From Bactericera cockerelli (taxonomy: Eukaryota > Arthropoda > Insecta > Hemiptera > Triozidae): 64,000 nucleotides of DNA. Shown here piece after piece: positions 1 through 64,000 of the stretch. Position numbers and translations under genes: made by a program. Position 1 is the first letter of the stretch, and each line of letters starts with the position of its first letter. The notes under the pieces are model-generated. The model made no database searches. It was given only the letters and a program-made list of their open reading frames with translations, and was not told the origin of the DNA. The stretch spans positions 14,693,880 through 14,757,879 of the forward strand of contig CM044960.1 in the NCBI GenBank assembly GCA_024516035.1, written 5' to 3'.

Positions 1-386
1 AAAAATTGAAATCGGAGGGAAAAATATTTATTTTTACAAAATCGAACACAATACTTCCGATTTCTAATATTAGAAATCTAGAGTAGTAGAGTGATAATGA
101 TACTGCCGCAGATTTCAGAACACTTTTCATTAGTATAGTATGGGAGGATCAAAGCCCTTGTCAAGTTAAGGAAATACCTAAACACGAAAAAGCACTATAT
201 CTATCTTCAAGAATGTACTTGTATTGACATGTTGCTGGAATTTCTGTACAATAAAAATTTGATGCACCTTTTACCCCTTCAGGCTATTCTTATTTTAGTT
301 CTAGAGTCTTGAAAAAGCTTGCATTTGAAGGAGTTTTTTCTTCAAATTACAAACAAAACCTGAATTCCATGAACTATTGTCTTGTA
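1..386. other. AT-rich sequence, no gene seen
   Basis: Left flank of the foldback element. Contains a short TTTCTAATATTAGAAA palindrome near 60-80 that recurs near 23.3, 28.6 and 53.2 kb, apparently a small dispersed repeat. No coding support. Confidence 0.5.
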
Positions 387-551
387 CAGAAAACAAGGTG
401 CGTTAACCTGACAGCCCACCAGAACGGATTTTGTTCAAATAAGGCTCAATGTTTTGTGCTCGTTTTGTGCCGTTTTGTGCCAGCAAAAATTTATTTTGTA
501 CCCCTACCATTCTCGAGATATAGACCCCCCCTAGGTGGGCTGCTAGAGTAA

Positions 552-1745
552 CGTTAACCTAGCAGCCCACCAGAACGGATTGAGTTGAGACTAGGTTTAT
601 TGGATTCGGCTCGTTTTGTGCCGTTTTGTGCTAAAAATATTTTCCTCCTGCGACCTTTCGTTCCCGAGATATTGACATTTGAAAAAGTCACTTTTTGGCG
701 GGAAAATTTTTTTTCTTGGAATTTTCGGAATTTTTTTATACCATCGTTTTGTGCTCGTTTTGTGCTCCAACTTTTGACATCAAAACTTTTTTTGTACCCC
801 TACCGTTCTCGAGATATAGACCCCCCTTAGGTGGGCTGCTAGAGTAACGTTAACCTAGCAGCCCACCAGAACGGATTGGGTTAAGACTAAGTTTATTGGA
901 TTCGGCTTGTTTTGTGCCGTTTTGTGCCAAAAATATTTTTCTCCTGCGACCTTTCGTTCCCGAGATATTGACATTTGAAAAAGTCACTTTTTGGCGGGAA
1001 AATTTTTTTTCTTGGAATTTTCGGAATTTTTTTATACCATCGTTTTGTGCTCGTTTTGTGCTCCAACTTTTGACATCAAAACTTTTTTTGTACCCCTACC
1101 GTTCTCGAGATATAGACCCCCCCTAGGTGGGCTGCTAGAGTAACGTTAACCTAGCAGCCCACCAGAACGGATTGAGTTAAGACTAGGTTTGTTGGATTCG
1201 GCTCGTTTTGTGCCGTTTTGTGCCAAAAATATTTTTCTCCTGCGACCTTTCGTTCCCGAGATATTGACTTTTGAAAAAGTCACTTTTTGGCGGGAAAATT
1301 TTTTTTCTTGGAATTTTCGGAATTTTTTTATACCATCGTTTTGTGCTCGTTTTGAGCTCCAACTTTAGTCATCAAAACTTTTTTTGTACCCCTACCGTTC
1401 TCGAGATATAGACCCCCCTTAGGTGGGCTGCTAGAGTAACGTTAACCTAGCAGCCCACCAGAACGGATTGGGTTAAGACTAAGTTTATTGGATTCGGCTT
1501 GTTTTGTGCCGTTTTGTGCCAAAAATATTTTTCTCCTGCGACCTTTCGTTCCCGAGATATTGACATTTGAAAAAGTCACTTTTTGGCGGGAAAATTTTTT
1601 TTCTTGGAATTTTCGGAATTTTTTTTATACCATCGTTTTGTGCTCGTTTTGAGCTCCAACTTTAGTCATCAAAACTTTTTTTGTACCCCTACCGTTCTCG
1701 AGATATAGACCCGCCCTAGGTGGGCTGCTAGGTTAACGTTAACCT
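552..1745 (+). repeat. 296-bp tandem units, left arm of foldback
   Basis: Four units start at CCTAGCAGCCCACCAGAACGG-like boundaries near 558, 854, 1150 and 1446. Each contains GTTTTGTGC repeats and an inverted GGTGGGCTGCTAG/CTAGCAGCCCACC junction. Confidence 0.85.
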
Positions 1746-2065
1746 AGCAGCCCACCAGAACGGATTTAGTTATGACTAGATTCATTCGATTAGGCTCGTT
1801 TAGTGGCCTTTTGCGCCAAAAATATTTTCCTACTACGACCTTTCGTTCCCGTCACTTTATGGCGGGAATTGAGGTCACCGTGCGTGCAAGCTAGTGTATC
1901 AGCCACAGTGACTATTGACAAGATTTTTTTATCTGACCTGGTTGTAGGATTTTTAATGGAAACTTTACATTTTACCCAACAATAGATCATTTCTGAACAT
2001 TTGATTCCATTTGCTTTTAAAGTCTTAATTTTAGATAGTCAGGAAGAAAGTTTTATCCTGCTTAC

Positions 2066-2093
2066 TGCGATTCGTAGAATTCTACGAATCGCA
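2066..2093. other. Perfect 28-bp palindrome in the foldback arm
   Basis: TGCGATTCGTAGAA followed by its exact reverse complement. The right arm keeps 26 bp of it around 4677-4702. Confidence 0.75.
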
Positions 2094-2377
2094 CTAAACA
2101 GGGGTTAGAATTTTTTATAAGCCATTAAAAATATCCAAAACTGGCCCGAGGAGTGATTTCAACATGACATGAATAAAAAATGTGAATAGCAGAGATAAAT
2201 CACAAGTCAATATTAGCACTTTCGATTGTTTTTTTTCCATCGTGGGCGCCATCTTGCATCGGGAAAATGCTCAATACTAAAGTGACAATTTATTTGGAAC
2301 CTACTGGTCAATGAGCTATCAGAATCAATTCTAAATTTTTCTCTAGACACCTAATCGAAGTTAGCTGAATGGTCTTT

Positions 2378-2540
2378 CCCGGTAGCTCAGTGGTCAAGGC
2401 GTCTACTGGTATTTCGGAGGTCGCGGTTTCAAAACCCAGCCGGAACGTGACAAGTTACCCTCTCATTTAGGTATTTGACCACTTACTGCTGCAATAATGG
2501 GACTAATTAGTCATATAAATAAGGCGATATTAAAATTATT
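2378..2540 (+). mobile_element. tRNA-derived SINE, family A
   Basis: Head CCCGGTAGCTCAGTGGTCAA resembles a tRNA A box, with a degenerate B box. The tail ATAAATAAGGCGATATTA is shared by about ten copies in the window. It lies in the loop of the foldback element. Confidence 0.75.
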
Positions 2541-3379
2541 CAGTTCTCCTCTTTAATCCAATTTTCACCCAGACTAATTCCTCATATGTATTTCAAGACA
2601 CGCATGAGCCGCCGTTGTCTTTTCTCTTCACTCCACGTGGGGATTTAACACAAGGAAGAATTCTGGAGTACTGTCTTTTCCCACAAATACTGTTTTTTTC
2701 CCACAAATGTCCCCCAAAAAAAATATCCCCAAGGAAGTGTCAGAAAAAGTATCCCGCGTGATTTATTGTCTACCTACATAGTTATAATTATAATATATAC
2801 CTCTGATATAGATGTTCAGGCAGATTTGAGTTTGATTGCACCAATATGTAAAAGATCAACCATTCTGACATTCTAATCTGAATAAATACAATTAGGGATA
2901 TTATATTAATTTAATTTTCATTTGCATATTTTGGGAGTAAATTGAAAATTATTCAAGTAGGTTACCAATTAATTCGGTTTTTCAGTTGTGCAAGATCATT
3001 GGTTGGATGGTAGATATTGCCTGAGACAATTATCCCACACTTTGCAATAATCTATGTAAAGAAATTTGAATAGAATTTAACACAACAACAACAACAACAA
3101 AAAACACAATTATCTTCAAGCCGAAATCAAAACTAGAGGGTATATTATAGTTTCATGTTCATGATCCAATATTTATGATGATCTTTTTAAGTAAGTGGGA
3201 AAACTTGTAAAATCATTGGAAAATCCCGCGATATAACGGAATCATGGGATTTTCTTCACACAATCACAGCGAGAGAATTATTCCCTGTGTCAGAATCCCT
3301 CCACCTGTTTGTTTTTCAGAATCCTTAGACATAATTTTACGAATATAAGACAATTAGGCCAACGTCGCTGACACGTTGG

Positions 3380-3822
3380 ATAATAATAATAATATCGGAT
3401 TATTTGTACTGCCCGATTAAGACTATTAGAGTCCTATTATTCCAGCAGTCAGACCAAGACATATTATTATGTACTAGCGGGCTGTCGCCCGCTTTGCGGG
3501 CCGAGGCATGGCCGTGAAAGCAAAAAATCCTTTTTCGCCAATGGCAGGTGTTGTAGTGGGAGTTTCGAAAAATCCCGTCTTATTGCACATCTAGACTATA
3601 AGACAAAGCTACCTACCAAATTTCAGTTTCCTAGGACTTACGGTTTGGGCTGTAGAGCGATGATCAGTCAGTGGTCAGTGGTCAGTGAGTGTCTTTGACA
3701 TTTATATATTAAGAAGTGGTAAATTTCCCAAATAGTCATGTCCCGATTGGATTTCGAACCCACGACCTCTGGAACCTCTGGATTCACAGAGTGCCGCCTT
3801 TACCACTGAGCTACCCGGACAG
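3380..3822 (-). mobile_element. SINE family A copy split by a Helitron
   Basis: Tail (3380-3472) and head (3714-3822, with GGTTTCGAACCC-like B box and GAGCTACC A box) of one antisense SINE, separated by the Helitron at 3473-3713. Confidence 0.7.
3473..3713 (-). mobile_element. Non-autonomous Helitron, copy 1
   Basis: The 3' end carries a GCCCGC/GCGGGC hairpin and terminal CTAG; the 5' end is TCTTAATATATAAATGTC. About 240 bp and more than 90% like the copies near 30.8 and 50.0 kb. Confidence 0.75.
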
Positions 3823-3825
3823 TAA

Positions 3826-3935
3826 AGTTGAATGCTCCGGTTCTAGTAAGATCACGAATTTGGGCAACGTCCAGCGGGGTGAAGTGTTCGAGATGCTAGT
3901 ATTTTAGCCAAACGCAGGCTGGGTGGGGTATAATA
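3826..3935 (+). mobile_element. Fragment of 5S-derived SINE
   Basis: Retains the TGCTCCGGTTCTAGTAAGATCACG and GCAACGTCCAGCG pieces of the 5S-like head. Degenerate. Confidence 0.4.
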
Positions 3936-5035
3936 ATAATTCCGTGTCGTAAATAGGCACAGATACCTATATAACGGTGGTGAAAGGATTATATGAACGC
4001 CCAGATTTAATGTCTAGGCTTCTTTCATATATCTATTTGGTTTTAACACTTTTAACGTCCTGATTTGAGATAGTCAGGCCGGGGGTTTTACCCTCCATTT
4101 GATTTGGGAATCATGTGTGTGTGTTTGTGTGGCTATGTGGGTGTGTATATGTGGGTGTGTATATGTGTGTGTGCGTTCTCAGGCTAATAAGGATAAATTT
4201 TGTTAGCTGGTACGAATCTCAGTAAACAGGATAAAACTATCTTCCTGACTATCTAAAATTAGGACTTTAAAAGCAAATGGAATCAAATGTGTTGTTGTGT
4301 AAAATGTAAAGTTTCCATTGAAAATCCTACAACCAGGTCAGATAAAAAAAATCTTCACAGTAGTCATTGTGGCTGATACACTAGCTTGCACGCACGGTGA
4401 TCAGCTAACTTCGATTATAGGCGTCTAGAGAAAAATTTAGAATTGATTCTGATAGCTCATTGACCAGTAGGGTCCAAATAAATTGTCACTTTAGTATTGA
4501 GCATTTTCCCGATGCAAGATGGCGCCCACGATGGAAAAAAAACAATCGAAAGTGCTAATATTGACTTGTGATTTATCTCTGCTATTCACATTTTTTATTC
4601 ATATCATGAATCACTCCTCGGGCCAGTTTTGGATATTTTTAGTGGCTTATAAAAAAATCTACCCCCTGTTTACTGTGATTCGTAGAATTCTACGAATCGC
4701 AGTAAGCAGGATAAAACTTTCTTCCTGACTATCTAAAATTAAGACTTTAAAAGCAAATGGAATCAAATGTTCAGAAATGATCTATTATTGTGTAAAATGT
4801 AAAGTTTCCATTAAAAATCCTACAACCAGGTCAGATAAAAAAATCTTGTCAAAAGTCACTGTGGCTGATACACTAGCTTGCACGCACGGTGACCTTAATT
4901 CCCGCCATAAAGTGACGGGAACGAAAGGTCGTAGTAGGAAAATATTTTTGGCGCTAAAGGCCACTAATCGAATGAATCTAGTCTTAACTAAATCCGTTCT
5001 GGTGGGCTGCTAGGTTAACGTTAACCTAGCAGCCC

Positions 5036-6520
5036 ACCTAGGGGGGGTCTATATCTCGAGAACAGTAGGGGTACAAAAAAAGTTTTGATGATAAAAGTTG
5101 GAGCACAAAACGAGCACAAAACGATGGTATAAAAAAATTCCGAAAATTCCAAGAAAAAAAAATTTCCCGCCCAAAAGTGACTTTTTCAAATGTCAATATC
5201 TCGAGAACGAAAGGTCGCAGGAGAAAAATATTTTTGGCACAAAACGGCACAAAACGAGCCGAATCCAATAAACCTAGTCTCAACTCAATCCGTTCTGGTG
5301 GGCTGCTAGGTTAACGTTACTCTAGCAGCCCACGTAGGGGGGGTCTATATCTCGAGAACAGTAGGGGTACAAAAAAAGTTTTGATGATAAAAGTTGGAGC
5401 ACAAAACGAGCACAAAACGATGGTATAAAAAAATTCCGAAAATTCCAAGAAAAAAAATTTTCCCGCCAAAAAGTGACTTTTTCAAATGTCAATATCTCGA
5501 GAACGAAAGGTCGCAGGAGAAAAATATTTTTGGCACAAAACGGCACAAAACGAGCCGAATCCAATAAACCTAGTCTTAACTCAATCCGTTCTGGTGGGCT
5601 GCTAGGTTAACGTTACTCTAGCAGCCCACCTAGGGGGGGTCTATATCTCGAGAACGGTAGGGGTACAAAAAAAGTTTTGATGACAAAAGTTGGAGCACAA
5701 AACGAGCACAAAACGATGGTATAAAAAAATTCCGAAAATTCCAAGAAAAAAAAATTTCCCGCCAAAAAGTGACTTTTTCAAATGTCAATATCTCGGGAAC
5801 GAAAGGTCGCAGGAGAAAAATATTTTTGGCACAAAACGGCACAAAACGAGCCGAATCCAATAAACCTAGTCTTAACTCAATCCGTTCTGGTGGGCTGCTA
5901 GGTTAACGTTACTCTAGCAGCCCACCTAGGGGGGGTCTATATCTCGAGAACGGTAGGGGCACAAAAAAAGTTTTGATGACAAAAGTTGGAGCACAAAACG
6001 AGCACAAAACGATGGTATAAAAAAATTCCGAAAATTCCAAGAAAAAAAATTTTCCCGCCAAAAAGTGACTTTTTCAAATGTCAATATCTCGGGAACGAAA
6101 CGTCGCAGGAGAAAAATATTTTTGGCACAAAACGGCACAAAACGAGCCGAATTCAATAAACCTAGTCTCAACTCAATCCGTTCTGGTGGGCTGCTAGGTT
6201 AACGTTACTCTAGCAGCCCACCTAGGGGGGGTCTATATCTCGAGAACGGTAGGGGTACAAAAAAAGTTTTGATGACAAAAGTTGGAGCACAAAACGAGCA
6301 CAAAACGATGGTATAAAAAAATTCCGAAAATTCCAAGAAAAAAAAATTTCCCACCAAAAAGTGACTTTTTCAAATGTCAATATCTCGGGAACGAAAGGTC
6401 GCAGGAGAAAAATATTTTTGGCACAAAACGGCACAAAACGAGCCGAATCCAATAAACCTAGTCTCAACTCAATCCGTTCTGGTGGGCTGCTAGGTTAACG
6501 TTACTCTAGCAGCCCACCTA
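5036..6520 (-). repeat. 296-bp tandem units, right arm of foldback
   Basis: Five units spaced 296 bp (from about 5038, 5334, 5630, 5926 and 6222), inverted relative to the left arm and highly similar to it. Confidence 0.85.
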
Positions 6521-6665
6521 GGGGGGGTCTATATCTCGAGAACGGTAGGGGTACAAAATGAATTTTTGCTGGCACAAAACGGCACAAAACGAGCACAAAA
6601 CGTTGAGCCTTATTTGGACAAAATCTGTTCTGGTGGGCTGTCAGGTTAACGCACCTCAGAAAACA

Positions 6666-7575
6666 GGAGTTCTTACTTCTTGTTTTTCCATACAGGACGC
6701 CTGGAGAGAATCTAACAAACGGGATAATGCAAGATGGAGTATGGACATGTTTCTCTAGTGCTTCTGAATGTTTCTGAATTCGTGCCTGATATCATCGATT
6801 GTGTAAATGAGGCATTATTATCACTCATTATGTTGGAGAAACAGGAGCAAAGTTTACTTCCCAGCTCAGAAGAGAAAAATTGCAGAGCTGCTGGGACAGT
6901 AAACTCTTCACATACGTACAGATGAATGAGACGAATTAGATCCACTACAAGTCTGAGTCTGACGACTGGTCAAGATTATTATTATTAATTAGGATGATCC
7001 GTCTGATGATTTATTAAAATTATTTTATTTTACACATAATACACATACCTTCACTATCTTTGTACTTTATCAGTCGAAGAGGCGGATAGATAATATTACC
7101 TATAATTTCATTTTCCATTTTTGAAATAGAACCTTGTCAGTGACTATGGAATCGTCTAGTCCTGTTGGTTTGTCTGATACTTTGACTCTGTTCATTACAA
7201 TAAATCAAAATATGAGTGTGTCAAATCAAAATGTGAGTACGATAATTTAACATCATAAACTTATGAAAATGATGGGAGTAATTATTGAGGAAGTGATTGG
7301 TCTATCATGGCAGAGAATTTTTCTTTCAACAAGAATCTAGAGGTATACCCCGAGGGAGCTCTACTGTTCTCATTTAACTCACCCACCAACCACTAGTGGC
7401 TAATTGAAAAAAAAGAACAGTTGGTATTTCCCTTGATATCATATTTCCCCACTTTGTCAGATTTTCTTGTTTCATATCCTCCGTATTTCTTATCATATCT
7501 CCTTTTCTTTTGAGCTGCTTTTCATGTCAATCCTCTATCTCAACAACTTTCTTGTTATTAGGAATTTAAGACATT
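6666..7575. other. Flank of foldback element, no confirmed gene
   Basis: Holds an open frame at 6734-6925 (63 residues, plus strand) with no recognisable domain. The rest is AT-rich, with nothing I can identify. Confidence 0.4.
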
Positions 7576-7580
7576 AAAAA

Positions 7581-7615
7581 ACCCTCAGCCAGCGTCGCGC
7601 GTCGATGGCATGTTG

Positions 7616-7652
<37 letters not shown>

Positions 7653-8024
7653 GATGAGTGTTTCACAGCCGTTTTTTTTATTTCGTAGCCATGAAACAGG
7701 AGCTACTGTAGACGCTTGTGGTCTGTGTTATAGCCTACCCATCCCGTAGTATGCCTCCCCTCCGATGGGCGAGAGAATACACCGGTTCCCTTCAGAACAC
7801 CGAAGTTAAGCGACATCCAGCGAGGTTAAGACTTGGATGGGTGACCATTCAAATTCTAATTCTCGTGACGCTGGCTTTTCCCGGCCCCACTCAGGCTGGG
7901 TGAGGTCAATGTGAGTAGCAGGTTTGTGAGTTTCCTGCGAATGGAGGGTAAAACCCCCGTCGTGATATATGACCATGGCAGTTGAAAGCGACGTTAAACC
8001 CCACTTAAAAAAAAAAAAAAAAAA
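7581..8024 (+). mobile_element. 5S-derived SINE (SINE3-like) interrupted by another SINE
   Basis: The start (GCGTCGATGGCATGTTGAA) is separated from the 5S-like body (7780 on: ACACCGAAGTTAAGCGACAT, then TTGGATGGGTGACC) by an inserted poly(T) plus family G tail (about 7618-7775). It ends in a poly(A) run. The internal boxes match the 5S rRNA control region (GTTAAGC; GGATGGGTGACC). Confidence 0.75.
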
Positions 8025-8457
8025 AAAACCCTCTCTCTCTCTCTCTTTCAATCACTTTTATCCAGCTTTCTTTTTAATTCTAGTTTCTCAGTTTTCTTTT
8101 ATGATCTTCTCTATCGCTATCAATAAACAAAACTTATTGTCTATTTATTTTGATCTGGAAGGTAAAGGAAGAACATGACAAAATTATGTTTTAATGGTAT
8201 TTTTTCTATCTTTTTGTGTTAAAAAATTTCCATGTACCAATAAATGATTAGGTATGCATATTGCACTGAACACCAATAAAGGAAATTTCCTTTTTTAGAC
8301 TGTGCGATTCGTGCTGGATAAGCAGAGTAAGTATATGTATTTGTATTTTAAAAATCCCTCTTTATGGTAACCTTCTTCTATACACAAAAATAAATTTGAG
8401 TACCTACAGATGAATTAAAGCTTTTTAATATATAAAAAATACATTTAATACTTCCCA

Positions 8458-8530
8458 TATAGCTTAAATAGCTATCTAAATAGCTATCTATCTAAATAGC
8501 TTAAATAGCTATCTAAATAGCTATCTAATC
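8458..8530. repeat. Microsatellite-like (AAATAGCTATCT)n
   Basis: Simple tandem repeat of AAATAGCTATCT and variants, self-complementary around AGCT. It lies just beyond the PPO poly(A) signals. Confidence 0.8.
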
Positions 8531-9052
8531 TAAGTAAAAAGTAAAAGAAGTAGGTAATTCCCAATTTGTTCAACTACCAGATATATCAAAACAATTTACT
8601 TTGTGACAATATAAACTGAGCTCATTCTTTATTTGAAGAAAGTCTTTATTAATAAATCATAGTCGTGAGTACAATAATACAAGAGTAGTCAATTTAAAAA
8701 AAGATGAAAATAAATAATATAAATAGTTGTTACTTAACTATAAAATAATAATTGAAAAGCCTCAAGCAGTTGACCATTGTATATTTGATTATAAGATGTA
8801 GGTATTTAGATAGGAAAACGAAAATATACTCATGTTCATATACTGCATGATCATCTATTTCTTGGTTTGTTTGTTAAAGTGCTTTCTTTAAAGAAGAAGA
8901 AGGAAGATAAAATAAATAAATAATCATTTCATCATATTTCGTTATAATTATTGTAAAATAATTTGGGTATAACTAATTAGTAAAGAGTAGTTTTAGGGAA
9001 CATAATATTAGGTCCCTAGAAGATAAAAAGGTTTTACCACGTTCTTAATATA

Positions 9053-9084
9053 TCTAGGTACACAATCATCGTAGTGTACCTAGA
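9053..9084. other. Perfect 11-bp stem hairpin, copy 1
   Basis: TCTAGGTACAC pairs with GTGTACCTAGA around a 10-nt loop. The same stem recurs in the second half of the duplication. In the PPO transcript it would be a stable 3' UTR stem-loop. Confidence 0.6.
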
Positions 9085-9247
9085 GTGGAAAAGAATCCTC
9101 ATTGAGATTTATAAAGATAGGATTAGTTAAATAATATAATAGAAGAAGGAAGATAAAATAAAATAATTTGGGTATAACTAATTTGGGTATAAGAACATAA
9201 TATTAGGTACATAGAAGATGAAAAGGTTTTACCACGTTCTTAATATA

Positions 9248-9279
9248 TCTAGGTACACAATCATGGTAGTGTACCTAGA
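9248..9279. other. Perfect 11-bp stem hairpin, copy 2
   Basis: Same stem and same loop length as the copy at 9053-9084, with one loop base changed. Both stems have stayed perfect although the flanks differ. Confidence 0.6.
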
Positions 9280-9446
9280 CTGAAAAAAAAATCCTCATCA
9301 AGATTTATAAAGATAGGATTAGTTAAAATAATATAATAGAAAGCGAATGTCAGAAGAAAGCTGAAAACTAAGAAAAAAGACAGTAAAAAGTAAAAGTTCA
9401 GAAATCTGAAAATATTAAAATTTAGGGAAAGTCTATTGGTCACTTT

Positions 9447-9791
9447 CTAGCCCCAGTTTTGATTTTGATTCCCCTGGGGTCGTCCTTGCTGGGGTCGACT
9501 TTGCTGATTTCCTTGTTGGGGTCTACCTTGCTGGGGTCGACCCTGCTGATTTCCCTGCTGGGGTCGATTTGTGTTCAGGGGTCGGCGGGCCACAATGCGG
9601 TCGGTGAATCGGATCTTCATGTCCAGCACGGCCATGTTGGGGGTCAGGAATTGCTCCAGGCTAGAGACCCCGGCTCGCGGGGTTCTGTCAAAGGGGAAGC
9701 CCATGGCGCGTCTGTCTGGGTACTTGCTGTCTCTGACGCCGCAGTAGGAGGAGGAGTTGTCGCATTGTGGCGTGCTCTGCGGCGAGTCCAC
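9447..9791 (-). CDS. PPO: PPO exon 13 (residues 619-732, C-terminus)
   Basis: Encodes the conserved end of the beta-sandwich ([20 protein letters not shown], then TDRIVARRP), followed by about 44 residues built from repeated PQQG, NQQ and GRPQ units and ending QNQNWG, stop TAG. The coding sequence of the tail is itself a short tandem repeat, which may explain how it grew. Confidence 0.95.
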   Translation of the reverse strand: MDSPQSTPQCDNSSSYCGVRDSKYPDRRAMGFPFDRTPRAGVSSLEQFLTPNMAVLDMKIRFTDRIVARRPLNTNRPQQGNQQGRPQQGRPQQGNQQSRPQQGRPQGNQNQNWG

Positions 9792-12700
9792 CTGAGAACA
9801 GAGGTGAATACAGCACAATATAATTCTGTCTTTTTTGATTTTTAAATAATTGGCGTCCAGAAATCCATAACAAAACTTACAGCCGTATTTATGAACAGAA
9901 AACGCCGTCTGAGCATGGTCTGAAGCATGATTTCCTTTAATATTATTGGCCAATACCTTGCTTGAGACATTGATCAGACAAAATTCGCTGTTCATAAATA
10001 CGGCTGTTAAAGTCTAAGGCCGAGATCCCACTGAGTGAAACATTTTGTCTCGCAATGTTGCGAAGCTTTTCTCGACATATCATGCTCCACTCTTCCTTTA
10101 GAATCAAATAAGATCGAATCCCACAGACTGAAACACTTTCCACTCAAAATTCAAAACAAAATGCTGTGAAAGGTTTCGAAACAAAAAAGACTCAGTGGGA
10201 TCCCGGCTTAATTTGGTAGGTACAAACTTACCCTGATATGACGTCACGAGTACTGCTGGGTATGTAGATACAAAAAGGCGAAAGCTATTATAAAATTAAT
10301 AAACAAAAGCAATTATTTAAATGGTACAAATGCATCAAAAGTTGAACATAAATCATAAACGTTTGAAGAAGGTACTTTAAAGTTTAGAAACACGTGTTGA
10401 AGATAAGAAATAGGAACGGAAATGCTCAACTTTTGGAACACTACTTGTGAAACAATCCAAGGCTATAGTAAGATTTTAGATTAGTTTCTTTGATCAGTTT
10501 AAATTTATACGGCAACTTTTGATCAGTGAAGAGATTATGAAGAAAGGTAAAGTACCAATTAATGGAATTATTGATGGTATAAAAAGTTAATTTAAAACTG
10601 CAAGAATAGCTATAGTAAACATAATAGTAAAATTATGGTTTCGCTAGATGGTGCAGGAATGGGACGAGTAGAAGATTGATGCATTAATGTTTAACTTTTA
10701 TAAAAAAAAAAAAAAATATAATAAAAATATTTAAAGTTTGGAAAAAAACTGACCTATTCCAGGTGATAGATCAAAAAAAAAAACTATAAGATTCCTTATC
10801 CAAGACATAGTTTTGTTCCTGCTGGCATAATTTTATAATCGAGATTTAAAATGTAGAAATTCCCATTTTCTTATTCCTTAGAATTATGTTGACTTACCTT
10901 ATCTTGCTCATAGTCAGAAATCATCACGAAGAGTTGACACGGGAACCCCTCAGGTGATCCCTTCGGTATGAGCATGTGCTGCGGCCAACCGCAGCCGCAG
11001 AAGTTGAATGTGGCCAGATCATCCGATCCTTCGGCCGGACGGTTGGAGTCCAGGTCACGGAATGTCGTCTCGAACGGAACGGTAACCGAGGACTCTAGAG
11101 AGGATCGCTCGATAACCGTGTTCGGTTCATTCACTGAAAATTGGCAATTTTTTATTCAAGATCTGGTGTTCAAAATCCAGCGCCGACAAAATTGCATTAT
11201 TATTTTTGCGGAAAATATTCGTATATCTTTTGGTACCCTTCTGTTGACCACCATCTGAATGAAAAAAAATCGAATCTTTTCGGACCCCACCAAAGGAAAA
11301 ACTGCCAGCGTCGATGGCGCTTTGAATGCACCGGTTCTGGTAGGATCGCCAAAGTTAAGCAACGTCCTGTGAAGTGAAGACTGCGTGATGCTGGGATTCC
11401 GGCCCAAACCAAGCTGGGTGAGGTCAGTTTGGCTAGCAGGTTTGTGAGTTTCCTGCGAATGGAGGAGGGTAACACCCCCGTCGTGATATGACCATGAAGA
11501 TGAAAGCGACGTTAAACCCAAAAAAAGGAAAATTTCAAAAAAGACAAGCTACTTATAACAAAGATTAAGGTCCGAATTATAAAATAGAATTCCCAAAAAG
11601 ATAAGCCAGTCCGGCCATCAAGTCAGACTATAGTGCCCTGTGATTGGTCAAAACTCTGACTTGAGGGACCGTCTGGCAGCTGACTTATCTTTTTTGTATG
11701 ATTATTTTATTTTTCAGCCCTAATCGTTTAAATCACTGGAGCTGAGGGGTGTAGCGCACTAGGCTTACATGCACGGTGACCTGGATTTGAATCCCGGCTG
11801 GGTAGAAAATATTCTACTGTGGACTTTGGACATCGGCGAACAGTGGCCGCATTATCAGAGTAAAATAAAAATAAAGTATAACTAAATGATACTCTTTGTA
11901 ATGCTATGCTACCCACAAAGATAGTGAAGAGACTTACATTCAACCACAAAGCGGTCCAATTCGATGAACATGTTCTTGTGTTCGCGCAGACTGATCTGGG
12001 CGTTCCTCTCATCATACTTGGGAGCCAGGAAGATCCTTACGGTGCCACGGCGCCGGCCGCCCCTGTTCTCAACCTGCAGGAACATAAACAGGAAATACAG
12101 GAAGAGAAAATTGAAGTCTAGATTTTTTTTTTTTTTTTTTTTTTAAGGTAGGTGTGCCCCGGAACCGCTTTCGCATTACTTCAGGGCACTTTACCTTTCA
12201 TCCATGCTATTCCGGAAACGGAAAATTTCGGTCAGAAATTTCCGCTCCGGCCGGGATTCGAACCCGCAACCTCCGGGTCAGTAACCAATGCTCTTAACCA
12301 CTGAGCCACGGAGTCTAGAAGTTATGAATGAAAAGAAATGAATGAGTTTGTTGACCATCTTGGAAGTAAACTGATTGAAACTTCTTGAGATAGCAGAGCC
12401 AAAGGATATTTGAGGAGCTTTTTTTCAGACCGTGATTAGTCCAAAATTGGAAAAAAATGAGTTACCTACACCAAATTGTTCGTCTTGCAAAGCTTAATTT
12501 GAAAATAAAATAAATATCTATCAAACCGTGATATATCCCACATTAAATCTCTATTGAAAAAAGAGTTTTTTTTCAGAACGTGTTTAGTCCACCAAGTACT
12601 GTGTATCATACCGTGATTAGTCCCAACAACCAATCAGAACACTATTATTTCAAGGTCGCGCGATGTAAAGATGAACAGAATCAGTTCGGTTGGTACAAAA

Positions 12701-15510
12701 GTATCCTCCAAACTGAAAGTATTTCCAATGACTCTGAGGAAGAAGTCATTTGTGAATGTCTGGAAGATGAAGTAGGACTAAAAGTTTAATTTTTGGTCTA
12801 TCCTCATACGGACTCATACCTATTATTAAATGTGGAACAAATTGAAGCTAGATTAGATCAAATTGATTTCTTGTACCTTTTCTTAAAACAACTCAAAATA
12901 TAGCTGTCTTTTTACTTTGTTCAAAGCTAATAAAGCCTTTTAATTTAATTTCTTTTGTATTTTTTTCTGATTTGTGTTAATCTGATTATCATAATAGAAG
13001 TCTGGACAGATAGGTAGTCATAATAATATAAGGATGAGCTCAAACTTGAGACCACCGGCTTGGGAGTCCATCGCTTTACCAACAGTGCTACAAAAAATGC
13101 TGGCATTATAAAAATGAAAATGACATGGGTAATATTTCTTATTTTTCAAACAGTGATTAGTCCCAGCTCATTTTTTTCCAACCGTGATTAGTCCACTCAT
13201 TCCTGTCAAACCATGATTAGTCCAAAATAAAACTTGAAATTTCAGAATTTAGGTTTATAAGCTCAAATATAATCAATTTAATTTATTTTTCTGTTTTTTT
13301 GAGCTTTCATTTGATACTTTTTTCACTTTTCCAAGTCTAACAATACACTTGTAACTAAAAAAATTCAATTTCCCAAATCTTGCATCTGTGTGACTAATCA
13401 CGGTCTGAAAAAAAGCTCCTCATTTGTACCAAAGGATTTCGATGCATTCAACGAAATATTTATTTTTATGATAACATGAATTGTATATCTAAATAAAGTT
13501 CGTTTGAATTCTGAATGATTAACTCTAGAAATGAGAGTCAGTCTACTGTAGACTAACCATGAAGATGGGTTTGATCAATGGGGAAAGGAGCGATTTTGAA
13601 GAAATGTTTTTGTTTAATGTTGAATAATTTAAATAGTTTAATATTATGTAGTGAGAAAATAATGAATAGTTTTGAAAAATATAACTCCAGAATATTTCAA
13701 TTCCCAAAGAGCAAGAAAATATTTCCCGTACTCTGTACCTACTCGAAGCACATATTGTTATCTTTTCTAACATTATTACATACAAGTTTCAAAAAAAAAA
13801 TTCTCTAAATAAAATATATGTATGTAGGCACCTCAAAATATATCTAAATCTTTTCTTCGTAAAGTTTTCAACCATAAAAAGTTTCGCGTTCATCACAAAA
13901 AAATAAGGAAAGTAATATAAATATACTTAGGTACTGTAAAAGAATAAATAATAAGGTATGTACATTTTATAATTATTTGCTAATAATATTCTACTGACTC
14001 ATTTATGAGGTAAGTTATATCACGACAACTCGTGCATAGAGGTCTTCTGTTTAAATTATGGTGGGAAACTGGGAAGACGAAACAAAAACATATTATAGGA
14101 CGACTCCTGTTTAAAGTATATGTGGGGCGACGGACCGAAAGACTTGAAAAGTCAATAAATAAGTTAATGAGTTGGTAAATGATTTATCTTTATGTATATT
14201 ATAAATATCTGCATTTATAAATCACACATTAAACAGGGTAAGAAAGCTTATCAACTGATTAGGGCTGTTGGAGTTTTTTTTATATATTTTTTTTTCAATT
14301 CTTTTATTTTAATTTTTTATCAATTCTTTTGTATGTAAAACATTGGGATTGTGAGTTAACCATTCACGGAATTCGGCATTGATGAAATAAAATCAATTGA
14401 TTCGTGTCACAATAATTGGGACGAATTGAATGAACATTTTTGTAATAGCTCTGTGGACCTAAGTCTAGATTTCACGAATTGTTTTGAATGGGGAAATGCA
14501 AGTTCTGACTCGCACTTGTGATCCCGATTTTCTCCATTAATTTCGCTCTTGATCTACTTTAAATTGGAATTTTAAACTATCATATTTTGTGTTAGTCACG
14601 ATGTGATATCACAATAACTACTCAAACTCACTGATAAAATCACACCGAACTTGGGACTCGAAGCACCGAGCTCCGGTTACGAGTCCGCCGCATTGCCGAT
14701 CAAGATACTGAGTACCTATGTATTAATTTTTTTTTTTTTAAGGATGAGTGTTTCATAGCCGTTTTTATTTCGTAACCATGAAACAGGAGCTACTGTAGAC
14801 GCTTGTGGTCTGTGTTGTAGCCTGCCTATCCCGTAGTATGCCTCCCCTCTGATGGGCGAGAAGTAACAGAATACTTCCCAATTAGGTGCTGGGTCAACAC
14901 GAGCGCACCGGAAGGTATCCCTTACAAACAATTGTAACCAAATTAATAATACAAAGGAGCAAGGACTCTGATTGTTAATTCTCCTCTGTAAATAAATATC
15001 ATTTAAAAAAAAATACAATTTTTTTTTCGGCACGGGGGATCGAACACGGGACCTTCCGCATAGCAAGCGAGTGCTTAACCGCTGAGCTAATCGCGCGCTG
15101 TATGACACTCACGTTAATCTTGACGGTGAAGGGCGCGTGCTGCAGATGGGTGAAGCGGGCGTAGATGGGCCCCCGGGGGGAGAAGTCGAGGCCGCGGGAC
15201 AGGTTGATGTCACTCTGCTGCCAGAAGGTGGAGAACTCGTTACGCGGGATCCCCGGGGCCGACACCTCCACGTTCTTGATGCGGACTCCGTCGTAGCTGA
15301 GCTGCAACACAAATCAATGTTAGCAATCCTAAATGAGCTAACTGACAAAACAGATTTTTTTTGGGAGGACAAAGAAACTACAACATAAGTATTAACCACT
15401 GTCTTGTCACCAGCGCTTTCTATGAAATAAGAGAGAGAGCGTAAAAATATTTATCATAAAATACTTTACAACTGGTGCTACATGGGCACTTGCCTAAACG
15501 ACACAGTATA

Positions 15511-15553
<43 letters not shown>

Positions 15554-18500
15554 ATGAAATTACTGACCAGTTATTCACCAAAAAATTTTATGTTTTAATT
15601 TTCTTTTTATCTATATTAACTTAAGTAAAGGACAGGCAGAGTTGGTGGAAAAATAGAACTTCCATTTTTATCGTTATTTCCTGCTATAGTAGATTTTATA
15701 ATTTATAATTATTGTGTCTACAAAAACTTCGGAACTTTCCAGACTGGTGTCATAAAGCCTCTAATATAACTCTCAGTACGCCCAAGTCTCGAAATACCTA
15801 AGTTAAGCTGACAGGAAACAAGCTCTGACAGCGAAAATGGAAAAATTAAACCCCTCTCCTGTGACAAGAGGACGATTTTAAATCTTCATAAATTAATATT
15901 ATGAAGGTTTATAATAACCATAGACAGACGATGAAAAAAAAAAGATTTTTTAAATGACTTTCAATGGAGGATTTTTCAATGGTTAGGTTCAAACCCTATC
16001 CTAACCAAGTTTAGTGAAAACCTACATGTATTATGTAAACTTTATATGGACCACAAGAGAATATTATACATATTAATGCTATAGGAAGGATTAACACAAT
16101 TGATACGTACGAAAATACTCGTAATCATACAAGATACCAATGCTGCCAGTGTGTTGTCAGCATTGCCATCAGAACAATTGCAGTCATTGTTTTATTTATA
16201 AATAAATACTAATAAATTTGAATTTTCCATTCAGATACCTTGTACCTAATGCTTGGCAATATCAATAAGCTTTGAGTGCTACACTTACCTGAGGAAGGGT
16301 GTAAGCAGGTAGGGTGTGCTTGTACTCCATGAAGATGTCATTGATGTTCTCGTGCCACCTGTAGAAGATGGGATCCCTCATGGCGGTGGTGGAGTCTCCC
16401 ATGACACCATAGTCTTCCTGCAACGCCAAGGTAACATGACTTTACTATCTAGAAAAGTTTGTAGGTTGTTGTTGTTTTTTTTTTAAGCTTTATTAGGTAG
16501 AACAAAAAATATATACAGTAGAACACAATGAAATATAAAGAAAAACAAAAAGATTAAACAAATATACAAGAAGGAAAAAAAAGAGAGAAAATATGTCCTA
16601 CCTAAAGAGCGGGGTTATTGCCTGTGGCAATCTCTTCCACCCAACCCTGTTGTTGTTGTTGTAGCCAGCTTGGCTACAGCTGGAGAGGTAAGTGATGGTC
16701 TCCAGCCAACTTTATTTGAAAAGTTGGCTCGTCCTGAACCACATACTTCTATGTGCAATCAACCATCATGAGGACTTGGACATTTCTTTATAAGCCATTA
16801 AACCCTTAGAAAACTGCAAGCTATCCTGGCTTGTAAGGGTTGGCTAGTCTGTTCTCTGTTTATAGTCCTCTAGCGAGACACTGGTCTTCTCCCTGTTTAA
16901 CGTCCCCCAGCCAGACACTGGTTTGTAGGTTTCTGACGTTGGCACCTCAAAAGCTTTGAGTGCTAAGTCGGAGTGGACTTGTAAGATCTCATCAGTTAGC
17001 CATAGCTCTGTTTTAAGCAACGTCAATCATGGAAAGGAAATAGATTGGTGTGCTTTGCGGGTTGGAATTAATTTGTACAAAACTTAGAAATTCATAATGA
17101 TTTTTTTGCTAAATTCCAGTTTCCTAGTCAAGCTGGGTGATTTCAATGTGAATGTCAGTGTTGTTTTCCCAGTGGATGTTGTTAGAAAGTGTATGTTGGG
17201 TACAGTCAGAAACACGTGATTGTATCTGGGAATGGTTTTTGCTAGAAATTAACCTGAGTGCTTCAACGGAAAAGAAACGTACTAGGTACCTACTTATACA
17301 CTATAATAATTAATTAATTATGTAGGTATTTAAACTATTACTAAACTTACTAACGTGATACTATCAAACATATTTTGTGTTGTTCAATATTGCGCTACAA
17401 TCACAACAAGAACATACCAGGGTCCATTTCGCCAGCACCACCACCTTTAAAATGTAAATTTTTTTTTACATGGGTATTTTGTGCTAATTTTGTGCAATTT
17501 TCGGGGTTTGCTGCACAAAATTGCACAAAATTAGCACAAAATACCCATGTAAAAAAAACATTACATTTTAAAGGTGGTGGTGCTGGCGAAATGGACCCAA
17601 CATACCAGGTATCTGTGCTACAATCACAGCAAGAACATACCAGGTATCTGCGCTACAATCACAGCAAGAACATACCAGGTATCTGTGCTACAATCACAGC
17701 AAGAACATACCAGGTATCTGTGGTCCGGGTCGTGGCAGAAGGCGATGGCGATGTGGCCGAAGTTGTGCAGCTCTCCGTACAACTTCTTGTTGATGGAGAG
17801 GTCACTGGCCTCCAGCATGTTGCCAAGCAGGTCAATGCCCTTCTCTTCTGTCAGGGGCACTTTGTCACCCCGGGGCTGGACACCAAATTCAGAAACAGCA
17901 TAAAATCATTATTATTATTATACAACGCTTTATTATATATAAATGGACATTATGTACATACAAATAATTATTTTAACAATAAAAAAAATTGAAAACAATA
18001 TATACAAAAAAACGAAAAAGAATAGAAAATATATAAAACATATGTCCTAACTAAAGGGCGGGGTTATTGCCTATGGCAATCTCTTCCACCCAACCCTTAT
18101 CTCCCTTACAATCATTCAGTTAAATAGATACACTATGGACCAGGACCTTATTCCAGAAAGTACTCTGACTCTCAAAATCCCCAAATCCCTCTTTCAGCCG
18201 TCAAAGTACGTTCTAATAAGCCAATCAGAGGTGTTGTTTACCCGATCAAATCAAAGATAATGACACTGATGAGCTGGGAATGGTTATGAGAGAGACCATC
18301 AGAATAATTTAGGCTAGCTCACGCCACTAACATCTGTATAATTAACCGAGATGTCTTCCCCTCGTCGAAATCGTATGTTGGTGGACAGATTAGGTGTGAA
18401 GTAGTGATGCCCAAACACAATGGACAAAATCCGCGTTTAAATTCTAAAATAAGAGAGATTTGAATTGAAACACAATAAAAGGAATTTTGAATAGTAAAGC

Positions 18501-21500
18501 TTTTTCCTGAAATAGATTTTATTTCATTTTTTAGAGTCATGAGTTGGTGGAATTTTTTTATAGTAGATACGCAGTGGTTTTTTCATGAGGGATTTATGTT
18601 TATCTCCCGCCAGCATCATTTTCGAGGGAAAATAAAACAGGATTCAGTAATTTATTTGAAATATGTATAGGAAAACAGATGTGAAAAGAAGGCGCTTGTT
18701 TTGATGTTTTCATTTATATTACACATCAAAACACACACACATGTGCACGCTTCAAAGTTTTCTTTTTCAACTTTTCCGCACGTTAAGCACAGAGTTTGAT
18801 ATCGATGCCTAAATTGTGCTTCTGGCTTGAAGTAAAAATACACTTTCTGGATAAAAAACGTACATATACTCGTAACCTATACATTTTTTTACTATTAAAA
18901 ATCAATGTTTTTGTTGCTGATTTATTATTTGTGTTTTTTTAAACATTTCTCCTATACTAATATTATGTGATGATCCATTAATATTTCCCCATATTGTGAC
19001 CAAACATATCATAAAAGAAATCCAGTCAACGTGTACCTTTAGGCCTATAGGCTATAGGGCCTATAATTGCTTTCCAGTATATTTTTATTTTACTTGTATT
19101 AGGTAATTACCGAATAATATCTATAGTCATTACGCAAGCATTTCTATTTTTATACTATCACTTCTGTAGAAAATATAATAATAATAATAATATCGCCTTA
19201 TTTATACTGCCCGATAAGGACTATTAAAGTCCCATTATTCCAGCAGTAAGCTCAAGAGGTATTATTATGTGGTAAAAATCCCAAATGGGATGATAATTTG
19301 TCATGTCCTGGCTGGGTTTCGAACCCACGACCTCTGGAACCTCTGGATTCACAGAGTGCCGCCTTTACCACTGAGCTACCGGTACATACCGTAATAAAGA
19401 TATTCTTACCGTAGCCACACTGCCGGTGTGAATGGCCTCCAAGATTCTGTCCCTCCATCTGTTCAGGTCATCCAGCTCGAAACGGAGACGCTCGCTATCT
19501 CTGTTTAGATCCTATGGAGAAGACAAATGCCGACCATGAATTAATTTATCAGGGTACCTGATTTGCAAGTTTTCAGAGAATGGAGGGTAAACCCCCTGTC
19601 TTGATAAATTAGAATAGAATAGAATAGAATATACCTTGTTTATACTGCCGAGGTAAGACTGAAAAGTCCCTTTACTCCAGCAGTCATTTGTTGTTGTTAT
19701 GACCATATAGTTATAACCTGAAGCAGTTCAAAGGGACGTTGAATTAAAACTTGGCACTTTATCTCCGCAAAGGTTTTGTGCCCTTGTCTGACGTGCATTT
19801 AGAGTTTCATAACTACTGGAAAAAGTAGCTTAGTTACAAACTAGGCAAAGAGGTACCTACTAAAGGTATTCACTAAATTTAATATTTTAATTCCAGTGTA
19901 CCTATCACAAAACTTACCAAAAGCACATGGTTCATTTTATATTTTTTGTACCTGCTATTCGGAATTTCTATTAAAATAATTTAATTTGGTCTCTCATTTC
20001 TCAGAACAGGAAAATTTGTTCCCCGGATGTTCTGAAAAAAAAGTACGAACTGAGGGGTCAACTCCCTTCAACTTCAAACAAATTCTAGGAATTTTTCCAT
20101 CACGTTGCTTTGAGTATTTTCTTTTGAAATTGTCGTTCTGGAAAGAGAGAGACCGTGCTCCAGAGAAAACAATAAAGCTACATGTCATGTCAACAGTAAA
20201 CAGAAATTCTCATAAACGGGAATTTTCTTGGAAAAGTGAAAAGAGCTATCAGTGAGTAAATCAGCCGGAAGCTCTTTTTCCTTTTCGATTAGATACCGAA
20301 CCGTGTTTACTGAAATTTTGTCAACCCACTGTAATTATCTTTTCCTTTTTACTATGGTTACCTTTCATCCACTACATCGTGTAGGTTTAATGTAATTATA
20401 TAATATTGTATATTATAATGTATCTGATTTCAACTTCAAGTCTATTACGGAGTTAGAAAAAAAAATATACTGTGCTGAATCAGAAATTTCTCGTATAGGT
20501 CAGAGTGTATCTTAGACTGATTATTCTTCAAGCTTGAGTTGAAATATAATTATTCAGTCTTATCGCCTAAAGTACGGAGATAGCAAAAGTTCTAATATTT
20601 AATGTATTTTACTACTCACGAGTTCTCATGGTTATTTCGAGGGGAGGGTACACTCAGATTCAAGAAGAACATTCAGAAGCAAAAATCTGATTTTGAACAT
20701 GGGGGTAACCTCAATTGTAGGGATATACAATTCCCCTAATATGTAGGTACCTGTTACCTGTTAGGTACATAAATAATTAATTATAACCTATTACATAATT
20801 ATAACCTAGAAAATATTAAGAAAAAAATCATAATGAGGGACTTACACTCAGAACTGTGTTCTTGAATCGTGGGGGCCAGGTCCTGGATGCATTAGCGGCA
20901 TCTAGCTTGGAAAAGTAAGCTTCAGGGATGGGGTCCTTCAGGTTGCTGAACTTGCGAGTCCTCTTTAGCTTGTTGCTGAGACGCTCTGCGTTGTACCTGC
21001 AACAATATCGGTACATTAAAGTAATAGTACGAGGATGAAGCTCAAAAATATCTTTTCCTATGACGGAGGTAATAATACTGCGAAAAGGAACAGTTCTTCT
21101 TATTTTCTAATAAATTGCACTCTACCTTTTTCCAAACCTACTTGGGGTGGGCGTTGTTCGATGAATTTTGTTCCCCATTGCGAAAAGTAACAGTGATATT
21201 ATTTTTTTAATTTTCAATGGCGGCTGGCTGTTCCAGACCTAAGCCAGACTTGAAGAGGTGAAGCACCAAAAGAAGGAAAACTATGAAAGTCCTGACATTT
21301 TAATTTCTTGAAATTATTATTTCATAATTTTCGGAAAAACATAAATAAGAGAAGAAAAAAATTCAAAACTCAGGCGGACATAAGATATAAAATTATCCTA
21401 TCATTTAGCATTTTGACCACATAAAATATAACTTGGGCTTACTGCCAGATTTATAAGACTCATAAATCTTAATCAGGAAGTATGAGGCGATATATATTAT

Positions 21501-23446
21501 CATAAAAAGATAACAAAAGAGCTGTATCTCTCCGAATACGAGGCACGAGATACAAGCGAACCTCGTATGGATTTGAAGACGGAGCTGCGCTTTCTTACAT
21601 TGAAAATTAGATGATGAGAATGTTCTGTCCTTTTTTAAATAAAAAATATATCTAACCATGTTAACAAAAGGTAACAAGAAAAAAATAAATAAAATATATA
21701 CATATGTCCTAACTAAAGGGCAATAACCCCGCCCTTTAGTTAGGACATGTGTATATATTTTATTTATTTTTTTCTTGTTTATATTTTTAATACTATCAAT
21801 TTTATATTTAATTTTTACCATTGTTTGTCTGTATATTTGTTCTGCTAATAAAGAGTTTCTAAATAAATAAATAAATAAAATAAATAAACAACATACCTAG
21901 CCAAGATCTGCTGGTGCATGTAGTAGAAGAGCTCCCCCCTGCGGTCCTTGTTGATGATGTTGATGGGTCCCTCAAAGGGGTAGACGAGGTGCCAGTGCCA
22001 GTGGTGGAGGTTGATGCCAATGTCCTCTCGGAAGTAGGCCACCCGGTGTTCCTCATCCAGATCAGACGCGGAGTAGTCCTTGGGGATTTCCAGAGGCATC
22101 TGGGAAACCCGGAAAAAATCGTTACACAAAGGGCCGAAATGAGGAGCATACGTGCAAAAATGAATATCTCCAAAATTACAAGAATGGAGTGAGGAATTGA
22201 TTCTAACAGTTTATACTGAGCGGAATTCAAAAAATAAACAATAAACGACCTTATTAAAAAACATCCCATAGTAATTGCCCTTTCAAAATGACCGTATCAA
22301 TCAAATCTGAACAGATCCATACTTGTTTCTATATTGTTTTACTTTTCATTATATCAGTTTTTCCTTCATACTGAAAATTCATATTTCCGGAGATGTTCAT
22401 TTTTGCTCGTATTCTCCTCAAATATAAAACAAGATTAAAGTCGTACGCTAGACCCACCCTCAAGTCGGAGTTTCAACCAATCACAGCGCACTATAGCCCC
22501 ACTTTTGATGGATGAACGGATGAAGTATCCGATTGACCGATTACCTACAACCAAGACTTTGCCCTGCGAAGTATTCAAATCGAAAACCCAATTAAAATTT
22601 GTATGAACGCCTAAAATCTTATGTAACTATGCAATGTGCACTATAGAATTTCAACTGAAGTATTGGTTTCTACTTATGCAATATGCGTCATTTCTTCCTT
22701 TCGTACACTAGTACTATCAGGAAATGGTATTAGGTACCTACTTCTTTTTAATTTTTGCAATGAAATTTTATTTTTAAATAACAATTCATTAATCATTTTT
22801 CCAACTTTCAACATTTTTTAGTCAAGCATAATACCTATTATTCTCATCTTAGGAATGGTACCTACCTAACACCCAAAATGTCAAATGTCCCGTTTCCTCT
22901 TCATCTTTCTAATGTAATTAACTCAATTAATTTTACCCTTTTCATTCGTAATTATTTCGTCTCTTTCATTTTTAATGTCATAAAATAAATCTGACAGAAT
23001 AAAATAACGCCTACGTCGGCGTCGCCTACTTCTTAGGCATAATATTATTTGTGATGATGATTTTTTTTTCAAATGATTTTTTCATCTATAAAGTCCGAAG
23101 GATAAAAATTTTCAAGGGAAGGAAAACCTATATTGTATAGTATAATATTTATAATACATGAATTATAACTGTGCTTCAAATGCATTGTACTCTGAAGTTG
23201 CCCGACCTCAGTAGCTCGATCAATAAGGTGGAGGACTCGTAACCGGAGGTCGGTGGTTCGAGTCCCAAGTTCAGAAAAGATTTAGTAAAGCGAGTTGAAG
23301 TAATTTTATTACTTCCGATGGATTTCTAATATTAGAAAACGGAAGTCTGTCCCGGTAGCTCAGTGGTAAAGGCGGCACTATGTGAATCCAGAGATTCCAG
23401 AGGTCGTGAGTTCGAAACCTAGCCGAGACATGACAAATTATCCTCC

Positions 23447-23481
<35 letters not shown>

Positions 23482-23520
23482 CATGTCCTATTTTGTTGAA
23501 TGTATGTAGTTGACCAATAA

Positions 23521-23555
<35 letters not shown>

Positions 23556-25558
23556 CATTGTTCCAACGAAGCAATTTGACAAGCTCCACTTACAAGAACA
23601 ATGAGAAGAAATTAAGATAGTGAGAGAAAAAAAAAAAAAAAAAAAAAACAACAACAACAACAACGAGTTAAATAATAATAATAATAACTCACCCTAGATC
23701 CCTCATCCACCAGGTTCGCCTCCTCCCTCATCCTCACGAACACACTCTTGTCCATGAACTTGTCCGGCAGCACCTCCGCGAAGGCGGGCAGAGGGATCTC
23801 CTTGCAGTCGGGGCGGTGTAGGATTGCCACTGACAGGGCGTAGATGTACATGTAAGGGTTCATACGGTCCCGACAGTACACGCTCAGGGATTGGAAGTCC
23901 TCGAACGACTTTTGCTCTGAAATAGAAGGAAATTGAACCTCAGTTAAGGAGCAAGGACTCTGATTGTTAAGTCTCCTCTGTAAATAAATATCATTAAAAA
24001 AAAAAGAACCTCAGTTAGAAAAATTAGTGATAAATGGAAAAAAAGCTATTCACATGTGCTATGTTGGCTCAAAGTGAAAATACAAATTTCGATAGTGAGA
24101 GCAGTACTCGAACGACTTTTACTCTGAAATAGAAGGAAATTGAACCTCAGTTAGAAAAATTAGTGATAAATGGAAAAAAGCTATTCACATGTGCTATGTT
24201 GGCTCAAAGTGAAAATACAAATTTCGATAGTGAGAGCAGTATCCATACTATCCATGAGAGTGAGAGGAGCGAGACGGAGGATCAGAAGGATTGAATGTGA
24301 AGATGGTGCAGGAATGGGACGAGTAGAAGAATGATGTTTAACTTTGGTATTGTAATTTAAAAAAATATAATAAAAATATTTAAAGTTTTGAAAAAAAACC
24401 TCAGTAACGTGTCAGCGTTCATGGCACATTGAACCACACCAGTTCCATTTCAGTGACTGAAGTTAAGCAACGTCCAGCGAGGCTATAACTTAGATTGGCG
24501 ACCAACTGACCTTTCAAATGCGAACCCGCGTCATGCTGGCTATTCTCGGCCCCACTCAGGCTTGGTGATGTTAATTTGAGTATCTGGTTTGTGAGTTTCG
24601 GGCGAATAGAGAGTAAAACTCCCGTCGTCATATTATGACCATGCAGTTGAACGCAACGTTGAATCATATTATTAAATGGCGGTATGGAATGGACTTGCCT
24701 ACCAATGCCAAAAAAACGGAAATTAAAAAAAAAAAACTTAAACTTATTAGGGGATAACCATATAATTAAAATTAAAAAAAAACTTACGCATGAGAGCATT
24801 GACCAGGTTGGTGGCGCAGGCCCGGTGCTGAGGGATGAACAGGGAGAAGGCGCCCCGCCTATCCATGGACATGGCCTGGCTCAGGTCGGGCAGACTCGAC
24901 AGCGTCTTCACCGGGATGTTGTTCTGCTGTCCGACCGAGAACCGGTTCTCCAAGTCATCCGCCAGCGGCTTGTACCTATAATAATAATAATAAAAGTTTA
25001 TTTATTTATTTTCTTTATAAAGAAACATTTATACAAAGGTACTTACTTCTAATAAGCTTTGAAGAGCTTCTAAGAGAAGTGTGTTACTTGCAAGATTGAA
25101 TGACACATAGTGTTTAAGTGACTACTCAATCGAGCATTACAATATTATACTAAAGGTACATAATTATTAAAGGTACATAATATTAAAACAATAAATTATT
25201 AAATAGTAAAGATTTTACCCTAAAATTTCAATTCAAAACAATATTATCTATACATGGTATCAGTTGTGACTTCAGATCTGAATAATTTTCAACATTTTGT
25301 AGTGAGGTTACCATGCTGTTTAGAAATGTTGGTACAAAGTAATTTGGTATTTTTTTGCAGTAATTAGAGCTAACTCTTGGTACATTAAATGACTGTCGAC
25401 GAATATGGTATGTTATAGCAGTCTTACCGGTCGGGCAGATAGTCGGCCGGGATGTTGAAGCGCACCTTGAGGTCATCGCCCTTACCCACCACCAGCGGCT
25501 CATTGGGTCGGTCGAACAGGTAGAGGATGTTCTTCTTGTCCGAGGGATTGAAAGACAT
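9447..25558 (-). CDS. PPO: Prophenoloxidase (hemocyanin superfamily), complete coding region, 12 coding exons
   Basis: Zymogen of phenoloxidase, the type-3 copper enzyme that hydroxylates monophenols and oxidises diphenols to quinones in insect melanisation and wound or immune responses. Coding exons: 25558-25428, 24975-24788, 23916-23693, 22099-21897, 20996-20846, 19511-19410, 17875-17711, 16417-16289, 15301-15113, 12073-11938, 11133-10898, 9791-9447. Every junction is GT-AG and phase-consistent, giving 732 residues; insect PPOs are usually about 680-700. Copper A ligands are H214, H218 and H243 (motif HHWHWH); copper B ligands are H370, H374 (LHNFGH) and H410 (FYRWH). The predicted activation cleavage is R55-F56 (ENRF). 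GCGWPQHM is at 586-593. There is no signal peptide, as is normal for PPOs, which leave haemocytes by lysis. The extra length is a low-complexity tail, residues 689-732. The start has context AAAATGTC and matches the family N-terminus ([15 protein letters not shown]). Confidence 0.96.
9880..10006. mobile_element. PIF/Harbinger-type MITE in PPO intron 12
   Basis: 19-bp terminal inverted repeats CAGCCGTATTTATGAACAG flanked by TTA on both sides; 127 bp in total. The 3-bp TTA duplication is typical of PIF/Harbinger elements. Confidence 0.75.
10018..10208. mobile_element. MITE with CCCACTGAGT termini
   Basis: Inverted ends GGCCGAGATCCCACTGAGT and ACTCAGTGGGATCCCGGCT flanked by TAA; also probably PIF/Harbinger type. 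A diverged relative lies near 61.81-62.25 kb. It sits only 11 bp from the MITE at 9880-10006. Confidence 0.65.
10898..11133 (-). CDS. PPO: PPO exon 12 (residues 540-618, GCGWPQHM motif)
   Basis: Contains the thiol-ester-like motif GCGWPQHM, typical of arthropod PPOs, followed by [20 protein letters not shown]. Enters in phase 1 and leaves in phase 0 at AAG|GTAAGT. Confidence 0.96.
11306..11520 (+). mobile_element. 5S-derived SINE in PPO intron 11
   Basis: GCACCGGTTCTGGTAGGATC and AAAGTTAAGCAACG followed by the shared tail GTTTGTGAGTTTCCTGCGAA and GTCGTGATATGACCATG. Confidence 0.65.
11742..11850 (+). mobile_element. tRNA-derived SINE family E, fragment
   Basis: CATGCACGGTGACCTGGATTT and a following AATCCCGGCTGGGT resemble the family E head (copies at 31.4, 34.6 and 53.0 kb). 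Confidence 0.5.
11938..12073 (-). CDS. PPO: PPO exon 11 (residues 495-540)
   Basis: Encodes [20 protein letters not shown] to ELDRFVVE in the C-terminal domain. Acceptor ctgcag at 12074; the donor GAAT|GTAAGT leaves phase 1. Confidence 0.94.
12148..12318 (-). mobile_element. tRNA-derived SINE family H, antisense
   Basis: Read on the minus strand: TGGCTCAGTGGTTAAGAGCA (A box), then GGGTTCGAATCCCGGCC (B box), then a tail ending in a long poly(A), seen as poly(T) at 12122-12144. Lies 75 bp upstream of PPO exon 11. Confidence 0.7.
12412..13421. mobile_element. 1.0 kb TIR element with repeated GTGATTAGTCC motif
   Basis: Perfect 30-bp terminal inverted repeats (12412-12441 and 13392-13421; outer end GAGGAGCTTTTTTTCAGACC), flanked by ATTT on both sides. 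Inside, CCGTGATTAGTCC-like motifs recur at least five times. An open frame (12580-12789, 69 residues) has no recognised domain. Family not identified. Confidence 0.75.
13430..14560. other. AT-rich intron sequence of PPO
   Basis: Intron between PPO exons 11 and 10. I see only low-complexity AT-rich sequence and no coding or repeat signal that I can name. Confidence 0.5.
14565..14712 (-). mobile_element. tRNA-derived SINE family D, antisense
   Basis: Carries the reverse complement of GACTCGTAACCGGAG and the GTGATATCACAA tail seen in six sense copies elsewhere. Confidence 0.6.
14738..15100 (-). mobile_element. tRNA-derived SINE family G, antisense, composite
   Basis: Head (minus strand) GCGCGATTAGCTCAGCGGTT and GGTCCCGTGTTCGATCCCCC, with an A-rich region and a tail of conserved blocks (ATGGGCGAG, GGTGCTGGGTCAACACGAGC). 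A further SINE tail is inserted near 14.96-15.02 kb. The head ends about 12 bp from the exon 10 donor. Confidence 0.7.
15113..15301 (-). CDS. PPO: PPO exon 10 (residues 432-494)
   Basis: Encodes [13 protein letters not shown] to [13 protein letters not shown], the start of the C-terminal beta-sandwich domain. The donor AAC|GTGAGT at 15112 is only about 12 bp from the head of an antisense tRNA-derived SINE. Confidence 0.95.
15512..15549. repeat. Poly(T) tract
   Basis: 38 consecutive T in the PPO intron; the reading is a homopolymer and its true length is uncertain in any assembly. Confidence 0.8.
16289..16417 (-). CDS. PPO: PPO exon 9 (residues 389-431, third copper B ligand)
   Basis: Encodes [22 protein letters not shown] and onward; H410 completes copper B. 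Acceptor ttgcag at 16418; donor CAG|GTAAGT at 16288. Confidence 0.95.
16485..16650. mobile_element. Dispersed repeat K (CCTAACTAAAGGGCGGGG family)
   Basis: A-rich block, then GTCCTACCTAAAGAGCGGGG and TTGCCTGTGGCAATCTCTTC. The same family recurs at 17.92-18.10, 21.66-21.89, 35.57-35.72 and 49.12-49.29 kb. It looks like a retroelement 3' end. Confidence 0.55.
16650..17035 (-). mobile_element. Dispersed repeat J, inverted copy
   Basis: About 380 bp beginning TTGTTGTTGTAGCCAGCTTGG and containing GGTTGGCTAGTCTGTTCTCT. The reverse complement lies at 34.89-35.21 kb in an intersectin intron; short pieces flank the 36-bp array near 48.9-49.07 kb. Confidence 0.65.
17394..17710 (-). repeat. 35-bp tandem array of the PPO exon 8 donor site
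   Basis: Unit GCTACAATCACAGCAAGAAC plus 15 bp, spaced exactly 35 bp (17617, 17652, 17687; the first at 17394 once the MITE is removed). On the transcribed strand each unit repeats the last 11 exon bases and the donor ACAGATACCTG|GTATGTTC. The true donor at 17710 is the first copy. Confidence 0.85.
17420..17598. mobile_element. 179-bp foldback MITE with 9-bp target duplication
   Basis: Nearly its whole length is an inverted repeat (ends GGGTCCATTTCGCC), with a loop of about 14 nt. A perfect 9-bp duplication AACATACCA flanks it (17411-17419, 17599-17607). It lies inside the 35-bp donor array and carries TTTTGTGC repeats like the large foldback element. Confidence 0.9.
17711..17875 (-). CDS. 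PPO: PPO exon 8 (residues 334-388, first copper B ligands)
   Basis: Encodes [12 protein letters not shown] and [20 protein letters not shown], supplying H370 and H374. Exactly 55 codons, phase 0 on both sides. The donor CCTG|GTATGT is the first of five tandem near-identical copies that follow in the intron. Confidence 0.95.
17915..18105. mobile_element. Dispersed repeat K copy
   Basis: A-rich block followed by GTCCTAACTAAAGGGCGGGG and TTGCCTATGGCAATCTCTTC in the PPO intron 7, close to exon 8. Confidence 0.6.
18110..19180. other. Intron sequence, nothing identified
   Basis: PPO intron 7. AT-rich, with no coding support or clear repeats. Confidence 0.5.
19183..19386 (-). mobile_element. tRNA-derived SINE family A, antisense, full length
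   Basis: Tail (ATATCGCCTTATTTATACTG) to head (GGTTTCGAACCCACGACC; ACCACTGAGCTACCGG) all present. 24 bp from the PPO exon 7 donor. Confidence 0.75.
19410..19511 (-). CDS. PPO: PPO exon 7 (residues 300-333)
   Basis: A short exon of exactly 34 codons ([20 protein letters not shown] and onward), phase 0 at both ends. The donor ACG|GTAAGA lies 24 bp from the head of a tRNA-derived SINE. Confidence 0.92.
19609..19690 (-). mobile_element. SINE tail, TACCTTGTTTATACTGCCG family
   Basis: ATAGAATATACCTTGTTTAT and ACTGAAAAGTCCCTTTACTC. Further copies at 51.83-51.90 and (sense) 62.10-62.18 kb; related to the family A tail. Confidence 0.55.
19695..20845. other. PPO intron 6, nothing identified
   Basis: AT-rich. 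An open frame at 19986-20255 has no recognised domain and no splice support. Confidence 0.45.
20846..20996 (-). CDS. PPO: PPO exon 6 (residues 249-299)
   Basis: Encodes [13 protein letters not shown] to FKNTVLS between the two copper sites. Acceptor ttgcag at 20997 (phase 2); donor AGT|GTAAGT at 20845 (phase 0). Confidence 0.93.
21655..21895. mobile_element. Dispersed repeat K, two opposed copies
   Basis: GTCCTAACTAAAGGGCAATA followed by CCCCGCCCTTTAGTTAGGAC makes a head-to-head palindrome near 21.70-21.75 kb, then an A-rich tail that runs up to PPO exon 5's donor. Confidence 0.6.
21897..22099 (-). CDS. PPO: PPO exon 5 (residues 182-249, copper A)
   Basis: Contains [20 protein letters not shown] and ELFYYMHQQ, so all three copper A ligands (H214, H218, H243) are in this one exon. 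Phase 0 in, phase 2 out at CTAG|GTATGT. The donor abuts the A-rich end of a dispersed repeat. Confidence 0.96.
22105..23195. other. PPO intron 4, left part, nothing identified
   Basis: AT-rich intron sequence without coding or repeat signal I can name. Confidence 0.45.
23202..23300 (+). mobile_element. tRNA-derived SINE family D
   Basis: GACCTCAGTAGCTCGATCAA, then GGAGGTCGGTGGTTCGAGTC (B box), then TAGTAAAGCGAGTTGAAGT. Confidence 0.65.
23345..23452 (+). mobile_element. tRNA-derived SINE family A, head only
   Basis: GTCCCGGTAGCTCAGTGGTA and GAGTTCGAAACCTAGCC; cut off by a long poly(T) at 23452-23479. Confidence 0.65.
23693..23916 (-). CDS. PPO: PPO exon 4 (residues 107-181)
   Basis: N-terminal helical hemocyanin domain, including [19 protein letters not shown]. 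Acceptor ctatttcag at 23917; the donor AGG|GTGAGT gives phase 0. The first 20 or so bases of the exon and its acceptor recur about 205 bp upstream as a degenerate copy. Confidence 0.95.
23896..24240 (-). repeat. Duplication of PPO exon 4 acceptor region
   Basis: The exon 4 start with its acceptor (TCGAACGACTTTTGCTCTGA on the plus strand) and following intron recur at 24109-24240 with a few changes (TCGAACGACTTTTACTCTGA). The first copy was later split by a SINE tail (about 23946-24003). Confidence 0.75.
24411..24665 (+). mobile_element. 5S-derived SINE in PPO intron 3
   Basis: Diverged copy: ACACCAGTTCCATTTCAGTG, AAGTTAAGCAACGTCCAGCG, and tail CCGTCGTCATATTATGACCA. Confidence 0.65.
24788..24975 (-). 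CDS. PPO: PPO exon 3 (residues 44-107, activation site)
   Basis: Encodes [15 protein letters not shown] and onward. The Arg-Phe bond R55-F56 in ENRF is where clip-domain serine proteases cut arthropod PPOs. Enters in phase 2 and leaves in phase 1 at ATGC|GTAAGT. Confidence 0.95.
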
Positions 25559-25583
25559 TTTGCTTGGGCTGAGTTGGGTTCGT
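25428..25583 (-). CDS. PPO: PPO exon 2 (start codon, residues 1-43)
   Basis: The acceptor ttcag is followed by 25 nt of 5' UTR, then ATG at 25558-25556 (coding part 25428-25558). It encodes the family N-terminus and ends in phase 2 at CCG|GTAAGA. The acceptor region is duplicated once, 94 bp upstream. Confidence 0.95.
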
Positions 25584-25755
25584 CTGAAGGCGTTTAAAAA
25601 ATAAAAGTAAAGGCTAAATGATATATTTTACATATTTTAAACCACAACTTAAAAAAAAACTGTGGAGTTGGGTTAGTCTGAAGACGTTTATAAATTAAAA
25701 GTAAAGGCTAAATGATATATTTTACATATTATAAACCACAACTTAAAAAAATTGC
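25565..25755 (-). repeat. Two-copy tandem duplication spanning the PPO exon 2 acceptor
   Basis: 94-bp spacing between GAGTTGGGTTCGTCTGAAGG and GAGTTGGGTTAGTCTGAAGA. Each copy contains a 3' splice site (cttcag) and about 12 bases of 5' UTR exon. Confidence 0.75.
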
Positions 25756-25910
25756 TGTGAGCACGTATAATTTATGATAAAGCATATTCACCTTATTATG
25801 CAGAATAAAAAATAATGTAATACAGAATTCAACCATAAGAACTTTTTACCCAAATCCTCCTTTCCTCAAAAACACCTAGGTTAGGGTAAAATATTTTTTT
25901 GAACTCTTTC

Positions 25911-26135
25911 ATAGTCTGGTAGTCAAGTGGTTAACGCGCTATTCTGGTAATACAGATAGTGTAGGGATCCGTTGGTTTGAATCCAACCCAGTGCATGAAT
26001 TTTTCCTAATTCATTTGAGTTTGTGTCCATATAATAATAAGACTCTGAGGGTTAAGTAGTCGAAAATGATTTAAGCATTAACCTCGCCTAGTGGTTACCT
26101 TCCACTAAAGAGTGTTATTATTATTAATTGATGGA
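25911..26135 (+). mobile_element. tRNA-derived SINE family I in PPO intron 1
   Basis: TGGTAGTCAAGTGGTTAACG (A box) and GTTGGTTTGAATCCAACCC (B box), tail ACTAAAGAGTGTTATTATTA. Other copies at 32.76-32.92, 52.07-52.17 and 56.48-56.68 kb. Confidence 0.7.
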
Positions 26136-26296
26136 ATTGTATTAATATTTACTCTCTTTTCAGTTCGAAGTAAAATGATATTATGTAGATACACTGATCA
26201 TTAAGAAAAAGATAAATACCATCAATATTAAAGAATAGTTTATTAACTCGAATAAAAATAGCACAACTTGATAAATATAACAGTGAAGTGACAATT

Positions 26297-26440
26297 CTTC
26301 CCATTAAGGTGTTGAGTCAACACGAGCGCCCCTGAGAAACAACTGTAAGCACATTTTGAATATAATTTCTGTCGGCTGTGGGGTTCGAACCCAGACCTTC
26401 CTCAAATCCACATAGCAAGCAAGAATCTGACCATTGGTCT
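26297..26440 (-). mobile_element. tRNA-derived SINE family G, antisense
   Basis: Tail GTCAACACGAGCGCCCCTGA and head GGGGTTCGAACCCAGACC, 36 bp from the PPO non-coding exon. Confidence 0.6.
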
Positions 26441-26475
26441 AATAATAAAAAGTAAAAAGGAGTAAAAAATCTTAC

Positions 26476-26573
26476 CTTAAAGGCTTAACGATCCAAACAG
26501 TTGGGTAGGAATAATGCACAAGATACTAAAGTATATGCACTAGTAATCCACTGAGGATGAACCAAGAGATTCT
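26476..26573 (-). other. PPO: PPO 5' untranslated exon 1 (predicted)
   Basis: Predicted non-coding first exon from an initiator-like TTCAGA about 32 bp below the TATA box to a strong donor (AAG|GTAAGA, GT at 26475-26474). It would splice to the acceptor at 25584, 25 nt before the PPO start codon. The transcription start is inferred from TATA spacing only. Confidence 0.6.
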
Positions 26574-26596
26574 GAACATACGACCTACATACAAAG

Positions 26597-26605
26597 CCTT
26601 TTATA
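26597..26605 (-). promoter_or_regulatory. TATA box of PPO
   Basis: TATAAAAGG on the minus strand, about 32 bp upstream of an initiator-like TTCAGA near 26573 and upstream of the predicted non-coding exon. This is the classic arrangement of a focused insect core promoter. Confidence 0.7.
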
Positions 26606-26674
26606 TGAAAAACTTTTTAGATTATCCAGCCATAATCTCCCTACGAGACCCAGAGAAATCCTAGGGAAGTGGCT

Positions 26675-26731
26675 TGTGGTATTCTTGTCTCTTTCAGGTT
26701 TGCGGTGGCTCTTGTGTTATTATCTTTATCT
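26675..26731 (-). promoter_or_regulatory. Candidate RUNX and GATA sites of the PPO promoter
   Basis: Two RUNX-type motifs (TGTGGT at 26675-26680 and TGCGGT at 26701-26706 on the plus strand) and two adjacent AGATAA GATA motifs (26720-26725 and 26726-26731) lie about 100-160 bp upstream of the predicted start. In Drosophila crystal cells the RUNX factor Lozenge and the GATA factor Serpent act together on PPO genes. Their use here is inference from the motifs and the target gene. Confidence 0.45.
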
Positions 26732-27099
26732 ATATTTTGTTTTATGATAGCTATGTTGGGAAAGTTTTTCATGAGAACAGAATCGACATTATAACTAAGA
26801 GGTGAGTACGAGTATTAGAAAATTTAGGACACAGATTTCAGTAACTGAAAGGATACAACTGTTGTATCCTGGACATACTGGACATGTTAAGTTTATGTTT
26901 AGTGTTGGTAACAGAACTTACTACAGAGTGTAATACTATGTATACGTAAGTATTGTATCTGAATTCATTGCGTTATTATGTGAGAACTGTAATGAGTAGC
27001 TTACGAAACTCCCAATTTCATCATTTTGCAATCCTCCACGTAAAACCGTTATTGGTCGCTATTTATACATATTTCTACTCATTTTTAATAACGTCCTCA

Positions 27100-27240
27100 G
27101 TAGCTTGATCAATAAGGCGACGGACTTGTAACCTGGAGGTCGGTGGTTCAAGTCCCGGTTTCAGCGTACATTTAGTAAAGCGAGTTTGAGTAGTTGTGAT
27201 ATCACGAAAGTGACAAACACAAATATGATAACTAACTTTT
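27100..27240 (+). mobile_element. tRNA-derived SINE family D
   Basis: CCTCAGTAGCTTGATCAATA, GGTCGGTGGTTCAAGTCCC, TAGTAAAGCGAGTTTGAGTA and GTGATATCACGAAAGTGAC. Confidence 0.7.
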
Positions 27241-27244
27241 AATA

Positions 27245-27375
27245 ACGAGATAGAATTGACCCTCGGACATTTAAGTACAGAGCAGAAAATGTTTACGCTG
27301 CTGGGGATCGAACCCAGATCACCGTGCTACTCCACTCGAGCACAGTGACTCACTTACTATAGAGAGTCATATTAA
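27245..27375 (-). mobile_element. tRNA-derived SINE family E, antisense fragment
   Basis: GGACATTTAAGTACAGAGCA and GGGATCGAACCCAGATCACC match family E copies near 34.7 and 53.1 kb. Confidence 0.6.
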
Positions 27376-27539
27376 CTACGAGCTAAACAGTCCATAGGTT
27401 CTATTGAGTTTCTTAGATATCATTTTGACATTCTCAAAACTTATTGAAAATCTTTGTTCTGAAGGTGCAAAAATCAATCTAAATAAACTAGTTGTTTACC
27501 CAAACATTGTGTTAATTTTATATTTCATGGTGAACACAC

Positions 27540-27727
27540 ATGGGTGACACAGTACTTCCCATTTAGGTGCTGGGACTTGGTCAACACGAGCCCACCGGAA
27601 GGTATCCCTCAACTGTAACCATATTTTGATTTTTTTGCCGGTTCTGGGATTCGAATCAGGGACCTTCCGCAATGCAAATGAGTATCTTACCAGCTTACCA
27701 CTGAGCTAATCGTGCGCTCAGTGGGCG
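27540..27727 (-). mobile_element. tRNA-derived SINE family G, antisense
   Basis: GTGCTGGGACTTGGTCAACA tail and GGGATTCGAATCAGGGACC, CCACTGAGCTAATCGTGCGC head. Confidence 0.65.
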
Positions 27728-28375
27728 CATCACGATTCGTCTCAAAAAGGGTTTTTTAAAAAGGTTGGAATTTCAGGTATAAAAATAACCACACGATTCG
27801 TCTCAAATTATTATCTTAGCGAAAAAGTAAACAACACGATTCGTCTCAGTACGACAATTAAATATGGTACATTTAGAGGGATTTTTTATTATTCAACATT
27901 ATATTACGAAATTACCTTCTGTGTATATCAGGCTTTGGCTTTCTATGTATTAGGCATGGCCCTCTATGCATTTTACCTAACCCTACTATAAACTTGAGGC
28001 ATTGCCTTCTATGTATTTTACCTAACCCTACTATATTCTTGAGGCATGGCCTTCTATGTATTTTACCTAACCCTATACTGTCAACACACTCAAATAAACA
28101 CTGATAACAGAGATGACTGTTACTGGTTCAAAACAATAACATCGTGAACATCGCTATCATTCTCAGATCTTTCAGGGCAGTGTTTCCATACTATTTTATA
28201 GGGATTTTTTGGTGGAATGAAAGTGGGAACTTTGTTGGAATAAAAGTGGGATTTTTTCTGTGGGGTCAAAACTTGATAGTGTGTTTTGGGACGAATCGTG
28301 TTTTGTTTTTCTTGAGACGAATCGTGTTGTGGAAAAGGTCACCTCAGGTAGTTTGAGACGAATCGTGAAATCCCC
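27728..28375. mobile_element. TIR element with repeated CACGATTCGTCTCA motif
   Basis: TCACGATTCGTCTCAAA at the left end and TTTGAGACGAATCGTGA at the right. The 14-bp motif occurs three times inward-facing on the left and three times inverted on the right. The middle holds a threefold GGCATGGCCTTCTATGTATT repeat. Family unidentified. Confidence 0.65.
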
Positions 28376-28379
28376 CGCT

Positions 28380-29435
28380 CAGTGTTAAGGTGACATTGCT
28401 TTGTTTCGGACAGTGATTTATGTTTGCATGTCGCCGTGTAGAATTCTATTTAAATCTTCGAGTGAGGATAGCACAACGACAGCTTATTTTGTATTCCTAG
28501 GACACGCCGTTCGATTCCTGTCCTATCATGTAAAATTTCAATACCTAAAAAAAATGTTCCCAGGCTGGCTTTCAATCCCATACTTTTCTTTCTTTCGACG
28601 AGAAATAAAAATACTTCCAATTTCTAATATTAGAAAGTTATCGGAAGTAATATAATATAAAACCCCGATAAAACGTAATGCTTTTACACAATCGTATTTC
28701 TTATACACAAGTACTATGTAAACTAGCTATCTCGGCATTTACTGACCATCCTGTATCGTATGAAAATAGAATTAAAATCTTCGTGTGACCATCTAGCCAA
28801 ACTCCCAGACATTTCTCTCACAGCAAGAAGTGATAAGAGACAGATTTTCTCTCACTGATGAGAGAGAGAGAGAGAGCTGTGGCTAGTGTGTGGTTTTCAC
28901 TCTAATCCTTATCACTCTTGGGATTTCCCAAGATAGTTTCGTAATTCGCATAATTATCATTCTGCAATTATAGAGCATCTCTCTAAAAACTCTACAAAAT
29001 AACTCAATCATTTGTTTAGGTTGTGAAAAAGACGCATAAAAAACAACACTTTCAAATAAATTAAGTAGGTACTATAAACATATGTCAATTTATTTTACAT
29101 GATTTTTACACAGAAAAAAGAAAATAAACATCAATTTAGGTGACAGGAAATCTAACACACAAAATTCCTCAACTAGGTATTGAATTTTATTAAAGGCACA
29201 CTCGTTTGCTACGAGTGGTGGAAAAAAATTGTTCGGTTGTAAAAAGGAACTTCATGTCGGCTCTGTCGTACGCATAATTATTTGTGTTCTACTGTGTCCC
29301 TTATCATTCGAAATACGCCTTTTAGATGTTTTGAGTCACTTATGAATCTCCAGTATTTCACAAAATTTAAAAACCGTTTATAGAAATAGTTGAGTCTCCT
29401 CTGGAACTCAGATATTATAATGGATTTTTACTTTC
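28380..29435. other. Intergenic sequence
   Basis: Between the PPO promoter and the intersectin end. Contains a (GA)n tract near 28.86 kb and the small TTTCTAATATTAGAAA repeat near 28.62 kb. No gene. Confidence 0.5.
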
Positions 29436-29439
29436 CTTA

Positions 29440-30065
29440 TCTTATAATAAGGAAAGTATTGTATTCGTCGAAAATTTGACCTACCCAGTTTTTCACATTT
29501 CTGGACGAATCATAGCCTCAGGATACCAAAAAAGTTGTTTTCATCCATTGGTCCGTGCGTCTGTCTGTGTGTCTGTATGTCTGTGTGTCTGTGTGTAAAC
29601 AGGATATCACGAGAACGGTAAGAGCTAGAGACTTTAAATTTGGTATACAAATTAATTTTATACACTAGACGATCCACGAAACTTTTGGTTGAAAACGGCC
29701 GCAAGATGCGGCCGCAGGGCCGCAAATATTGGCCGCAACCGCTGCTTCTTTGAATTGGTTAAAGATACAAAAAAAAGTAGAGAACAACATTTTCTCGGAT
29801 TAAAAAAATAATAGGGGTTTACTCTGATCATTTTTTTGATATCTTGAACTTTTTGGAACCCGGCCCCAATTTACCGGTATTTTGGGGGGGACCCGCTTGG
29901 ACTAACATTTTTATTATTCACCCTAGATGGGGGTTGCGACATATCAAATCCAATGATTTTGAGGAGCTAATTACGAATTGGGCACTGATTTTTAACTATC
30001 TGTTACCGTTGAGTCACCAGTGGCAGAATTCGACTTCTTTTTGAAGGATAAGGAAAGTCGTGTGA
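29440..30065. mobile_element. Dispersed element bounded by CTTTCCTTAT/ATAAGGAAAG
   Basis: Opens with the palindrome CTTTCCTTATCTTATAATAAGGAAAG (26 bp) and ends GGATAAGGAAAGTCGTGTGA. Related sequence (CCCGCTTGGACTAAC and GGCCCC blocks) occurs inside the 10 kb transposon near 39.4 kb. Family unknown. Confidence 0.5.
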
Positions 30066-30569
30066 TGTTTACACCAGATTTTTTTACAGTAAAATTAATT
30101 TCGCCTTTATTATTCATGTTTTATTTAGACCGTTAGTGCATGAAGAGATTATGATTTAAATATTATTAACTGCTGTAAATCATACTTCAAACTGTTAAGC
30201 TACATCTGACCCAGAAAACAATACAAACATTTTCCAGACGACAAAGCTTTGATCATATCATGGAAAACAGAAATAAAAGATGATTAAAGTACAACAATGA
30301 ACGTTAATTTAAAATAAACAGTACCATAATACTATTAAGATGTGCAAGGAAGATACCTGCAGGGAAGCCGTGCCCAACGTTTGCCAACAGTGCATCACCG
30401 TGCACAGTACGATAGATGGTGAAGGTAATAAATAGTATATTTTCACAAACGTTAGGAGGTAAACAGATCGTCAGCACTAAGCAAAGTCTCATTGACACAG
30501 TTTAGTTTTAAATAGAATTTTTTTAGTACTAATAATAAATGTGATTAACCTACAAGTTATTATAGCCGA

Positions 30570-30650
30570 TCTCAGTAGCTCGATCGATAAAACGGCGTAG
30601 GTACTTGTAACCTGGAGGTTGGTGGTTCAAGTCTCAAGTTAAGCAAAAGT
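30570..30650 (+). mobile_element. tRNA-derived SINE family D, short
   Basis: GATCTCAGTAGCTCGATCGA and GGAGGTTGGTGGTTCAAGTC. Confidence 0.55.
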
Positions 30651-30763
30651 TATTATGTATAAATATTAAATATAAATTTTATATAAAAAAATTGAAATTG
30701 GTTTAACTTTAGAAAACTAAGTTCATGGTACGACTACTACTTTCACTACTACTACATTAATCT

Positions 30764-31001
30764 TAATATATAAATGTCAAAGACACTCACTGACCACTGA
30801 CCACTGACTGATCATCGCTCTACAGCCCAAACCGTAAGTCCTAGGAAGCTGAAATTTGGTAGGTAGCTTTGTCTTATAGTCTAGATGTGCAATAAGACGG
30901 GATTTTTCGAAACTCCCACTACAACACCTGCCATTGGCGAAAAAGGATTTTTTGCTTTCACGGCCATGCCTCGGCCCGCAAAGCGGGCGACAGCCCGCTA
31001 G
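30764..31001 (+). mobile_element. Non-autonomous Helitron, copy 2
   Basis: Starts TCTTAATATATAAATGTC, ends with the GCCCGC-AAA-GCGGGC hairpin and CTAG, and sits between A and T as Helitrons do. Confidence 0.8.
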
Positions 31002-31389
31002 TATAGAATAAAATTTGAGAGTAGGGTCAATGTGTCGCAGAAATATAATGAAAAGCGGTCTACATCTTCAGATCTGATAAGATAATTAATTAATACAATG
31101 GGCCTTAAACCCCGCTATTACTTTAACCAAAAAAGCAATTGAACTACCTCTCTATCCTACATGAGAATTGAATCCCCTTGATGAGAACCGCTTGCTTGTA
31201 AGCTTCGACATAAATAAGTAGTGACGCATAAGAACAATGAATAACCCTGCTGGAGATAGGTTCCTGTATAACGAGATGTAGAAAAAGGAAAAACAAAGTG
31301 TTTTTTACGTGACTTCATTACGAAAGTGGAAGTAATTTGCCAGAGTGAAGTACTTTATAATACAAGCAGGAACGCTATTGTACTTGTCA

Positions 31390-31625
31390 CTGTGGCCGAG
31401 TGGTGTAGTGGGCTTGCACGCACGGTGACCTGGGTTCGAAGCCTAACGGATTCAGATTTTTGGCTCACTACTTGGGATGTTTCGGGGTCCACTCATACCT
31501 CGTGAGGAAAAATGAGTAGCTGCTTTGATGTAAACAGCGACCAGTGGCGGAATATGGCCAGTAAAATATAGGATATTAAAGGTACGTTATAGACCTATAA
31601 TTCTGTGCTACTTACTTCACTTATG
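31390..31625 (+). mobile_element. tRNA-derived SINE family E, full length
   Basis: Head GTGGCCGAGTGGTGTAGTGG (A box) and CCTGGGTTCGAAGCC (B box), body GGGGTCCACTCATACCTCGT, then CAGTGGCGGAATATGG. Confidence 0.75.
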
Positions 31626-32329
31626 ATAGGTGCCTAAGAGTAAATAATAACACACAGAAAAACATTTCTTTAGTTATTTATTGAACTTCGTCGTAATATT
31701 TCGCAAACTAAAAATCCCTTTTTCATACAGAATTTCGGCTTTGTGTGTGTTGCCAATTGCCATTCCACAGATACATACAGTATACTTCACAGATACTGAT
31801 CAATAAGTGGATGGAAGAGTCAGTGCTTTCGCGTTCATACAGATGTAAGTACCTATGATCACGTAGTACTTCGTAAATAGTTGAAAGCGTCAAATTTTCT
31901 TTAAAAAAAAAATCTGCTTTCCAAAATGCCAACTTTCTTCACCAGTAACCTTACAGGTAGGTGCACGAGTTATTCATTTCCCTCCCTACCTTGTCTAATG
32001 GGATTCCTACCTTGTACACTTGAATAAATGAAATAGGAACAAAAAAATTCCAAGAATTTAAGGCCATTAAAAATTCCAGAAATATCTTCAGAGCTATTAT
32101 GGGAATGGACAAAAGATATAAGTATGTATTATTAAATTACTTTACATCTATCATAAGATTTTGATATCATTAAATAGAGTAGTCAGAATAATAAAGTTCT
32201 CAGTGCAAGCGAAACTTCTACTAAATCCACTTCATTTTGCTGGACTGCTTGGGTAGTATTCATTATTTGAATAAATCTAAGTTCAGTCCAAGCAAGAATT
32301 CTGCAGCGACTTCAAACTAATTAAGTAGT

Positions 32330-32750
32330 ATTTATTTGTTACTTAAGTAAATGCTATTCCCGTCCAAACAGGATCCCTCTCATGGCTTTAAATTGACTAA
32401 GAGGTATTTATTTATTAAATAAACCTTTTACTCAATTTGAGTGGCTGTATGGGTTGTTTTTGCCCTATGCCAAAAAAGAGCCACCTCAATTTGAATCCAC
32501 AGAGGTATTTCTATATTAAATAAATGCAATTTCCGGTCCAAACAGGATCCCTACCCTGGCTAAAAATTGACAAAGAGGTATTGTTTATCAAAATAATCCT
32601 CTTACTCAATTCGAAGACCAAGATGTTATTTATTTAATAAATAAATGAAATTCCCGGTCCAAACAGGATTCCTCCCACGAGTTCGAATTGAGTAAGAGTT
32701 ATTTATTTCTTGAATAAATACAATTTCAGTTGAAACGTGGCATCAATTAA
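32330..32750. repeat. Imperfect tandem repeat downstream of intersectin
   Basis: Three or four degenerate units of TTATTTATTAAATAAATG, GGTCCAAACAGGATCCCT and ACTAAGAGGTATTTATT. The terminal intersectin exon on the plus strand (TTATTTATTGAACAAATGCA, then CAGGATCTCCCC) resembles a unit, so these may be decayed copies of the exon end. Confidence 0.45.
32702..32707 (-). terminator. Candidate poly(A) signal of intersectin
   Basis: AATAAA on the minus strand about 215 bp past the stop, beyond the SINE that forms the proximal 3' UTR. A second AATAAA overlaps the stop codon itself. Confidence 0.4.
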
Positions 32751-32756
32751 GAGGTA

Positions 32757-32920
32757 TTTATAATAATAATAACACTCTTTAGTGGAAGGTAACCACTAGG
32801 CGAGGTTAATGCTCAAAGCATTTTGTACCACCTAACCCTAAGAGTCGTATTATTATGTGGTCACAAACTCAAATTAATGAGGAAAAAATCGTGCACTGGG
32901 TGGGATTCGAACCAACGGAT
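32757..32920 (-). mobile_element. tRNA-derived SINE family I, abutting the intersectin stop codon
   Basis: Read with the gene: ATCCGTTGGTTCGAATCCCA (B box; the A box is missing) to TTCCACTAAAGAGTGTTATT. It begins at the base after TAA and makes up the proximal 3' UTR. Confidence 0.75.
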
Positions 32921-33060
32921 TTATTTATTGAACAAATGCAAGTCTAGCTTCAGCAGGATCTCCCCTGTGCTGACTTGGTATAGCTTCAGCATCTTGTTGA
33001 TGGGTCCGTGCTGCTGACCCTTACAGTTGTGGATGTCTACTATCCTCATCTCGGTGCGGC
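32921..33060 (-). CDS. Itsn: Intersectin terminal exon: end of C2
   Basis: Encodes [20 protein letters not shown] to [16 protein letters not shown] and TAA. The stop overlaps an AATAAA (32925-32920), and SINE sequence begins directly after the stop. The ending differs from vertebrate LDLQLFDEP only in the last residues. Confidence 0.94.
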
Positions 33061-36000
33061 CTGGGAAAAGAAAAAACAATACAACTTTGATAAAATCTTT
33101 CGAGATGATTAACAAACGCTTTAACTTCTAAAGTTTGTTTAGCGCGCGATTAGCTCAGTGGTTAAGCACTCGCTTGCCATGCGGAAGGTCTCGGGTTCGA
33201 TCCCCCGTTCTTCAAGAGAAATAGCCGTCATGTCGGTAATAGCCGTCATCACCCACCGAGTCCTACTCTAGCTGGGAGTTGCTTAACTTCAGTGATCTTA
33301 TGAAAACAGGAAATTGTACTTCATAAACCAGTTGACGCTGATTTAATAAAAATAAATTATTCAAATACATTCAAACATTTGGTACTGTTCCCCTATAAAT
33401 ACTTGTGTAATAACCGACCTCAGTAGCTTGATCGATGAGGCTGCATACTTGTAACTTGTACTTCTAGCTCGGTGGTTCGAGTCCGAAGTTCGGTAAAAAA
33501 TTATCAGTGTGAGTTTGAGTAATTGTGACATCACGAAAGTGATCAATTATAATTTTCTTAGACCTCAGTAGCTTGATCAATAAGGCGCCGGACTTGTAAC
33601 CTGGAGGTCGGTGGTTCAAGTCCGCAGTTTAGCAAAGATTTCGTAAAGCGAGTTTAAGTAATTGTGTAATAAAGATCGTGATAAACACAAATATGATAAA
33701 TTCTTTCTGCTTGTGTACGCTATTTGGGAATTTAGCCAAGGATACTTTTTTTTTGTAAGATCCCTCCATCCACCCCTGTTGGGCGATTGAAAGGGGGCAC
33801 CTGCTGGCAATAGCCTCAATCCCCCGTTCAAACCTCCATACAGTCATCTTACTTTTTTTTTCTTCAAATTATATTATAATATTAATAACAACAAGTTAAA
33901 TAGATGTAGAACAATAAAAAGCAAAGCACAAAATTTGGACCTCCGGCAAAGCCGGGAGTGATCATCACAAGAATAATCGCCCCTGCCTTTCTCGGCATTC
34001 ATATTTAATTCTAAAATTTGTTGATCTATCATACAAGAATTTAACGCATATTGGCAGCCAAGGATACTGACCTAGGAACTCGTCCGGGGAGTAGTGACCC
34101 TTGTCAAAGGCCGTGATGCAGAGCACATCCTCCTGCACATCCTTGATGAGGAACTGCATGGAAGAGTTCCACTTGGGCTCCAGCGTGTTGAGGCTCACGA
34201 TGGATGTGGTGTGCTCCTGGGACCCCATGGTCACCTGGCAGAACACCTGACGCTTGTGCGTGGGGGGCTTCAGCTTGTAGCCTGGGGGGGGGGATAAATA
34301 ATAATAATAATATAGCATTATTTACACTGCCCGATTAAGACTATCAATCGAAAATAAGTCACCGTGCGTGCAAATCTAGTACGCTACCCACTTGATGTCC
34401 CGGTAGCTCAGTGGTAAAGGCGGCACTCTGTGAATCCATAGATTCCAGAGGTCGTGGGTTCGAAACCTGACCGGGACATGACATGTTATCCTCCCGTTTG
34501 GGATTTTTACCACATAATAATATGTCTTGAGCTTACTCCTGGAATAATGGGACTTTAATAGTACTACTCGTGCAGTATAAATAAGGCGATATTATTATTA
34601 TTATGTTTTTGTTATTATAGCACAATTTTAGTGGGTAGCGCAGAATTATAGGACTTTTCCGATTTTTCAATATACCAAAATCTCATTTTCGCCTATAATC
34701 CGCCACTGGTAGCTGCTCACATAAAAGCAGCTACTCATTTTACCTCACGGGGTATGAGTGGACACCGAATATTCAAGTACAGAGCAGAAAAAAATCCTGC
34801 CCTGCTTGGGACCGAACCCAGGTCACCGTGCGTGCAAGCCTAGTGCGCTATCCACTTGACCACGGTGACTAGTTATTTTATTCGTCCTGTCTACCTCAAG
34901 GCAGGACGTTAAAACCAAATAGAGTCAATGGACATGAAAGTCTGGCTGGGGGACTTTAAACAGGGAGAAGACCAGTGTCTCGCTAGAGGACTATAAACAG
35001 AGAACAGACTAGCCAACCCTTACAAGCCAGGCTAGCTTGCAGTTTCTTAAGGGTTTAATGGCTTATAAAGAAAAGTCCAAGTCCTCACGATGGTTGATCG
35101 CACATAGAAATATGTGGTTCAGGACGAGCCAACTTTGAAATAAAGTTGGCTGAAGACCATCACTCACCCCTCCAGCTGTAGCCAAGCTGGCTACAACAAC
35201 AACAACAACAATGGACATGAAAGGAGCCTGTAGACATTGGATCTGGGCGTCCATATAATCCTCTCACCACCGTGATGTAGGTATCAATACCTATTTCACG
35301 GACACGGAATTATTATATTATTGGTTATTTTATTTTTTAAATGTACTTGATAGCTGTACCTTCTGCCACCACCACCAGCAGTCTCCCCACCGCCCCGAAG
35401 TTGCTCTGCCGATACAGCTGCTTCTGGAGGCGGGACTTCTCCCCCGCCATCACCTCCTTCTGAGCCGCCCCCAGTCTCTTGATCCACAGGTTGCGCTCGT
35501 TACAGGTGGAGGAGCTCAGAGATATCACGCTGCCCTTGCTCTGCTCGAGTTTGATTTCTGGATTTATTTATTTTATATATTTAGAAACTCTTTGTTAGTA
35601 GAACATATATACCGACAAATAATGGTAAAAATTGACTATATTAATAATATAAACATTAAAAAAAAATAAACAAAATATATACATATGTCCTAACTAAAGG
35701 TGTTATCGCCTATGGATTCAGAAATGATCTATTTTAATTTCCATTGTTTCTCCAACGCATTAGAGACAAAATGTTTGAGCAACGTTTGCGAGAGACAAAA
35801 TGTTGCTGTCAGTAGAATCCCGGGCTCATTTTATCGCCATGAAACGCCACTATAATAACTTGTGGTTTGCATTTTTACCTTTTTTTTTTAAACATTTTAT
35901 TTATTTATTAACAACTAGCGGGTTACACCCGCCGCTTCGCCAGCCCATCAAACACACACAAGCACACGCACAAACCCACCCACACACACCACACCACACC

Positions 36001-36239
36001 ACCACACACACACACACCACACACACACACACCACACACCACACACACCACCACACACACACACCACACACACACCACACACACCACACACCACACACAC
36101 ACACACCCACACACCACCACACACACACACACCACACACACACACACACACACAACACCACACACACACACACACACACACACACCCACACACACACACA
36201 ACACACACCACACACACACACCACACACACACCACAACA

Positions 36240-36302
<63 letters not shown>

Positions 36303-39300
36303 ACACACACACCCACACCACACACACACCACACCACACACACACCACACCACACCACACCACACCACACACACACACACACACACACACACCACACACA
36401 AAATGTCATTTAGGTTTGAAAAAAAACCTGAATATTTTTTGTCGCCCATCTATTTTCTGGCCTTCCCCGGCGTAGCTCAAGAATGGCTCATCAGAATTTC
36501 GCGATCAATATGTCAAATGAAAGCCTAAACCCTTGCCTAAAACTTTCTCGCTCTGAGTTGATAGGTCGTCACTTCAAATTTCGAGAAAAAATGTCATTTA
36601 GGTCAAAAAACGTGAATATTTTACATGTTACCCATCCATTTTTTTACCTTACCCGGCGTAGCTCAAGAACGGCTCATCAGAAATTCGCGATCGATATGTC
36701 AATTGAAAACTCAAGCCCTTGCCTAAAACTTTCTCGCTTTGAGTTGATAGGTCGTCGCGACAAATTTCGAGAAAAAATGTCATTTATGTCAAAAAACGTG
36801 CATTTTTTTTGCGTCACCCATCTATTTTTTATCCTTACTCATTGTAGCTTAACCTCAGGGAGATATAATCTAGCCTAGAAGAATTTCCTGATCCAAGCGG
36901 ACCTATGTGCAAAATTTCAGGTTTCTCGGTCAAACGGTGTGGATTTGTATAAAGAACATACATACATACACACACACACACATACATACAGACAGCTTTC
37001 TTTTATAGATATAGATATTGGATAAAGGCGGCACTCTGTGAATCAAGAGATTCCAGAGGTCGCGGGTTCGAAACCCAGCCGGGACATGACAAGTTATCCT
37101 CCCATTTGGGATTTTTACCACATAATAATACGTCTTGGGCTTACTGCTGGAATAATGGGACATAATAGTCTTAATCGGGCAGCATAAATAAGGCGATATT
37201 ATTATTATTGTTTCTCCATTGCATTAGAGACAAAATGTTGCTCTCAGTAGAATCCCGGGCTTATTTTATCGCCATGAAACGCCTCTGTAACAACTTGTGG
37301 TTTGCATTACAGTTTGCTTATCCGATAGTATGTCTTCAGATAGGAGAAGACGAACAAACCCATGGAGAGATACAGTTTTATTGTAAAACATTGCTACCCA
37401 CATATTTGAAGGTTGCTCAAAAACACAGCATATCAATCAATACATAAGAGTACCTACATCTTTTTTTATATACATATTTTCTTTTTCTTTCTTAATAGTG
37501 TAGTGTACTTTTCCGAAAAGTATACCAGTACTTCATAGTAACATGAAAATGTATCTGTAAATGATAAATAAATAAAAAATGATCATTTTTATTAATACAC
37601 CACAAAAAAACTCTTACAAAAACTTAATTTTCTTAAAAAAACTTAGGGCGGAAAATAGACAACATCGATAACTTAAGTCGTTGGTAAGTGTCGGTTTTCC
37701 CTATCTTACACAGTACGCAATCCGTGACTTAGCGCCACAGAGGTATTACAAAAACGTCTATTAATTCCGCCCTTAAACTTCAACACAATTCCTCACCTGT
37801 GGAGCTTTCGTCCCCCACCGACGTGAGGACATTGACCTCATTGAGCAGGAGAGGGGGCCGGTACAGCTTGAGCCGAATATTGGAGGCCGACTCAAAGTCA
37901 AACTGGCCGCCGCTGCGTCCCAAACTGCCTCCGGCCACTGTGGTCAGCAGGAGCATGTCGTTGAGGAGGAACGCCAGCACCTCCTTGCCGCTCTTGGTTT
38001 TAGACAGAACGCCTGCGCAATAGAGAGAGATATTATTAGATAGAACGCCTGCGCAATAGAGAGAGATATTATTAGACAGAACGCCTGTGCAATAGAGAGA
38101 GATATTATTAGACAGAACGCCTGTGCAATAGCCCAGACAGCAATCGACATGTTAATCTAACATCTCAAGTTATATTCCAAGTGTTACATTCATGGATCCC
38201 AACATTTGTCTGATGAATATGTAAAATCCAACTGTCCAATTAACAATCCACATGGATAACATGTTGATAAATAATGGATAAGAACAAATAATGTTTCAAC
38301 AGTTGGTATAAATGTATGAAGGATCATACTATATTCAAGCTAGTACATTACCATTTGAATACAACTGCTAAGGGCATGTTGCAGTAACAAATGTGTTTCT
38401 TACATTGCTATACCACGTGGTACTTCAACAAAATGTTAATTCCACAAGTAGAATACATTTAATTTTTTCAGATGGATATTAATTGTAATTTTTACTCCTG
38501 TTATACAGATATTATTGCAACATAATGTTGATTTCACAAGTAGAATACATTTAATTTTGGCAGCTGGATATCAAATGTCAGTTTTACACCTGTTCTTCAG
38601 ATATTATTGCAACATAATGTTGATTTCACAAGTAGAATACATTTAATTTTAGCAGATGGATATCAAATGTCAGTTTTACACCTGTTCTTCAGATATTATT
38701 GCAACATAATGTTGATTTCACAAGTAGAATACATTTAATTTTAGCAGATGGATATCAAATGTCAGTTTTACACCTGTTCTTCAGATATTATTGCAACATA
38801 ATGTTGATTTCACAAGTAGAATACATTTAATTTTAGCAGATGGATATCAAATGTCAGTTTTACACCTGTTCTTCAGATATTATTGCAACATAATGTTGAT
38901 TTCACAAGTAGAATACATTTAATTTTAGCAGCTGGATATCAAATGTTAGTTTTACACCTGTTCTTCAGATATTATTGCAACATAATGTTGATTTCACAAG
39001 TAGAATACATTTAATTTTAGCAGCTGGATATCAAATGTCAGTTTTACACCTGTTCTTCAGATATTATTGCAACATAATGTTGATTTCACAAGTAGAATAC
39101 ATTTAATTTTAGCAGATGGATATCAAATGTCAGTTTTACACACCTGTTCTTCAGATATTATTGCAACATAATGTTGATTTCACAAGTAGAATACATTTAA
39201 TTTTAGCAGATGGATATCAAATGTCAGTTTTTCTCCTGTTCTACAGATGACACAATGTTGATCCCAGAAGTTAAATGTATCCCAAAATAGCAGGTGGACA

Positions 39301-42300
39301 TCACTTGTAATTTTAACTACTGTTTTACAGATACTGTTGTAACATATCGTTGATTCCACTAGTGGAATACATTTAAGATCACTTTTGATACCTTAAACTT
39401 TTAGTACCAGGCCCCACATTCACCGTAAATTTGGGTAGGCGCTTGGATTAACTTTCTTATCATTTATGCTATAAACTAGATACAACATGAAAATTAAGTT
39501 AGCATAAAATGTTTGAAATGGAAACAACCAAAACAAATAGGAGGTGTAAAATTTCTTCAAAAAAAGTACCGTATAAGAGATTATGCCGGTTATTGCATTT
39601 TATTGGTTTTGGGCGGTTCCAGCTTAAACCGCATGAGTTTTGAAAAAAATGAAAGCCTGTGATGTTCTCAGACAGTTTTACAAAAAGGTTGAACAATCTG
39701 GCTATTTCTTCGAGAACAGAACGTCAGAATATGGCGTAAAATAGATTAAATGAAAGCAATACTTGAGAAAGGTCATAACTTGGTGATAGTTGCGAATTTT
39801 TAGGCTTTTGAATTTTGAGACAATTTCACTTCGGGTCATCTTTCATCAATTTTTTGCTGTCTCTTACCATTTCACCTAAACTATTCGGACATACAAAGAT
39901 ATCTTCTAACTTAATGTTGGAATAATATGTGTCAATACATTGTATACACATTATGTTCTAACATGATGTTAGAATAACATATGTTAACATAGTGTGATTG
40001 ACATGTTGTTCTAATATTATGTTGTACTGACACGTGTCAAATGGTGATATTGACATGTTGTTCTAATATTATGTTGTACTGACACGTCTCAAATGGTGAT
40101 ATTGACATGTTGTTTTAACATGACGTTAGAATAACATGTGTTAACATAATGATATTATGTTACTGTTTCTATTGAGGTCGGCATTGTTCAACCTCATGGT
40201 TGAAGTTGGCAGGGTGGACACGTTTTTTATGGCTGGATGCCCTTCCTAACGCCAACGATTCTATTTGGTTTTAAACGTCCTGATCAGGACGGGGGTGATA
40301 CCCTCCATTAGCTGGAAATCGTACCAGCTACCCTCATTAACCTTACCCAGCTTGGGTAGGGCCAAAAATGCCCCAGCTTCACGTGTTTGGAGGGAACAGA
40401 ATTTTCTTATAAAAGTCTGCTCCAACTGAGGAGAGCACAATTGAGAATTTTAGAGACACACTGTCTTGAAAAAAAGTTTCAAGACATTTTTTTTTCAAAT
40501 CCGATTTAAGATTCAAAACAGATTTTTAAATGCCTTTATGAACCTTTTTCTTTCTTTAGTCAGACCCAAAATCATTCATAAAATATACGGGTGTTAGATG
40601 CATCTAAAATGATAGTTAAGACGCATGACAAAGGCGCCTTTAACACTCTCGCGATCGGTTGTACCACCGGTGGTACAAACGTGTCTACACGGAATAGACC
40701 GGTTAGACCACCGATGGTACAAACGTGTCTACACGGAATAGACCGGTTAGGTCACCGGTGGTACAAACGTGTCTATATGGAATTGACCGGTCTGGCCACC
40801 GGTGGTACAAACGTGTCTACACGGAATGGACCGGTTAGGCCACCGGTGGTACAAATGTGTCTACATGAAATGGACCGGTTGAGCTATCGCTGGTACAAAC
40901 GTATCAACACGGAATGGACCGGTTGAGCTATCGGTGGCCAACTGAGATCATTCATTTCAAGCCTGCTTGTACCACGAGTGGTACACCGTATCCGTATCTC
41001 ATAAGATCAATGTATTATGCAAAACAAAACAAAATCTACTTAGGAGTAAAATCCGGTCCTACGCAGCGACCTACCCCCAGAGCACCACACCGGTACTAAG
41101 GGGTGGAATGCGGAAAATTGCAGGTCGCGAGTGTTAATTATAATAGTTGCCACAGAGTATAGAGCAGTTTTTCAGAATGATATTGCCTGGTCATTGGATC
41201 AATATTCAAAGTCATAACACAGTGACAAATTTTACATGATTGAATTGAAAACGAAGAGTTGCCCTCATGCAAAGGCAACACTGGGGTTTAGAAAATTAAT
41301 ATAAAGTGGCAACACTGGTGATCAGGTTGACTTGCAAAAAGCAACAGAACTGTCAAAATTCAAAATTTGACAGAAGTTAACATGTAGATATCACTTGTTA
41401 GGGATGGGATTCTCGACTCGTTTAGAATATTCGATTCAGTAGACTCAGTTCATCAAAAGTAGTCGACTCAGTGAGTCGACTCTTTAAGAGTCGCGGTTCT
41501 TTGAAATTCTGTATAATTTGTTTCACCTTAGATAATGGGGGTAGTCGATTCAGTAGGTAGTAGTCTAGGGCGTATGGATGGGATTCTCGACTCGTTTAGA
41601 ATATTCGGTTCTGTAGACACTAGACTCAGTTCGACTCTTTCTTTAAGAGTTGCGGTTCTTTTAAATTCTGCATAATTTGTTACACCTAAGCTAAGGTATC
41701 TAGAGATAATGGGGAATTGGGAATAGTCGATTCAGTAGGTACCTATGCAGTGGTCCGATTGGGAATTGGGGGACATTTAGAAATAATAACATTTACTTTT
41801 ATTTATTTATATATCAAAATCAAATTAAAATCAAACGTCAACACAACTCATGATTCTTTCATTATGCCAAAAAATCAACTCAGCAATAAAATCAATTCAA
41901 TTCTTCAACTCAGACGACTCTCTCGACTCGATTCAGTAGTCGACTAGTCGCCTTACACCAAGTCCAAATAGTATGTACTTGTACCTAGGTACCATAATCT
42001 GAATATTCATATTGCCCTCCCCTACATCTAGTTCTCACTTATCCCCTGATATCACATTAAGAAGCTAGTAGAAAGAAATTAATTTTGAGTGGGTAACAGA
42101 CTTGTTTTCAAAGGATAAAGCCATAGTCAATCCTATTCAAGAGTTTGAAAGATTATATTCTTAAATCGTCCCTGACGGTCCCTATAGGACGGGACCGATG
42201 CGATGAGATGTTGAGTGATGACGTCAGTGGGTAACAGACCTATTTCTAATGGCTAGTGCTAGTGGGTTAAACCAGACAAGGAAATGAGTCGAGAGTCGAT

Positions 42301-45300
42301 TCTTTAGAACTTCGAGAGTCGATTCATACGACTCTTCAGAAATAGTCGACTCTTCGAGTCGACTCGCTCAATATTTACCCATCCCTATCACTTGTTACCT
42401 TTTGTGATATATGTTTTCCATGTGTTATCATCTGTTTTTCGGTACCCGGTTCATCATTCCATGTTTTTCCGTTACAATCTTACAATACATACAACTGTGC
42501 CTCGTCTCGTGTTGTGCTTGTTCGTTTCAATTTTTCAAATACAAAATGTCAGCTTTTTACCACATTGTTCAATTCAATGATGGAATTCACATCATTCCAC
42601 AAAATTAGATCTCTAAAGATAAGACAGAAGCATACTGGCCTGAACATATCACTTCACTGCCTAAACTAAATCAAGCAGTGAAGAACTGCCAGCCTGTGGA
42701 CCTTTGCTCCAAAGTAGAGAGGTGGGTCAAACATAAAATAATTAAAATCAAGTGCTCATCAGGTAAGTTTTACTCTCATCTTTTTACAAATCCACACAAC
42801 CTCTCATCAAATAGATTTTATGACACTTTGTCTTCTTTCCCTTCACCTTTTCTCAAAACAACTTGGGGTTGACATTTTTACTTTCTATTACCTATAAGGT
42901 ATGAGAAAGTATTGTATTCAGTCACATTTTTACAAATTGAGCTGATAAAATTTCTGAGTTAGGTCCATCAATCATGATAGATTGAGTGGCCATTCCAATT
43001 CTGATGAAAAAAATAACCTAACCAATTCTGATGAAAAAAATAGCCATTCCAATTCTGATGAAAAAAATAACTTAACCAATTCTAATGAAACTTCGACAGA
43101 TTCTAATTCTAATTCGCCAGATTCGACAATTCTAATGAAATTATTTTTTTAAATGATCTAGGCCCTAAAATTTAAATATTTAAAATTACCATATTCACCC
43201 AAATAGAGGTGTTGTGTTTTGTTGAGTTTGAACAAAGGTCTTAGCTTAGGTTTTCCAGAGTGAAAATAGAAAAGCTCAAATTTTTAGAATAATATTTCTT
43301 ACATACTTGGCCATCAATGTACAAATGATACTTTCTTAAGTTATGTCAAGCTAGGTTAAGATTTGGGTTAATATGGCTTTTTGAGATAATAGCTGCAATA
43401 TTTGTTCAGTCAAGCTCAAATTTTCAGAATGTCTCTTACATCGGCCATCTATGTACAATTTCGAAATGACACTTTGTTAAGCCAGGTTGAACCATCTTAA
43501 GATTTCAGTTTAAATGGTTTTAGCTGCAATATTTGTCCTATCAAGCTTGAATTTTAGAGTATGTTTATTAGGTACATGCTTGTGTACAATCTGAAAGCGG
43601 TTTTTTTTATGTGAACGAAAAGCCTGACCGAGACCGCTTGGTCAACTCTGGTCAACCAAGATTTGAAGAATAAAAAAAAGTGATTTTGGGACTCTGGTTT
43701 ATTTACATTTTCGGTGTGTGTTTGTTTACAAACTTAATGCGTAGGTAGGTGTCTCAATAAAACTCTTCACATAACAGGGAGTTTTGAAAAAAAAAAAAAA
43801 AAATGGGTGAAAATAAAATAATAATATTATGATTTTTTATCCACTTCTTCTTCTTCTTACCGAACCAAAACCCATGACTGAACGAACGAGCCGCTCCACT
43901 TTGTTCAGGATTTTTCGGTCCGGTCAAATAAAAAAAAGTGAATTTCAGTGACCAGGTCAGCTTCGGTTCGCTTCGTTCACATAAAAAAAACCGCTTTGAA
44001 GTGAGTCCCTGATTATTTTGATCATCTAGTATCACTTAACTCGTATGAGATGGCGTGCCCACCTGTGGGTCACATTTTTATGTCTTCATTAGAAGGCGTG
44101 CCCACCAGTGGGTCACATTTTTTTTTCTTTCAATTTCCCTTGTAGCTTGACCCACCAGTGGGCACAGATAATTTTTGATTAATATATTTTTGTACTCGCC
44201 CATCCCAGAGGATAGTTTTTACCAGGTGGAATTTTGAAAATCAATTCAGGTCAAAAGATATGACATTTTTACTGTAACCTCTCTTTTGTGATTTTCCTCA
44301 TATAGGTCTTGAGTATTTTTTACCCATAAAGGTATTAAATTTGAATTTTTGATATGAAAAATCTAGATATTCTTTACTTAAATTAACCAAATTAACTTAC
44401 CATTCTTTCAGGTAACTCATTTTAGCTTCCAAGGTGCAGATTCAGAGGGAGAACTTGTTCAAACTCTTTGCCGCATGTCTTTTACAGACAATTTTCTCAC
44501 AACATTCTCATGGCTTGGATCTCACGGGGCAAAGAAAGCATTCAAGGATTTGCAAAGCTATTTTTGGTAAGCATTGGAACAGTCAAGGATATGTAGCATA
44601 TTTGTAAAGACAAAGCCCTCTAAGAACATTAGTGTTAATTAGAGCAATTTTAAATTAATAAAAAGGAACCAGGTAAATTATTGGGTAAACAATGAGGAAT
44701 AATACTTATCTCTATAAGATGCTTCTCCAAGGTTCAAAAACTTGGAGAATTTTTATACCATGCAGAGGTATTTTTGGGAAATGCACAAGTTCTTGTAAGG
44801 TTGGGTAATTAAGTATTAGGTATGATTGTATAATGTCTGTGTACATTCTGCTTATATGTTTGTCTATTATTCTGAATGTCTGTCTGTATGTATGTCTGTC
44901 ATTACTCAATAATGTAACAGTACTTGTCTTTACAATTAAAATGCCACCTAGTTAATATCCGTCAAGTAATTACATATGTGATATTTTCATTTGGCTATTA
45001 GTCTTAATTCCATGAATCATAAATGTATGCTTGTCATTACTGACCAATCTTGGTACTATATTTTATTCTTTATTTTTTTCAGATGGAGTGCTTAAGTGCA
45101 CACTATTCACTGTAACAAACACACGAATAATTGAAAAACCTATAAGGGTGTATACAAGCCAAGCAAAAAATAGAATTAAGTTCAAGAAAAGACAAGCATC
45201 AACTGCAAGTGAAACAGATTCTCCAGCAACACCTGCAACACCCACCTCTTCCTTCTCAGATGCCTCGTGAACTTGAAGTTTGTATAAGCTGTTTCATATT

Positions 45301-48300
45301 CTTCACTTACCTATGTAGAACATGAGTGTATAAAGGCAGATACTTATTTGCTTTAACCCACTTATTGAGTTGACTAAATTGAGATGAAGTCCAACTTACT
45401 TACAACATTTTACACAGATAAACATATTTACAATGCCTATGTTTTGTTTCCAAATAATATTTTTGAATGTTGTGTTTCACACATCTTAAACCAGCATATT
45501 TTGTCATCCCTCTGAATTAATATTGGTAATTTACAATTCAAAAATTAACATTTACTGATCCTCATTAAAATGCCTCGGGAGGGTTGTTCAAGTAGAACAT
45601 CCCAATGGAAACGGTCAAAAGGTATCATCAAACATAAGGAAAACAAAACTAGACCATTTAATTTTAGAAGAAACATGCGTAATAAGTTAAAAAGAGAAAT
45701 ACAAAAAAAGAAAGGACACCCTGAAAATCAGAGCACCTTTAATTCAACATTAGATCACAATGCAACAGAAAATTTATCTGAAAATATTTGCAACACCATT
45801 AATTCATCAGTGATGGATAACAATTTTACAGTAAATGTTGTTGAAAATATTATTGACATCATTGATTCAACAATGATGAACAACAGTGCAACAGAAAATG
45901 TTTCACATTTATGATGACTTTAAAATTTTTGGACCTTTGGATGGTTGTAGCTGCTTTTGTTTTGAAAATTTCATGCAAATTATTAAAAATAAAATCAGGA
46001 AACCAGAAAAACCTTTGGAACAGCTTGTAAATCGATATAGAGAGCAGCCTTTCAAATTCCATTATCAGAATGTTAAAGATCAGCCTAATCAGATACTCCT
46101 AACAAAACCTGTTAGTCAACGGCATACCACAAACAACACAAATGAAATAAGTCAGACTACATCTCAGTTCACTCAATTGAATATTCATGGATTTTCCTTA
46201 AGAACTTACACCACATCAAAAAAAAACTCTCATTACATTTCCAAAGAAAAGGAAGTTGTACAAATTCATGCTTTCAATTCTAATTCTGATCGAAAAATTG
46301 AAATATTTGGATATTCTTTTCAAACAACTGATTGGTTTGATAAACCGTGTAAATCTGGTTTACTTGGTATTTTCGAACTTGGAGAAATGTCCCCTAGTCT
46401 GAAAATATGGGGCACAGATGACGTAGACAAAAAATGTCTAATTCTATCAAAAAATGACATCACAGATTCCTCTTTCTAACTTAGACAATGGTTTAGGAAA
46501 ATCAAATAAGTCTTAAATTAGACCTCAGTTATACTTCTCAAGTTTGCCTTGAAAAAGGTTTCTGAATTGATTTGGGAAATACATAAATAATAAAGATATC
46601 ATATTTGTGTTAATCACAATGTGATGTCACAATTAATCAGACTTGCTTTACATAAATAATATTTTAGCCATCATTTTCATTTTAATGTTGTTATAATAAT
46701 ATGTTCAAGCATTATTTTAGTTATTTTATACCTGAATTGTATATATATTTTTGTTTTTATCATTATTATTAGTATTATTATACCATTGATGGTGGGAAGT
46801 GAAATCATTTCAAAACAGATCAAATTAAAAATATCTTGATTTCCATTTTCTTTTTCTAAAGAGAGGAGAAATAAACCTGGATGGAACCTATAAACTTACC
46901 CGCGACATTTTGAAATTTCAACTATCATTTATGTCTTTTGTTTGTTTGTACTTTGAAACTTTCTTTAGAGGGATGAAATAGATCGAAAAGTGAAACTCTA
47001 GATTGGTTTTTTGCTTTCTATATAAAATTCTGCACCAACATTTGACCTTTTTTAAAACCTGTTTTGTTTTTGTTTTTTGAAATTTGGTGCTATGTTAAGA
47101 GGAAAAAAAATATCCACCACTGGTAAATCAAAAGTTAGCTGTAGTTTTATTTTATTTCAAGGAAATCAAAAGAAAGTTATTCCCACCATTAAGCCGAATT
47201 ATTTTTTTTTAGAATCATTTTGTAAAATAAAACATACCTAGTTTTGGTGAAAGTGTATCATTAACAATGCTATAAAACAAAAAAGTTGTTGCTACACTGT
47301 GCAACAAAGATTTAGCCCAATGCCCAACTTTATTTTTATGTATAATACAGGGTGTCCCACCAAAGTTGGACACCCTGTATATTCTAGGATAGGATTTATT
47401 CTTTTGTATACTGAGTTGTAATGTGCAATCTGTTTTTGTTTCTTTCTTTTCATTGTATCCTAGATTTTTTAAAATGGAGATTTTCAATTATATGCATCTT
47501 GTCGGAATACTTTTTATTCCAGCCATGCTTTATTTTCTAATGTTTTTTTTTTCTTTTCAAATTGCTCTTATCCAGTTTTCTTCCAGGTATGGGGTGCAAT
47601 ATGGATATAATTTGTATCCTAACAACATTTTTCCATCTGTGGAAGGGTTATATGGACGATACATGACATTGTAACAATAGCATTCCACCTATAGAAGGGT
47701 AATATAGATGTAACATGTCATTGTAACAACATTAATTCATCTGTTCCATTTATAGAAGGGTAAAATGGATTTAATATGGTATTGTAACAACACTTATCCA
47801 TATGTAGAAGGGTAATATGGATTTAATGTGCCATTGTAACAATAGTATTCCACTTATTGTAGGGTAATATGGATGCAATATGGCATTTTATCATCAGTAG
47901 TCCATCTATGGAAAGGTGATGTGGATGATACATGACATGGTAACAATAGTATTCCACCTATATAATTGTAGTTTGGATGTAATATGGATAACACATAAAT
48001 ATCAGATAGTGTGTAATTGTTATTCAACTGTTCTCACGTTGTTATCTCAATGTAAAGGCATTGTGTAGCCAACATTTTAGTTTTGAAAACGCGAAAAGAG
48101 GGGAAATGATGTTGGACCAACATGGTTTTGTTTTTAATAACACATCAATAACACCAAATAGGTGTTGCAATAATATATCAGTAACATATGAGTAACATAA
48201 TGTTACCTTATTGTTTATGTTGGTCTAACAGATGGAAAACGTTCAAATAACATTCAAAATTGCTGTCTGGGAGAGAGAGATATTATTAGACAGAACGCCT

Positions 48301-51300
48301 GTGCAATAGAGAGATATTATTAGACAGAACGCCTGCGCAATAGAGAGAGATATTATTAGACAGAACGCCTGCGCAATAGAGAGAGAGATATTATTAGATA
48401 GAACGCCTGCGCAATAGAGAGAGAGATATTATTAGATAGAACGCCTGCGCAATAGAGAGATATATTATTAGACAGAACGCCTGCGCAATAGAGAGAGATA
48501 TTATTAGATAGAACGCCTGTGCAATAGAGAGAGATATTATTAGATAGAACGCCTGCGCAATAGAGAGAGAGATATTATTATATAGAACGCCTGCGCAATA
48601 GAGAGAGATATTATTAGACAGAACGCCTGTGCAATAGAGAGATATATTATTAGACAGAACGCCTGTGCAATAGAGAGATATATTATTAGACAGAACGCCT
48701 GTGCAATAGAGAGATATATTATTAGACAGAACGCCTGCGCAATAGAGAGATATATTATTAGACAGAACGCCTGCGCAATAGAGAGAGATATATTATTAGA
48801 CAGAACGCCTGCGCAATAGAGAGAGATATATTATTAGACAGAACGCCTGTGCAATAGAGAGAGATATTATTAGACAGAACGCCTGCGCAATAGAGAGAGA
48901 TAAACTATAAACGGGGAGTAGACCAGCAGTCTGGCTGGGGGACTATAAACAGGGAGTAGACCAGCACTGGTTTTAGACAGAACGCCTGTGCAATAGAGAG
49001 AGATAAACTATAAACAGGGAGTAGACCAGCAGTCTTTCTGGGGGACTATAAACAGGGAGTAGACCAGCATTGGCTTGATTCTGGGGGCCCTTGTCAATTA
49101 TTGGACAGATGTCAATTATTGGACGGGGTTATTGCCTAAGGCAATAACCCCGTCCTTTAGTTAGGACATATATTATGTATATATTTATTTATTTTTTCTT
49201 TATTTTTTTGTTATATTGTATATTGTATTTTCGTTTGTAATTATTTGTATTGTATATGTCCCTAATAAAGTGTAAAAAAAAAAAAAACTATCAGCCTCCT
49301 TGTATAGGCAGTGGTAGAAGTGCTGAGTCATTACTCCACAGTCTGGCTACCATCGTTCATGATGACGCCACCCTATGATGATAATAGTTATGTATTAAAT
49401 AATATGTTTTATTTATATTACATTTCTAGCCGATTGTATGACTGACGGACAACAAACTAGACTTACTTGGTAATTAGACTTACAGGATAGGTAGTTCGTA
49501 CCGCGTGAAATCGTGCAGATACATGACTACTGTGCTCCAATGCTGGAATAATGGACTTGTTTTTGCTAGTCAGGCAGTATAAATAAGGCGATATTAATAT
49601 TACAGTCGAATCTGGATATAAGAGAACAATTCCCAGGTCAAAAAAAGTCTTTATGATAAGAGAAAACCTGCATATAAGAGAAAAAAATTCCGGTCCCTTG
49701 AGAGTTCTCTTATATTCAGGTTCGACTGTAATTTAAAAAGAACCCACAAAAACGAAACGGAGCCTTCCGAAATGTGACTTAATCCTTGTTGTATGACATG
49801 AAACTTTGATACCTTAACAAGTTCACTTACCTATTATGTAATCAGTACTTCGAGAGCTTACTGTAAGAATCTTATAATTAGTTCGATTGATTTCTCTCAC
49901 CTAAAAACTCACTGTACATATCCATTTCTTTATTAATAATTATATTTAAATAAATTACGAAGTGTTACTCATTATTTTATTAAACATTTAAATATATGTT
50001 TTTATTATCTTAATATATAAATGTCAAAGTCATTTATATATTAAGACTGACTCACTGACTGACTGACTGATCATCACTGTTTCTCCGAACTGGTAAGTCC
50101 TAGGAAGCTGAAATTTGGTAGGTAGCTTTGTCTTATAGTCTAGATGTGCAATAAGACGGGATTTTTCGAAATTCCCACTACAACACCTGCCATTGGCGAA
50201 AAAGGACTTTTTGCTTTCACGGCCATGCCTCGGCCTGCAAAGCGGGCGACAGCCCGCTAGTTTAACATATAAAACAATCCTAATCGGCCGGTATAAATGA
50301 GGCGATACTATTATTATTATTACCATGATGAAGGAACTTGCGAGGGCCTATGCTGTTGGTGAGGGAGTTGAACACGATGGACTCTGGCAGGGGGATGTCC
50401 TGGTTGTCCTGAAGGATGTGGGTCTGCAGCCACTCCAGGCGGTCTGAGTTCTGCTTCTCCCGGACACCTTCGTTCACCTGGCAGACAGAAGGGAAGATGG
50501 TCTGTTGTTGTTTTTCAGTCATTTCTCTATGACAATATAAGTCATTTGATACGGGCGTAATTTTTGTAATTTGTAGTTTATTTGCATAAATAATATGTAC
50601 AATTGTACATAATGGAATAGGTAAAAAAAATTGAGGAGTGGAAAGCTCATGCCAAAAAGTGTGGGACTAAGACATGGACTGTCCGGTATCCATGCCTGCC
50701 TACCCTAACTAAAACACACGGCTCCACATCAGTGCTAAACCATACCGTTGTGGGACTGTTAAATATTACTTCAACGTTCAATATTGTTTTAGAGGCAACA
50801 ATATTAAAGGTTATAAATAGCAGTGGTAATATAATACTTCAATAGTAATATTTTTACATACAAAAGTGTTTTACCTCACACTAAGGGGATACAATCCTTT
50901 TGTTTTGTGGGATTATAATATTCATTCACTAGAAAATCAGAAATTAGCCAGACTCCGTGATGTAACGATTGTGAATACTGCCCGCAGTCCAGAAATCTTG
51001 AGTTCGATCCCCGGTGTGGGCAGAATTTTCTAACAGTAAAATCTGTTCCCTCCGAAGTACAGAACTTGCTAGACTGGCATTTCCTGTCCAACCCAGGCTG
51101 GGTGAGGTTTATGTGTGTACCTGAAATTACAACCAGCCTGGGTGGTACAAGAATAGCTAGTACTACGACGGTTTTAATATCAATGGTCAATCGTCAAATT
51201 CGAACCTCACTGGACGTTGCTTCAGAACAGCCATATATCGAGAACTGGTGCATTCAACGTGTTATCATCGCTTGCTAATATATTATATATTTTGATTAAT

Positions 51301-54300
51301 ATTTCACAACTTTTTTTATGCTAAAGTTAATATTCCATCACGATCGAAGCCGCTACTGGTAACCCCTCACAATCAATCCACTAGAAAATATTCTTTCAGT
51401 TTATTGTTTAATACACATGTATTGCAGGTTGTATACTTGGTCCATACCACTGTTGTTTTAGTATTAATGTCTTAGGGCGGAATTAATAGACGTTTTTTTA
51501 ATACCTCTGTGGCGACACTTATCAACGACTTAATTTATTGATGTTGTCTATTAATTCCGCCCTTAGTGTTTTATTGTAAAAATGGGCCTAACCCGTGAAC
51601 TTGTAAAGAAAAAAAAAAACAAGAAGAAGAAAAAAAAAAAACAACTTTGACAGTGGATAGCAGCGTCAGCCTGGATGTAAATGAAAGACAAGATATATTA
51701 TGCTTACTTGAGTGCAGAACTCCTCAGCTTTGGCCAAAGCTTCCTCCAGGTAAGGCCTGTCAGAGTGGCCTGCGGGTGTGTGCTCCAGAATCTAGAACAG
51801 ACGAACAATAGAAGTTTTTCATTTATAGAATAGAATATACCTTGTTTATACTGCCGAGGTAAGACTGAAAAGTCCCTTTACTCCAGCAGTCAAACAGGTC
51901 TTATATATTTTATAGGATTTATACATGTTTAATTGAAAAGTCCATTGAAAAAAATAAATTGTAACTGTCATGATAATAGTATGTTTTAAGTGCTCAACCA
52001 CATAAAACCAAAAAAAAAAAGTTGAGGCAAAGGTTATTTTTAAAATATTTCTTATATTTTCAAAAACTCACATTAATGAGGCACAATTCATGCATTGGTT
52101 GGGATTCGAAAAAACGGACCCCTACGCTACCTGGATTACCAGACTAGCGTCTTAACTACGTGACTAGAAATGAACGGTAATTGAACCTCATAAATCATAA
52201 ACATTATACCATATATAGGTTACAGAATGTTGAAAAGAAGAAAAAATCGGGAAATACCATAAAAAACAAAGACAGAAAACATCTTTTCAGTGTACCTTAC
52301 TGATAAGCAGGGGGTATTTAGTGATTCGTTGCATGGGCTTGATCAGGAAGGAGCTCAGCGGCATTCCCTTGGTCCGGGGATCACTCTGGCACTTCTTGGA
52401 GATGGACTTGAACTCGGCACTCTGGTCTGTGAGTTTCTGCAGGAGGGCTGCTGCGCTCAGCTGACAGCTGCAGAAGCGAACGTAAGCCGTCATCCTAGGT
52501 AGCTGTGGCGGGGAATGGAAACAGGTGTTTTAACTTGAGACAGGGGTTGAACTAGAGACATGGGTTTGAACTAGAAACAAGGGTTTCAACAAAAGCAAGG
52601 GTTTCAACAAAAGCAAAGTTTAAGCGCCACACTTGAAGTAATGATATTTTTCGGTTCCAAGTGCGGTTAGCTTTTAGAGAAGGTGGGTTTTTAGTGGGTG
52701 GAAATCCCACACCCCAGGATCTGGGTGTCTTTGAAAGATTTTTTCCTGCCTTCCATTAAAAAAAAAACTAGAAACAGGGGTTTCAACTGGAAACAGGTGT
52801 TTGAATAAACATTAAATGTTCCATGCAACATTGAAAAGGAATTTGTAAATTTAAAGGAAAAGAAAAATTATGGGTTTTTTTGTAGCTCGTAAACAAAAAT
52901 CTAAATGATCTAATATTAGTAATGTATTTTTTGGTATGACTTTATCTGTGGTGAAGCACAAGGCCTGTGCACAATTTTTGTGGGTAGCGCAGCATTACTA
53001 AGAACCTTCTTCACATTTCGAATTATTCTGTTACATTAATTTCTTTTTACTCTGGTAATGCCGCCACTGGTCGTTACTCATACAAGTAACTACTCATTTT
53101 TCCTCACGAGGTATGAGTGGACCCCGAACATCCAAGTACAGAGCAGAAAAATTCCTGCCCCGCTGGGTATCGAACCCAAGTCACCATGCGTACAATGCCT
53201 AGCGCGCTAACTCACTAATATTAGAAATGGGAAGTATTGTGTTTGTATTTTTCCTTTGATAGTTTGATTATTAAATGAGTGGATATGGATGAGTACTCAC
53301 ATGTTCACACAGAATATCCCCTATCATGCGTATGTCTCCTTTATTGCTCATATCTCGACGAACTCTGAGAGCCCTGGAAAAATAATAATACATAGTATAA
53401 TAATAATAATAATAATTTTTAAAATACTTTAAATGTAAACACTAGACATAAAACTATCAAATTAAAGGTTGTTTAAGCCAGCGTCGATGGCATGTTGAAT
53501 ACACCGGTTCCCTTCAGAACACCGAAGCTAAGCGACATCCAGCGAGGTTAAGACTTGGATGGGTGACCATTCAAATTCTAATTCTCGTGACGCTGGCTTT
53601 TCCCGGGCCCACTCAGGCTGGGTGAGGTCAATGTGAGTAGCAGGTTTGTGAGTTTCCTGCGAATGGAGGGTAAAACCCCCGTCGTGATATGACCATGGCA
53701 GTTGAAAGCGACGTTAAACCCCACTTAAAAAAAAAAAAAGGTTGTTTGGTTAGTTCCACGTTTTAACGGCTGGATGCCCTTCCTAACGCCAACCCTCGAA
53801 AGGGTGCCAATGACTTAAGATATTGTCTTTTGGTCTCTGTTTAACGTTCCCCAACGAGACAATGTTGACTTTACACCAACCTCCTTTTTCTTCCCAATTT
53901 TGAAAACAGGCTAGAAAATTTTTCCAAGTCGGCGCCCAATGCTTACCTCAGAAACATATGTATGATTACCAATGCTTACCTCAGAAACATATGATTACCA
54001 ATGCTTACCTCAGAAACATGTGATTACCAATGCTTACCTCAGAAACATATGATTACCAATGCTTACCTCAGAAACATATGATTACATATGCTTACCTCAG
54101 AAACATATGATTACCAATGCTTACCTCAGACACATATGATTACCAATGCATACCTCAGAAACATATGATTACCAATGCTTACCACAGAAACACATGATTA
54201 CCAATGCTTACCTCAGAAACATATGATTACCAATGCTTACCTCAGAAACATATGATTACACACGATGATCTCTTTCCAGTTGACAAATATCTGTCCCTGC

Positions 54301-57300
54301 TCTTCCCTCGTCAGAATCTTGCTCTCCTTCAGTGGCTTTTCAAACACCTGCCCAGGGGGAGAATAATAAAGTTAGGTCTTGAGTAATGTTTACGTAAAAC
54401 CATAAAAGATACGTAAGATGATAAAAGATTTTTAATACATATATGTACCTAAACACGGAGTAATACAATTTCATGTACAACAATAGATAATGTATAAAAT
54501 AGATGCTGCAGATTTAGCAACGAGATATTCTTGATAAATATTCAATTAAATTATATTTAATTGAATTAAAAGAGAAAAGTGGAGAACCAATAGCCAAGAC
54601 CTACCTCTACCAATCCCTGTCCTTGGCGATACAGAAAGGGAATGCATCCAGTATTCTTGGGACTTTTCCTCCCAATCCCTCTCTGGACTACATCTACCAA
54701 CTTTAATATGTTTTTTTGTTTCATAAATAAAGCTATAATCCAATATATAAAAAAAATTAAATTCAATGCACCACTATACACACCTCGTGTACGATGGACA
54801 TGTCTTCAATATATGCCTGTTCAGTGTCGATGAGTTCAGCGATACACTGCTGTCTCTTCTTATCCTCTGTGGTGAAGGATGTGGAGAGTCCATCAGAGCT
54901 TTCGTCGTCTATAACAGAAAATCAGTTCAATATCAGTCGGACCTGGATATAAGAGACGAATTTCCCGGGTCCAATTTACCTCTCTTCGAGGGAGAGTAAC
55001 CTTTTTATAAGAAAAACCTGGATATAAGAGAAAATAATGCTGGTCCCTTGAGTTCTTTTATACCCAAGTTCGACTGTACTAGCAAAAAATAGGAAGAATT
55101 CGGTTTAATTGTAACTTGAAAAAGGTATTGATAAATGCTCTGATTGATCTTGAATTCTGCACTTCCACCTTAGAAAATATTAACCCCACAAAATTGGAAT
55201 TTTTCGACAGGTTTGTAGCGTATGGTGAGGAGAGGTAGTAGACTAAATAAACCTGTATATAAATGAAGTCAAGTCTTCACGTTTCCATTAAATTCAGAAG
55301 ATTAAAAAAAGATAATTTTATCACCTAACAAAAAAATCTCTTAAGCCCGTCTGGAAATAAAACGCAGAATAATACCCCTAGAGTCTTGACTCGGGGCGTT
55401 ACACAACGAAATAAAAAGTACACTAAAGCATTACATCAATTAGACCAGCTAATTACAGTCTCAGTGAATTAAGTCTAGTTCGCTGAACTTTCATTTTGAA
55501 AAAAAATTTACACAATATTTTCAGAATTTTATAATAAGATTAATGTTGAACAGCCTTTTTCACATTTCATAGCTATGAAATAGAAGCCGCTTAGACGCTC
55601 GTAGTCTACGTTGTAGATAACTTATCCCGTGGTATGTCTCTTGCCTCCCTCTGATAGATACAAAGAGACACAATGCTTCCCATTTAGGGTCAACAACTCA
55701 TCACAAGAGCACCGTAAAATATTCTTTGCAAATATTTATAAAAAGTGAATATTTTTTTTTTTTTGTTTTTAAATACCGGAGCTTTGCCATAAGTGTGCTC
55801 TTAATTTAGAATTGCTTTAAAATATCCAAGACTTCACAAATTTCGTCTTCTACTTAGTACTTCATACGAACACACCACACAGACATGAATATATTTCCCG
55901 TCAACCTTGCCCAGGTACTTACTGTATCTTGCTCGACAGAGATTGAGGAGGTTGTAGTCATGAAGAAACGCAAAAATCCAATAATGTGGACGAAAACATT
56001 TTCTCCAAGGAAATTAAATCAGATCTTGTTTTGAATGTACGTTAATATCACAGATTACACGCAAAAATCCAATAATGTAGACGAAAACATTTTCTCCAAG
56101 GAAGTCAAATCAGATCTTGTTTTGAATGTACGTTAATATCACAGATTACACGCAAAAATCCAATAATGTAGACGAAAACATTTTCTCCAAGGAAGTCAAA
56201 TCAGATCTTGTTTTGAATGTACGTTAATATCACAGATTACACGCAAAAATCCAATAATATAGACGAAAACATTTTCTCCAAGGAAGTCAAATCAGATCTT
56301 GTTTTCAAAGTAGGTTAATATCACATATTATATTATTTTCTCCGGTTACCCCCAAAATAATTCCTGTCGTTGAGAAAGGCACGGACATTTATCTCACGGT
56401 GGCGGAAATATTATAAAGACGCCCAGATCTAATGTCTAAGCTCCTTACATATCCCTCGGTGGTCGAGAGGTTGTTTTTGTTGTCCTAGTGGTTAAATTAA
56501 GGCGCTAGTCTAGTAATGCAGGTATTAGTGATCCGTTGGTTCAAATTCCACATAATGGATAAATTTTTCCTTATTTATTTGAGCACTTGACCACATAATA
56601 ATGACACCAATACAACTGCTGCAGTAATGGAACTCTTTAGTTTTATCGGGAGGCATAAGTGTTTATTATTATTTTAAATAGTTCCATTTAGAATTAACGT
56701 CCTGATAAAATGTAAAAATAGGGGTCTACCCTCCATTCACTGGAAATCGAACCAGCTACCCACAGTGCTCATGCCCATATTAACTGTAACCAGAAATGGT
56801 AGGTTGGGCCAGAAATGGTATGCTCTCGTGATAGTTGATTTCGTAAATTAACGAAACGGAATTTTTCGTTTGAAAAAGTGCCCCACCATGGATTTAACGC
56901 ACGACTACTGGACACAAAGCAATAGTGAAAAAAATCTACCACGAAAGTTGGCACTATTATTTCCCTAGAACCTCATCAGATTTAGGTAGGGGTTCAAACT
57001 CTTGTTTGCTTCCTTAGCCTATTCCTGCGTTACAAGTACATGGATATAATTGGGGACATTAGACATAACCTTAGTGCTTTTTAATTTACTAAGGAAAGTT
57101 GTTTAATTTTACTTTTCATACGAAAAGAAAGGAATCCATTTAGCTATGTTGGTACAATGCTAATCAAGTATTAGCATTCAACTTCATCCCCCAGAAATTA
57201 AAGAGTCAATCTTTGAGTGCTCTCAACATACAACATATATTTATTCAACTAGCAATCCATAATAATTCCATATTCAAATGGCTCAAATTCTCTTAAATGA

Positions 57301-60300
57301 ATGAAAAAAAAAAATGATATGGCAGCACTATACTACCTCATTTTAAGTATGATTGAGCAAGCACATGAAATATTTGCCCGAAATGCTCAAACCGTGTGTT
57401 GCATCTAAGTTGAAAACAGAGGCAAGAGATATCTGAGCACCGCAGGAGCTGGGCAATAGCTTCTCCACATTCACTACAGCATCCCTCACGCCCACACGTT
57501 GCTTTGGTAAAGTCAAAGAACTCTCCGGACAAAAAGTTGGGAAAATCTTGAGAGGATTGATTTTTGGTTTCAAAAGGGTTGGTAAGGTCAGGTTCTTGAA
57601 GGAGGGGATGGACGATGGGTGGGGGAGGATTTAGGATAGCGGCAGGTGAGGTCAAGGATAAATCTGTAGAGAAGATGAAGGAATTAAACATTAAGGTTAA
57701 CGGAGACTGAAGGTAGTATTCAATAGAGGTAAGAGAAACCTTCTGTGGACAGTATAGTATACCTTTGAGAAAAACTAATATGATTGGGTTCAAATTACAA
57801 CAGAAATTTGATATTTAATGTATTTTTCACTTGTTTTATTCTTGTGAAAGTGAAAAACCGTTAAATCTCAAATGATATGAAAACGTTGGAGTATAATTAT
57901 TGCTTTAGTTCAAAGTGAAGGATAAACTATAGGAGTTGGAGATATCATAGACCTACACCTTATACATTAAAATTTAATAATACTTGACATAACATAGTTT
58001 GTGGTTATAAAGTATATTCGGGTACGTATATTTAATGAGAAATATGATGTTATGAATAAAACATGATAATTATATTCGATAACCAAAAAAATGAGAATGT
58101 TGTAATAAAAGCCTGAGAATCTAGCATGAATATTAGACACAAAGTACCATCTTAAAAATGTAGGATTATTTTGAGTAGACAATACATTGAGAATGCTTGG
58201 TACGAGTAGAATACTCGTACATATATTCTGGTTTAACTAAATATTATTTCTCATTTTACAATGCGAAGAACAAAGCTACAGTATAACTTCCAACCAGCAG
58301 TAAGGTATTCGGATTTTTATTTCAATAATAATTGGTTTCAATTGATTGATATTACTCGGGCTTTTATCAATAACAAACACGTTTCATAAAATGACTACTA
58401 TAATAAGAACATAAACTTTCAAGACACACAAACTAAAAAGCCTTGATCAACTTTGATAAATAATTAATTTCATTAAAATAATATAGTTTAAAAACAATAA
58501 TTGGACTAGGGTCATGATGATATTTAGAAACACTAAAACAAAATAAACTAAAAGGCTTTTTTTAAGATCTCTCATTTCTGTAAAAATGTCCGTAATCTGG
58601 AGGCAGTATTTGTTAAGAAAATTCCTTTTAATTTTTTAAACATTCGACAGTGCATTTCTATGTAGAAAAGGCATCTTAAAAACTTGCATATTGTGTTTTA
58701 AAAATGCCTAGCCAGCGTCGATGGCATGTTGAATACACCGGGTTTTCCCTACAGAACACCGAAGTTAAGCGACATCCAGCGAGGTTAAGACTTGGATGGG
58801 TGACCATTCAAATTCTAATTCTCGTGACGCTGGCTTTTCCCGGCCCCACTCAGGCTGGGTGAGGTCAATGTGAGTAGCAGGTTTGTGAGTTTCCTGCGAA
58901 TGGAGGGTAAAACCCCCGTCGTGATATGACCATGGCAGTTGAAAGCGACGTTAAACCCCAATTAAAAAAAAAAAAAATGCCTAGGCCTTGAATTAGTTTT
59001 AGTTCAAGTCCACCAGCTCCATCACTTTTTTAATAATTAAGCCGACCTCAGTAGCTTGATCGATAAGGCGGCGGATTTGTAACCCGGAGGTCGGCGGTTC
59101 AAGTACCAGGTTCCGCGAAGATTTAGTAAAGCGAGTTTGAGTAGCTGTGACAATCTGTGACATTACAAAAGTGATTAACACAAATATGATAACTATTTTA
59201 ATAATAATATTAGAGAAAAGCCTTCAGTTTTTTTTTCGACAAATGGGAATAGAAACACTTCTAATCAAAACTAACAACAATACTACAGAGTGACGAATTT
59301 AAAAATATTAAATGTAGCAACGCTTAACTTAACATAAAGCAAAAATGATATAACTCTCAGCCTAAGTTCTATCTTGTTTGACCTATTCGACGAAGTCCCA
59401 TTATACTTTTATCCTAAGAAAAATATACTAAGCTAATATCATGTGACTTAGATTGTATGACTTGGAAATGGGTAGGATGCAAATAAATGAAAATAAAATA
59501 AGATGTTTCAAGATGCATAACTTTAGGATTGAGAGTTAAAAATAAAATCAAGGTAAGGGTTTCATATAAAGTCAAAACGTGGCTTTATAACTCTATATCT
59601 ATTTTTAAAGTAATTACTACCACGCGAATAGTTAACCAAACCAACTGCCTCATAAATAAGAGGAAAAAAGTTCATAAATCTATCGAAGCATAATTTTTAA
59701 TAATTTTATTGAATAAAATTGTGCTTAAACTGATGAAATATTTTAGCAAATAATATAGTTGTTAACCTGTTAAGTAAAACCCATGAAAACAAGTTTTACA
59801 TCCAGAGATTTTACCTATGTTCCAATATATATTTTCACCATCTTCGTACGAAGGCATAGGAATAATTCTTTTTTCTTTTAAATAATGTTTTATGACATGC
59901 AAATAATAAATAATTTTATTGGCTTATTATTAATGAAATATTTTGTCACGCCACTGGTAATGTGTCAACTCAACCGGTACACTCAGCTAGGTGACCAATA
60001 AAATTTTCTATGCAATCCCGTTTCAAATCTGTTGTTATATTTAACCAATCCATGCAACTTAATCTAGACATCCTGACCATTGAAATTCATTGAGGCAATC
60101 TATAACTCTCCGGCCTTTACTTCTAGCTAGGCAGGAAGTGGGGTTTCATTAGTAAGTTTATATTAACAGTATGATTCATGCCTAAATATTGCTTTTCTTA
60201 GCCAAAATGTGAATAGATCGGCAAGAAACGTGCAGATTTTAAAATAATTCTAAAATAAATTATCTCAAATGAGTAGTTACATGAACAGGAAAGTGCATAT

Positions 60301-63300
60301 GAACAGGAAAGTGCATATGAACAGAAGTAGACGCTTTCATAGGAAAGATCACAATGTTGCCATTACAGTTGAGCGGTTAGTAACCATTGCATGAAATGTT
60401 AGAATAAAGCTTATTGTAAATGCGGGGATCTATAAAATCTTGATTTTGGTTTTAATCAAGTTTAACTATGGGGACACTGACGATTTCTCAGTGCGAGCGG
60501 TTTTTTTTTTCTTGTTTTGAAATAACTATGGCAAAGAAAATATTTAATATTTTATTTTAAAGTAAATAAAAGCTACCCTAGGCTTCAAACCCAGGCATCT
60601 ATGGTTAATTAGATTAGTGCAAATACATAAATGGTTTTATTTAGTTTGTGGTTTGGATTCTGGCTGTGACACGTCTCATTAGTGAAGCTTATTCATTTCA
60701 AAGCGGCAACACGACAGACATTTAAACCTTAAACTTATTCTGAACTCCGAACTTTTTTATTCAAAAGATCCTAAGTTGATCTTAACATGTATGGCGAGCT
60801 TATGAAGAACGTAAAATTTAAGATGCAAGTCTATAATTTATAATTGGCTAAAATAATTTTACACTAGATAAAACAAAACATCGTAACAACAGTAACAGGA
60901 ATATGAAGTAATAGAAAGTAAACAATAAAAATGGGTTTGTCGAGTTCATCGTGGCGACCCCTGGATTGCAAGTCGAGAGTGAGAACCGCAGGTAACACGC
61001 ATCTCCCCCTCATTATCTAGCCAGTGCCCCGACTTAACGAGGAGGCGTAACTCCTAGAAAAATACAAGAAAAGAGAGGAGGAAATGATAGAGAAATGTAA
61101 GAGATTTGACACCAAACCAGAAACTAAATAAAAGCACGAAGCTTTTATATCAAGCAATGTTATTATTGACTTTAAAGGGGTTAGAACTGGCGGTTAGGAT
61201 ACAAAAAGCATTGAAAAAGTTCGATTTCTTTTTAGATATATCTAATTTATTTATGATGTTTGCTGGAATTAGCATGAACTTGCTATTGACAGCCAAAGGT
61301 ATAAGCTGAGCTACCTAAAATTTACTAAATGATAAAGAGTTACAAATCAGTGAAAACAAGAATGACAAAAGAGTGATGAAGTATGACAGAAGCAAGACGA
61401 AGAGAAGAGGTAAATATTTGAAAGAAGCATATTAAGAAGCTATAATAAAGGTCATATATTCGACATTGACAACTCATTAAATAGAACTGACAAATTACCA
61501 ATCCCCCAACTTTTTCTTAAAGTTTTCAATTTTTAACCCCCCCCCCCCCCCCCCCCCCCCAAAAAAAGAGAAAAGACAGCAATTAGAAGAGAACCAGAAA
61601 CTACAAGAACAAAAATTATATGCTCCGGGCAGGAATCAAACCCGCGACTTCGAATCTCCTAAGCATATAGTTCTCTTAACCATCGAGGATGGCAATTGTA
61701 ATTTTTAGAAATGACTCATTAACAATTGGATGCAAAAAAAAACTACCTCACTAGCGTATTCGGTTACACAGTGCAAAATTAAGTCTGATTTGTAAGTATG
61801 AACGTTAGGCCGGGGTCCCACTGAGCGACACATTTTGTCTCGCAATGTTGAGCTAGATTTTGTCTCGAATTATAAATGTGAAGTGTTGCGGAGCAATGTT
61901 TCAGTCAGTGGAATTCCATCTCACTTGATTCTTGATAAAGAATTGAGCGTGAAACGTTGCAAAATAATTTTTCTTTCATTGTAATTTAATTTAGTTTTTT
62001 TTCTTATTTATTTTTTTCATTTTTTACTTTTTCAGCTTTTTTTAAAAATAAACATGGTTTTTTTTCATATATTAAATTGTAAAATATTTATCCTATAAAA
62101 TATATAAGACCTGTTTGACTGCTGGAGTAAAGGGACTTTTCAGTCTTACCTCGGCAGTATAAACAAGGTATATTCTATTCTATTCAAAACGCTGCGAAGC
62201 GTTGCAAGACAAGGGGGTTGCACTCAGTGGAATCACGGCCTTGAAATTTTGGGTAAGGTATGACAGAGAGCAGAAGGAGGGAAGAGCTCGCATGTGAGAA
62301 CCCTGCCACTTTAACACATTGACTGCCATGTTACACCTATACGCCACGTCACACATATTGTGTGACAGTCGATGCTACTTTGAATGAGTGTCACACTAGG
62401 ATAAGGAAAGTAAAAATAGAAAGAAAAGAAGTGTCACACTTTTTTGGTGTGACGTGGCATACAGCGTTAAAAAACCACCTCTGTATGCCACGTCACACAA
62501 TATGTGTGACTATGTATACTGTATAGTAACGTGGCGTACGGGTAAAGTGTCCAAAAATGACCTTGGCAGTCAACGTGTTAAGGAAAGCAAAAAAAAAGTA
62601 CGCTACTCACAGGCAGGCGCGGTGTAGTTGCTCGGGAAGAGCCCCACTTGTCCCCTCAGCTGTCCCTTCCACCAGTCTGTCTCGTCCTTGGCGATGATGG
62701 TGATGACGTCATCCTTCACGAAGGATAACTCATCCTCGTTCAGTGCTTGGTAGTCGTACAGGGCCACCACACGCTCTGGGGAGGAACAGGCAGGATATTT
62801 AGGAAGAGATTTTTTTGGACGAAAGGTCTTGACATAATTTTGGCCATCCAAAGGGGCAATAGCTCGAGCATCAGAGGCACGCTCTCGGTGGTGAGTTTGA
62901 AGAAATATTTTACCTTTGAAATATATTTTAAATGTGTAATTTTCCAAAAAAAAAATATTAATGAACTGTCATAGAAGAATCAGTAATAACTGCTTTCGAT
63001 TTTGACCACATAATAAGAGGTGGGACTTACTAGTCCAAATCGAACAGTATAAATAAGGCGATATTATTATTACTATGCACTAAAAGAAATACACATGTGC
63101 TGCATACATCATTTAGAATTATTGCACCCAAAACTACCCACTAAATGTGATGAAATAACAGAACGAAACACATTTACTTAATCTCCCTCTCCATCTTTAA
63201 GATAAATTTCTTAAAATGTGCTCTTATTTTAGTACACTTATTTCCACTAAGATCTTTAAAAAGCCGCCTGCGATGCTTTCAAAGGGTTTTATATGATTTT

Positions 63301-63527
63301 TAACTTTTATTTTGTTAGGAAAAGGGGGCTGGGGGTTGCGCAACCGAATCCTTATTCAAAAAGGGTCGCGAAGTGAACAAGTTTGAAAAACGCTGGGTTT
63401 AATTACCTTGGCTGAGTGGCTGGTCAGTGGGTTTGGGGGAGGCGGACTTGCTGCCGGCCCCTCCCCCTCCCATCACCTTCACATAGGACGCAGGGAACCA
63501 GCCCACTTGACGCTTCTTGCCCTTAGC
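32921..63527 (-). CDS. Itsn: Intersectin, long form (Dap160/ITSN), 3' part: SH3-D end, SH3-E, DH, PH, C2
   Basis: Endocytic scaffold; the long form adds a DH-PH module that in vertebrate intersectin activates Cdc42, and a C2 domain. Exons in the window: 63527-63407, 62775-62611, 54908-54784, 54347-54241, 53373-53301, 52502-52296, 51791-51708, 50477-50324, 38012-37797, 35557-35360, 34281-34072, 33060-32921. All junctions are GT-AG and phase-consistent, giving 599 residues to TAA. Landmarks: [15 protein letters not shown] (end of SH3-D); [15 protein letters not shown] to GLFPSNY (SH3-E); [29 protein letters not shown] and [15 protein letters not shown] (DH); GPRKFLHHG and FLLNDMLLL (PH); CQVTMGSQ and [14 protein letters not shown] (C2); end LDLHLFNK. 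The EH domains, coiled coil and first SH3 domains lie beyond the right edge. Drosophila Dap160 lacks DH-PH-C2, so this form is more like vertebrate ITSN-L. Confidence 0.95.
33143..33215 (+). mobile_element. tRNA-derived SINE family G, head
   Basis: GCGCGATTAGCTCAGTGGTT and TCGGGTTCGATCCCCC with a GCC-like anticodon position. No closing acceptor stem, so not a tRNA gene. Confidence 0.6.
33412..33700 (+). mobile_element. Two SINE family D copies in tandem
   Basis: GACCTCAGTAGCTTGATCGA at 33416 and GACCTCAGTAGCTTGATCAA at 33561, each followed by a GGTTCGAGTC or GGTTCAAGTC B box and the AAGCGAGTTTAAGTA-type tail. Confidence 0.7.
34072..34281 (-). CDS. Itsn: Intersectin exon: C2 domain core
   Basis: Encodes [20 protein letters not shown] to [20 protein letters not shown], the C2 beta-sandwich with its LNTLEPKWN loop. 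Acceptor is a C-tract plus ag; donor CTAG|GTCAGT. Confidence 0.95.
34304..34606. mobile_element. SINE family A: antisense tail fragment and a full sense copy
   Basis: 34304-34345 is an antisense tail. 34397-34606 is a full copy (GTCCCGGTAGCTCAGTGGTA, GGGTTCGAAACCTGACC, ATAAATAAGGCGATATTATT). Confidence 0.75.
34620..34870 (-). mobile_element. tRNA-derived SINE family E, antisense, full length
   Basis: TCCGCCACTGGTAGCTGCTC, GGTATGAGTGGACACCGAAT, GACCGAACCCAGGTCACCGT and TTGACCACGGTGAC. Confidence 0.75.
34890..35215 (+). mobile_element. Dispersed repeat J
   Basis: Reverse complement of the copy at 16.65-17.03 kb; ends in CTACAACAACAACAACAACA. Its 62-residue open frame is not a gene. Confidence 0.65.
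35360..35557 (-). CDS. Itsn: Intersectin exon: end of PH, start of C2
   Basis: Encodes [35 protein letters not shown], then [15 protein letters not shown]. The Trp in NLWIKRL is the invariant PH C-terminal helix tryptophan. Phase 1 in and out. Confidence 0.93.
35565..35720. mobile_element. Dispersed repeat K copy
   Basis: TATTTAGAAACTCTTTGTTA through an A-rich block to GTCCTAACTAAAGGTGTTAT. It begins 8 bp upstream of the PH/C2 exon acceptor. Confidence 0.55.
35926..37014 (-). mobile_element. Non-autonomous Helitron, second family, with a (CA)n expansion
   Basis: 3' end CTAGCGGGTTACACCCGCCG (hairpin then CTAG), 5' end TCTATATCTATAAAAGAAAG. It contains about 2.5 tandem units of about 180 bp (AGCTCAAGAATGGCTCATCA and so on) and a 445-bp CA-rich microsatellite. 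It truncates the SINE at 37018. Confidence 0.75.
35955..36399. repeat. Long (CA)n/(CCACA)n microsatellite
   Basis: CA dinucleotides with frequent CCA interruptions over about 445 bp. The long His/Thr and Cys/Val frames here are artefacts of the repeat. Confidence 0.9.
37018..37208 (+). mobile_element. SINE family A, head truncated by the Helitron
   Basis: Starts inside the A box (GATAAAGGCGGCACTCTGTG), then the usual body to ATAAATAAGGCGATATTATT. Confidence 0.7.
37797..38012 (-). CDS. Itsn: Intersectin exon: PH domain core
   Basis: Encodes [20 protein letters not shown] to [20 protein letters not shown]. Acceptor tattgcgcag at 38013. The acceptor and the first 13 exon bases are reiterated as a 36-bp tandem array upstream, which is interrupted by a 10 kb transposon, so the preceding intron is 12.3 kb. 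Confidence 0.93.
38013..38131 (-). repeat. 36-bp array of the PH-exon acceptor, exon-proximal part
   Basis: The true acceptor plus three more copies of the unit (transcribed strand: GCGTTCTGTCTAATAATATC, then TCTCTCTATTGCGCAG). Each has a branch-site-like CTAAT, a pyrimidine-rich tract and CAG|GC. Confidence 0.85.
38500..39250. repeat. 91-bp subterminal tandem repeat, about 8 copies
   Basis: Unit GCAACATAATGTTGATTTCA, CAAGTAGAATACATTTAATT and TTACACCTGTTCTTCAGATA, spaced 91 bp. Near-identical copies; probably the left subterminal region of the transposon. Confidence 0.85.
40644..41133. mobile_element. piggyBac-type MITE with 48-bp internal repeats
   Basis: TTAA on both sides (40640-40643, 41134-41137) and inverted ends CACTCTCGCGATC / GGTCGCGAGTG. 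Inside, about six units of TGGTACAAACGTGTCTACAC plus GGAATAGACCGGTTAG. Confidence 0.7.
41399..42387. mobile_element. hAT-type non-autonomous element
   Basis: Ends TAGGGATGGG and CCCATCCCTA with a perfect 8-bp duplication TCACTTGT (41391-41398, 42388-42395). Rich in internal GACTCGATTC-like motifs; part of the left end is repeated at about 41.57 kb. Confidence 0.85.
42546..45270 (+). pseudogene. DUF4806-like accessory gene of the transposon, broken
   Basis: Exon-like pieces at 42546-42762 ([20 protein letters not shown], stop, [13 protein letters not shown]), about 44430-44566 ([38 protein letters not shown]) and 45084-45270 ([20 protein letters not shown], then a Lys/Arg-rich tail). The N-terminal IVQF...IIPQN...YWP and the [13 protein letters not shown] block resemble DUF4806 proteins that travel with animal DNA transposons. 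In that family Asn is usually followed by Trp; here TAG replaces it. The last junction is not phase-consistent as I read it. Function unknown. Confidence 0.45.
43594..43997. mobile_element. MITE with AAAGCGGTTTTTTTTATGTG termini
   Basis: About 26-bp inverted ends (AAAGCGG, T-run, ATGTGAACGAA) with internal GGTCAGG/CTGACC blocks; 404 bp, inside the 10 kb transposon. The target duplication is not clear. Confidence 0.6.
45570..46479 (+). pseudogene. Internally deleted CMC-type transposase
   Basis: The first frame (45570-45914) starts [17 protein letters not shown] with a basic N-terminus. The second (45886-46479) reads [40 protein letters not shown], the conserved DUF4218-like C-terminal block of CACTA/CMC transposases. 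The frames overlap in different phases and the whole DDE catalytic core is absent. It looks like a deletion fusing near-terminal parts. A stop follows NDITDSSF. Confidence 0.6.
47345..47380. other. 36-bp hairpin ATACAGGGTGTCC...GGACACCCTGTAT
   Basis: Perfect 13-bp arms around a 10-nt loop; the TACAGGGTGTCC motif is a familiar short dispersed hairpin in insect genomes. Within the transposon. Confidence 0.7.
47640..47995. repeat. Right subterminal repeats of the 10 kb transposon
   Basis: About six imperfect units of about 60 bp with TAGAAGGGTAATATGGAT and GTAACAATAGTATTCCA-type blocks. Confidence 0.6.
48272..48990 (-). repeat. 36-bp array of the PH-exon acceptor, distal part
   Basis: About 18 further units, the same as those at 38.01-38.13 kb. 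The outermost copy (48965-48990) extends further into exon sequence (TTTTAGACAGAACGCCTG on plus), proving the exon junction is the source. The two parts were one array before the 10 kb insertion. Confidence 0.85.
49118..49285. mobile_element. Dispersed repeat K with poly(A)
   Basis: GGCAATAACCCCGTCCTTTA and GTTAGGACATATATTATGTA to CCTAATAAAGTGTAAAAAAA; the AATAAA plus poly(A) end supports a retroposed origin. Confidence 0.6.
49603..49728. mobile_element. Tc1/mariner (pogo)-like MITE, copy 1
   Basis: Inverted ends CAGTCGAATCTGGATATAAG and TATATTCAGGTTCGACTG between TA dinucleotides. Confidence 0.75.
50009..50262 (+). mobile_element. Non-autonomous Helitron, copy 3
   Basis: TCTTAATATATAAATGTC start; GCGGGCGACAGCCCGCTAG end; A-T insertion site. 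About 60 bp from the intersectin exon donor at 50324. Confidence 0.8.
50324..50477 (-). CDS. Itsn: Intersectin exon: DH-PH linker and PH start
   Basis: Encodes [20 protein letters not shown] to [18 protein letters not shown], near-identical in layout to ITSN1. The donor G|GTAATA at 50323 abuts the tail of a SINE. Confidence 0.95.
51060..51262 (-). mobile_element. 5S-derived SINE, antisense, degenerate
   Basis: On the minus strand: TGAATGCACCAGTTCTCGAT, AAGCAACGTCCAGTGAGGTT, then CCAGCCTGG and GGACAGGAAATGCC-type tail pieces. Confidence 0.5.
51708..51791 (-). CDS. Itsn: Intersectin exon: end of DH
   Basis: 28 codons ([20 protein letters not shown] and KAEEFCTQ), matching the ILENTPENHPDHSHL region of ITSN1. 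Donor CAA|GTAAGC. Confidence 0.94.
52070..52170 (-). mobile_element. tRNA-derived SINE family I, antisense
   Basis: TGCATTGGTTGGGATTCGAA and GGATTACCAGACTAGCGTCT match the family I head. Confidence 0.55.
52296..52502 (-). CDS. Itsn: Intersectin exon: DH core
   Basis: Encodes [20 protein letters not shown] to [20 protein letters not shown] and LISK. This holds the conserved DH helix [11 protein letters not shown], which contacts the GTPase. Exactly 69 codons, phase 0. Confidence 0.96.
52970..53210 (-). mobile_element. tRNA-derived SINE family E, antisense
   Basis: TGCCGCCACTGGTCGTTACT, GGTATGAGTGGACCCCGAAC and GGTATCGAACCCAAGTCACC. Confidence 0.7.
53301..53373 (-). CDS. Itsn: Intersectin exon: DH domain, third segment
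   Basis: A short 73-bp exon encoding [20 protein letters not shown] and LCEH. Acceptor tttccag at 53374; donor CAT|GTGAGT. Confidence 0.92.
53478..53740 (+). mobile_element. 5S-derived SINE, full length
   Basis: GCCAGCGTCGATGGCATGTT, ACACCGAAGCTAAGCGACAT, TTGGATGGGTGACC, then the common tail and poly(A). Confidence 0.8.
53938..54240 (-). repeat. 29-bp tandem array of an intersectin splice donor, 11 copies
   Basis: GCTTACC begins at 53941, 53974, 54003, 54032, 54061, 54090, 54119, 54148, 54177, 54206 and 54235. On the transcribed strand each unit reads ATATGTTTCTGAG|GTAAGCAT, copying the last exon bases and the donor. All 11 keep GT, with single changes in a few units (GTATGC at 54148; CTGTG at 54177). 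Confidence 0.9.
54241..54347 (-). CDS. Itsn: Intersectin exon: DH domain, second segment
   Basis: Encodes [19 protein letters not shown], then [16 protein letters not shown] and a split Arg. The donor CTGAG|GTAAGC (GT at 54240-54239) is the first of 11 tandem copies in a 29-bp array. Joining to 53373 restores NHMFLRALRVRR, equivalent to CNIKLLKALRVRK of human ITSN1. Confidence 0.9.
54784..54908 (-). CDS. Itsn: Intersectin exon: start of DH domain
   Basis: Encodes [20 protein letters not shown], then [21 protein letters not shown], the first DH helix. Acceptor gttatag at 54909; donor GAG|GTGTGT. A Tc1/mariner-like MITE begins 25 bp upstream of the acceptor. Confidence 0.93.
54934..55076. mobile_element. 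Tc1/mariner (pogo)-like MITE, copy 2
   Basis: Ends CAGTCGGACCTGGATATAAG and TATACCCAAGTTCGACTG, with AT and TA next to them. 25 bp from the DH exon acceptor. Confidence 0.7.
55545..55745 (-). mobile_element. SINE family G tail, degenerate
   Basis: GCTATGAAATAGAAGCCGCT, CTTATCCCGTGGTATGTCTC and CTTCCCATTTAGGGTCAACA match family G tails near 7.7 and 14.8 kb. Confidence 0.5.
55968..56331. repeat. 91-bp tandem repeat, 4 copies
   Basis: ACGCAAAAATCCAATAATGT plus 71 bp, starting at 55968, 56059, 56150 and 56241. The left edge abuts a donor-like TACA|GTAAGT context on the minus strand (near 55920). Confidence 0.85.
56478..56680 (+). mobile_element. tRNA-derived SINE family I
   Basis: TCCTAGTGGTTAAATTAAGG, GATCCGTTGGTTCAAATTCC and a tail with AATGGAACTCTTTAG. 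Confidence 0.6.
57240..57245 (-). terminator. Poly(A) signal for the candidate short intersectin
   Basis: AATAAA on the minus strand about 95 bp after the stop of the candidate alternative last exon. Confidence 0.4.
57338..57663 (-). CDS. Itsn: Candidate alternative last exon of intersectin (short form)
   Basis: The acceptor tctacag at 57664 opens a frame whose phase exactly matches the end of the SH3-E exon (T plus AT makes Tyr), reading 107 residues to TGA at 57340-57338. AATAAA on the minus strand at 57245-57240 lies about 95 bp further on. The peptide is Pro-rich at first, has an NPF motif ([10 protein letters not shown]), then FPNF and FFDF, and ends in a Cys-rich stretch. NPF is what EH domains bind, and intersectin has EH domains. 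Vertebrate intersectin also has short forms ending after SH3-E. Alternatively, a weak donor at GGGC|GTGAGG, also phase 1, could make this a cassette exon. Confidence 0.5.
58712..58975 (+). mobile_element. 5S-derived SINE, full length
   Basis: The best copy: ACACCGAAGTTAAGCGACAT and CTTGGATGGGTGACC match the 5S rRNA internal promoter, followed by the shared tail ending GACGTTAAACCCC and poly(A). Confidence 0.85.
59040..59200 (+). mobile_element. tRNA-derived SINE family D
   Basis: GACCTCAGTAGCTTGATCGA, GAGGTCGGCGGTTCAAGTAC and TAGTAAAGCGAGTTTGAGTA. Confidence 0.7.
59205..61530. other. Intersectin intron, nothing identified
   Basis: AT-rich sequence between the SH3-E exon and the alternative last exon. 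A tRNA-like GAGTTCATCGTGGCGACCCC segment near 60.94-61.03 kb is too degenerate to call. Confidence 0.5.
61538..61560. repeat. Poly(C) tract
   Basis: More than 20 consecutive C followed by A7. On the transcribed strand this is poly(G), able to form quadruplex structure. Confidence 0.85.
61618..61698 (-). mobile_element. tRNA-derived SINE head, antisense
   Basis: Minus strand: GATGGTTAAGAGAACTATAT (A box-like) and GCGGGTTTGATTCCTGCCCG (B box). A single-copy head type in this window. Confidence 0.5.
62315..62577. mobile_element. piggyBac-type MITE
   Basis: TTAA at both sides (62311-62314, 62578-62581) and inverted ends CACATTGACTGCCA / TGGCAGTCAACGTG; internal GCCACGTCACAC repeats. 34 bp from the SH3-E donor. 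Confidence 0.75.
62611..62775 (-). CDS. Itsn: Intersectin exon: SH3-E
   Basis: A complete SH3 domain: ALYDY, the acidic RT loop, DWWKGQ, GLFPSNY. Its phase-1 end can join either the alternative last exon at 57663 or the DH exon at 54908. Confidence 0.95.
62998..63075 (+). mobile_element. SINE family A tail
   Basis: TTTTGACCACATAATAAGAG and ATAAATAAGGCGATATTATT. Confidence 0.6.
63407..63527 (-). CDS. Itsn: Intersectin exon: end of SH3-D and linker
   Basis: Begins [20 protein letters not shown], the last strands of SH3-D, then a Gly/Ser/Pro linker. Acceptor ccccag at 63528 follows a long tandem array of branch-point-like units. Leaves in phase 1 at CAAG|GTAATT. Confidence 0.93.
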
Positions 63528-63530
63528 CTG

Positions 63531-64000
63531 GGGAGTGGGAACACAATGGACAACAGTTAGTATCTGGACAGGGGAGTGGAAACACAATGGACAACAGTTA
63601 GTATCTGGACAGGGGAGTGGAAACACAATGGACAACAGTTAGTATCTGGACATGCAGGGAATGGAAACACAACGGACAACAGTTAGTGGCTGGACAGGGG
63701 AATGGAAACACAATGGACAACAGTTAGTATCTGGACAGGGGAGTGGAAACACAATGGACAACAGTTAGTATCTGGACAGGGGAGTGGAAACACAATGGAC
63801 AACAGTTAGTGTCTGGACAGGGGAGTGGAAACACAATGGACAACAGTTAGTATCTGGACATGCAGGGAATGGAAACACAATGGACAACAGTTAGTGTCTG
63901 GACAGGGGAGTGGAAACACAATGGACAACAGTTAGTATCTGGACATGCAGGGAATGGAAACACAATGGACAACAGTTAGTGTCTGGACAGGGGAGTGGAA
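63531..64000 (-). repeat. 41-44 bp tandem array at the SH3-D exon acceptor
   Basis: At least 11 copies of GGGAGTGGAAACACAATGGA plus CAACAGTTAGTATCTGGACA, running off the window. On the transcribed strand each unit has TACTAAC or CACTAAC (ideal branch site) followed by a pyrimidine-rich stretch ending in CCACTCCCC. The exon-proximal copy ends in AG and is the real acceptor. Confidence 0.9.

Follow-up and report, generated by a model that had tools for sequence, protein, structure and literature searches.

In the window (the whole 64,000-nucleotide stretch of Bactericera cockerelli DNA that was analysed), five exon-intron junctions of two minus-strand genes, encoding prophenoloxidase (PPO) and intersectin, lie within local duplications that contain 12 to 21 bp of exon and an intact splice site. 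These exon-edge arrays are probably splice-junction minisatellites (mirages), in which the exon-proximal splice site is used and the other copies are intronic decoys. The repeat units at the six junctions originally proposed are unrelated, and a like structure occurs at unrelated loci on many contigs, which bears out the original prediction of a recurrent process and not one repeat family.

Repeats over exon edges in the PPO and intersectin genes

Exon edges in the window were set by open reading frame, splice consensus and protein alignment, and repeats were called by TRF and by self-comparison. When joined, PPO exons 2 to 8 gave a single continuous alignment (residues 8 to 387) to solved phenoloxidases, with a best E value of 7e-146. 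The joined DH, PH and C2 exons of the second gene, with the SH3 exons left out, gave a single alignment to intersectin-2 (residues 15 to 500, E value of 6e-142), which was weak where the PH exon meets the exon that follows it. Separately, an Rfam search of the window matched 5S rRNA twice and tRNA once, and a myosin search returned 77 matches.

Exons and junction repeats in the window
Feature	Position	Strand	Details and basis
PPO exon 8	17711..17875	-	ends in HDPDHRYL, then gtatgtt; frame, splice consensus, protein alignment
35-bp array over PPO exon 8 donor (edge 17711)	17599..17722	-	3.5 copies, 12 bp of exon; TRF, self-comparison
PPO exon 4 (acceptor edge 23916)	23693..23916	-	frame, splice consensus, protein alignment
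Duplicated acceptor region, PPO exon 4	23896..24241	-	self-comparison
PPO exon 2, first coding exon	25428..25583	-	frame, splice consensus, protein alignment
94-bp duplication over PPO exon 2 acceptor (edge 25583)	25571..25751	-	1.9 copies, 13 bp of exon; TRF, self-comparison
Intersectin PH exon (acceptor edge 38012)	37797..38012	-	frame, splice consensus, intersectin-2 alignment
36-bp array over PH acceptor	38000..38131	-	3.7 copies, 13 bp of exon; TRF, self-comparison
Second array of the PH 36-bp unit, same intron, ~10 kb upstream	48272..49073	-	~17 copies in 48272-48902, degraded tail to 49073
Intersectin DH exon (donor edge 54241)	54241..54347	-	VFEKPLKES...VCNHMFL; intersectin-2 alignment
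29-bp array over DH exon donor	53936..54260	-	11 copies, 19-20 bp of exon; TRF, self-comparison
Intersectin SH3-D exon (edge 63527)	63407..63527	-	frame, splice consensus; domain letter D from the original prediction
41-bp array by SH3-D exon	63530..64161, past window end (64000)	-	at least 11 copies; branch site TACTAAC and pyrimidine tract

Repeats had been proposed to straddle at least six junctions, and five of the six named were confirmed. The sixth array stops 2 to 3 bp before the SH3-D exon, has TG in place of the acceptor AG and contains no exon bases; it therefore abuts its exon and does not straddle the junction. Among the five, the PPO exon 4 acceptor is a gapped duplication rather than an array: 51 bp (23896-23946), including 21 bp of exon, are copied 207 bp upstream at 24103-24153 with 96% identity, with nested copies at 24039-24106 and 24174-24241. 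A stray copy of the PPO exon 8 unit lies at 17391-17421. The second array of the PH unit was absent from the original prediction, and one of its copies, which begins at 48985, agrees with the PH exon over the initial 17 bases of that exon. Equally new are two further straddled intersectin donors, whose edges fall past the end of the window, at 65172 and 93170 when counted in window coordinates; the 66-bp unit at the latter recurs 8 to 10 kb away.

Frequency of repeats at junctions and within introns

Two samples were used. The 264-kb sample comprised 59 exons of five genes, namely the 20 window exons and 39 chosen by eye from 90 predictions. The kinase sample was drawn from across the genome: 60 kinase windows minus 13 near-copies left 47 unique loci, and 94 junctions minus 10 (at 8 loci) with splice scores of at most 1.5 left 84 with confident scores. 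Edges of kinase exons, and of exons flanking the finding, were predicted by a model whose training set was the 20 window exons. Among the first 40 kinase loci, two initially lacked an acceptor: L049, which was recovered by widening the limits, and L047, for which its near-copy L076 was substituted. A third kinase batch was added once the first result was known, mostly for near-copies, and the first 38 exons were also counted separately.

Contrary to what the original prediction had expected, raw overlap did not exceed the overall repeat density: repeats covered 7 of 117 junctions in the 264-kb sample (6.0%, vs 10.2% of intronic bases) and 14 of 76 in the kinase sample (18%, vs 18% of kinase-exon flanks). 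Overlap is not excessive because repeats fill the introns of this genome, and the same coverage does not support the proposal that they are tolerated only at junctions. Likewise, 7 of 118 junction probes had a copy nearby, vs 33 of 300 random intron probes. The raw-overlap test does not allow for the loss of the exon that a repeat would cause at most positions across a junction.

As a matched control, we scored shallow intrusion, in which a repeat covers a point but extends no more than 80 bp past it in one direction, at junctions and at intron pseudo-junctions. In the kinase sample, 16 of 84 junctions were straddled in this way vs 5.4 expected from the same loci, an approximately 3-fold excess (P ~3e-4) that comprised 7 of 41 acceptors and 9 of 43 donors at 12 of the 47 unique loci. 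The first 38 kinase exons alone gave 14 of 76 vs 5.05 expected. The excess persisted with TRF alone (10 vs 3.6 expected) and when copies had to share 97% identity or more (11 vs 2.3). Masking dispersed repeats left an expectation of 5.5 against the 16 seen, so dilution of the intron control by such repeats was rejected as a sufficient cause. The 264-kb sample showed 7 of 117 vs 3.8 to 4.0 expected at the 80-bp limit, which was not significant (P 0.09 to 0.11), and 7 vs 2.5 to 2.7 at a 40-bp limit (P 0.015 to 0.019); only 2 of the 80 junctions flanking the finding were straddled. The case for enrichment therefore rests on the kinase sample, and the proposal that the mechanism favours junctions holds there but extends neither to the 264-kb sample at 80 bp nor to the flanks. 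Pooling all junctions outside the finding gave 18 of 164 vs 8.0 expected (P 0.002). Eight of 23 straddled junctions are gapped and not tandem (PPO exon 4, 65172, L041, L044, L049, the L051 acceptor, and the L057 and L062 donors).

Repeat coverage, which was 0.15 to 0.22 in introns, continued across the junction without a fall, at 0.185 over exon bases 1-10, and faded within the exon to 0.123 at 11-20 bp and 0.021 at 41-80 bp. Repeat ends were denser in the exon-edge zone (2.4 per kb) than in introns (1.1 per kb). Among 98 exons (59 from the 264-kb sample and 39 kinase loci), 19 had junction-spanning copies, vs a single one with its interior copied nearby, partly, that exon itself carrying an array. 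No whole-exon copies, as in duplicated (mutually exclusive) exons, occurred within ~1.4 kb of these 98 exons.

These repeats might be ordinary intron minisatellites without junction preference, some of which cross exon edges by chance while selection removes the deep ones. We take this explanation seriously without favoring it: raw coverage at or below background fits it, as do the 264-kb result at 80 bp and the sparse flanks, but it does not account for the pooled result or for a kinase excess that is robust to detector, identity cutoff and masking. Selection, moreover, should reduce and not increase shallow intrusion. Survivorship offers another route to an excess: duplications would form at an even rate everywhere, but copies tied to a conserved exon edge would accumulate differences less quickly and so remain recognizable for a longer time. 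Intronic copies indeed differed from the functional copy at 9 of 591 positions in the exon part vs 74 of 2,191 in the intron part, as one constrained partner predicts. The 264-kb sample showed no excess among copies at least 97% identical (3 vs 2.15 expected), unlike the kinase set. Since the kinase excess is as large or larger in that class, where slow decay matters least, we rejected slower decay beside conserved exons as a sufficient cause and consider survivorship doubtful as the overall explanation.

A raised duplication rate at junctions is the leading candidate cause of the modest excess. A bolder proposal is that DNA duplications preferentially originate at junctions, where a transcription- or splicing-linked mutational process would copy junction-centred segments, both tandemly and 8 to 10 kb away within one intron, so that introns would lengthen by repeating their own terminal sequences; we put this forward as speculation that is rather unlikely to hold.

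Splice signals, reading frame and copy number

GT or AG was kept in all 69 aligned intronic copies, which came from 12 of 14 arrays; a copy was counted if its alignment covered at least 75% of the unit, and the other two arrays gave no aligned copies. In these copies the splice core differed at 21 of 539 positions and the intron part at 74 of 2,191, so that the core was not the better conserved of the two (P 0.6, copies within an array not being independent). An earlier version of this comparison (core 38 of 488, rest 125 of 2,256, P 0.07, with 4 copies scored without GT) was dropped, as it was spoiled by small indels. The suggestion that extra copies stay splice competent thus agrees with their GT or AG dinucleotides but not with the wider splice core, which has changed at the same pace as the remainder of the unit.

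The intact dinucleotides could mean that repeated splice sites are kept for splicing efficiency or alternative isoforms. The PH array would suit such a function, as its unit leaves the frame open and upstream acceptors would therefore each add 12 residues. At the 15 of 23 straddled junctions where use of the next copy was read out, however, it would cause a frameshift or an added stop in 14, and unit length was a multiple of 3 in 7 of the 15 arrays; in-frame use is therefore not selected for. With a splice core no better conserved than its surroundings, we find functional arrays improbable and rejected selection for in-frame alternative splicing as a general cause, the PH array being a possible exception.

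Copy number varies between duplicated loci that have a unit in common. L046 and L071 carry 7 vs 3 copies at the acceptor and 5.7 vs 3.2 at the donor, and L036 and L070 also differ; such pairs are alleles or paralogues. An assembly or annotation artefact seems very unlikely. Exon edges are predicted, not transcript-based, and near-identical kinase loci 0.08 to 0.5 Mb apart on one contig suggest retained haplotypes or duplications; yet duplicated loci have common arrays at different copy numbers, the exon joins fit the phenoloxidase and intersectin-2 alignments, and the same detector gave no hits on 47 Markov-shuffled loci.

On the minisatellite reading, a short segment across the exon edge and its splice site would be duplicated at the DNA level, mostly in tandem, and the resulting array would then expand and contract as other minisatellites do, presumably through slippage or unequal exchange. 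The exon would be unharmed while the exon-proximal copy is used. Duplications born across a junction are, on our best reading, tolerated because this copy, which we infer to be the spliced one, gets spliced.

Relation to introners, intron gain and lancelet mirages

Introners (PMC9860276, as far as its available text goes) are repeats that carry splice sites, as here, and insertion of such mobile elements or of other dispersed repeats at exon edges would fit the recurrence of the PH unit 10 kb away and of the 93170-donor unit; but a genome search, in which only the best candidates were scored and very common words were skipped, located the PPO exon 8 array at a single site and the PH unit at two sites within one intron, and a comparison of 24 repeat blocks found units of different junctions unrelated, so we rejected a single dispersed family or introners and regard this origin as extremely unlikely. 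Unlike introners, the arrays are local, and within that two-unit search and 24-block comparison no sequence common to introns of different genes was found. The Rogers model, as described in the available part of PMC3087553, proposes that introns are gained when sequence around AG/GT proto-splice sites is tandemly duplicated. For such a gain, the duplicated piece of exon has to provide the new intron's two ends. The model and the insect arrays both involve duplications that include splice signals; unlike in that model, existing junctions are here repeated into existing introns, and no new intron was seen.

The closest parallel is with the lancelet mirages, minisatellite-like duplications of exon-intron boundaries in Adh, the globins BflGb6 and BflGb9, troponin C and PGBD5 (PMC3087553; PMC3902484). 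In the accessible portions of those reports, mirages are tandem boundary duplications at both 5' and 3' boundaries, with varied unit lengths, AG/GT in many copies and variable copy number, all of which recur in the insect, where copy number differs between duplicated loci. Mirages are further characterized by length instability between alleles, to which the copy-number differences of the L046/L071 and L036/L070 pairs would correspond if these are alleles, and by undisturbed regular splicing. Here the unit spans the boundary at five window junctions and at 16 of 84 kinase junctions, both boundary types are involved and copies carry AG or GT, the SH3-D array being without AG. Our literature search met splice-boundary minisatellites only for lancelets (PMC3087553 and PMC3902484, as excerpted), which does not imply their absence elsewhere.

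Within a single array, as many as roughly a dozen near-identical splice sites can follow one another at spacings of tens of bases, and usually only one of them gives a working message if expression is normal. The arrays thus form a natural experiment on splice-site choice, on intron growth and on the proposed role of mirages as seeds of new introns. The lancelet mirages, studied with RT-PCR, were described gene by gene, to judge from the same portions of PMC3087553 and PMC3902484. The insect arrays, known here from DNA sequence alone, differ in their host, in their occurrence at many loci at once with a matched control, and in secondary arrays 8 to 10 kb off in the same intron. Their presence in an insect at many loci, assessed against that control, suggests that mirages are a wider phenomenon.

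Junctions within repeats in PPO and intersectin

The window lies within a contig of 41.6 Mb in an assembly of 565 Mb and 1032 contigs. We positioned 20 exons from splice consensus and frame; 19 of them, with 37 junctions, fall in the interval under study (17394..64000). When joined, exons 2-8 of the prophenoloxidase gene (PPO) gave a single continuous alignment with solved relatives, as did the joined DH, PH and C2 exons of intersectin, the latter alignment being weak near the join following the PH exon. By E-value, the proteins nearest to PPO are bee phenoloxidases (63% over 98%), and the highest identity among the matches listed is to a shorter protein of the psyllid Diaphorina citri (84% over 68%).

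The original prediction placed repeat arrays at six exon-intron junctions. Five of these indeed have exon bases and the splice site inside the repeat, and we call such junctions straddled; the sixth, at the SH3-D exon, falls away, as its array ends 2-3 bp short of the exon and has TG in place of the acceptor AG. Two further straddled donors of intersectin lie beyond the window. Among 24 repeat blocks compared at a cut-off of E 1e-3, the PH array and an array at 48 kb have a unit in common, the blocks at 65 kb and 93 kb share a 24-bp match, and no other relatedness was found.

Features in and near the window (window coordinates)
Feature	Position	Strand	Remarks
PPO junctions within repeats: exon 8 donor, exon 2 acceptor, exon 4 acceptor		minus	exon bases and splice site included
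Intersectin junctions within repeats: DH donor, PH acceptor		minus	exon bases and splice site included
Further straddled intersectin donors	edges 65172 and 93170	minus	beyond window
66-bp unit arrays	83538-85461 and 92076-93204		beyond window (loci L011-L012); the 92076-93204 array is at the donor of intersectin exon 93170-93324, the other toward the opposite end of what appears to be a single intron
Near-perfect palindrome	17420-17598		adjoins PPO exon 8 array; 82-nt arms, 98% complementary, 15-nt loop; splits one unit copy (17391-17421) from the array; apparently a MITE insertion within a mirage (duplicated boundary)
42-bp tandem repeat	9474-9567		in apparent last PPO exon; encodes RPQQGNQ-type repeats; looks like a coding minisatellite at the PPO C-terminus
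296-bp satellite arrays	451-1851 and 4966-6602		one family, opposite orientation, 3 kb between
5S-rRNA-like sequences	53477-53762 and 58711-58961		Rfam matches 53477-53598 and 58711-58835; fused to a recurring stretch, together resembling a 5S-derived SINE family; similar translated stretch near 7712-7900

In a genome search in which the best candidates were scored, the 36-bp PH unit was found at two sites, both in one intron: at the PH acceptor and, ∼10 kb upstream, in a longer array. One copy in this longer array is a match to the PH exon's first 17 bases. The unit of 66 bp at the 93170 donor is found again at 83.5-85.5 kb, ahead of the next predicted exon (82497-82656) and hence apparently within a single intron. 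These two units were the only ones with distant copies among 118 exon-edge probes in 264 kb (the interval and its flanks; five genes, 117 junctions), compared with 0 of 43 exon-centre probes. Random intron probes had distant copies in 59 of 300 cases (at most five copies in 25 of the 59), as dispersed repeats would give.

Repeat overlap against background and matched controls

Junctions had been expected to overlap repeats more often than overall density would give, and this did not hold: in the five genes, 10.2% of the intronic bases (133 kb) lie in repeats versus 7/117 junctions (6.0%), and in windows around predicted kinase exons the figures are 18% of flank bases versus 14/76 junctions. 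Nor did coverage in the five genes increase with proximity to the exon (6.5% at 1-5 bp, 10.6% at 21-50 bp, 10.8% at 401-800 bp).

Since a junction-crossing repeat has to stop at a shallow depth in the exon, the fair control is an intron point with shallow intrusion, and we used random intron points under a repeat ending within 80 bp on one side. In the 264 kb, 7 straddled junctions were observed versus 3.8-4.0 expected (P 0.09-0.11), five of the seven being cases from the original prediction; with a 40-bp limit, there were again 7, versus 2.5-2.7 expected (P 0.015-0.019). Outside the interval, 2 of 80 junctions were straddled. For the 264 kb as a whole, restriction to TRF (5 versus 2.9 expected) or to copies at least 97% identical (3 versus 2.15) was convincing in neither case.

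Kinase exons were located genome-wide with a kinase profile and chosen before their repeats were seen. The first 38 exons gave 14/76 straddled junctions versus 5.05 expected (P 4e-4), and all 47 unique loci gave 16/84 versus 5.4 (P 3e-4), the latter expectation being based on locus-specific rates. The 16 are spread over 12 of the loci, and same-locus junctions are not fully independent. The excess persisted with TRF alone (10 versus 3.6), with copies at least 97% identical (11 versus 2.3), with a 40-bp limit (11 versus 3.2) and with control points outside dispersed repeats, which occupy 24% of the flanks (16 versus 5.5). Markov-shuffled loci contained no repeats. Pooling all junctions outside the interval gave 18/164 versus 8.0 expected (P 0.002); including the interval gave 23/201 versus 9.2 (P about 1e-4), a total that contains the cases that prompted the test.

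The kinase excess may arise because junctions duplicate more often or because extra splice sites bring some benefit. Slower decay beside conserved exons is unlikely to be its main reason, because the youngest class of kinase copies is in excess too.

A dispersed element of ∼200 bp is common to the flanks of seven kinase exons (L033, L045, L052, L053, L063, L064, L068) and lies at most about 30 bp from the exon in L045 and L053. Seven pairs of kinase loci (L032/L072, L034/L073, L046/L071, L050/L075, L065/L080, L081/L082, L083/L084) have members 0.08-0.5 Mb apart, each pair within a single contig, and contain stretches 95-99.6% identical, some inverted; this suggests either retained haplotypes or recent segmental duplications.

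Exon edges, copies and likeness to lancelet mirages

The repeated segment can start only a few bases within the exon or as many as several tens, and it runs into the intron. Coverage is 0.15-0.22 in the intron and 0.185 over the first 10 exon bases, with no drop at the junction, and declines deeper in the exon. Junction-spanning copies were found in 19/98 cases; an exon interior was duplicated nearby in 1 of 98 exons, itself array-bearing. This fade and the rarity of interior copies are probably the trace expected from duplication at the DNA level combined with selection on the exon: a junction-spanning duplication would leave the exon intact provided that its own edge stays in use, and a tandem duplication within the exon would disrupt it.

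GT or AG was present in 69/69 aligned decoy copies. Their splice core is not better conserved than the intron part (21/539 versus 74/2191 differences), and most decoys therefore act like neutral passengers. For 14 of the 15 arrays read out, among 23 straddled junctions, use of the next copy would cause a frameshift or add a stop; we therefore infer that the splicing machinery must choose the exon-proximal copy. Only the PH array departs from this, its 36-bp unit being open and preserving the frame. Copy number varies between near-copies of a locus: kinase locus L036 has about ten consecutive copies versus two, a ∼200-bp interruption and six more in its near-copy L070, and the number of copies differs between L046 and L071 on both sides of the exon.

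The original report of mirages reportedly dates from 2002. Mirages are tandem repeats across exon-intron boundaries described in lancelets, in Adh, globins, troponin C and PGBD5 (PMC3087553, PMC3902484). The present loci share those structural features of mirages that were open to testing. With a common origin neither claimed nor needed, we class them as the same kind of structure as the lancelet mirages.
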